Part shown: positions 1 to 27,986 of the stretch, piece after piece
Layout of the letters: each line of letters opens with the position of its first letter
Position numbering within the stretch: the first letter of the stretch is position 1
Virus record (IMG/VR): IMGVR_UViG_3300036770_001400
Span: 1-27,986 of that record
Origin: a virus
Length of the DNA: 27,986 nucleotides
Direction: 5' to 3' (one strand)
The notes under the pieces: model-generated
Databases searched by the model: none
Seen by the model: only the letters and a program-made list of their open reading frames with translations
Told to the model about the DNA's origin: nothing
Made by a program: the position numbers and the translations under genes

Positions 1-2
1 CA

Positions 3-944
3 TCCGGGTCAGTTGCAGCCGTTGCTAAGCCAATGGGTGAAACACAGAAAAGAACTAAAATGGGCCCAAAAGTTGCTGGGTTAGAACCAGCAGGTAAAGT
101 CATGTTTGGTAAAGCCAAGAAAAAAGGGCCTTATACAAACAGTATTAGCGAGGGTGCTATTAAGGAAGATGAATTATCTGAAGAAGATATGTTCAGAATG
201 AAATTAGACAAGCCTAAGGTTTTTGGATTTATCCCTAAGGGTAAGAGCCGTGTAGACCATGAAGTAGAAATGGCACGTAGCGATTTAGTACAAGCCATGA
301 AGAATGCAAAGACTGTCTATGATCTAATTAAAGACAGATCCGAAGATGATGGGCTTGAGGGCTGGGTACAAGAAAAGATTATCAAAGCCGCAGACTACTT
401 AAACACTATTGCTGAATACCTAGAAGGTAAAGAAGTACACGAAATGCAAGGTGGAGTAGTGGCAGCAGGTGGAGTTGGCGAAAGCATGGGATCAGGTTCA
501 GTAGGATATGATAATGCTAAAGCAATTGCATATGCAGTTAAAGATGGCACAAGCGCAGATATTCAATTGGGCGGTGATGTTGTGACATTAGAATATCCTG
601 AAGCACGTTTTGTTTATGGCATTTACAAGCAAGCAGTTAAAGACCATAGAATTGAAGATATGATTAAAGTCTTAGAAGATCCTATTAAGTTTCATAAGAT
701 GATGAAAAAGATGGGCGATATGTTATATCGTGACCGTAGTAAAGAAATGGCTGCAGCCGCGGCACAACGTATTGGTCAACCCGGTATGATGGAAGGTGCT
801 AAAGTAGACCGCATGGTTAAGCACATTGCTAAATCAGAACGTGAAGCAGGTAAGTCTAGTAAAGAAGCAGAGAATATTGCATGGGCTACCGCTAATAAGC
901 GTGGCTACTTAGATAATAAGAACAAGAAAAAGCATAAGGATTAA
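3..944 (+). CDS. Conserved phage hypothetical protein, 5' end cut by window
   Basis: The reading frame is open from the first bases of the window, and the ATG at 33 has no Shine-Dalgarno sequence before it, so the gene most likely begins upstream and only its last 314 codons are seen. The product is charged and mostly helical, with a basic N-terminal part, a middle helical segment (roughly residues 75-135 from the ATG) and a Lys-rich C-terminus containing the pattern SKEAENIAWATANKRGYLDN. I believe that tail recurs in many marine and freshwater T4-like phages, but no biochemical function is known to me. There is no signal peptide or membrane segment. The next gene starts 2 nt after its stop, so the two are probably co-transcribed. 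The coding call is firm; the function is unknown. Confidence 0.8.
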   Translation, partial: SGSVAAVAKPMGETQKRTKMGPKVAGLEPAGKVMFGKAKKKGPYTNSISEGAIKEDELSEEDMFRMKLDKPKVFGFIPKGKSRVDHEVEMARSDLVQAMKNAKTVYDLIKDRSEDDGLEGWVQEKIIKAADYLNTIAEYLEGKEVHEMQGGVVAAGGVGESMGSGSVGYDNAKAIAYAVKDGTSADIQLGGDVVTLEYPEARFVYGIYKQAVKDHRIEDMIKVLEDPIKFHKMMKKMGDMLYRDRSKEMAAAAAQRIGQPGMMEGAKVDRMVKHIAKSEREAGKSSKEAENIAWATANKRGYLDNKNKKKHKD

Positions 945-946
945 TT

Positions 947-1744
947 ATGAGTTCTATACTTAAAGGTCTTATGACTGAAAAAGAAAAATCATTGCGTAAT
1001 ACTAATCCTTGCTGGAAAGGCTATAAGCCAGTAGGTACTAAAGTTAAGAATGGTAAAACGGTTCCTAACTGTGTTCCTGGTAAAGCAGATGAATCTATTG
1101 AGAAGCCTGCAGGGCCAGCAGAGCCTACTGCTAAAGTAAACCCTGAGTTACAAAAACGATTGGCTGCACGTAAAGCAGGTAAACCAGTGTATTCAGGTGG
1201 ACTTGAAGAGGATAGACAAGGTGATTTAGAAGTAGCATTAAATCAAGCAAGAAAAATCACTAAAGGTATTAAGTACGATGACACTGCTACAGATATTATT
1301 GTACAAATACAAATGTTAGCAGAAAAATTTAACATTGATAAAGATGCATTAGAAACTGCAATAGACGAAGTATACACTGCAAAGAATCAACTAGAATCAG
1401 CAGTATATGGATTAGATGAAGTATTTGAAGAAGCATTGCAACAATCACGTTGGGATGATGATGAAATATCGGAAGAAAAACAAAGACTTGATCCTAAATG
1501 CTGGAGTGGTTATAAAAAGCAAGGTACTAAAATGAAGGGCGGAGTTAGAGTCAATAATTGTGTCCCTAAAGAAGGTGTAGAAGAAGGTCAAATATATAGC
1601 ACTGGTGGTGGAGCAGGACAAAGTTATCGTAAGTATAAAGTTAAACCATCGGGTATAGGACAAGGTATCAGCGAAACTGAAGCCGTTAATCGTAATGACG
1701 GAGATGGTTGGCGTTGGACTACTATCAAACCAGCAGGAAGTTAA
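947..1744 (+). CDS. Hypothetical protein with two copies of a Cys-Trp motif
   Basis: A 265-residue protein with an internal duplication. A motif of the form CWxGYKxxGTK, a short basic stretch, then NCVP appears near residues 22-43 and again near residues 185-207. Each copy has two cysteines about 21 residues apart, which could form a disulfide or share a metal ion. Between the copies lies an acidic helical region (about residues 85-175). The Cys motif is, as far as I recall, a common C-terminal module in uncharacterised T4-like phage proteins; finding two in one protein suggests fusion or duplication. It follows the previous gene by 2 nt and is followed by the ATG at 1746. No signal peptide is seen. 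Function unknown. Confidence 0.8.
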   Translation: MSSILKGLMTEKEKSLRNTNPCWKGYKPVGTKVKNGKTVPNCVPGKADESIEKPAGPAEPTAKVNPELQKRLAARKAGKPVYSGGLEEDRQGDLEVALNQARKITKGIKYDDTATDIIVQIQMLAEKFNIDKDALETAIDEVYTAKNQLESAVYGLDEVFEEALQQSRWDDDEISEEKQRLDPKCWSGYKKQGTKMKGGVRVNNCVPKEGVEEGQIYSTGGGAGQSYRKYKVKPSGIGQGISETEAVNRNDGDGWRWTTIKPAGS

Positions 1745-1745
1745 T

Positions 1746-1901
1746 ATGTTAAAATTAGTAACAGGGTTAGTTATACCCAGTAAAACAAAGCAACCCTTGA
1801 CTGATTCTAATCCTAAAAAGGGTAATATGCTCACAGGGGCAAAAGCAATTGACCCTAAGACTGATCCTAGTGTAAAGACTAAGAAGGTTTATTTAAAGTG
1901 A
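1746..1901 (+). CDS. Small basic hypothetical protein (51 aa)
   Basis: I place the start at the ATG at 1746, one base after the previous stop, because AGGAAG lies about 6 nt before it. A longer version from the ATG at 1695 would overlap the upstream gene by about 50 nt for no visible reason. The product is basic and Lys/Thr/Pro-rich with no recognisable domain. Its stop TGA overlaps the GTG start of the next gene. It fits the tight run of small genes here, but nothing in it indicates a role. Confidence 0.6.
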   Translation: MLKLVTGLVIPSKTKQPLTDSNPKKGNMLTGAKAIDPKTDPSVKTKKVYLK

Positions 1902-2170
1902 GAGCAAATGAGTTTATATTTGAAACAGTAAGTACTGGGTTAGGTGGTGGTAGCGCCGGCAATAATGGTGGACAAATGGTTGGTGGCCCTACAACATACG
2001 AACAAGAATATAATAAGTTCAAAAGAAAAGGACCTAGACGTATTACTGCTATGACCAATGAAGAGCAAATTGAAGAGAAATGGTCTGAAAAATATAAGAA
2101 GAGTATTAATTGTAACAATCCAAAAGGATTTAGTCAACGTGCCCATTGTCAGGGGAGAAAGAAAAAATGA
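1898..2170 (+). CDS. Small basic protein with capsid-targeting-like leader
   Basis: A 90-residue protein that starts at GTG 1898, overlapping the preceding stop. The start is supported by the N-terminus MRANEFIFE, which matches the M[RK]xxEF..[IL]xE pattern shared by three other proteins in this window and resembles the T4 internal-protein capsid-targeting sequence (MKTYQEFIAE). I-F-E would be the site for the gp21-type prohead protease. The rest is a Gly-rich linker (about residues 14-30), a basic helix, and a C-terminal segment with NCNNPKGFSQRAHC, a motif I have seen in other uncharacterised marine phage proteins. It may be a packaged internal head protein; that is inference from the leader only. 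Confidence 0.75.
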   Translation: MRANEFIFETVSTGLGGGSAGNNGGQMVGGPTTYEQEYNKFKRKGPRRITAMTNEEQIEEKWSEKYKKSINCNNPKGFSQRAHCQGRKKK

Positions 2171-2286
2171 GACACTACAAATTTAATGTACAATGTGCTA
2201 GTGGTCAATGGAAAGATTTTGAGTGTGATGCTACAGATTTTCGTGCAGCACGCCGTTTATTAGATGAATTTATAAAGGCAAATTAA
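2167..2286 (+). CDS. Very small hypothetical protein (39 aa)
   Basis: A short frame that starts with ATGA overlapping the stop of the previous gene and ends 1 nt before the Dps-like gene, filling an otherwise empty 117-nt gap. The product begins MRHYKFNVQC and ends in a helix rich in Arg, Leu and Asp. The overlap arrangement is the one used by genuine genes throughout this window, which is the main support. No family is recognised. Confidence 0.55.
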   Translation: MRHYKFNVQCASGQWKDFECDATDFRAARRLLDEFIKAN

Positions 2287-2287
2287 C

Positions 2288-2731
2288 ATGTTAGCAGAAG
2301 CGTTAAAAACATTATTATCAACCAGTTATGCGTTTGTAATTAAAGCACAATATTTTCATTGGAACGTTGAGGGTCCAAATTTTCCACAATATCATGAGTT
2401 TTTTGGTAACATATATGAAGAAGTATATGATAATTCAATTGACCAAACAGCGGAATATATTAGAACACTAGATAGTTATACGCCTGGTAGTATGACACGT
2501 TTTGCCGAACTATCTATTATACAAGAACAAACAATGATTCCACGTGCTGAGTTAATGTTGCAAGAACTTGAACAAGATAATATGAAGGTAATAGAATTAC
2601 TAAATCATTGTTTCGAACATGCAGAAGCAGAAAACAAACAAGGCATCGCAGATTATATTGCTGGACGATTAGATGCACATGAGAAACATGGTTGGATGTT
2701 ACGTAGTACATTAAAGAAAACCCGCGCATGA
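2288..2731 (+). CDS. Dps-like ferritin-superfamily protein
   Basis: A 147-residue all-helical protein with the Dps signature at the first helix-loop: FHWNVEGPNF (H24) followed by H36, and D52-x3-E56 in the second helix, corresponding to the ferroxidase ligands H51, H63, D78 and E82 of E. coli Dps. The Asp that normally follows the second His by four residues (D67 in E. coli) appears to be Gly40 or Asn41, and there is one extra residue before D52, so iron binding may be altered. Dps proteins form 12-subunit shells that oxidise Fe(II) and protect DNA. The extended Lys-rich N-terminal tail used by E. coli Dps to bind DNA is missing. It overlaps the heme oxygenase gene by 4 nt, suggesting linked roles in iron handling. 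Family assignment is secure; the role in the phage is inferred. Confidence 0.82.
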   Translation: MLAEALKTLLSTSYAFVIKAQYFHWNVEGPNFPQYHEFFGNIYEEVYDNSIDQTAEYIRTLDSYTPGSMTRFAELSIIQEQTMIPRAELMLQELEQDNMKVIELLNHCFEHAEAENKQGIADYIAGRLDAHEKHGWMLRSTLKKTRA

Positions 2732-3264
2732 CAATATTAAGAGAAGCCACGCATGCAAAGCATCGTGAAGTAGAAGCATTGCCTATGATTCAATGTATAA
2801 TGAACGGGCCAACAGTAGAGCAGTATGTTCATTATCTATTTGAATTGCAAGAAATTTATAGAGTTATAGAGTTAGCGGCAAGAAGTGCAGATATACTTAA
2901 AGATTTATCTGGTATAGAACGTTATGAACGTATTACAGAAGATTTAAAAGAGTTAAATCCTAATTATACTAGAGAGTTAATGCCTAGCACTAAAAAGTAT
3001 ATTGACCATATATGGGCAACAGCCTATCATCATCCTAATCTAATATTAGCACATGTTTACGTCAGACATATGGGCGATTTATACGGTGGTAAGTTAATGG
3101 CTAGAGTTGTTCCTGGTACAGGAAGAGCGTATATGTTTGAAGATAGACCCGGAGTCATTAAAGCATTCAATGACAAATTAACAATGGATCTAGCAGATGA
3201 GGCTAATTTAGCATTTGACTATTTTATACAGATTTTTGATGAACTACATAAGAGTCAAAACTAA
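2728..3264 (+). CDS. ho1: Heme oxygenase (biliverdin-producing, HO-1 family)
   Basis: A 178-residue helical protein with the two hallmarks of the family. The N-terminal REATHAKHREVE segment places the proximal heme ligand at H12, and the distal-helix motif YVRHMGDLYGGKL (residues 111-123, GDLYGG for the usual GDLSGG) lies over the heme. The enzyme opens heme to biliverdin, CO and Fe(II) in the cytoplasm using reducing equivalents from the host. It is shorter than typical bacterial and cyanobacterial enzymes of about 200-240 residues. Heme oxygenase genes are known in cyanophages, where they feed bilin synthesis; no bilin reductase is seen here. The 4-nt overlap with the Dps-like gene points to iron release and storage as an alternative purpose. 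Confidence 0.88.
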   Translation: MTILREATHAKHREVEALPMIQCIMNGPTVEQYVHYLFELQEIYRVIELAARSADILKDLSGIERYERITEDLKELNPNYTRELMPSTKKYIDHIWATAYHHPNLILAHVYVRHMGDLYGGKLMARVVPGTGRAYMFEDRPGVIKAFNDKLTMDLADEANLAFDYFIQIFDELHKSQN

Positions 3265-3275
3265 TAAATATATGT

Positions 3276-4475
3276 ATGAGAGCCTCAGAATTTACAAGCA
3301 AACTTAATGAAAACATGCTCATTACCGATGTGCCAAATGAAGATTGGCTAGAAGGTAAGATTTGGTATGCAAAAGAAAAAGGTAGAAATAGTTTTGGCGT
3401 TCCCTATATGGGAAGCAGTACTGCTTTTGTAAGACCTAATCCTGAAGTTTCTGTAGATATATTAAAACGCTTACCTGGTATGAGGGGCGAACAATCTAAC
3501 GTTCGCCATGAGGACCTAAAAGCCATTATGAAAATAATGAAAGATACAGGTAAGTTACCATTAATGAAAAATGGTAAAGAATATGCACCCTTCATTAATG
3601 TAGCATTCAATGGCGAAGCATGGGTCAATGAGGGAAATCATCGTATTATGGCTGCGGCTGCATTAGGTTGGGACAAGTTACCTATTGAGATAAGATACTT
3701 TGATGGTGGTGAACGTATTGAATCAGGTCCTATGTATCCACCAAAGATAGGTGCTGAAGAACCTAAGCCCGGTACTAAAATTATAATGAACGTAGACGAA
3801 GGCGTAGTAGATGAAGCAGAGTTAGGAACACCTGAGGCAAAAGAGATTGTATCTAAACTAAAACAAGCTGGCTACAAACAATTAGGTAGTGGCGCTGATG
3901 CTACTGTTTGGAGTAAAGATGTAGGTCAAGTAATTAAGGTTATCATGCCTGATAGTAAAGACATTACACAGGCAGCATATACATTTAAAAAGTTTTACGA
4001 ATTCTGTCAACAACATAAAGACATAGCATGTTTACCAAAATTTATACCTATACAAGGTAAAGATTATGTAGAGTTTAAGTTAGGTAACAAGAATTATATT
4101 CAAGTATCTATGGAGCAATTGTATCCTATTAAAGAAGAAAGTTTTGCTCAGGGTATTGTTTGGTTCTTTAGCGATTATGTTGCCAACAATACTAAATGGG
4201 ATAAAGTAGACAAACTTTTAAGTTTACCAAAAACATGGTATGACTTTCATACAGACAAAGCCAATCAATATGCTTTATCATGGGCTAACCTTAAGAGTAA
4301 CAAAAACAAATACGCAGAAATTCAATTACTATACACAGTAATGGAATTACTATATAGAACAGGTCGGTTAAATAAGATGTATTGGGACTTGCATACAGAT
4401 AATGCTATGCAACGTAAAGACGGTACAGTAGTTATTATTGATCCATGGTTTGAAAGATACGAGGGAACATTATGA
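3276..4475 (+). CDS. ParB-like / kinase-like fusion with capsid-targeting-like leader
   Basis: A 399-residue protein in three parts. Residues 1-12 (MRASEFTSKLNE) match the capsid-targeting-like pattern with L-N-E at the end. Residues about 45-145 contain VNEGNHRIMAAAALGW (from 117), the ParB/sulfiredoxin-like nucleotide-binding motif. Residues about 185-399 look like a small protein-kinase or aminoglycoside-kinase fold: glycine loop GSGADAT (204-210), Lys221 in VIKVI, catalytic loop D371-L-H373-x-x-N376, and metal-binding Asp389 in IIDPW. All key kinase residues are present. The substrate is unknown; a packaged enzyme acting on host proteins at injection is possible. There is no clear Shine-Dalgarno sequence. 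The downstream gene overlaps by 4 nt. Domain calls are by motif, not by alignment. Confidence 0.78.
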   Translation: MRASEFTSKLNENMLITDVPNEDWLEGKIWYAKEKGRNSFGVPYMGSSTAFVRPNPEVSVDILKRLPGMRGEQSNVRHEDLKAIMKIMKDTGKLPLMKNGKEYAPFINVAFNGEAWVNEGNHRIMAAAALGWDKLPIEIRYFDGGERIESGPMYPPKIGAEEPKPGTKIIMNVDEGVVDEAELGTPEAKEIVSKLKQAGYKQLGSGADATVWSKDVGQVIKVIMPDSKDITQAAYTFKKFYEFCQQHKDIACLPKFIPIQGKDYVEFKLGNKNYIQVSMEQLYPIKEESFAQGIVWFFSDYVANNTKWDKVDKLLSLPKTWYDFHTDKANQYALSWANLKSNKNKYAEIQLLYTVMELLYRTGRLNKMYWDLHTDNAMQRKDGTVVIIDPWFERYEGTL

Positions 4476-4852
4476 AAATAAGTGAAATTTTATACGAAGC
4501 AAAAGTTGATCCAGACTTTGACGATGATGAGGCTCCAGCACCAGATGCGGATCAAGACAAGATACCAAACATATTCATGCAAATGCGTAAGGCTGTAGAT
4601 ACAGAAGGCAATTACGAATTTAAGTTTCTAGATGGTAGCAAGCAAAAACTTGAAATGAAAGATATTGTGACATTTGTTAAGAAGTATACAAATGCAAAAC
4701 CTCTTGAAAAAGAAATGATGCAGAATAAGGCTATACAAAGTCCTAGTGGATTTATGTCAGTTGTTTACGCTGAGGAACCAACTAAACCTGATTTTAAAAT
4801 TAAAGGTTCAAGATACATGAGCAGTTTTGCAGGAGATTATGATGACAAGTAA
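4472..4852 (+). CDS. Acidic hypothetical protein with capsid-targeting-like leader
   Basis: A 126-residue protein starting with ATGA overlapping the previous stop. The N-terminus MKISEILYEAK fits the capsid-targeting-like pattern, with L-Y-E followed by Ala as in the T4 internal proteins. Residues about 13-30 are strongly acidic (Asp-rich), followed by a mixed domain (about 31-126) containing YEFKFLDGSKQKLEMKDIV. I have a sense that this domain recurs in uncharacterised T4-like phages but cannot name it. The acidic part could mimic DNA or prohead scaffold; this is speculation. It overlaps the nuclease gene that follows by 11 nt. Confidence 0.72.
   Translation: MKISEILYEAKVDPDFDDDEAPAPDADQDKIPNIFMQMRKAVDTEGNYEFKFLDGSKQKLEMKDIVTFVKKYTNAKPLEKEMMQNKAIQSPSGFMSVVYAEEPTKPDFKIKGSRYMSSFAGDYDDK
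4831..4835 (+). promoter_or_regulatory. Ribosome binding site deciding the nuclease start
   Basis: AGGAG stands 6 nt before the ATG at 4842 but only 3 nt before the tandem ATG at 4839, and it lies inside the longer frame that would start with TTG at 4827. It therefore favours 4842, which also gives a clean signal peptide. Confidence 0.6.
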
Positions 4853-5294
4853 ATTATTAAAAGGTATATTAGCATTTGCCATAGCAGCACTATCTAGTAC
4901 AGCATTTGCTCAAAAAATACCTCAGTCTGTACAGTATGACGTTACAATACTACGTGTTACTGATGGTGATACCGTAGTGTTTAAGGCAAGTTTTTTACCA
5001 GCACCCTTAAAGCCTGAATTGGCATTGCGTGTGTTTGGCGTTGATACTCCTGAAAAAGGTTTCAGAGCAAAATGTGATAGTGAAGCACAACGTGGTGCGG
5101 CAGCATCAGCATTTACCAAACAACTTGTAATGAATTCAAAAGTTCATCAAGTGCAACTTATGAATTGGGATAAGTTTGGTGGTAGAGTATTAGGCGATTT
5201 GTTACTAGATGGTAAGAGCCTAAGACAAATGCTTATCGCTAATAATTATGCTAGAGAATATTACGGCGAGGCAAAACAAAGTTGGTGTAACTAA
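4842..5294 (+). CDS. Exported thermonuclease (staphylococcal nuclease family)
   Basis: A 150-residue protein with a Sec signal peptide (Lys at 4 and 7, hydrophobic 8-19, cleavage after AFA at about residue 23) and one SNase domain. Conserved residues are present: Asp41 and Asp43 in TDGDT, Arg63 and Glu71 in RVFGVDTPE, and Arg115 in GGRVLGDL, matching D21, R35, E43 and R87 of Staphylococcus aureus nuclease. It should cleave DNA or RNA with Ca2+ in the periplasm or outside the cell. Cys78 and Cys149 could form a disulfide. T4-like phages usually degrade host DNA with cytoplasmic nucleases, so an exported one is unusual; removing extracellular DNA or blocking a second phage are possible reasons. 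The next small gene overlaps its stop by 1 nt. Confidence 0.85.
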   Translation: MTSKLLKGILAFAIAALSSTAFAQKIPQSVQYDVTILRVTDGDTVVFKASFLPAPLKPELALRVFGVDTPEKGFRAKCDSEAQRGAAASAFTKQLVMNSKVHQVQLMNWDKFGGRVLGDLLLDGKSLRQMLIANNYAREYYGEAKQSWCN

Positions 5295-5425
5295 TGCCTT
5301 GGTATATACATCTATATCATGCAGCTTGGTTACTAGCAATAATACTGGCTGCAATTTTTTACGGTTGGCATTTAGCAATAGCAATATTATGCTTTGCTTT
5401 TTTCATCGCCATTATTAATTCATAG
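5294..5425 (+). CDS. Tiny membrane protein (43 aa)
   Basis: A frame using TAATG overlap with the nuclease stop. The product is almost entirely hydrophobic: MPWYIHLYHAAWLL then two hydrophobic runs (about 12-23 and 26-41) separated by YGWH, so one or two membrane passes. Size and shape would suit a small holin or an accessory membrane peptide, but the sequence itself does not show which. It is the last gene before a hairpin-rich gap and a late promoter. Confidence 0.55.
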   Translation: MPWYIHLYHAAWLLAIILAAIFYGWHLAIAILCFAFFIAIINS

Positions 5426-5426
5426 A

Positions 5427-5454
5427 ACATACCCTAGGACCGTTAGGGTTATGT
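5427..5454 (+). other. Stable hairpin after the nuclease operon
   Basis: ACATA-CCCTA pairs with TAGGG-T-TATGT: a ten-base-pair stem with one bulged T (5449) and a seven-base loop. It lies 2 nt after the tiny membrane gene. It lacks an immediate T-run, so it may protect the 3' end of the transcript rather than terminate by itself. A second short GC-rich hairpin (about 5455-5469) follows directly. Confidence 0.5.
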
Positions 5455-5481
5455 GCGCGGCTGCTGCGCTACTGAAGGATT

Positions 5482-5512
5482 CGCTACCCCGTAGGTAAAA
5501 GTGAGCGTTTTT
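5482..5512 (+). terminator. Possible intrinsic terminator
   Basis: CGCTAC (5482-5487) can pair with GTGAGCG (5501-5507) leaving one bulged base, and five T residues follow at 5508-5512. It would separate the upstream genes from the late operon that starts at 5574. The stem is short and the loop long, so the call is tentative. Confidence 0.4.
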
Positions 5513-5526
5513 ATTCCTCTAAAATC

Positions 5527-5542
5527 CTATAAATATTTATAG
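5527..5542 (+). promoter_or_regulatory. T4-type late promoter inside a 16-bp palindrome
   Basis: CTATAAATATTTATAG is a perfect palindrome that holds the exact T4 late -10 element TATAAATA at 5528-5535 on the plus strand and again on the minus strand (5541-5534). T4 late promoters need only this element, read by the gp55 sigma with gp33 and the gp45 clamp. The plus-strand start would be near 5541, giving a leader of about 33 nt that carries AGGGG before the ATG at 5574. Confidence 0.75.
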
Positions 5543-5573
5543 CCTTACAAGGCTTAACTCAGGGGCAATAAAA

Positions 5574-7013
5574 ATGATAAAAAAGATCCTTGCGTTGGCC
5601 GTGGCTACAGCCTATTTGGCTGTAGCACCGATCCATACATTTGCGCAAACTACTAATACAAGTACACAAAGTACTACTGGTGGCACAACTACCAGTACAA
5701 CCACTCCTATCAATCAAGGTGGTTATGATAGTAAAACATTAGTAGATACTAACAGTACTAGCAATAGCACAAGTACGGTAACTACTAACAATAACACTAC
5801 AACTAATAATACTAGCACAAGCACTAGTACAGTAAACAGTACCAATACTAACACAAACACTTCAACATCAACTAACGTTAATACAAATAATAATATTCAA
5901 AGTGGTACGGTTACTAACATAAATCAGAATACCAATAATGGTACAATGACATATAACAACAATAATGTTAACAGTGGTACGGTAACATATAATAACAATA
6001 ATAACAACGTTCAAAGTGGTACAGTAACATATAATAACAACAACGTGAATAGCGGAACTCAAACATTTAATAACAACAATAATACTACTAGTACCAATAC
6101 TAATAATAACGTAATGAGCGGGTCTGTTACCTATACAAACAACAACGTTAATAGTGGTACAATGACATACAATAATAACAATGTTTCAACTGCGACTAAC
6201 ATTAATAAAAATGAAAATACAGGAACAATGACATATAACAATAATAATGTGTCAACTTCTACAAATATAAACAAAAACGAAAATACCGGCACTATGACTT
6301 ACAATAACAACAATGTAAGCACTAGTACTGCTACAAATAATAATACAAATACTAACATTAATACCGGTGACATGACCAATCGTAATATTAATACTAGTAC
6401 CAGTGTGAGCACAAATAATAACAATAATATTACTACCAGTACTAACAATAATATCAACACTGGTGACATGACCAATCGTAATATTAATACTAGTACTTCA
6501 ACTTCAAACAACGTGAACACCAATAACAACTCCAGCACAAGTAATAATACTAATGTAAACATTCAGCAGGGTGAAATGACCAATCGTAATATTAACGAAA
6601 CCACTGTTACACAAAAAGTTATTCAACCCCCACCAACTGCTATTGCACCTGCAATGATGAGTGCAGGTACTGACCTTTGCGTTACTGGTATAAGTGGAGC
6701 AACTCAAACTCAAATATTTGGTATGAGTTTTGGTTCTACTATGCGTGATGATAATTGTGAAAGATTAAAGTTAAGCAAGACTATGTACGACATGGGAATG
6801 AAAGTTGCAGCCGTTGCATTGATGTGCCAAGATGAACGTGTATTTAAGGCTATGGAAATGGCAGGTACACCTTGCCCATATATGGGTAAAATAGGTGAGC
6901 AAGCATCACAAGCATGGACCGACAATAAAAAAGAACGTCCTGATTCAAAGAAAGGTTTCTTTGGTAAACTTAGTGCATTATTCAGTAGTGACGATGAGAC
7001 AAGAGTACAATGA
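5574..7013 (+). CDS. Exported Asn/Thr-rich repeat protein
   Basis: A 479-residue protein with a Sec signal peptide (Lys3-Lys4, hydrophobic core to about 19, cleavage after TFA near residue 24). Residues about 25-110 are Thr/Ser/Asn-rich. Residues about 108-340 hold 12 repeats of the form x-G-[TSDE]-[VMQ]-T-[YFN]-x-N, with the Gly at 111, 123, 135, 148, 160, 182, 194, 216, 238, 264, 296 and 332. After a Pro-rich linker (about 350-358) comes a C-terminal domain of about 120 residues with four Cys (CVTG, NCERL, MCQDE, PCPYMG), suggesting disulfides in the periplasm. It ends in a basic and then acidic tail. It is first in a late operon and overlaps the next gene by 4 nt. Surface adhesin or fibril former are guesses; no characterised family is recognised. 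Confidence 0.82.
   Translation: MIKKILALAVATAYLAVAPIHTFAQTTNTSTQSTTGGTTTSTTTPINQGGYDSKTLVDTNSTSNSTSTVTTNNNTTTNNTSTSTSTVNSTNTNTNTSTSTNVNTNNNIQSGTVTNINQNTNNGTMTYNNNNVNSGTVTYNNNNNNVQSGTVTYNNNNVNSGTQTFNNNNNTTSTNTNNNVMSGSVTYTNNNVNSGTMTYNNNNVSTATNINKNENTGTMTYNNNNVSTSTNINKNENTGTMTYNNNNVSTSTATNNNTNTNINTGDMTNRNINTSTSVSTNNNNNITTSTNNNINTGDMTNRNINTSTSTSNNVNTNNNSSTSNNTNVNIQQGEMTNRNINETTVTQKVIQPPPTAIAPAMMSAGTDLCVTGISGATQTQIFGMSFGSTMRDDNCERLKLSKTMYDMGMKVAAVALMCQDERVFKAMEMAGTPCPYMGKIGEQASQAWTDNKKERPDSKKGFFGKLSALFSSDDETRVQ
5895..6596 (+). repeat. Coding repeat array (12 degenerate Asn-rich units)
   Basis: The DNA shows recurring units built around agtggtac-[ga]-gtaacatataataac and later accggtgacatgaccaatcg-type units, spaced irregularly by 36-96 nt. 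The units keep the reading frame and differ mainly at synonymous and spacer positions. Three subfamilies are visible: SGTVTYNN, TGTMTYNN and TGDMTNRN, in that order, which suggests serial local duplication. Confidence 0.75.
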
Positions 7014-8911
7014 AATATCTTATCATATTATTGCTAAGTTTATATAGTGGGTTTGTTAGTGCGCAAAATGTAACCTCACTGGATCCTACGCAGGTGTATA
7101 ATACTAATAACATTGTTAACATTGGTACTACCCCTACCTCAACTACTAGTACATGGCAAAATTTAGGACTAGTGAATCAGGGGTTGCCATGTTGGGCACC
7201 TGAAGATGGATTTAAAGGTGCTTATTGCGGACCTCTTCCGTACTATAATCAAGGCTCATTTAATTTCAGTTATGGATTAACAGATGTTTATCAAATAGCA
7301 AACATAGCAGCCGCACTTCCAAATTTAGGTACAGGATTGCGTGTCAATGGCTACAACTATAGTTTTACGGCAAAGAACGGCAACGGTTGGGATAACGGAC
7401 AAATTGATTATCTATCAGCATATGTCAATTTTTATGGCAGCGATGGCAAATCTGTAAGATATGATTATTACGATTTAACTTATAAATTTGATTGGTCTAA
7501 TTTTAATTTTAGTAAGACATTTGATACACCCTATGCAAGTAAAGATTTAAGCACGGTTCAATATGGATTTGTAGGCGGTGATAGTAATGGTTGGGCCGGC
7601 CCATACGGACCCGAAATTATCAATGTTAGTTTTAGTTTGAAATATAGTGTTGATCCTTGCTATACAAATGTATTGTATAGCCCAACCTGCCCTGGATATT
7701 TAGAAGCACTTAATAAATTGACTGCTACGACACCTATAGAACCAACTGCAACTACTCAACCATCTATGAATGAACCAATATCTGTGTCATCAACTACAGA
7801 AACTAGCAAATCTACTGCGAGTACCAGTATAGTTCAAGTTCCAATATTAACAAATCAACAACCAAATATTGTTTCTAGTTCATCAGTTGAAACGAAAGTT
7901 ACTAGTTCAACAAACACAGGTCCTTCTTTATCCACTGTATTATCAATGATTAAATCTAATCAAGCAAAAGAACAGAGCATTGCTCAAAATGCTGTAAATC
8001 AAGCCAATCAAGTAGCACAAATGGCAATAACTGAGACAGAAAAAATTGCCTTATCAGTTGCTACAACTAGTTCTATACAAAGTACAGAGATTGCTAATGA
8101 ATCAATTTTTAAAATAGAAATTAAAAAAGATAATAAGATAACCACATCTAATAGCATTTTAGATTTATTTGCACTGCCTACAACAAACTCATTAAATGTT
8201 AATAATATTCTTATGCCACAAAATAAAGTTACACAGCAGACAACTTTACCAACTAATCAGTTAGGATTACCAATCAATCAGTCTATTATTGTAGTAGGTA
8301 AAGAAAATGTACCGTCATCATTGTACTCTTTGGTACCCATGCAATCTAACAATTTTTCAACTACACCATATGTTTCAATAAAACCTGAAGCAAACGTACA
8401 GTCTAATAGTCAACAACTTCAAGAAACAGCGTCAATGGTATCATTGAAACCACCGGTAGAATTATCATTAAGTATTCAAACTACTAATCAAGTAACACAA
8501 GAAATAATCACATCGCAGCAAACTAAACCAATGGTAAATTTATCATCTACCCAACATGTAGAAGTTTCTAATACATCAAATTCATTATTTGCAAAAAGAG
8601 GTGATCCATTATCAGACTATATTGAACAAAATAATATTTTAGTTGCAATGGTTCAACCTGAAATGAAAACTTCAACTGTAAAAACAAATGTACAAGATAA
8701 CGAATTAGCAGGTGGTGTAAGAATAGAAAGAATTGCAGTCAACCCTGCAGGATTCAATGTTTACACTACTACTGTGTTAAAAGATATAGCATTTTATGCA
8801 CCAAAAGAGATTTATAGAAACCAAAAAACAATTGACAATACTAGAGCATTACGTCAATTGAGTTCAGACAAGTTGCACCAAGAAATGGTAGAGCAACAAT
8901 ATAGGAGATAA
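7010..8911 (+). CDS. Large exported protein with N-terminal globular domain and Ser/Thr/Gln-rich tail
   Basis: A 633-residue protein with a signal peptide (hydrophobic 4-14, cleavage after VSA near residue 18). Residues about 20-235 look globular and beta-rich, with many aromatic and Gly residues and Cys at PCWAPEDGFKGAYC and DPCYTNVLYSPTC, pairs that could form disulfides. Residues about 236-540 are low complexity in Ser, Thr, Gln and Asn. The last 90 residues (from about GDPLSDYIEQNN) look folded again. It overlaps the repeat protein by 4 nt and is followed 2 nt later by a membrane coiled-coil protein, so the three are one operon under the 5528 late promoter. No enzyme motif is seen. Cell-surface or envelope action late in infection is inferred. 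Confidence 0.8.
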   Translation: MKYLIILLLSLYSGFVSAQNVTSLDPTQVYNTNNIVNIGTTPTSTTSTWQNLGLVNQGLPCWAPEDGFKGAYCGPLPYYNQGSFNFSYGLTDVYQIANIAAALPNLGTGLRVNGYNYSFTAKNGNGWDNGQIDYLSAYVNFYGSDGKSVRYDYYDLTYKFDWSNFNFSKTFDTPYASKDLSTVQYGFVGGDSNGWAGPYGPEIINVSFSLKYSVDPCYTNVLYSPTCPGYLEALNKLTATTPIEPTATTQPSMNEPISVSSTTETSKSTASTSIVQVPILTNQQPNIVSSSSVETKVTSSTNTGPSLSTVLSMIKSNQAKEQSIAQNAVNQANQVAQMAITETEKIALSVATTSSIQSTEIANESIFKIEIKKDNKITTSNSILDLFALPTTNSLNVNNILMPQNKVTQQTTLPTNQLGLPINQSIIVVGKENVPSSLYSLVPMQSNNFSTTPYVSIKPEANVQSNSQQLQETASMVSLKPPVELSLSIQTTNQVTQEIITSQQTKPMVNLSSTQHVEVSNTSNSLFAKRGDPLSDYIEQNNILVAMVQPEMKTSTVKTNVQDNELAGGVRIERIAVNPAGFNVYTTTVLKDIAFYAPKEIYRNQKTIDNTRALRQLSSDKLHQEMVEQQYRR

Positions 8912-8913
8912 AA

Positions 8914-9501
8914 ATGTCAGAAGAAAAAGTAGACTTAAACAAAAAAGTAGACGAACTAGAAGCGGCTGCTAAGAAGTATGCAAGCAAAGATACTGTCATT
9001 AGTATCGGTGGCTATGAATTTACACCTGCTAAACTTATGGTAGCGGCAACAATCGTTTCGAGTTTATTAGGTGGATTATACGGTGCTTTTGAAGTTTATA
9101 AAGACTACATGAGCATGAAAGATAAGATTGCCAAATATGTAAGTCCAGATTTGTCACAATTTGACAAACGTTTAGCGGTCATTGAAGAAACCAATCAAAA
9201 GACCGGTGATTATACACGTGATATTAAAAATGATTTAAAAAATGATATCCGCAGACTTGAAAGTGTTGTTGAAGGAGTAGAGCGTAGTGCAAAGCAAAGC
9301 CAACGTGAAACTGATGTAGCAATTAAGGATGCTCAGTCTGAGATGAGATCCGTTAGAAAAGATATGGATGCCAATATGAGAACTGTAGACAATTCTATAA
9401 AGGCAAACCAACGTGAATTGGATGCTCAATTAAAGGCAGTCAAAAAAGAAGTTGATGATAAGATTAAGAAAGCAATGGATAACCCATTAGCCAATAGATA
9501 A
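8914..9501 (+). CDS. Membrane-anchored coiled-coil protein
   Basis: A 195-residue protein without a cleavable signal. Residues 1-35 are charged, residues about 39-60 form one membrane segment (KLMVAATIVSSLLGGLYGAF), and residues about 70-190 are a long charged coiled coil rich in Asp, Lys and Glu. The layout would put a coil of roughly 120 residues on one side of the inner membrane. Spanin-like or envelope-linking roles could be imagined, but no lipobox or partner is seen. It is the last gene of the late operon and ends 1 nt before the convergent methyltransferase gene. Function unknown. Confidence 0.78.
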   Translation: MSEEKVDLNKKVDELEAAAKKYASKDTVISIGGYEFTPAKLMVAATIVSSLLGGLYGAFEVYKDYMSMKDKIAKYVSPDLSQFDKRLAVIEETNQKTGDYTRDIKNDLKNDIRRLESVVEGVERSAKQSQRETDVAIKDAQSEMRSVRKDMDANMRTVDNSIKANQRELDAQLKAVKKEVDDKIKKAMDNPLANR

Positions 9502-9502
9502 A

Positions 9503-10237
9503 TTATACTTTACTATAAACAAAGTATAGTCTATTGTTTGCATCTTTCTTAAATGTATCTAACGTTAGATTAAACTTCTTAGCAAATTCGTGTGCTATTT
9601 CAAAGGACCATGGGAACACATCAACCCATGGTCCCTTTTCATGTTGAATACCAGGATTGACTCTAAAGAACATTTTACCTTTAGGTGCTAACATTTTAAC
9701 ACAGTTAGCCAATCGTTGTTCAATATCCTCTTTACTATTAAAGTTAATAGAACCTAATGCCATGATAGCATCGAAACTTTCTTCTACGGCTGCATACTCA
9801 AGTATATCAACTTGATAATCAGCACAATTATTGTATGGATCAATTCCTATTAAATTAGGGATTCTGTCTTTAAACTGATTGTATCCACAACCCACATCAA
9901 GTACAGCCTTAGGGTTCATTTTGTTAATTTCTTCAACTAATTGCCAACCCGTATAACTATACTTTTCAGTACTGGGTTTCCATATTTCACCAAAGAATCT
10001 TCCTGAATATCTAATGTCAAAGTCATCTACTATGTCCTTAACAGTACCTTTAAACTCACTACTCAAGTCTAGCATAGATTCAATTTTCTGTTTAAATTTA
10101 TCAAATCTAGCAGGAGTCCATGGAAGTTGCTTTACTACAGTAAATTCGTTGATATCATTGTAAATTGTTTGGTACTTAGGCAATTTAAATGCATCAAGCA
10201 AATTTTCTATCATAAGTTTATAAATTTTAGTGTTCAT
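9503..10237 (-). CDS. Class I SAM-dependent methyltransferase
   Basis: A 244-residue protein with methyltransferase motif I VLDVGCG (112-118), the acidic residue ending strand 2 in GIDPY (D133), and a motif IV-like FDAIMALGSINF (155-166). The N-terminal 100 residues are helical and specific to this protein, perhaps for substrate recognition. The motif IV lacks the DPPY or NPPF of DNA amino-methyltransferases, so a small-molecule, sugar or protein substrate is more likely. It is one of only two minus-strand genes in the window, placed between two late operons, which suggests independent acquisition. Target unknown. Confidence 0.82.
   Translation of the reverse strand: MNTKIYKLMIENLLDAFKLPKYQTIYNDINEFTVVKQLPWTPARFDKFKQKIESMLDLSSEFKGTVKDIVDDFDIRYSGRFFGEIWKPSTEKYSYTGWQLVEEINKMNPKAVLDVGCGYNQFKDRIPNLIGIDPYNNCADYQVDILEYAAVEESFDAIMALGSINFNSKEDIEQRLANCVKMLAPKGKMFFRVNPGIQHEKGPWVDVFPWSFEIAHEFAKKFNLTLDTFKKDANNRLYFVYSKV
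9504..9528. terminator. Possible bidirectional terminator between convergent genes
   Basis: TATACTTT (9504-9511) and AAAGTATA (9521-9528) are perfect 8-bp arms around a 9-base loop, located exactly where the late operon and the minus-strand methyltransferase meet. The arms carry their own T and A runs, so the hairpin could act on both strands. It is AT-rich and lies within the 3' end of the methyltransferase, so the call is modest. Confidence 0.45.
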
Positions 10238-10277
10238 AATAATTTTCTCAAGATTTTAAAAATTTTTATCCATATGG

Positions 10278-10285
10278 GATAAATA
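10278..10285 (+). promoter_or_regulatory. Late-type promoter of the transporter operon
   Basis: GATAAATA differs from the T4 late element TATAAATA by one base. The start of transcription would be near 10291, 18 nt before the TctA ATG. The same octamer lies at exactly the same distance from the gene at 14736, which supports its being functional. Confidence 0.55.
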
Positions 10286-10308
10286 TCTACTCAATACTAT
10301 TACTTATC

Positions 10309-11760
10309 ATGGAATACATCGCTTCATTAATTTTAGGCACACTTTATGGGTTTTTGTTTGGTATTATACCCGTAGCAGGCGCCGGCGTAGGACTAATAAC
10401 AATATTTGGATTTTTGGATACATTTCGTACAGAACCATATGCGTTAGTAGTATTCACTACCTCATTAGTTGTAGCAGCCACAATAGGCGACAGTTTTGCT
10501 AGTGTGGTTATGAATATTCCCGGGGCTAGTGGCAGTGCCGCAACAATGGTAGACGGGTTCCCCATGACTAAGCGTGGTGAGGCTGCAAGAGCATTAGGAG
10601 CCGCATTAAGCACTAGCACAGTCAATGGTGTTATTTGGGGAATATTAGTGTTTTTATTTTTGCCCATGTATGCAGGATTAATCCTTAAATTTGGGATACC
10701 TGAAATTTTAGCATTTTTAGCATTGGCATTCGCTAGTGTTTGTTTTATTAATAATAAGTATTGGTTCAGAGGTATACTAGCATTAGCATTGGGTATATTT
10801 TTAGGGCTAGTAGGACAAAACCCAATCACAGGTGCAGAGCGTTGGACATTTGGTTGGGACTATCTAGGTGGTGGTATACAACTTGCTCCTTTACTTGCTG
10901 GCGTATTAGCCATACCTGAATTATTAGAAGCATATCAGAATAGACATACGCAAGAACGAGTACAGAATATTAAAACTGAATGGCAGCAAATATGGCAAGG
11001 TTTTGTTGACAGTTGGAAACACAGATGGGACGGGTTACGAGGTGGATTCATTGGTGCTATAGTAGGTGTCATACCGGGTATAGGTGGTAGTGTTGCTGAT
11101 TGGTTAGCATATGGACAAACAGTTGCACTTAATAAGAATGAAAAGATCGCATTTGGCGATGGTAATGTTAAGGGTGTTATAGGTTGCGAAGGTGCAAATA
11201 ATGCGCAAAAAGCGACAAGTTATGTACCAACTGTATTGTTTGGTATACCCGGTGCGCCTTTTGAGGCTATCATTATAGCATTGTTTTTACTAGTAGGTAT
11301 TGAACTTGGTTCTCCGTCGCTATTAAATGACTTATCGTTCTTTGATAATCTTGCTAGTAGTTACATGTACAGTCTATTATTAAGTTTTGTATTAGGATTA
11401 TTTTTTATACGTTATGCAGTACAGATAACTAACTTACCCTTCAGTTATTATTTTTGGCCTGTATTAGGATTACTAGTTTGGAGTAGTGTACAATATACGG
11501 GCTATTGGGAAGATTATGTTTTCTTTATTATGTGTTGTGTGTTTGGTCTTGCGTTACGTAAGTACAAGTTTAGCAGGGCAGCACTTGTTATAGGATATGT
11601 ATTAGCAGATAGACTAGAAGGTACTTTCTTGCAATACGAAAAGTTATATGATTTCATTGATATTTTTACAAGACCTATCAGTGGATCATTAATGGCTCTG
11701 ACGTTCGTAGCCATTATATACGGCGTATTTTTCAACAAAACGAGGATAAAATATGTTTAA
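10309..11760 (+). CDS. tctA: TctA-type permease of a tripartite tricarboxylate transporter
   Basis: A 483-residue polytopic inner-membrane protein with the two conserved halves of TctA. In the first half, a Gly-rich loop (GIIPVAGAGVG, about 18-28) is followed by MNIPGASGSAATMVDGFP (about 68-85). In the second half, GVIPGIGGSVADWLAYG (about 256-272) is followed by GCEGANNAQKATSYVP (about 288-303) and FGIPGAPFEAI. Around 10-12 membrane segments are apparent. TctA forms the channel of a secondary transporter that takes up citrate or other carboxylates delivered by a TctC binding protein. The small TctB subunit is not encoded nearby. The start has no Shine-Dalgarno sequence. It overlaps the next gene by 8 nt. 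A transporter core in a T4-like phage is very unusual; substrate unknown. Confidence 0.9.
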   Translation: MEYIASLILGTLYGFLFGIIPVAGAGVGLITIFGFLDTFRTEPYALVVFTTSLVVAATIGDSFASVVMNIPGASGSAATMVDGFPMTKRGEAARALGAALSTSTVNGVIWGILVFLFLPMYAGLILKFGIPEILAFLALAFASVCFINNKYWFRGILALALGIFLGLVGQNPITGAERWTFGWDYLGGGIQLAPLLAGVLAIPELLEAYQNRHTQERVQNIKTEWQQIWQGFVDSWKHRWDGLRGGFIGAIVGVIPGIGGSVADWLAYGQTVALNKNEKIAFGDGNVKGVIGCEGANNAQKATSYVPTVLFGIPGAPFEAIIIALFLLVGIELGSPSLLNDLSFFDNLASSYMYSLLLSFVLGLFFIRYAVQITNLPFSYYFWPVLGLLVWSSVQYTGYWEDYVFFIMCCVFGLALRKYKFSRAALVIGYVLADRLEGTFLQYEKLYDFIDIFTRPISGSLMALTFVAIIYGVFFNKTRIKYV

Positions 11761-12310
11761 GAAGATGATAGCAATTTTAGCAATTATGATTGCAGGTACA
11801 TCAGCATATGCTGAAGATAAGATTGAGTTAGGTTATCGATTTGACGACCAACGTAATACTACCAATGACCAATATGCTTTGACAGTAGATTGGCAGACTA
11901 AAATCAATAGTAATTTTAGTTGGGGTTTAGGATTTAGAAATACTGAGCGTGAACAAGATAGCCGGGTCACCAATCGTTATATGGTTAAATTAAACTATGA
12001 TTACAATATGCTTTATGTTAACACTGCTGTAGGACAAAAACATCAAAGTTTAAAACCTAGTACAGATTTTTGGCAAGCAGAAGCCGGAATCAAATATAAG
12101 GTAAGTGATAACGTTCAAGTTAAAGTAGGCTATGCATACCGTGAAGGGTTTGGTGGCAAAGATGTAGACTATCATGAGGGTCCTAGAGTTGCTGTCAAGT
12201 ACAAACTAGATCCACGTTGGGCAGTCAATGTCAAGTACGATTACTTTGATTTTGGTAATGGCGTAAAACGTGATCGTTATGGCATTTCAATCGAAAAGAG
12301 ATTATTCTAA
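11753..12310 (+). CDS. Small outer-membrane beta-barrel protein
   Basis: A 185-residue protein with a Sec signal peptide (Lys3-Lys4, cleavage after AYA near residue 20). The mature part alternates hydrophobic and polar residues in about eight predicted strands (for example YALTVDWQTKI, FSWGLGFRNTE, AVKYKLDP), and the protein ends in Phe (IEKRLF), the classical outer-membrane barrel insertion signal. GAGGA lies 6 nt before its ATG. It sits between a TctA permease and a TctC binding protein, so it may act as the pore or receptor that admits the same substrate through the outer membrane. It could instead be a surface-masking barrel that excludes other phages. Confidence 0.78.
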   Translation: MFKKMIAILAIMIAGTSAYAEDKIELGYRFDDQRNTTNDQYALTVDWQTKINSNFSWGLGFRNTEREQDSRVTNRYMVKLNYDYNMLYVNTAVGQKHQSLKPSTDFWQAEAGIKYKVSDNVQVKVGYAYREGFGGKDVDYHEGPRVAVKYKLDPRWAVNVKYDYFDFGNGVKRDRYGISIEKRLF

Positions 12311-12320
12311 GGAGAACTAA

Positions 12321-13376
12321 ATGAAGAAGTTACTAGCATTATTTGTAATGATGTTTGCCGCTTCTTCCGCTTTTGCGGACTATCGTTTGATAGTCCCGCA
12401 ATCAGTGGGAGGTGGAACTGATGTATGGGCAAGAATCGTAGCAAAAGAACTTGAAAAGAAGTTAGGTGAGAAGGTAGTTATCGAAAACATTCCTGGCATC
12501 AATGACATACCCGGGTTTAATAAGTTTCATAATGAATTACGCAAAGACCCCAAAACAATTATGGTTGCACATGGTGGCAACGCAGAGAGTTTCTTAATAC
12601 ATAAGGTAGATTATAATTATCGTGATTATGCTCCTGTTGGATTACAGAACTTAACGATTGTAGTTGGGCGCAGATCAGATAGTGATCCATTCAAAGAAGT
12701 AAGATTTAGCGCAGGGTCAGGTATGAATCCTGATCTTATGGCTATAACTATGCTTGTATGTGGACCATTAAAAACAGTAAAAGACTATCAAAACTGTTTT
12801 AATAGCAAAGTAATCTATGTTGCTGGTATGAAGGGCAATGAACGTAGACTTGCATATATGCGAGGAGAACTTAACGTTACCCGTGAAACAACTGCTGCCT
12901 ATTTTAAGCATCCTAAGCAATTAAAAGAAAACGTTGACTGGTTTGCACAAGGTGTATTAGATTTAAACACAGGGAGAATAGTTGCTGATGCAAACTTTTC
13001 CGGTGTACACTTTAACGAAGTTTACCGCAAAAAATGGGGAGTGGAACCTTCAGGTGAATTTTATGATGCATATCTACTAATAAAGAATTATAGAGATGTG
13101 TTGCAAAAATCACTGTGGGTAGATAAGAACAACCCTAATAGAGATAAACTTGTTAAGGCAATGCGTGATATGTCTAAAGATCCCGAAAGTATTGCTGCAA
13201 TCGAAAAAGATACAGGTAAGTACGAGTGGGTAATAGGTGATGATGTAAATAAGGCAATGAATGCATTAGAAAAAATGACTACAAAGAAAGCACTTAAAGA
13301 TTTAGTTTGGTGGACCAGTGTAGTTGTTAAGCAAGATGCATATTACAAAGAAGAAATTGCAATAAAGGCTAAATGA
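12321..13376 (+). CDS. tctC: Periplasmic BUG/TctC-family substrate-binding protein
   Basis: A 351-residue protein with a Sec signal peptide (cleavage after AFA near residue 19). The mature N-terminus RLIVPQSVGGGTDVWARIV (22-40) is the classic first ligand loop of BUG proteins, and VVIENIPG (52-59) follows, although the usual PGAGG is replaced by PGINDIPG. A second ligand loop is probably FSAGSGMNPDL (about 129-139), and two Cys about 13 residues apart may form a disulfide. BUG proteins bind carboxylates such as citrate or glutamate and pass them to TctA. A strong TAAGGAG precedes the start. It overlaps the next gene by 4 nt. Family call is strong; ligand unknown. Confidence 0.88.
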   Translation: MKKLLALFVMMFAASSAFADYRLIVPQSVGGGTDVWARIVAKELEKKLGEKVVIENIPGINDIPGFNKFHNELRKDPKTIMVAHGGNAESFLIHKVDYNYRDYAPVGLQNLTIVVGRRSDSDPFKEVRFSAGSGMNPDLMAITMLVCGPLKTVKDYQNCFNSKVIYVAGMKGNERRLAYMRGELNVTRETTAAYFKHPKQLKENVDWFAQGVLDLNTGRIVADANFSGVHFNEVYRKKWGVEPSGEFYDAYLLIKNYRDVLQKSLWVDKNNPNRDKLVKAMRDMSKDPESIAAIEKDTGKYEWVIGDDVNKAMNALEKMTTKKALKDLVWWTSVVVKQDAYYKEEIAIKAK

Positions 13377-14044
13377 TGAAATATATTTTCGTAGCAGGCG
13401 CTCCTGGCTCTAAGTGGAGTAGCGTAGTAAAAAACATTTATTATAGTCCAAGTATTGACAGGAGTGATTACAGCGACGAAAGAACATACCACCATGATGC
13501 AGACGGAGGAGTAATGCACCTTATGCATCTTGGTGCGTATTTTGATCCTGGTATGGAGTTCGAACTTCCAGAAAGTATGTCAACATTAACTAAGAAACAG
13601 GCAGAAGAGTTATTTGACAAACCTTTCAGTGGTACAGGTGTTAGAATCATTAAAAGTCATATCTTTAGTTATTATGAAAACATACTGTATCTTAAAGAAT
13701 TATGGCCAGAATGCCCTATTATATTAGTACATCGTAGCAATGATAGTTGTTTAGGATGGTGGGTACGCTGTGGTCATTTTAATATCACTTACCCAAAATA
13801 TGATAAATATTATGTGGATCTAAGAACTATGTCTAAAATTATTGACCGTCAAAATGAAGGTATATTGCAGGCATGGAACGCTAAGATAGGAACTCTACCA
13901 TCATTTGATAATACTTTCACTATGAAGGGCGGGTTGATTACGTTTAATAATATAGAGACTGCTGGATTCTGTAGGATACAACCTCCTCCAGAGCAGTACA
14001 AACAAGACTATACTATTAAAGATATTAATGTAAAGGTGATATAA
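13373..14044 (+). CDS. Sulfotransferase-like P-loop protein
   Basis: A 223-residue cytoplasmic protein. The N-terminus YIFVAGAPGSKWSSVV (4-19) resembles the phosphosulfate-binding loop of sulfotransferases, and RIIKSH followed by CPIILVHRSNDSCLGWW resembles the second (3'-phosphate) binding region. The same arrangement could also mean a P-loop kinase, since G9-x2-G12-x-K14-x-S16 is near a Walker A motif. Two ATG codons stand in tandem (13373 and 13376); either may be used. It overlaps TctC by 4 nt and the following oxygenase-like gene by 1 nt, so it belongs to the transporter operon. The substrate cannot be deduced. Confidence 0.62.
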   Translation: MMKYIFVAGAPGSKWSSVVKNIYYSPSIDRSDYSDERTYHHDADGGVMHLMHLGAYFDPGMEFELPESMSTLTKKQAEELFDKPFSGTGVRIIKSHIFSYYENILYLKELWPECPIILVHRSNDSCLGWWVRCGHFNITYPKYDKYYVDLRTMSKIIDRQNEGILQAWNAKIGTLPSFDNTFTMKGGLITFNNIETAGFCRIQPPPEQYKQDYTIKDINVKVI

Positions 14045-14709
14045 TGAAAAGTAGTTGGGATTCGACTAAACCAAGAAGTAAGTATCATTTTCGTAATGAT
14101 TACTTTGACCCTGAGTTTGATAAGGTTATCAAACTAGGAAAATTCAAACTTGACGTAACTAAAGAAGTTGAAGAACTTGTAGCAAAATCTAAGCCTGCTA
14201 CATGGAGAACTAGGGGTGCTGTCGGTAAATCTAGACCAGAAGAAGAACTAGCGTCAGAAGATTATGATTTAGAACGTTTTGGATATGGGAAAGATTATCA
14301 AATTACTCATCTTAATTGGGATATACCTGAAGTACTTCAGAAAGTCAGCAAATTATTTGCACTAGATGACTGTATGAATCGTATTCATGTTCAGAAACCC
14401 GGTGAAGTTTGGAATTTGCATTTGGACAAATTAGAAAAATGGAATCCCGAAAATCCTGACAGTATCATTAGGATTCAGGTAGCATTGACTGATTGGCAAC
14501 CAGGGCAGTTTTGGAGTTATGGAAACTATCAGCATAGCATGTGGAAAGTAGGGGAAGTAACTTCATTTGATTGGCAAAACTTGCCACACAGTACTGCAAA
14601 TGCTAGTCATTACCCTAGAGTTACCTTTCAAATTACAGGGGTAAAAACATCTCAAACTGAGTTATTCTTGGCTGAACTAGCGTCTATTAATGAATACGAA
14701 ATTAGATAA
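14044..14709 (+). CDS. 2-oxoglutarate/Fe(II) oxygenase-like protein
   Basis: A 221-residue protein with an apparent double-stranded beta-helix iron site: H126-L-D128 in WNLHLDKLE, H182 in LPHSTANASHY, and Arg192 (PRVTFQITG) as the probable 2-oxoglutarate ligand. The surroundings (IHVQKPGEVWNLHLD, then RIQVALTDWQPGQFW) are reminiscent of aspartyl/asparaginyl beta-hydroxylase-type enzymes. Several 2OG-Fe(II) oxygenases of unknown role are known from T4-like cyanophages. It uses the TAATG overlap with the sulfotransferase-like gene and ends the transporter operon. A late-type promoter overlaps its stop codon. Confidence 0.7.
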   Translation: MKSSWDSTKPRSKYHFRNDYFDPEFDKVIKLGKFKLDVTKEVEELVAKSKPATWRTRGAVGKSRPEEELASEDYDLERFGYGKDYQITHLNWDIPEVLQKVSKLFALDDCMNRIHVQKPGEVWNLHLDKLEKWNPENPDSIIRIQVALTDWQPGQFWSYGNYQHSMWKVGEVTSFDWQNLPHSTANASHYPRVTFQITGVKTSQTELFLAELASINEYEIR

Positions 14710-14712
14710 ATA
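14705..14712 (+). promoter_or_regulatory. Late-type promoter before the small gene and zincin
   Basis: GATAAATA overlaps the end of the oxygenase gene. The expected transcript start is near 14718, giving an 18-nt leader that carries AAAGGGG about 7 nt before the ATG at 14736. The octamer and distance are identical to those before TctA. Confidence 0.55.
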
Positions 14713-14735
14713 CATGTATCTAAAGGGGTATTACA

Positions 14736-14969
14736 ATGGCTATTATAAACAAGTATGAGTCTAGTAACGGAGATGATTTCCGTACATTTGATGATTGGTT
14801 ACGAACAACACTATTTGAAGAATACGAAAAATTTAAAGACACGGTAACATTTCCTAGTCCTGAGTATCAAACATACTACGAGAATTGGATTAAGTCTGAA
14901 AAGATTACAAAACACACTGTGTTAGAAGATGGTGTTGAAGTATCTGTTACTTATTATCCTGTAGAATGA
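14736..14969 (+). CDS. Small acidic hypothetical protein (77 aa)
   Basis: A 77-residue protein with a strong ribosome site (AAAGGGG). It is rich in Asp, Glu, Tyr and Trp, with no membrane segment or Cys. Its stop overlaps the ATG of the zincin gene, so the two are translated together and it might be a partner, regulator or inhibitor of the peptidase; nothing in the sequence proves this. No family is recognised. Confidence 0.72.
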   Translation: MAIINKYESSNGDDFRTFDDWLRTTLFEEYEKFKDTVTFPSPEYQTYYENWIKSEKITKHTVLEDGVEVSVTYYPVE

Positions 14970-15655
14970 GATATAAAGAATTCATAGTCGAAAAGAAAAA
15001 GAGAAAGAAATCTAGTAGATATTTCTTTCCCGGATATGCCTATTTTGGTGGTTCTGATTCTGGCGAAGCCGGCGACGGCGGTGGCGGAGAAAGTATGTAC
15101 GAGAGTCCTGAACTTGAATTGGCTAAGAGACTGCCTAGCCTTGAAAAGCATGACTATGATACTATTGATAAATTAATGCGAAAGATTAGTGCTAAACATA
15201 AGATAACAGGTAAAGCACTGCACGATTTATTTGTTAAGAAATATAAAAAGACCCCTGACAATTGGATTAAAGGTAAACTTGATGAAGTCGATAATCCAGA
15301 TCCTGACTTAGATAAAGAAGTGCAGAAGTTTGCACAATGGGCAGCAAAAAAGTTAAATCTACAAAACATACCCAAGATTGAACTTAGCATGGATACTAAA
15401 GAGGCTCAACAAGGGCATCATACTGGATCACACACTGAAGGTTCAGACAGTGTTTGGGTATACAGTGCTAACCGTAATCTTGTCGATATATTAAGAACAG
15501 TATTCCACGAACTAGTACACGTTCGTCAGGGTGAATTGGGTATGATAAAACCTGGTGATAGTTATCCCGGCAGCCCAATTGAAGCAATGGCAGATATGCT
15601 CGCCGGTAAGTACATTAAAATATACGGCGAAAAAAATAGACATATATTCCAATAA
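14966..15655 (+). CDS. Zincin metallopeptidase with capsid-targeting-like leader
   Basis: A 229-residue protein. Residues 1-9 (MRYKEFIVE) match the capsid-targeting-like pattern with I-V-E as the presumed prohead-protease site, followed by a basic patch KKKRKK. Residues about 18-45 are Gly/Tyr-rich (RYFFPGYAYFGG, then GDGGGGES). Residues about 110-229 contain the peptidase: FHELVHVRQ gives the zinc ligands H181 and H185 with Glu182, and PIEAMADMLAG about 20 residues later supplies the third ligand Glu206. This is the HExxH...E (gluzincin-like) arrangement. If the leader works as in T4, the enzyme would be packed in the head and injected with DNA, where it could cleave a host target. The target is unknown. 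Confidence 0.82.
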   Translation: MRYKEFIVEKKKRKKSSRYFFPGYAYFGGSDSGEAGDGGGGESMYESPELELAKRLPSLEKHDYDTIDKLMRKISAKHKITGKALHDLFVKKYKKTPDNWIKGKLDEVDNPDPDLDKEVQKFAQWAAKKLNLQNIPKIELSMDTKEAQQGHHTGSHTEGSDSVWVYSANRNLVDILRTVFHELVHVRQGELGMIKPGDSYPGSPIEAMADMLAGKYIKIYGEKNRHIFQ

Positions 15656-15657
15656 CG

Positions 15658-15686
15658 TTGACAACATTCTGATTCTCTGTTAGACT
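15658..15686 (+). promoter_or_regulatory. Sigma-70-type promoter before tilS
   Basis: Perfect -35 TTGACA (15658-15663), 17-bp spacer, then TAGACT (15681-15686, 4 of 6). Transcription would begin near 15693, the A of the tilS ATG, so the message may be leaderless; no Shine-Dalgarno sequence is present before the ATG. Confidence 0.6.
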
Positions 15687-15692
15687 ACTCAG

Positions 15693-16286
15693 ATGTTTAG
15701 ATTACTGTTTCCTTTGCCTAAAGAAATTACCATTGCTCTTAGCGGTGGTGTAGATAGCGTTGCTATTACTGATTTCTTATCCAAAAAACATAAGGTCACA
15801 TGTGCCTTTTTTCATCATGGAACGGAAAACAGTGAACGTGCATTTGAGTTTGTATCCAAATTCTGCACAAATAGAAATCTTCCCCTTTTTGTAGGTATGC
15901 TTACTGCCCAAAAGCCTGTTGACCTAAGTCCAGAAGAGTTTTGGCGCAACGAAAGATATAAATTTTTAGAACCATTAGGTACAGTTGTAACTGGTCATCA
16001 TTTAGATGATGTAGTTGAAACTTACTTATGGGCGTGTATGCATGGTACACCCAAACTTATCCCACGATTACGCAATAACGTTTTACGACCATTTTTAACA
16101 ACGAGGAAGTCCGAATTCGTTGACTGGTGTACACGTAAGGGTGTATCATGGTGTGAAGATACTAGTAATACAGATACTAAGTATACACGTAATATGATTC
16201 GACATAATCTTTTACCCGCCGCTTTGCAAGTCAATCCTGGTTTGCATACAATGGTAAAAAAATTAGTTGAAAAGGCTCAGCAATAA
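15693..16286 (+). CDS. tilS: Compact tRNA(Ile)-lysidine synthetase
   Basis: A 197-residue enzyme of the PP-loop ATPase family. It has SGGVDS (17-22), GHHLDDVVET (101-110, matching the AHHxDDQxET of TilS), VLRPFLTTRKSEF (130-142) and EDTSNTDTKYTRNMIRHNLLP (from 155), the TilS-specific signature. TilS changes C34 of the CAU anticodon of a minor tRNA-Ile to lysidine so that it reads AUA. The C-terminal domains of E. coli TilS (about 430 residues) are absent, leaving the catalytic core. This AT-rich phage uses ATA visibly often, so boosting AUA decoding is a sensible purpose. No phage tRNA gene is seen in this window. Confidence 0.9.
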   Translation: MFRLLFPLPKEITIALSGGVDSVAITDFLSKKHKVTCAFFHHGTENSERAFEFVSKFCTNRNLPLFVGMLTAQKPVDLSPEEFWRNERYKFLEPLGTVVTGHHLDDVVETYLWACMHGTPKLIPRLRNNVLRPFLTTRKSEFVDWCTRKGVSWCEDTSNTDTKYTRNMIRHNLLPAALQVNPGLHTMVKKLVEKAQQ

Positions 16287-16291
16287 CAGAC

Positions 16292-16296
16292 AGGAG
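16292..16296 (+). promoter_or_regulatory. Ribosome binding site deciding the dsbA start
   Basis: AGGAG stands 6 nt before the ATG at 16303. A longer frame from TTG at 16267 would overlap tilS and lacks a site, so 16303 is preferred. Confidence 0.7.
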
Positions 16297-16302
16297 AAAA
16301 TT

Positions 16303-16566
16303 ATGAGTGACGCACGTACATTTACAGGTGAAGCCAAGATCAAGTTGACGCAATTAGTCAATGAAGGTATGGCAGTAATGCATGAGATTGAAACATTGCA
16401 AGGTGGTCTTACTGATACTATTAAAGCAGTAGCAGAAGAACTTGAAGTAAAGCCTAGCGTATTGAAGAAAGCAATTCGTATTGCACATAAAGCAAGTCTT
16501 GGACAGACTAATAAAGAACACGAAGAACTTAATAACGTCCTAGAGGCGGTTGGCAAAACTCTGTGA
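16303..16566 (+). CDS. dsbA: DsbA-like double-stranded DNA-binding protein
   Basis: An 87-residue helical protein matching T4 DsbA in size and in pattern: NEGMAVMHEIETLQ, then DTIKAVAEELEVKPSVLKKAIRIAHKASL (residues about 38-66), ending in LEAVGKTL. T4 DsbA binds double-stranded DNA and influences transcription from late promoters. The position directly before the DNA polymerase block fits a regulatory gene of the replication and late-transcription region. The start at 16303 has a strong AGGAG. Recognition is from memory of the family pattern rather than alignment. Confidence 0.72.
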   Translation: MSDARTFTGEAKIKLTQLVNEGMAVMHEIETLQGGLTDTIKAVAEELEVKPSVLKKAIRIAHKASLGQTNKEHEELNNVLEAVGKTL

Positions 16567-16856
16567 ACGATATATTAATTGGCATTTATAATTGGATTAG
16601 AGAAGATTGGGTATCAAATCGACTAAGATTTGTTATCGAAGTTCTTGCTTGGGCAATTAGTATTGGCTGTTCTTTTGTTGTAGCCATAACTGTTCCCAAT
16701 GTCCCATTTATTATGCTTTATCCTTTGTGGATCGCAGGTTGTTCTATGTACGCATGGGCTGCATGGAATAGAAAATCATTTGGAATGCTAGCCAACTATT
16801 TGTTGCTTACTGCAATTGATACGATTGGTTTATTTAGAATACTAAACAACAATTAA
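16563..16856 (+). CDS. Small inner-membrane protein (97 aa)
   Basis: It starts with GTG at 16563, overlapping the dsbA stop. The protein has about three membrane segments (about 23-43, 49-69, 75-92), preceded by the amphipathic NWIREDWVSNRLRF. I have an impression that a similar small membrane protein is encoded beside replication genes in other marine T4-like phages. One possibility is anchoring replication at the membrane. The polymerase gene begins 1 nt after its stop. Confidence 0.72.
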   Translation: MNDILIGIYNWIREDWVSNRLRFVIEVLAWAISIGCSFVVAITVPNVPFIMLYPLWIAGCSMYAWAAWNRKSFGMLANYLLLTAIDTIGLFRILNNN

Positions 16857-16857
16857 T

Positions 16858-19566
16858 ATGTCATATATTGATGCCATCCACGACAGAGATAGTGACAGAA
16901 TATTTGTAGTAGAACGTATGCCTGATGGTAAACGTACATACAAAGAATATCCTGCCAACTATACATTTTATTACACTGACCCTAAGGGTAAATTTCGTAG
17001 TCTATACGGTGACCCTGTAAGTCGTTTCAGCACACGCAAGCGTGGTGAGTTTGAGAAAGAGAAACGAATCCATGCTAATAAGAAATTGTTTGAATCGGAT
17101 ATCAATGTTGTATTCCGATGCCTAAGTGAAAATTACTTAAAGGTAGAGCCTCCAAAACTCCATACAGTTTTCTTTGACATTGAGGTTGACTTTGATCCGG
17201 AAAAAGGCTTTAGCCCAACGTCGGATCCGTTCAATCCGGTTACAAGTATCTCAATGTACTTGGATTGGCTTGATCAACTCATCACGCTTGTTATCGCTCC
17301 CAAACACATGAGTACAGAAACGGCAAAAGAAATTTGTAACGAATTTGAAAATTGCCTATTATTCAAGTCTGAGAAAGAAATGTTTGATACATTCTTTCAA
17401 TTGATTGAAGATGCTGATATTCTAACTGGTTGGAACTCAGAAGGATACGATATACCATATATGGTTAATCGTGTTACTAGAGTAATGAGTAAGGATGATA
17501 CACGCAAGTTTTGCTTGATGGGGCAACTACCTAAGCCAAGAACTTATGAACGTTTCGGCAAAGAAGAAACAACATATGATTTGGTTGGTCGTGTTCATAT
17601 GGACTACTTGCAATTGTATAAGAAGTATAACTATGAAAGTCGCCATAGTTATAAACTAGACTTCATTGGTGAGATGGAAGTCGGTGAAAATAAGACACAA
17701 TATGAAGGTACTCTTGACCAGTTGTATAACAAAGACTTCAAACGTTTTATTGAATACAATCGCCAAGATACAATGCTTCTTGTTAAGATTCATAACAAAC
17801 TTAAGTTTTTAGATTTGGCTAATGCACTAGCACATGAAAATACTGTGCTATTGCCAACTGTCATGGGGTCTGTTGCAATGATTGAAATGGCAATCATGAA
17901 CGAGGCTCATGAACGCGGTATGGTAGTACCCGATAAACGACGAAAGGACATGCATAGTGATGAACAACAAGCGGCAGGTGCCTATGTTGCTACGCCCAAA
18001 AGGGGCATACATGAGTGGGTCGGAGCAGTGGACATCAACTCGCTCTATCCCTCGACTATTAGAGCCCTCAACATGGCTCCCGAGACAATCGTTGGACAAG
18101 TCAGACAAACACTCACCGAGCAATACATGCATGAAAAAGGGAGACGGTTGGCTAGTGAAAAGAAACGAGCAAAAGACGATGACGAAGTAACTGGTAGTAT
18201 CTTGTGGGAAGGATTGTTTGGTAGTTTAGAATACACAGCAATCATGAACCAAGAACGGGGTACTATGCTTACACTTGACTATGAAGATGGTCGCAGTGAA
18301 GAAATGTCAGCCGCTGAGATATGGAAACTTATCTTTGATAGTCATAAGCCTTATATCTTAAGTGCTAATGGTACAATCTTTAGATATGATACTGAAGGTG
18401 TGATTCCCGGTCTATTAACTCGCTGGTATTCAGAACGTAAAAGTATTCAAAAAGAAGCAAAAGCAGCCTATGGTACTGATATGTTTGAGTACTATGATAA
18501 ACGTCAGTTGGTTCGTAAGATTTTGTTGAACAGTGCTTATGGTGCATTGTTGAACGAGCATTGTCGTTTCTATGACAAACGTATTGGTCAAAGTGTAACT
18601 TTGTCGGGCCGACAGATTGTGCGACACATGATGAGCACCATCAATGAAGTTGTTGCTGGACAATATGATCATAATGGTCCTGCAATCGTATATGGCGATA
18701 CTGACAGTTGCTACTTTAGTGCATACCCCATCTTTAAAGAACAAATACAAAAAGGTGAGTTAGAGTGGAATAAAGAAGCATGCATTCAGGTATATGATGC
18801 TATTGCTGAACAGGCTAACGAGAGTTTCCCAGCATTTATGGAACGAGCATTTCATGCTCCTAGAAAGAACGGGGAAATCATTAAGGCTGGGCGTGAACTG
18901 ATTGGTGATCGCAGTATCTTTATCACTAAGAAACGTTACGCTATCAATATCTTTGATAAAGAAGGCAAACGCAAAGACACCAATGGTAAGATGGGCGATA
19001 TCAAGGCTATGGGTCTTGACTTGAAACGTGCTGATACTCCTAAATACGTACAAGAATTCTTAATGGATGTATTGACTATGGTTCTTGGTGGTAAGACTAG
19101 GGAAGATGTTATTGAACGTATCAAAGAGTTCAAGATTCAACTTGGTAAACAAGATAGTTGGACTAAAGGTAGCCCTAAGAGTGCTAACAAACTTACTTAC
19201 TATGAAGAACTTGAAAAGAACAGTAAGACTGGCAAGGCTAACATGCCCGGTCACGTTAGAGCGGCATTGAATTGGAACTATCTACGTAGAGTAAATGGTG
19301 ACAACTATTCAATGAAAATGGTTGACGGAATGAAAGTTATTGTATGTAAACTAAAACAGAATCCATTAGGGTTTACAAGTATTGCATATCCAACTGATGA
19401 ATTACGTTTGCCAAAATGGTTTTGTGAGTTACCATTTGATGACAATGAAATGGAACGCACATTGGTTGATGAAAAGATTGAAAACTTGTTAGGAGTATTG
19501 GGTTGGGACTTGCGTAGCAACACTGATACAAATAGCACGTTTGATGATCTATTCACATTTGGTTAA
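16858..19566 (+). CDS. 43: DNA polymerase, family B (T4 gp43 type)
   Basis: A 902-residue replicative polymerase, close to the 898 of T4 gp43. The exonuclease domain has FFDIEVDFD (D107, E109; Exo I), GWNSEGYDIP (D198; Exo II) and YNRQDTMLL (Y300, D304; Exo III). The polymerase domain has DINSLYPS (D392; motif A), K554-x3-N558-S-x-Y561-G (motif B) and YGDTDS (612-617, catalytic D614 and D616; motif C). All catalytic residues are intact, so proofreading and synthesis are expected. Two short stretches, about 17150-17330 and 17990-18130, use CTC, TCG, CCG and ATC codons more than the rest of the gene. The clamp gene follows after an 80-nt gap with its own promoter. Confidence 0.97.
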   Translation: MSYIDAIHDRDSDRIFVVERMPDGKRTYKEYPANYTFYYTDPKGKFRSLYGDPVSRFSTRKRGEFEKEKRIHANKKLFESDINVVFRCLSENYLKVEPPKLHTVFFDIEVDFDPEKGFSPTSDPFNPVTSISMYLDWLDQLITLVIAPKHMSTETAKEICNEFENCLLFKSEKEMFDTFFQLIEDADILTGWNSEGYDIPYMVNRVTRVMSKDDTRKFCLMGQLPKPRTYERFGKEETTYDLVGRVHMDYLQLYKKYNYESRHSYKLDFIGEMEVGENKTQYEGTLDQLYNKDFKRFIEYNRQDTMLLVKIHNKLKFLDLANALAHENTVLLPTVMGSVAMIEMAIMNEAHERGMVVPDKRRKDMHSDEQQAAGAYVATPKRGIHEWVGAVDINSLYPSTIRALNMAPETIVGQVRQTLTEQYMHEKGRRLASEKKRAKDDDEVTGSILWEGLFGSLEYTAIMNQERGTMLTLDYEDGRSEEMSAAEIWKLIFDSHKPYILSANGTIFRYDTEGVIPGLLTRWYSERKSIQKEAKAAYGTDMFEYYDKRQLVRKILLNSAYGALLNEHCRFYDKRIGQSVTLSGRQIVRHMMSTINEVVAGQYDHNGPAIVYGDTDSCYFSAYPIFKEQIQKGELEWNKEACIQVYDAIAEQANESFPAFMERAFHAPRKNGEIIKAGRELIGDRSIFITKKRYAINIFDKEGKRKDTNGKMGDIKAMGLDLKRADTPKYVQEFLMDVLTMVLGGKTREDVIERIKEFKIQLGKQDSWTKGSPKSANKLTYYEELEKNSKTGKANMPGHVRAALNWNYLRRVNGDNYSMKMVDGMKVIVCKLKQNPLGFTSIAYPTDELRLPKWFCELPFDDNEMERTLVDEKIENLLGVLGWDLRSNTDTNSTFDDLFTFG

Positions 19567-19574
19567 ATTAGTGA

Positions 19575-19603
19575 TTGACAAACGTAATAAAATCCACTAT
19601 TAT
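19575..19603 (+). promoter_or_regulatory. Sigma-70-type promoter before the clamp gene
   Basis: Perfect TTGACA (19575-19580), 17-bp spacer and TATTAT (19598-19603, 5 of 6). Transcription would start near 19610, giving a leader of about 37 nt with AAAGGA before the ATG at 19647. This is a strong early-type promoter by sequence. Confidence 0.75.
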
Positions 19604-19646
19604 ACACTATATTCTCGCCTAAATATTAAACATAAAAGGAACACAC

Positions 19647-20369
19647 ATGAAAGACAATTTACAGGATCTTATTCAACATACACATGGTTTAGGAGTCATT
19701 GACCTTATTAAGGTTAACGGCACTGACAAAGAAACACAGATTATCGCTGTCTCAGAAGATAAGAGTGTTGTAGTTATGGGAACTATGAAAACCCCTATGC
19801 CAGACTTCATCGGTACGTTTGGTATGCCTAACTTAGGCAAACTCAAAACTATTCTAGGTTTTGATGACTATGATGATAATGCAGTTATCAATGTTACACG
19901 CAATAAGGATGATGTTCCTACTGCTGTACACTTTGAAACTAAGGTAGGTGACTTTGTTAACGATTATCGATTGATGAGTAAGTCAATCGTTGAAGAAAAA
20001 ATTAAGAACGTTGCCTTTAAGGGTGCAAGTTGGAACGTAGAGTTTGAACCAACTGTTGCAGGTATCTTGCGCTTTAAGAAGCAAGCAAGTGCTAATAGTG
20101 AAGAGGACAAGTTTACTTGCAAAACTGATAAGGGTGATCTAAAAATTTATTTTGGTGAACCTTCAACACATAGCGGTAACTTTGTGTTTCATCCGGGTGT
20201 AAGTGGTTCATTGAGTCGTCCATGGATGTGGCCTGTTAAGGTATTCCAAGCAATTATGGACTTGCCCGGTGATAAGACTGTTCGTATTAGTGATCAGGGT
20301 GCTGCCGAAGTCACTGTTGACAGTGGTTTAGCAGTATATCGTTATCTTCTTCCCGCACAAGCAAAATGA
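19647..20369 (+). CDS. 45: Sliding clamp (T4 gp45 type)
   Basis: A 240-residue protein, near the 228 of T4 gp45. It carries the clamp-like pattern FIGTFGMPNLGKLKTILGF (about 54-72), corresponding to the T4 region with YDLNGFLGILSLV, and a C-terminal block VFQAIMDLPGDKTVRISDQG followed by AEVTVDSGLAVYRYLLP, which lines up with the last 45 residues of T4 gp45. The trimeric clamp tethers gp43 to DNA and, in T4, also activates late promoters together with gp33 and gp55. The position next to gp43 supports the call. The clamp-loader genes 44 and 62 are not in this window. The protein is divergent, so the assignment rests on pattern and context. Confidence 0.78.
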   Translation: MKDNLQDLIQHTHGLGVIDLIKVNGTDKETQIIAVSEDKSVVVMGTMKTPMPDFIGTFGMPNLGKLKTILGFDDYDDNAVINVTRNKDDVPTAVHFETKVGDFVNDYRLMSKSIVEEKIKNVAFKGASWNVEFEPTVAGILRFKKQASANSEEDKFTCKTDKGDLKIYFGEPSTHSGNFVFHPGVSGSLSRPWMWPVKVFQAIMDLPGDKTVRISDQGAAEVTVDSGLAVYRYLLPAQAK

Positions 20370-20737
20370 TTAAACAACTTACAGGCGTCCAAGGTATCAC
20401 TGTAGTAGGTGGTAGTAGTTCATATCCATATGTGAACATGAGCAATCCTAGCGCAGGTATGGTACGATTTAATGGTAACAATCAAAACTTTGAAGTCTAT
20501 GATGGTTCAAGTTGGATGACGTTTAGTGGTAATTATACTTCAATTGAATTAGATAGTGATGTTAGATCGTTGCTTGAATGGGCTAGGGCTAAACGTGCTG
20601 AAGAAGAGTACCTTGAAAAACAAGCCAAAAATAATCCTACTATCAAAGATTTAATTGATCAACGTAATGAAATTGATAATAAAATTACAATGGTTAAAAC
20701 ATTATTGCAGAGCGACTGTAAGGTTTGCCAAGTATAA
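20366..20737 (+). CDS. Small protein with fibre-like N-terminal module and helical tail
   Basis: A 123-residue protein that overlaps the clamp stop by 4 nt. Residues about 24-55 (PSAGMVRFNGNNQNFEVYDG, then SSWMTF) look like the short beta module found in many phage tail fibre and baseplate proteins. Residues about 60-115 form charged helices, and the end contains CKVC. A structural module inside the replication block is odd; it may be a mobile cassette or a protein of another role. No name can be given. Confidence 0.7.
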   Translation: MIKQLTGVQGITVVGGSSSYPYVNMSNPSAGMVRFNGNNQNFEVYDGSSWMTFSGNYTSIELDSDVRSLLEWARAKRAEEEYLEKQAKNNPTIKDLIDQRNEIDNKITMVKTLLQSDCKVCQV

Positions 20738-20740
20738 TCT

Positions 20741-22261
20741 ATGACAGATAAAGAAAATTTAACAAATAATCACAATCCTGATTGGGCACTGTTTTTACCG
20801 GCAGTAAGTAGTTTCTTTATTACTGGATTGGGTAAACAACGTGAAGGGGATAATTATTTTGATGCCGCACGTATCCCTGCAGGCTTTAACGGCGATGTCG
20901 AATGTCTTAACTTTTTGAATAGTAAACAGGGCCTATTCAAATACAAATGGGGATTATATAGTGCTGGTCATGCCAATCTTGATACTACTATTGATGATCA
21001 CGCTGAAAGTATTATAAGAAAGCGTGAACAGGGAACGTTTATGCTAGGTGACAGCGGTGGATTTCAGATCATGAAAGGTCAATGGCCCGCAGACTGGAAA
21101 GATCCTAACTGTCCTAAAGCAATGAAACAACGTAAATTAGTTTTGAAGTGGATGGATGAGTACATGGATTATGGCATGGGCTTGGACGTTCCTTCTCAAA
21201 CAGTGCGTAATCAACATCTATATGACAAGCATGGCATTAAGACGATTGATGACGCACGTAATGCTACTCATATTAATAATGAGTATTTTATTAGAAACCG
21301 TGACGGACGCTGTAAATTCTTAAACGTATTACAGGGCTTGAATCACACTCAAAGCGACAACTGGTACGCCGAAATGAAAAAGTACTGTGATCCTAAAGTG
21401 TATCCAGACAATCATTTCAACGGTTGGGCATTTGGTGGTCAAAATAAAATTGACATTCACTTAATGCTACGCAGACTAGTTAACATCATTCATGATGGGT
21501 TGCTTGAGCCTGGCAAACATGATCTAATACATTGTCTAGGAACGTCGATTCTTGAATATGCAGTATTGTTTACTGATATTCAACGTGCAGTACGCAAGTA
21601 TCATAACCCTAACTTGCAAATTACTTTTGACTGCGCAAGCCCTTTCTTCTCTGCTGCCAAAGGTCTAGCATATTATAACACTTCAATCGAACATGATAGG
21701 AAGTGGACATATAGTATGGAAAAGACTGCTGAAAAGAAAAGTTATCATAATGACAATCGTAAGTTTAGCGACGGTTGTTTACAAGATAACATTCATGAAT
21801 TGTTCGCAGATAGTCCTATAACGGATCGTATGTTGATGCGTGACTTGTGTTATCGTGGCCCGGGATTCTTAGGTGCTCATGGTAAAGAAACTAAAACTAG
21901 TTGGGATACATTAAGTTATACATTATTACAAGCACATAATGTCTATCAACATATATGGTCAGTACAAGAGGCTAACCGTAGATATGAACAAGGTATTAAA
22001 CCTGCAATGATATTGCATAAGTTTGATGATATTAGTTTTGGTGACATTGTAGACGAGATTTTTAGTCTAAAGAATAGAGAAAAGAGTTTAAAACTTATTG
22101 ATGATTATAGTAACTTTTGGACTCAAATGAAGGCTGGACAAGGGTACAGTGGCAAAAAATCAGTTAACGCATTAACAATGTTTGATCATTTTTTTGGAGA
22201 TTCTGAAACAGAGGAAGAAGAGGAAGACCTAGATCAAGAGGTTGAAGTTAACTTAGATTAA
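20741..22261 (+). CDS. TGT/DpdA-like base-exchange enzyme (candidate DNA 7-deazaguanine transglycosylase)
   Basis: A 506-residue protein related to tRNA-guanine transglycosylases. It has DSGGFQ (104-109, general acid/base Asp104), FLNVLQGLNH (193-202), a GWAFGGQ loop (228-234, like the GxxxGG of TGT) and FDCASPFFSAAKG (296-308), with Asp297 at the place of the covalent nucleophile in the TGT motif FDCVLPTRNARNG. The TGT zinc motif CxCxxC is not seen. The C-terminus is very acidic (from about 489). TGT relatives in phages (DpdA family) insert 7-deazaguanines into DNA to evade restriction. The position next to gp43 and gp45 and the divergence from tRNA enzymes favour DNA as substrate. Superfamily call is good; substrate is inferred. 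Confidence 0.72.
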   Translation: MTDKENLTNNHNPDWALFLPAVSSFFITGLGKQREGDNYFDAARIPAGFNGDVECLNFLNSKQGLFKYKWGLYSAGHANLDTTIDDHAESIIRKREQGTFMLGDSGGFQIMKGQWPADWKDPNCPKAMKQRKLVLKWMDEYMDYGMGLDVPSQTVRNQHLYDKHGIKTIDDARNATHINNEYFIRNRDGRCKFLNVLQGLNHTQSDNWYAEMKKYCDPKVYPDNHFNGWAFGGQNKIDIHLMLRRLVNIIHDGLLEPGKHDLIHCLGTSILEYAVLFTDIQRAVRKYHNPNLQITFDCASPFFSAAKGLAYYNTSIEHDRKWTYSMEKTAEKKSYHNDNRKFSDGCLQDNIHELFADSPITDRMLMRDLCYRGPGFLGAHGKETKTSWDTLSYTLLQAHNVYQHIWSVQEANRRYEQGIKPAMILHKFDDISFGDIVDEIFSLKNREKSLKLIDDYSNFWTQMKAGQGYSGKKSVNALTMFDHFFGDSETEEEEEDLDQEVEVNLD

Positions 22262-23059
22262 TCCGGTCTTTTCATATATAGGTTGTTGAGCCTCAATATA
22301 TCTATCATAAGATTTAATTACTTCATCACTAATAGGTCTATTCATTAAGTTAGAGATAAAATCTAAAACATATTCTTTATCTGAGATGATTTTATTATAT
22401 GGCAACGCAAATATATGATTTTTATGATGTTCGGGAATTTCAAAAGGTGGAAAAGTAACTTTGTAATTTAAAGTTTCTAATTCTTTATATATGAACTTCA
22501 AACAATCTTCTTTAGATAATGAATTAGGATGAGGCATTTTGTTTTTAAATTCTGGTAAATATTCAGAGGTAAATGATTTCCAAATATTCATTGCTTGCTT
22601 TCTTGTAGTATGCGTTACAGAACTATAATCATTCAGTGTTTGATGTCCAATCATTACAGCGATAGGTTCTACGATGTTTTTAAATAGTAAATTGGCTCTT
22701 AAAGAAGGTAAATCTTCTCTAGTATATGTTACTACAATGGTTTTACCTTTTGGAAAAACTTGAATAAATTCATCATAATCAATAACCATATGGTCCATTA
22801 TAATGAAAGGTTGATCTATGTATCTTGGTCTTAATGTTTTAAATTTAGGTGCTTGTGAGAAATACTGCGCTTGGCTATATGCAATCATTGATGTGCTATC
22901 GTAATTTAATCCGCACCTTTTATCAAAATGACAACTACCATATTTACTAATAGGAATAGGATAACTATCTACAAAGCATTGCATCAATGCTCCCAAAAAG
23001 TTACCTCTACATCCACCGTGAAAAACTATATTGTAACACTCAATATCTGATGTATCCAT
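22253..23059 (-). CDS. Sulfotransferase-like protein, minus strand
   Basis: A 268-residue protein overlapping the convergent transglycosylase gene by 9 nt. The N-terminal NIVFHGGCRGNFLGALM (10-26) is a Gly-rich nucleotide-binding-type loop, and KTIVVTYTREDLPSLRANLLF (about 105-125) resembles the 3'-phosphate-binding region of sulfotransferases. The gene is very AT-rich and is one of only two on this strand. The loop is similar to that of the protein at 25164 (PPGGFGNHLRWLML), suggesting a shared family. Its promoter region includes a late-box-like element that ends close to the ATG. Substrate unknown; modification of a cell-surface or tail glycan is possible. Confidence 0.65.
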   Translation of the reverse strand: MDTSDIECYNIVFHGGCRGNFLGALMQCFVDSYPIPISKYGSCHFDKRCGLNYDSTSMIAYSQAQYFSQAPKFKTLRPRYIDQPFIIMDHMVIDYDEFIQVFPKGKTIVVTYTREDLPSLRANLLFKNIVEPIAVMIGHQTLNDYSSVTHTTRKQAMNIWKSFTSEYLPEFKNKMPHPNSLSKEDCLKFIYKELETLNYKVTFPPFEIPEHHKNHIFALPYNKIISDKEYVLDFISNLMNRPISDEVIKSYDRYIEAQQPIYEKTGLI

Positions 23060-23073
23060 AAATAATATTTATG
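23057..23073. repeat. 17-bp palindrome of two late-box-like elements
   Basis: CATAAATA-A-TATTTATG is a perfect inverted repeat, each arm one base from the T4 late element. The minus-strand copy would start transcription at about the ATG of the 23059 gene; the plus-strand copy would start near 23070 toward the 23147 gene group. Confidence 0.5.
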
Positions 23074-23085
23074 TTGCCATAATGA

Positions 23086-23114
23086 TTGAAAACATTAAAA
23101 ATCATGTGTACAAT
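23086..23114 (+). promoter_or_regulatory. Sigma-70-type promoter before the small-gene cluster
   Basis: TTGAAA (23086-23091, 5 of 6), 17-bp spacer and TACAAT (23109-23114, 5 of 6). The transcript would begin near 23121 and carry AAGGAGAG before the ATG at 23147. Strong early-type promoter by sequence. Confidence 0.7.
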
Positions 23115-23146
23115 GTGTAATACCTTAGAAGATTAAGGAGAGAAAA

Positions 23147-23347
23147 ATGTCTTATCACAATAGAATTAAAACTTTAGAAGAAGGATATCGTATACTAGAA
23201 TCTAGGATATCAGACTTTAATGGAGATAATGAAGAATTGTCTAAATTAAAGGAACAAAAATCAAAGTACTTTGATGAGTTACGCAGACTACGTAAACTTC
23301 AATGGGAAGAGGATCATGAACGAGTTAACTTTGATGATGAGCGTTAA
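23147..23347 (+). CDS. Small coiled-coil protein (66 aa)
   Basis: A fully helical, highly charged 66-residue protein (RIKTLEEGYRILESRI at 6-21, then RRLRKLQWEEDHERVNFDDE). It resembles the DUF465/YdcH type of short coiled-coil hairpin, although not closely enough to assign. I recall similar proteins in T4-like marine phages. It is first in a run of five small genes under a strong promoter, with AAGGAGAG about 5 nt before the ATG. Confidence 0.75.
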   Translation: MSYHNRIKTLEEGYRILESRISDFNGDNEELSKLKEQKSKYFDELRRLRKLQWEEDHERVNFDDER

Positions 23348-23349
23348 TA

Positions 23350-23556
23350 ATGGATGATACTTACGTTATTGCTGGTTCTGTACCCAATACTAATACAATT
23401 GTAATGAATAGCAATATGACAGAAATGTTGCGTATAGCAGAAGATGGTTTCTATATTCGCGGCGTAAAGATTGAGCAGGATGAAAAAGAAGCAGAAAAGG
23501 TATATAAAGCCTTTCATCAGTGGTTAACGTGGGCAACACTTAATAGGACATACTAA
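23350..23556 (+). CDS. Small conserved hypothetical protein (68 aa)
   Basis: A 68-residue protein starting 2 nt after the previous stop. It has a short beta region with MLRIAEDGFYIRG (25-37) and a helical C-terminus with EKEAEKVYKAFHQWL. No membrane segment or Cys. The compact form and the position in an early-type cluster suggest a host-interaction or regulatory protein, but nothing specific can be shown. Confidence 0.72.
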   Translation: MDDTYVIAGSVPNTNTIVMNSNMTEMLRIAEDGFYIRGVKIEQDEKEAEKVYKAFHQWLTWATLNRTY

Positions 23557-24008
23557 TGGAAAATAGAGAATTTGCTTTGGTTGAAAAACGTGCAAGAGTT
23601 AAGGATAAGGCAAAACGTGTTATTTGGGTTACTTTTCGTAAAGAAGGTATCCACAAATACCCGGCTGCAATAAATGATCCAAAATTAGCAAGTAACGATG
23701 AATATGATGTAAGTTTTTTGGGTTATCCCCATCGTCATATCTTTCATTTTACTGTGGCTATTGAAGTATTTCACAACGATAGGGATATTGAATTCATTCA
23801 ATTTAAACGCTGGCTAGAAAATCTTTATGCCGGCGGCACACTTGAATTGAATTTTAAGAGTTGTGAGATGATTAGCGACGACCTATATGAACAAATCGCT
23901 AGTCGTTATCCCGATCGTTACATTGAAATTACCGTTTCGGAAGACGGTGAGAACGGTGCTACGATACAATATGAACTGACTGAACCTTATCAATCACTAG
24001 CCATCTAA
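23556..24008 (+). CDS. Conserved hypothetical protein, possibly a T-fold (PTPS/QueD-like) protein
   Basis: A 150-residue protein with TAATG overlap. The segment YPHRHIFHFTVAIEVF (57-72), then DIEFIQFKRWLENL (77-90), and later SDDLYEQIASRYPDRYIEITVSED (107-130) follows the order of 6-pyruvoyl-tetrahydropterin synthase/QueD enzymes: an HxH zinc pair and beta strand, a DF..LK-type helix, a helix beginning near the PT.E motif, and a final strand with an acidic residue. The catalytic Cys and a clear third His are not evident. If correct it may relate to deazaguanine chemistry, given the TGT-like gene nearby. It may equally be an unrelated phage family. Confidence 0.68.
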   Translation: MENREFALVEKRARVKDKAKRVIWVTFRKEGIHKYPAAINDPKLASNDEYDVSFLGYPHRHIFHFTVAIEVFHNDRDIEFIQFKRWLENLYAGGTLELNFKSCEMISDDLYEQIASRYPDRYIEITVSEDGENGATIQYELTEPYQSLAI

Positions 24009-24021
24009 AGGAGAAATTAAA

Positions 24022-24231
24022 ATGGCAAAACCTGAATTCAAATCTAATCCCCGTGTCAAAAACATTTTTGAGGACTTGGAAAAGTTCTTGAATTTCTGTA
24101 AAGATTATGGGTATGTATTTGACGAAAAGGACCTGTATAGTAACAAGAGTTATACATATAGGCAGTTTAACAAATTCTTGACAGGAAAACCTGTAAAGGA
24201 TAATTGGTCAATAGATACTAAACAATCATGA
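24022..24231 (+). CDS. Small conserved hypothetical protein (69 aa)
   Basis: A basic, helical 69-residue protein (VKNIFEDLEKFLNFCKDYGY, then YSNKSYTYRQFNKFLTGK). It has a strong ribosome site AAAGGAGAA about 8 nt before the ATG and overlaps the next gene by 4 nt. No domain is recognised; size and charge would suit a protein binding nucleic acid or a host factor. Confidence 0.72.
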   Translation: MAKPEFKSNPRVKNIFEDLEKFLNFCKDYGYVFDEKDLYSNKSYTYRQFNKFLTGKPVKDNWSIDTKQS

Positions 24232-24407
24232 GTGTAAAGTGCAAGTATTGCGGAGTAGAGATGGATGATGCACTTTATCCATACTACTGTGATTATAATC
24301 AGGGAAGATGTCCTCACATTAAAAAAACTCCCCCGCCTAAGTGGTTGGTATATATATTATACGCAATACTTGCACTATTCTTCTTGTATGTTGGATTAAG
24401 GAATTAA
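24228..24407 (+). CDS. Zinc-ribbon plus membrane-anchor miniprotein (59 aa)
   Basis: A 59-residue protein with ATGA overlap at its start and TAATG overlap at its end. The N-terminal half has CKYCG (5-9), then C21 and C28-P-H30, a possible zinc knuckle with four Cys and one His. After a Lys-Thr-Pro-Pro-Pro linker, residues about 39-56 are one membrane segment (WLVYILYAILALFFLYVG). The layout is a cytoplasmic zinc finger tethered to the inner membrane. Function unknown; perfect fit between its neighbours supports that it is real. Confidence 0.68.
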   Translation: MSVKCKYCGVEMDDALYPYYCDYNQGRCPHIKKTPPPKWLVYILYAILALFFLYVGLRN

Positions 24408-25183
24408 TGGAAAAACAAATAAAGATTGTAGTATGCACCGGGGGTTTCGACCCCTTGCATAGCGGACATATAAAATATTTAAATGCAGCCAAACAATTAG
24501 GCGATAGATTAATCGTCGGTGTTAACAGCGATGAATGGCTTACCCGTAAAAAAGGTAGAGCCTTTATGCCATTTGAAGAACGAAGAATGATTGTGGGAAG
24601 TCTTAAAGATGTAGACGCTACACTATCATTCGATGATAGTGATGGCAGTGCTATTAAGTTACTAGAAGAGTTAAAGTCTAGTTATTCATATGCAGATATT
24701 ATATTTGCTAATGGTGGTGATAGAAATGTTTCTAACATTCCTGAAACAGTCGTAAAAGATGTTACATTTAAATTTGGTGTAGGTGGGGATAATAAAGCCA
24801 ATAGTTCTAGTTGGATTCTTGAAGAATGGAAGTCTCCTAAAACTATAAGAGATTGGGGATACTACAGAGTATTACATCAAGATGGTCCTGGAGTAAAATT
24901 AAAAGAACTTACAGTTGATCCAAGTAAACGTTTGAGCATGCAACGTCATACCGAACGTGCTGAGTTTTGGTTTGTTTCTTGCGGGGAAGCAACAGTATAT
25001 AGAATTAATACTGCAAAGACGGATCCAGAGTTTGTTGGTCAATATAAAAAGCACCAATATCTTCATATTCCAAATAATGAATGGCATCAATTATGCAACG
25101 AAGGTCATGAGCCATTGAAAGTAATAGAAATTCAATATGGTTCTAATTGTATAGAGGAAGATATTGTCAGACATAAAGTATAG
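24407..25183 (+). CDS. Nucleotidyltransferase-cupin fusion (sugar/lipid precursor activation)
   Basis: A 258-residue protein whose start I place at ATG 24407 (TAATG overlap); a longer frame to 24341 would run through the membrane miniprotein. Residues 6-25 (VVCTGGFDPLHSGHIKYLN) are the cytidylyltransferase-fold signature with H18-S-G-H21, as in RfaE C-terminal domain, TagD and CoaD. Residues about 165-250 are a cupin like that of mannose-6-phosphate isomerase/GDP-mannose enzymes (LSMQRHTERAEFWFV, then LHIPNNEWHQL). The fusion suggests that one protein isomerises or binds a sugar phosphate and activates it with a nucleotide. The glycosyltransferase and sulfotransferase-like genes just downstream support a glycan pathway. 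Exact substrate unknown. Confidence 0.8.
   Translation: MEKQIKIVVCTGGFDPLHSGHIKYLNAAKQLGDRLIVGVNSDEWLTRKKGRAFMPFEERRMIVGSLKDVDATLSFDDSDGSAIKLLEELKSSYSYADIIFANGGDRNVSNIPETVVKDVTFKFGVGGDNKANSSSWILEEWKSPKTIRDWGYYRVLHQDGPGVKLKELTVDPSKRLSMQRHTERAEFWFVSCGEATVYRINTAKTDPEFVGQYKKHQYLHIPNNEWHQLCNEGHEPLKVIEIQYGSNCIEEDIVRHKV
25153..25158 (+). promoter_or_regulatory. Ribosome binding site supporting a TTG start
   Basis: AGAGGA lies 5 nt before TTG at 25164, inside the end of the preceding gene. No in-frame ATG exists before the Gly-rich loop of the next protein, so this site supports the unusual TTG start. Confidence 0.6.
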
Positions 25184-25988
25184 CATTGTATCACCACCGG
25201 GGGGTTTTGGAAATCACCTGCGTTGGTTGATGCTAATGTCATCTAATTTCAACGATTTATCTAAATTAAATGCACCTTCTTTACTAAAGACGGGTGCTAT
25301 GATGCCATTAATTGGGAAACAAAAAGTTGAATTTATTAAGAAACACATTTATAATTCTAGTAGAACAGTTTTCAATTGGATAGCATTAGAATGGAAGTTT
25401 CGAACACAACTAAACAATGTCATAACGTTTGACCATAATATAAAAAATTATGATTTTTCTATAGCAAGAAAAAACAAACAACGTCATAAAATAATCATAT
25501 CTCAATGTACTCCTAACGAATCACTATATCTATTTGGAAAATTTATGCCCTTTCTTAATAATACAACTATTGACGGATTCTTAGAAATGTGCAAGAATAA
25601 TGTTGCCGCAATAGAAACTTACGTTGTTCCAGAGAAAGAAGAAATTTTTCAAATATTAAGTAAAGACCTATATACTAGAGAATTGAGTTACGATTTATAT
25701 AAAAGTTTAATTGATTTTTATGAAATTGAAAACGAATACGAATCAGCAAATGAAATACATACCGCTTGGTTTGATTTACAAGAAAAGGCAATAAATGATC
25801 TTCATGCTATTATTGACGATCTTAGCACTGATAATTTCCCGTGGTTTTTCTATGGTGATAATGATGCTAAGAGGTTGAATTCAAATATAGTGATTAAAAG
25901 TGGATTTGAACATCTGACAGCATATGATAGAAATAAAAACAGAGTGCAGTTTGCAATTGAGAATTTAAAACAAATATACAAAAGGTGA
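25164..25988 (+). CDS. Sulfotransferase-like Gly-loop protein
   Basis: A 274-residue protein, very AT-rich, rich in Asn, Lys and Ile. The start is TTG at 25164, overlapping the previous gene by 20 nt, because the next in-frame ATG would remove the conserved loop SIVSPPGGFGNHLRWLML (7-24). That loop resembles the one in the minus-strand protein at 22253-23059 (FHGGCRGNFLGALM). The C-terminal part (about 190-274) is helical with WFDLQEKAINDLHAIIDDL, also similar in style to P-loop sulfotransferase-like phage proteins. It ends 4 nt before the glycosyltransferase. Sulfotransferase activity is a guess from the loop and context. Confidence 0.65.
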   Translation: MSDIKYSIVSPPGGFGNHLRWLMLMSSNFNDLSKLNAPSLLKTGAMMPLIGKQKVEFIKKHIYNSSRTVFNWIALEWKFRTQLNNVITFDHNIKNYDFSIARKNKQRHKIIISQCTPNESLYLFGKFMPFLNNTTIDGFLEMCKNNVAAIETYVVPEKEEIFQILSKDLYTRELSYDLYKSLIDFYEIENEYESANEIHTAWFDLQEKAINDLHAIIDDLSTDNFPWFFYGDNDAKRLNSNIVIKSGFEHLTAYDRNKNRVQFAIENLKQIYKR

Positions 25989-25992
25989 TATA

Positions 25993-27177
25993 ATGAGAAA
26001 ATTATTTTATATGGGACTAGAGCCTTATAAGGCACGGTACACATTACAACTAACTGATTGGAATACTAAAGTATTCAATAGACGAGGTATTAATCATATA
26101 GTAGTACCCGGAGAAACATTGTCTAGTGATCAACAAATTGTAACTGGTCAAGTGTTGGATGCACATGGTCGCACATACTTTGGTATGAGCCAATTAATGA
26201 ATCTTGTTAAAATGATGAAAGAAGGGGAAGTAACAAATGAAGATGTTATCTACTTTGAGGACATGTTTCAGCCCGGTATCGAGAGCCTACCTTATATTCT
26301 TGATCAAGTCGATGATGCTCACCGGCCTCGCATTTTTGTCCGTTGTCTTGCTCAATCCATTGATCCAGATGATTTCGTACATGTATGGGGTATGTCGAAA
26401 TGGATGCAGAAATATGAAAAGATGGTTAACGAATTTGTAGATGGTGTATTAGCCAGCAATGAAGAAATGGTAATGCATATGAAGGTTGCTGGATGGACTG
26501 CACCTATCTACAATATCAGTGGTCTTGCATTTGGTAAAGAAGAAGTAAGACGCAGAGTCCTTGATGCAGGTCAAGACTTGAAGCCTTTTGAAGAACGTCA
26601 TATGCGTGTAGGATTTGCCGCACGTTGGGATCAAGAAAAGCAGCCTGATTTCTATTTGGATCTTATTGATGAATGGCATAAGCGTTATGGTGATAACGTA
26701 GAGTTTGCTGTGTTCAGCGGCAGTAAATTGCGTAGTAACAATAGCAGTTACATGCAACGCACTGAAAAGATGCGAGAAGAAGGTAAACTAAAAGTATATG
26801 AAGATTTAGATAAAACTATCTATTATCTATTGTTAAATGATACACGTGTATTGTTTAATTGTGCATTACAAGATTGGGTAAGCAATACTGTTAGTGAAGC
26901 GGATGCACTAGGATGTAACGTGTTATATCCTGCATATCGTAGTTTCCCTGAAACATTTGCTAATGACCATACACGTTTGTATGTACCATGGTCTATGGAT
27001 GATGCGTTAGAAAAGTTACACAAACTATTAACTATGCCTCATCCTAATGTAGGTAAGATCAGCGATTGGACTGATGGTACTATTGATAGAATCTGCGATA
27101 TCTTACAAGGTCGTGGTCAGCAGTGGTTGCGCATGAGCAAAGATTATCGCAAGTATACAAAGGAAAGCAAGTTTTAA
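25993..27177 (+). CDS. GT-B-type glycosyltransferase
   Basis: A 394-residue protein with a two-domain GT-B layout. The N-terminal domain (about 1-190) ends near YNISGLAFGKEEV. The C-terminal domain (about 205-394) has RVGFAARWDQEKQPDFYLDLI, the start strand and helix of GT4-like nucleotide-sugar domains, and later LFNCALQDWVSNTVSEADALGCNVLYPAYRSFPE (about 292-325), corresponding to the acidic sugar-nucleotide site E-x7-E region. It could glycosylate phage DNA bases, as T4 glucosyltransferases do, or a surface glycan; the company of the nucleotidyltransferase-cupin gene leaves both open. It precedes guaC by 3 nt. Confidence 0.78.
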   Translation: MRKLFYMGLEPYKARYTLQLTDWNTKVFNRRGINHIVVPGETLSSDQQIVTGQVLDAHGRTYFGMSQLMNLVKMMKEGEVTNEDVIYFEDMFQPGIESLPYILDQVDDAHRPRIFVRCLAQSIDPDDFVHVWGMSKWMQKYEKMVNEFVDGVLASNEEMVMHMKVAGWTAPIYNISGLAFGKEEVRRRVLDAGQDLKPFEERHMRVGFAARWDQEKQPDFYLDLIDEWHKRYGDNVEFAVFSGSKLRSNNSSYMQRTEKMREEGKLKVYEDLDKTIYYLLLNDTRVLFNCALQDWVSNTVSEADALGCNVLYPAYRSFPETFANDHTRLYVPWSMDDALEKLHKLLTMPHPNVGKISDWTDGTIDRICDILQGRGQQWLRMSKDYRKYTKESKF

Positions 27178-27180
27178 AAT

Positions 27181-27986
27181 ATGATTATCGATAATGAAGT
27201 GAAGTTGGACTTCAGTGATGTGTTGATTCGTCCTAAGCGTAGTACATTGAGTAGCCGTAAAGAAGTTGATTTGAATCGTACTTATAAGTTCAAACACAGT
27301 GGTTGGGAATGGACAGGCGTGCCCATCATGGCTGCTAACATGGATGGTGTAGGCACGTTTGAAATGGCCGCATCATTACATGAGCATAAGATGTTTACCT
27401 GTCTTGTTAAGAGTTATAATTTACATGACTTTGTTGATAAGTCCGGGGAGAATATTTTACAATTTGGAAATTATTGCGCTATTAGTACAGGCACCAGCGA
27501 CAATGATTGGAATAAATTACAACAAATTCTAAATACTTATCCTGAAATACATTTTATTTGTATTGATGTTGCTAACGGCTATAGTGAACATTTTGGTGAC
27601 TTTGTTGCTAAGGTTCGTGAACGTTATCCTACACATACAATCATTGCTGGTAATGTAGTTACTGGCGATATGACACAAGAATTAATTTTAAGAGGAGCGG
27701 ACATTGTTAAAGTTGGTATTGGGCCTGGCAGCGTTTGCACTACTCGCATTCAGACTGGTGTGGGATATCCACAACTTAGTGCTATCATTGAGTGCGCCGA
27801 CGCCGCTCACGGTCTTGGTGGCCATATTATTGCTGATGGCGGATGTACTTGTCCTGGAGATGTTGCGAAGGCTTTTGGTGCGGGTGCTGACTTCGTAATG
27901 CTAGGTGGTATGCTTGCCGGTCATGACGAAGGTGGCGGTGAAAAATTTAAGAAAGAAGATGGTAATACATATGTTAGATTTTATGG
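27181..27986 (+). CDS. guaC: GMP reductase, 3' end cut by window
   Basis: 268 codons of a protein that matches E. coli GuaC nearly along its length: [11 protein letters not shown] at the N-terminus, [10 protein letters not shown] (T in AANMDT replaced by G), [23 protein letters not shown], and the catalytic loop [20 protein letters not shown] with the active-site Cys, then [30 protein letters not shown]. It differs from IMP dehydrogenase by the GVGYPQL sequence after the Cys loop and by lacking the CBS insert. GuaC reduces GMP to IMP with NADPH, moving guanine nucleotides toward adenine. In an AT-rich phage this could shift the dNTP pool. Only the last part (about 70-80 residues) is missing. 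Confidence 0.95.

What the first reader, a model, noticed from the sequence alone, without database searches (positions are those of the whole stretch)
1898..15655. Four genes share a capsid-targeting-like leader ending in [LI]xE
The starts MRANEFIFE (1898), MRASEFTSKLNE (3276), MKISEILYE (4472) and MRYKEFIVE (14966) share the form M[RK]xxEF/I with an [LI]xE end. T4 internal proteins carry MKTYQEFIAE, which targets them into the prohead and is cut by gp21 protease after [LI]xE. The four bodies are unrelated (basic peptide, ParB/kinase fusion, acidic protein, metallopeptidase), so the shared leader is best explained by a shared sorting function. This would be a set of effectors packed in the head and injected with DNA. 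A weaker match is MENREFALVE at 23556.
Basis: partly seen in the sequence, partly recalled or inferred. Interest (0 to 1): 0.8.

Follow-up and report, generated by a model that had tools for sequence, protein, structure and literature searches.

The report
Phage capsid-packing tags on effector genes
A family of giant bacterial viruses puts the same nine-amino-acid address tag, matching the packing-and-cutting tag of phage T4, on dozens of otherwise unrelated proteins, so the cargo these viruses probably load into their heads and inject into bacteria can be read straight from the genome.

Summary
The shared leader is real. Three of the four genes match M[KR]xxE[FI][ILV]xE exactly; the fourth (3276) is a stretched version of a leader that a relative carries intact. 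The "weaker match" at 23556 is not a leader (0 of 43 homologues). The window is a 28-kb fragment of an uncultured T4-like jumbo phage. In seven related contigs the motif heads 21 of 1,181 genes and follows 0 of 4,980 internal methionines. Genes chosen on residues 1-6 alone show I/L/V at 7 and E at 9 in 41 of 42, with no consensus after residue 9. The leader sits on 66 body clusters (kinases, metallopeptidases, ADP-ribosyltransferase, acetyltransferases, amidoligase, GH19). Large relatives encode the S77 prohead protease and a gp23 with an aligned [L]xE cut site; some leader junctions resemble that site. In cyanophage S-CREM2 all four leader genes are among the 52 published virion proteins (0 of 167 others; p = 0.003). 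Best reading: a T4-type capsid-targeting sequence, cut by gp21 after [LI]xE, loading a large injected effector set. Known principle; new nine-residue variant, second leader class and cargo breadth. Packaging, cutting and injection are unproven for the window's own proteins.

The parts
1898..1924 (+). Leader MRANEFIFE (class 1, MRAxEF[IL]xE); predicted cut after E9
1898..2170 (+). 90-aa basic protein, GTG start; body unknown, C-terminal Cys module SINCNNPKGFSQRAHCQGRKKK; 22 genes in fetched loci (self included) are similar to its body, and cyanophage proteins near gp23 or the terminase small subunit share the module
3276..3311 (+). Degenerate class 1 leader MRASEFTSKLNE; homologue L330:2855 starts MRAQEFITE before the same body
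3825..4445 (+). Protein-kinase-like domain of ORF 3276-4475 (residues 184-390)
   Evidence: PHROG 15752 (T7 gp0.7-type kinase) E 3.5e-10; Foldseek best hit APH-type YtaA 1.8e-4, low TM-score; homologue L287 Kinase-PolyVal 3.5e-4, under cut-off
3276..4475 (+).
4472..4498 (+). Leader MKISEILYE (class 2, MKIxE[IL][IL]xE)
   Evidence: class 2 regex heads 29 of 3,858 genes, 0 of 18,939 internal Met
4472..4852 (+). 126-aa acidic protein, no family
14966..14992 (+). Leader MRYKEFIVE (class 1 variant)
15506..15520 (+). HELVH zinc-protease motif; H181, E182, H185 and E206 invariant in the 18 aligned sequences
14966..15655 (+). 229-aa metallopeptidase-like leader protein
   Evidence: Foldseek only weak minigluzincin/IrrE-like hits, none at E <= 0.001
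1..944 (+). Gene truncated by the window start (ORF 33-944 with open frame upstream); several homologues start MKINQIxxE followed by TAGxVATVAKPMG, so a probable fifth leader gene, leader outside the window
23556..24008 (+).
   Evidence: PHROG 17812; 0 of 43 homologues with leader

Best explanation
The leader is a capsid-targeting sequence of the T4 type. During head assembly the N-terminal 9 residues (F6 above all) dock each protein into the prohead core; the S77/gp21-type prohead protease then cuts after [LI]xE at residue 9, freeing the body inside the head; DNA is packaged around it, and the bodies leave with the DNA at the next infection to act on the host before any phage gene is expressed. 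Two leader classes exist: MRAxEF[IL]xE (like T4 internal proteins) and MKIxE[IL][IL]xE (like the gp24 propeptide). Shown: recurrence at N-termini only, sharp end at residue 9, unrelated bodies, protease and matching gp23 cut site in relatives, virion presence of leader proteins in a cyanophage. Inferred: docking, cutting and injection in this clade, and effector function of the bodies.
For: 21/1,181 starts vs 0/4,980 internal Met. Selecting residues 1-6 only: residue 7 I/L/V 41/42 and residue 9 E 41/42, no consensus at 10-14. Synonymous codons at F6 and E9 follow body usage (TTT .73/.72; GAA .82/.80), so selection is on protein; R2 is skewed to AGA and E5, A3, I7 are less neat. Bodies: 196 proteins, 66 clusters; Pfam/PHROG: Zeta_toxin/AAA_33, Amidoligase_2, GNAT, ART-PolyVal, ParB_N, GH19, NT5C, HAD, T7 gp0.7-like kinase. 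S77 in 8/10 large leader contigs; gp23 in the 8 tested. T4 gp23 cut FLTE65|A aligns with LLAE, LKE, LME, LFE. gp23 cut-site profile over 49,412 E-centred windows: of the 9 non-gp23 hits scoring above 25, 6 are leader junctions at residue 8-9, e.g. MRAQEFIKE|NASVGATSSGSVATVA (base rate of residues 7-10 2.1%). L/I-X-E is gp21's site and IPIII residues 7, 8, 10 matter (PMC9026906). S-CREM2: leader on 4 of 219 genes, all 4 in the virion list (SAM hydrolase, APH/ChoK kinase, cytidylyltransferase, one hypothetical), 0/167 others, p = 0.0029. The NMNAT/cytidylyltransferase family has the leader in 5 of 5 phages read; virion detection reported for S-SM1 (T4-GC190), S-SCSM1 and S-CREM2.
Against: No proteomics for this clade. 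T4's other targeting residue, Y4, has no clear counterpart, and the leader is one residue shorter. Strict pattern rare in the nearest cultured relatives (Phosso 2, Atu_ph07 1, RaK2/GAP32/CBB 0) and zero in KVP40 and S-PM2, so it is not universal in T4-like phages. A looser DNA pattern is noisy: phage G 3 matches against 2 reversed controls, KVP40 2, Atu_ph07 2, CBB 1. S-CREM2 support is 4 genes; with a looser regex 6/52 vs 4/167, p = 0.013; the 50-kb S-SCSM1 stretch gives 1/15 vs 0/56, p = 0.21. The S-CREM2 authors note enzymes may be contaminants of the CsCl prep. Some bodies are also found without a leader. IPI of T4 was not picked up by my regex.
Confidence: 0.85

Rival explanations
1. The leader anchors proteins in the prohead core as structural or scaffold-linked components; they are cut and stay in the head or are degraded, without being injected effectors.
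For: Head-cassette proteins carry similar starts: the small gp67-position protein of G013 begins MKLFEMFDE, and class 2 resembles the gp24 propeptide (gp24 label recalled).
Against: Many bodies are enzymes or look like host-takeover domains and vary between relatives; in T4 the same tag loads ejected proteins (PMC9026906).
Confidence: 0.09
2. The leader is a sorting or complex-assembly tag for another structure (membrane, replication compartment, tail) and the [LI]xE end is incidental.
For: No direct packaging data in this clade; GH19 lytic bodies could also serve the tail or lysis.
Against: Conservation stops exactly at E9; match to the gp23 cut site; virion concordance in S-CREM2.
Confidence: 0.04
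3. A short translation or mRNA element, or a recently duplicated 5' end, explains the likeness; no protein function.
For: R2 is AGA in 83% against 39% in bodies.
Against: Synonymous sites at F6 and E9 match body usage; eight leaders in G014 differ at silent sites; a reading-frame-bound, residue-9-bounded pattern is not expected.
Confidence: 0.01
4. Chance resemblance of short N-termini.
For: Only 3-4 genes in a 28-kb window.
Against: p = 7e-16 in independent relatives; reversed pattern gives 0 in the 10 large contigs against 38 matches (nine of the ten were chosen by motif).
Confidence: 0.01

Closest known systems
T4 capsid-targeting sequence of internal proteins IPII/IPIII (Mullaney and Black 1996, as told in PMC9026906, PMC9958956)
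   Same: Short N-terminal tag on unrelated proteins; aromatic F before [LI]xE; gp21-type site at its end; S77 protease in the phage; gp23 cut site of the same form
   Different: 9 residues, usually MRA.EF[IL].E, not 10 (MKTYQEFIAE); many more and more enzymatic bodies; second class MKIxE[IL][IL]xE; not shown experimentally
T4-like cyanophage virion enzymes (S-CREM2, S-SM1, S-SCSM1)
   Same: 10-residue leaders ending F[IL]xE on kinase, SAM hydrolase, NMNAT/cytidylyltransferase; these proteins are in virions by mass spectrometry
   Different: 10-residue T4 spacing; other phage family (Kyanoviridae); the papers' passages read here do not mention a targeting leader
Polyvalent proteins (Iyer et al. 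2017, PMC5512222; only listing and abstract start seen)
   Same: Proposed to be injected with phage DNA; ART and GNAT domains (PMC7824862 passages), and Pfam's PolyVal kinase and ART models touch leader proteins
   Different: Here domains are mostly on separate shorter proteins, each with its own head tag; PolyVal Pfam matches are below cut-off
phiKZ/SPN3US head propeptides (PMC5694885, PMC7411985, PMC9026906)
   Same: Jumbo phages with a gp21-like protease and processed inner-head proteins
   Different: Mostly long propeptides, S/A-X-E or AXE sites; neither strict leader pattern found in phiKZ or SPN3US

Membership tests
T4-type capsid-targeting sequence | Short N-terminal tag shared by proteins with unrelated bodies | tested here: met
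   66 body clusters; N-terminal only
T4-type capsid-targeting sequence | gp21-type cut motif [LI]xE at the end of the tag | tested here: met
   residue 7 I/L 37/42 (V 4), residue 9 E 41/42 when selected on residues 1-6
T4-type capsid-targeting sequence | Targeting residues of IPIII (positions 4 and 7) | tested here: inconclusive
   F7 equivalent (F6) shared in class 1; no clear Y4 equivalent; class 2 has I/L instead of F
T4-type capsid-targeting sequence | S77 prohead protease and gp23 with the same cut motif in the genome | tested here: met
   in relatives, not in the window fragment:
T4-type capsid-targeting sequence | Tagged proteins are in the virion | tested here: inconclusive
   4 of 4 in cyanophage S-CREM2; no data for this clade
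T4-type capsid-targeting sequence | Tag sends a foreign protein into heads and is cut off | not testable with these tools
   needs reporter fusion and N-terminal mass spectrometry
T7 gp0.7-type / APH-like kinase (ORF 3276) | Kinase fold and family match | tested here: met
   PHROG 15752 E 3.5e-10; Foldseek APH-like 1.8e-4 on a pLDDT 69 model with low TM-scores
Polyvalent proteins | PolyVal domain models over cut-off in multidomain proteins | tested here: not met
   ART-PolyVal 27.9 bits (cut-off 31.2); Kinase-PolyVal 21.1 (27)
Zinc metallopeptidase (ORF 14966) | Conserved HExxH with downstream E and a matching fold | tested here: inconclusive
   motif invariant in 18; fold search weak

The most novel reading that the evidence does not exclude
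The [F/I][ILV]xE leader is a general, portable head-address code across the T4 supergroup (jumbo phages, cyanophages, T4), so the injected effector set of uncultured phages can be read from N-termini; freshwater-type jumbo phages use it to deliver dozens of enzyme families, and a small leader-protein family has even copied the capsid protein's own maturation site.
Probability: 0.6. Interest if true: 0.8.

Novelty: new variant of a known kind. Interest (0 to 1): 0.7.

Why it matters
T4 is the textbook case of injected internal proteins, but few such cargoes are known elsewhere because their bodies evolve fast and share nothing but the tag. If the tag is readable in other T4-like phages, it gives a sequence-only list of proteins that meet the host first: candidates for counter-defence and host takeover, including kinases, ADP-ribosyltransferases, acetyltransferases and peptidases with no known role. 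It also offers a reason why kinases and NMNAT-like enzymes keep turning up in cyanophage virions, which authors have left open between true cargo and contamination, and makes that question testable with existing spectra.

Tried and rejected
Rejected: 23556 as a leader; chance; RNA-level signal. Not confirmed: ParB domain in ORF 3276 (Pfam none; ParB_N only in another leader protein, L217, 26.1 bits, just under cut-off). No help: PF03420 in the window itself (fragment without head genes); phage-collection search with a member of the commonest leader family, cluster 0 (no match; no PHROG); PDB profile search with A2; metallopeptidase fold search (weak); T4-late-promoter-like TATAAATA occurs once in the window on each strand, near 5530, not at these genes. 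The Atu_ph07 virion list lies in a supplement that could not be read. A single-linkage clustering without coverage limits chained multidomain proteins into 28 clusters and was replaced.

Weak points of my own counts: genes were called by a home-made script, which moves some starts; of 95 positions of the DNA pattern in 80 kept loci, 75 are called gene starts, and of the other 20 some are contig-end or start-choice cases and a few look spurious. G002 and G004 overlap, so 21 hits are 19 distinct. Of the ten large contigs nine were chosen because they carry the motif. The 196 proteins include many from motif-chosen contigs, and window 3276 was added by hand. Pfam was run on 30 relatives' leader proteins besides the window's own, chosen by hand. 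In one search the script misplaced the T4 gp23 site, so T4 was left out of that profile; the small SVAT proteins there are probably one family, not six independent cases. The control family search rang in none of the 14 named genomes. One S-SRM01 pattern hit of five has an in-frame stop. The average size of the IMG/VR collection is not known to me, so no chance expectation is claimed.
Full report
WHAT THE WINDOW IS. A 27,986-base virus record from a T4-like jumbo phage: gp43-type polymerase (PHROG 262), whose best cultured matches are Sinorhizobium phage Phosso (49%), Agrobacterium phage Atu_ph07 (46%) and, at 42-44%, Xanthomonas XaC1 and RaK2/GAP32/CBB-like phages. IMG/VR holds many closer relatives; the best 80 loci are 80-93% identical in the polymerase, including a 335-kb contig, G001.

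THE OBSERVATION. The four starts are present. Three fit M[KR]xxE[FI][ILV]xE; 3276 reads MRASEFTSKLNE. In seven related contigs found only through the polymerase (G001-G007), 21 of 1,181 called genes start with the motif (19 distinct proteins), against 0 of 4,980 internal methionines (p = 7e-16); the core .[KR]..EF[IL].E occurs at none of 264,512 internal positions. A test that is not circular: choosing genes by residues 1-6 only (M[KR]A.[ED]F, 42 dereplicated genes), residue 7 is I 29, L 8, V 4, T 1 and residue 9 is E in 41; residues 10-14 show no consensus. The one exception (T7, K9) fits the window's own 3276. Its homologue L330:2855 starts MRAQEFITE and then aligns with the same body, so 3276 has a stretched or decayed leader. 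Silent sites at F6 and E9 follow ordinary codon usage. The suggested weak case 23556 is rejected: 0 of 43 homologues have a leader.

TWO CLASSES, MANY BODIES. Class 1 is MRAxEF[IL]xE; class 2 is MKIxE[IL][IL]xE, the form of 4472, heading 29 of 3,858 genes with 0 of 18,939 internal Met under a regex that also takes the MKINQIxxE starts and some one-residue-shorter forms. From all fetched loci 196 distinct leader proteins fall into 66 clusters when similarity over half of both bodies is required. Thirty leader proteins run on Pfam gave Zeta_toxin/AAA_33, Amidoligase_2, several GNATs, ART-PolyVal (below cut-off), ParB_N (just below), three GH19 chitinase/lysozyme-like proteins, LRV, HAD phosphatase (below cut-off), NT5C and Kinase-PolyVal (below cut-off); over a third gave nothing. 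T7 gp0.7-type kinase (PHROG 15752) matches window 3276 (3.5e-10) and L340, L211 and L246 (1.2e-6 to 3.8e-4). Window 14966 has an invariant HELVH and downstream E in 18 aligned sequences; its model (pLDDT 73.5) finds only weak minigluzincin and IrrE-like matches. The 3276 model (pLDDT 68.9) finds APH-type kinases (best E 1.8e-4, low TM-scores).

LINK TO HEAD MATURATION. S77 prohead protease is in G001 and 7 of 9 other large leader contigs; the two without are 129 and 102 kb. Of the other polymerase-found contigs, eight of nine (42-131 kb) showed neither S77 nor gp23; they are fragments. gp23 is in G001 and the seven others tested. T4 gp23 loses 65 residues (PMC9958956 passages), i.e. ends at FLTE; the aligned gp23s of this clade read LLAE or LAE before S, or LKE before N, and those of Atu_ph07, Phosso and RaK2 LME, LME and LFE. 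T4 gp21 cuts after L/I-X-E, and in IPIII residues 4 and 7 serve targeting, 8 and 10 processing (PMC9026906 passages); F6, I7 and E9 of the new leader fall on 7, 8 and 10. A profile of the gp23 site from P1 onward, slid over 49,412 Glu-centred windows in 3,858 genes, returned besides gp23 itself nine hits above 25; six are leader junctions at residue 8 or 9 (MRAQEFIKE|NASVGATSSGSVATVA, MKISEILE|SATAGATSAGNVSV and others), three lie at residues 19, 100 and 213; the next hit scores 20.6. Residues 7-10 hold 2.1% of such windows. These small proteins are probably one family. G001's relative of the window's first gene (ORF 33-944) starts MKINQIILE|TSAGATGSGSVATVAKPMG, and the window's frame opens with SGSVAAVAKPMG, so the truncated first gene is probably a fifth leader gene.

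EXTERNAL CHECK. The 10-residue T4 spacing (MKxxx[EQ]F[ILV]xE) was sought in 21 genomes: T4 3 (ipII, ipIII, 61.1), S-SRM01 5 (one with an in-frame stop), P-SSM2 3, zero in the other 18; one reversed-control match in all. One P-SSM2 hit is a cytidyltransferase, T4-GC 190. Only afterwards did I read that T4-GC190 is a virion protein of S-SM1 (PMC3037559 passages). S-SM1's own copy starts MKKFSAFLNE, and the family carries the leader in 5 of 5 phages. For S-CREM2, Table 3 of PMC10665884 (section 18 read whole) lists 52 virion proteins. M.{4,5}F[ILVM].E fits 4 of 219 annotated genes, all four virion proteins: SAM hydrolase, APH/ChoK-like kinase, cytidylyltransferase and ORF13; 0 of 167 others (p = 0.0029). 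A looser regex gives 6 of 52 against 4 of 167 (p = 0.013). The regex was fixed after I had seen the N-termini of the virion proteins, though its three positions are those of the T4 mutants. In 50 kb of S-SCSM1 the only leader gene is the virion NMNAT (1 of 15 against 0 of 56, p = 0.21). The S-CREM2 authors leave open whether such enzymes are cargo or contamination.

AGAINST. The leader is not universal: strict pattern 2 in Phosso, 1 in Atu_ph07, 0 in RaK2, GAP32, CBB, 0 in KVP40 and S-PM2. A looser 10-residue pattern rings in unrelated genomes at about control rate (phage G 3 against 2). phiKZ and SPN3US, which have their own propeptides and cut motifs, show none of either strict pattern. No protein of this clade has been seen in a virion.

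MECHANISM. Late in infection the leader docks each body in the prohead core; the protease frees it by cutting after E9; it is trapped with the DNA and leaves with it, reaching the next host ahead of phage gene expression. T4 precedents are the anti-restriction protein IPI and the ADP-ribosyltransferase Alt (PMC9958956 passages). Kinase, ART, GNAT and peptidase bodies fit host takeover; GH19 bodies may instead help the DNA through the wall. These roles are inference.

NOVELTY. The tag and its use to load unrelated proteins are known in T4, and the Black review already suggests that related phages use it for varied cargo. New here, as far as the paper searches show in an open-access library without preprints: the 9-residue variant, the second class, the cargo breadth in jumbo phages, the gp23-like junctions and the match between leader and published cyanophage virion enzymes. 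Filed as a new variant of a known kind.

Noticed in passing
10309-13376: Tripartite tricarboxylate transporter membrane subunit TctA (Pfam 1.2e-92) followed by a porin-like beta-barrel (11753-12310) and a secreted-looking protein with a sub-threshold TctC match (0.013): a possible nutrient-uptake set in a phage.
   Followed up: partly
2288-3264: Ferritin/Dps-like protein (Pfam 4.6e-20) overlapping a heme oxygenase (1.9e-17).
   Followed up: no
33-2170: Short Cys modules (CWxGYxxxGTKxKxGxxVxNCVP and SINCxNPKGFSQxAHCxGRKK) are shuffled between otherwise unrelated proteins; the second matches at DNA level (82% over 88 bases) a cyanophage S-SRM01 gene beside the terminase small subunit and (77%) a P-TIM68 gene two genes after gp23.
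   Followed up: partly
L087:969-1729 (G001:74969-75729): A tandem pair of ~125-aa leader proteins; their cluster is the largest leader family (57 members); the two tested have no PHROG match and one searched has no hit in 50,697 phage records.
   Followed up: partly
L377:494-718: Small protein in the gp67 position of the head cassette starts MKLFEMFDE, close to a leader; relatives read MKLLEMFDP and MRLLEMFNA.
   Followed up: no
5574-7013: Protein with signal-like start and long Asn/Thr/Ser repeats; 6693-6918 matches Pelagibacter phage hypothetical genes at DNA level (69-76%).
   Followed up: no
24407-25183: Fusion of a cytidylyltransferase-like domain with a mannose-6-phosphate isomerase C-terminal/cupin domain, without a leader.
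   Followed up: no
L340:10205-12475, L263:1164-2540, L211:2992-3612: GH19 chitinase/lysozyme-like proteins with the head leader: possible head-carried wall hydrolases.
   Followed up: no
4839-5294 and 15693-16286: Staphylococcal-nuclease-like protein with a signal-like start (5.6e-8) and a PP-loop (TilS-like) ATPase (6e-33).
   Followed up: no

Follow-up and report, generated by a model that had tools for sequence, protein, structure and literature searches.

The window analysed here, a linear IMG/VR record of 27,986 bases, encodes a T4-type DNA polymerase (gp43), whose nearest isolate matches are jumbo-phage DNA polymerases at 46-49% identity; Sinorhizobium phage Phosso and Agrobacterium phage Atu_ph07 are among the jumbo phages nearest by this protein. 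No tRNA genes were found in the window. Sequence analysis of the region around 10309-14709 revealed the following features:

9503-10237, minus strand: divergent methyltransferase gene (Methyltransf_11/25), a recurrent neighbour, probably on a separate transcript
10279-10285, plus strand: ATAAATA, candidate T4-type late promoter core, 30 nt before TctA (sequence)
10309-11760, plus strand: TctA permease, 483 aa (PF01970, viral alignment, tree, dN/dS)
11753-12310, plus strand: small outer-membrane beta-barrel, 185 aa, with signal peptide and C-terminal Phe, lineage-specific (Pfam, AlphaFold, Foldseek, dN/dS)
12321-13376, plus strand: TctC/BUG-fold periplasmic solute-binding protein, 351 aa, with Sec signal peptide (fold, PDB profile, 40-member viral alignment)
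13373-14044, plus strand: P-loop protein, weakly sulfotransferase-like (weak Sulfotransfer_3 match, E 0.07; invariant GxPGSxWS)
14044-14709, plus strand: putative 2OG-Fe(II) oxygenase, closing the operon (invariant residues, cyanophage match)
14706-14712, plus strand: next intergenic ATAAATA, past the last operon gene, which may start the next transcription unit (sequence)

TctA, the barrel, TctC, the P-loop protein and the 2OG-Fe(II)-oxygenase-like protein form a five-gene unit at 10309-14709. The TctA and barrel genes overlap by 8 nt and the barrel and TctC genes are 10 nt apart, while overlaps of 4 nt and 1 nt join TctC to the P-loop gene and the P-loop gene to that of the putative oxygenase. 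The initial annotation had described the first three genes as an uptake module spanning the envelope, encoded in a late operon. All three genes lie where it placed them, and a late operon is suggested by the overlapping or abutting genes and by the bracketing late-promoter-like ATAAATA copies at 10279 and 14706. Five of the six plus-strand copies of ATAAATA in the window lie 12-89 nt ahead of a gene start, and an extra copy at 13803, inside the P-loop ORF (13373-14044), is not near one. Upstream of viral TctA genes the motif was found in 20 of 94 cases, compared with 2.7% of random stretches, with related loci counted apart; this shorter motif was chosen after the exact TATAAATA motif had been tested and found not to be enriched. 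Its presence ahead of only 20 of the 94 genes would count against the reading of late expression.

On an independent contig (L002) the same order, from the methyltransferase through TctA, barrel, TctC and P-loop protein to the dioxygenase and on to gp43 and gp45, was found at 85-96% protein identity, and it is repeated at lower identity in three further loci (L008, L010 and L012). Comparison with L002 gave dN/dS values of 0.032-0.075 for the five operon genes (TctA 0.049, barrel 0.047) and 0.066 for gp43; the values are approximate, synonymous sites being near saturation. They point to purifying selection on all five genes, as on gp43.

The TctA gene proposed at 10309-11760 is genuine, its product matching PF01970 over the full profile length (311 bits, E 1e-92). 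It contains no TctB domain, and viral TctA ends near residue 483. Its second conserved motif has the canonical form, GVIPGIGG; the first reads P-x-A-G in the aligned viral proteins instead of the usual P-G-x-G, a change that counts against a transporter reading. A PDB profile search found no convincing chain match for TctA, and neither PHROGs nor NCBIfam was informative for TctA, TctC or ORF 14044. Searched with TctA, the isolate phage collection returned only matches of 23-31%, in bacterial-looking or unannotated-fragment records.

By sequence, the evidence for TctC at 12321-13376 is weak, because its PF03401 score of 15.5 bits falls below the cut-off of 27; even a weak match of this type was obtained for just four of 40 viral relatives. 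The assignment comes from profile and fold. A PDB search with a profile of the 40 relatives returned BugD first, then Bug27, TctC and other BUG/TctC chains. The AlphaFold model (pLDDT 93.2) had BUG/TctC proteins as all of its top 17 Foldseek matches, at 12-17% identity, including BugD, MatC, TphC, a terephthalate binder, Bug27 and Rpa4515, and in the first 11 places of VIA-align, where they scored Z 17.9-22.5 and the next family 14.2. A false family call, on which Pfam alone is inconclusive, was ruled out by these fold comparisons, and the binder named in the initial annotation is retained. Signal peptides occur throughout the viral TctC family.

Structure prediction for 11753-12310 gave the proposed barrel, in a ten-strand AlphaFold model (pLDDT 84.8). 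Its outer-membrane character is seen in the signal peptide, the antiparallel barrel of the model and the terminal aromatic residue, and the Pfam families Porin_4 and OMP_b-brl both match above their cut-offs, at 39 bits each. Foldseek matched the model to general barrels including KdgM, NanC and OmpG; KdgM and NanC were matched at TM 0.46-0.51, among many other barrels, and porins of the KdgM/NanC type, which are specific for oligosaccharides or acids, have twelve strands, the phage model ten. Neither the barrel nor TctC had a match in the isolate phages searched. About 95 distinct TctA loci yielded five distinct versions of the barrel. In four the gene sits immediately between TctA and TctC, and in the fifth it is one gene upstream of TctA; most relatives of the locus do not have it. 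A search for further barrels beside TctA yielded one candidate, an unrelated barrel-like ORF 5' of TctA in L041 and L044, with a weak DUF2490 match only. Because only these five versions and the unrelated one are seen, the barrel is an add-on and not the core of the TctA-TctC system. The earlier idea of a phage-supplied route through both membranes would therefore apply only to a sub-lineage, that of this virus, in which a barrel lies between TctA and TctC.

The last two genes of the operon are frequent companions of the pair. In ORF 14044-14709, H126-x-D128, H182 and R192 are invariant, as in an HxD...H triad with a 2OG-binding Arg, and the ORF matches an annotated 2OG-Fe(II) oxygenase of Synechococcus phage S-SCSM2R (29%, E 1e-5); searches of Pfam, PHROGs and the PDB by profile gave nothing significant. 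As raw counts, this putative oxygenase gene neighbours TctA in 37 of the 57 loci that have flanks, and in 23 of 95 loci it is no more than 60 nt from TctA or TctC. The P-loop gene is near TctA in 32 of the 57 flanked loci, and methyltransferase relatives were found in 59 of 79 TctC loci, overlapping loci included. Just upstream of TctA in several lineages there is a recurrent pair of genes for an AurF/ribonucleotide-reductase-like diiron protein and a Peptidase_C26/GATase protein (for example L003 8750-9448 and L005 7289-7834).

By profile scan, 485 IMG/VR contigs, not all of them independent, carry relatives of TctA, and the best 80 were kept; TctC relatives were found on 74 viral contigs. 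A TctC-like gene lies close to 92 of the 95 distinct full-length TctA genes inspected, usually overlapping or abutting (76 directly downstream within 60 nt, 14 further downstream and 2 upstream), and the other three loci are cut near a contig end. All 92 testable loci are therefore linked, so the pairing is not due to chance. The TctA-TctC pair is a widespread virus-specific system, and no isolate phage in the collection searched carries it. T4-type gp23 is present in 12 of 21 viral records, and many of the large records carry T4-type capsid genes. In three loci (L121, L139 and L024) binders or pairs are duplicated, which supports a transport reading, as duplications are expected of working transporters. 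A second, distant TctA was seen elsewhere on the contig in the records of L063, L133 and L144.

TctA was found in 22 of 24 viral records and TctB (PF07331), separate or fused, in none of the 24, the same model detecting TctB in three control genomes; its absence had been remarked on at the outset. TctB is poorly conserved and of unknown function (PMC5812351), and because of this poor conservation a diverged viral TctB could have escaped the search. A hydropathy scan for small membrane ORFs near TctA that might replace TctB found none at a strict threshold; small hydrophobic proteins do occur near TctA, for example in a cluster after TctC in L003-L005.

To look for cellular relatives, 84,980 bacterial and archaeal genomes were scanned with two viral peptide patterns, which would miss diverged members, and the viral family was found in two MAGs, in cellular-looking neighbourhoods (TctA-TctC pairs at L079 6536-10376 and L080 3168-5675). 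In L079 the P-loop and methyltransferase families of the phage locus adjoin the pair. When 398 genomes from the phylum of one MAG and 369 from its class were searched by profile, a distant sister group was all that appeared, with no further close member. A TctA tree was built from 28 viral rows, the two MAG copies, a PrpF-linked clade and 26 ordinary cellular TctA, by a quick method with SH-aLRT support only. This phylogeny, a check proposed in the initial annotation, placed a deep and diverse viral clade (support 100, long branch) as sister to long, PrpF-linked cellular TctA, and the two together split from the 26 ordinary TctA at support 97. One MAG copy falls among the viral rows and the other, tentatively, at the base of the clade.

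The cellular sister systems (L201-L209) resemble the viral ones in their sister-clade TctA and in a TctC-like binder that is 26-30% identical to the viral protein over its whole length and, in the two tested, likewise unseen by Pfam. They differ in a TctA of 649-678 aa, compared with 483 aa in the window, with a weak C-terminal TctB match in one of two proteins tested, and in having a LysR regulator and an adjoining PrpF-family enzyme. The latter is present in eight of the nine loci, and the four tested were all assigned by NCBIfam as 4-oxalomesaconate tautomerase; L205 also has TcuA and TcuB, and L209 has TcuB. These PrpF-family and TcuA/TcuB neighbours point to tricarboxylates as the substrate of the cellular clade. 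The viral substrate may differ, because viral TctC departs from the sister clade at several otherwise conserved positions: R188, E189, H70, N71, G86 and N87 are conserved in viral TctC and are different in the cellular clade.

To our knowledge, the auxiliary transport genes described in phages so far are mostly single parts. One such is the cyanophage PstS, a phage-encoded periplasmic binding protein of an unrelated family, which is a phosphate binder alone with no permease. Cellular TTT systems (TctABC) share with the phage system a TctA-family permease and a linked periplasmic receptor of BUG/TctC fold; the phage system differs in that no TctB was found, the TctC-like protein is below the Pfam cut-off, the order is TctA-(barrel)-TctC, and the genes are carried by a virus. 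Outer-membrane pores are paired with such uptake in cells as well, as is the OpdH porin with tricarboxylate uptake in Pseudomonas aeruginosa. A KdgM-type porin occurs with a TTT in Vibrio sp. C42 (PMC13390454); these cellular porin-TTT pairs, unlike the phage one, have a complete TctABC. In archaea, TctA lacks both TctB and TctC (PMC5812351). In viruses, the putative AMGs of unknown role reported for SUP05 viral contigs included a TctA domain and a 2OG-Fe(II) oxygenase (Roux 2014, PMC4164917). The two resemble the present locus in description, and the passage on those contigs mentions no TctC, pairing or barrel. This 2014 report and a review citing it were all that the open-access papers searched yielded, with no report of a phage TctA-TctC pair. 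The statement that no such phage system had been described is nearly right, the exception being that TctA domain; as a viral pair, TctA-TctC is apparently undescribed.

We consider it likely that the locus encodes a TctB-less TTT, that is, a two-component TctA-TctC importer used late in infection. In a diderm host, TctC would be exported to the periplasm, bind a small organic anion and hand it to TctA, which would import it by ion symport; in this sub-lineage the co-expressed small barrel may raise the passage of solutes across the outer membrane. Since the genes are probably late-expressed, import would support virion production or supply the 2OG-oxygenase-like and P-loop enzymes transcribed with the transporter, and T4-like viruses with the pair probably feed organic acids into infected cells. 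The gene identities, the predicted TctC and barrel folds, the near-universal linkage, the selection and the place of TctA in the tree were established directly and bear out the proposed phage-encoded pair; from them we infer uptake itself: that the proteins transport, late in infection and without requiring TctB, and that the substrate is a (tri)carboxylate. Citrate-, aconitate- or tricarballylate-like acids are a possible substrate, tentatively named by analogy and with the balance leaning away from them.

Among the alternatives, it is improbable that the TctC-like protein is the active part, whether as a partner of host TctAB, as a scavenger in the periplasm or as a sensor ligand there, with phage TctA dispensable. 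Two viral records, L045 (204,772 bases) and L053 (71,307 bases), do have TctC without TctA anywhere, and cells often have orphan BUG binders (PMC5812351); however, nearly all the other loci have a linked TctA, and it is under equal purifying selection. That a barrel and membrane proteins lie together in a single, probably late unit might instead speak for envelope remodelling, in which barrel and TctA-TctC change the cell surface or membrane so as to exclude other phages and not to feed the cell. We regard this as quite improbable, as the binder fold and permease motifs are conserved and the barrel is absent from most relatives.

Import of ferric citrate would fit an iron theme made up of the Dps-like and heme oxygenase genes at 2288-3264 and the putative 2OG-Fe(II) oxygenase within the operon, but the ferric-citrate uptake known so far runs through TonB receptors and ABC transporters, and Dps and heme oxygenase relatives were found in the window alone among the first-fetched loci, most of them short; iron acquisition is thus highly improbable. 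Host contamination or an assembly chimera, suggested by the otherwise cellular nature of TctA and TctC and their absence from the isolate phages searched, has next to no probability. The same gene order beside gp43 and gp45 on independent contigs, the large number of viral records, in which gp23 is often present when they are large, and the deep, diverse viral TctA clade refute it for the module as a whole, and L002 repeats the order across 10238-14709, where a chimera had been considered.

If a two-component importer is accepted, the presence of this conserved, virus-specific pair of binder and permease on hundreds of environmental contigs would mean that many T4-like viruses rewire host nutrient uptake. 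The viral pair would be a natural test of a TTT working without TctB, with a binder mostly missed by Pfam. A fuller version, in which a virus-specific two-component TTT family imports polycarboxylates late for the 2OG-oxygenase-like and P-loop enzymes, through a phage-made pore in some lineages, appears rather unlikely; if true, it would be a full virus-encoded trans-envelope nutrient pathway.

Several other genes were observed. In L045 and L053 the lone TctC-like binder (9998-11050 in each) lies beside diiron-like and glutamine-amidotransferase-like proteins. In the window, the Dps-like and heme oxygenase genes overlap by 4 nt, and an ORF at 20741-22261, with no Pfam match at E 0.001, has a GDSGGFQ motif as in tRNA-guanine transglycosylases. 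At 15693-16286 there is a short TilS-like tRNA lysidine synthetase consisting of the N-terminal domain only. An SNase gene at 4827-5294 has a signal peptide, and therefore the phage probably exports several proteins. It is followed at 5574-9501 by two more signal-peptide genes, one very rich in Asn/Thr repeats, and then a coiled-coil protein, with partial relatives in L026.
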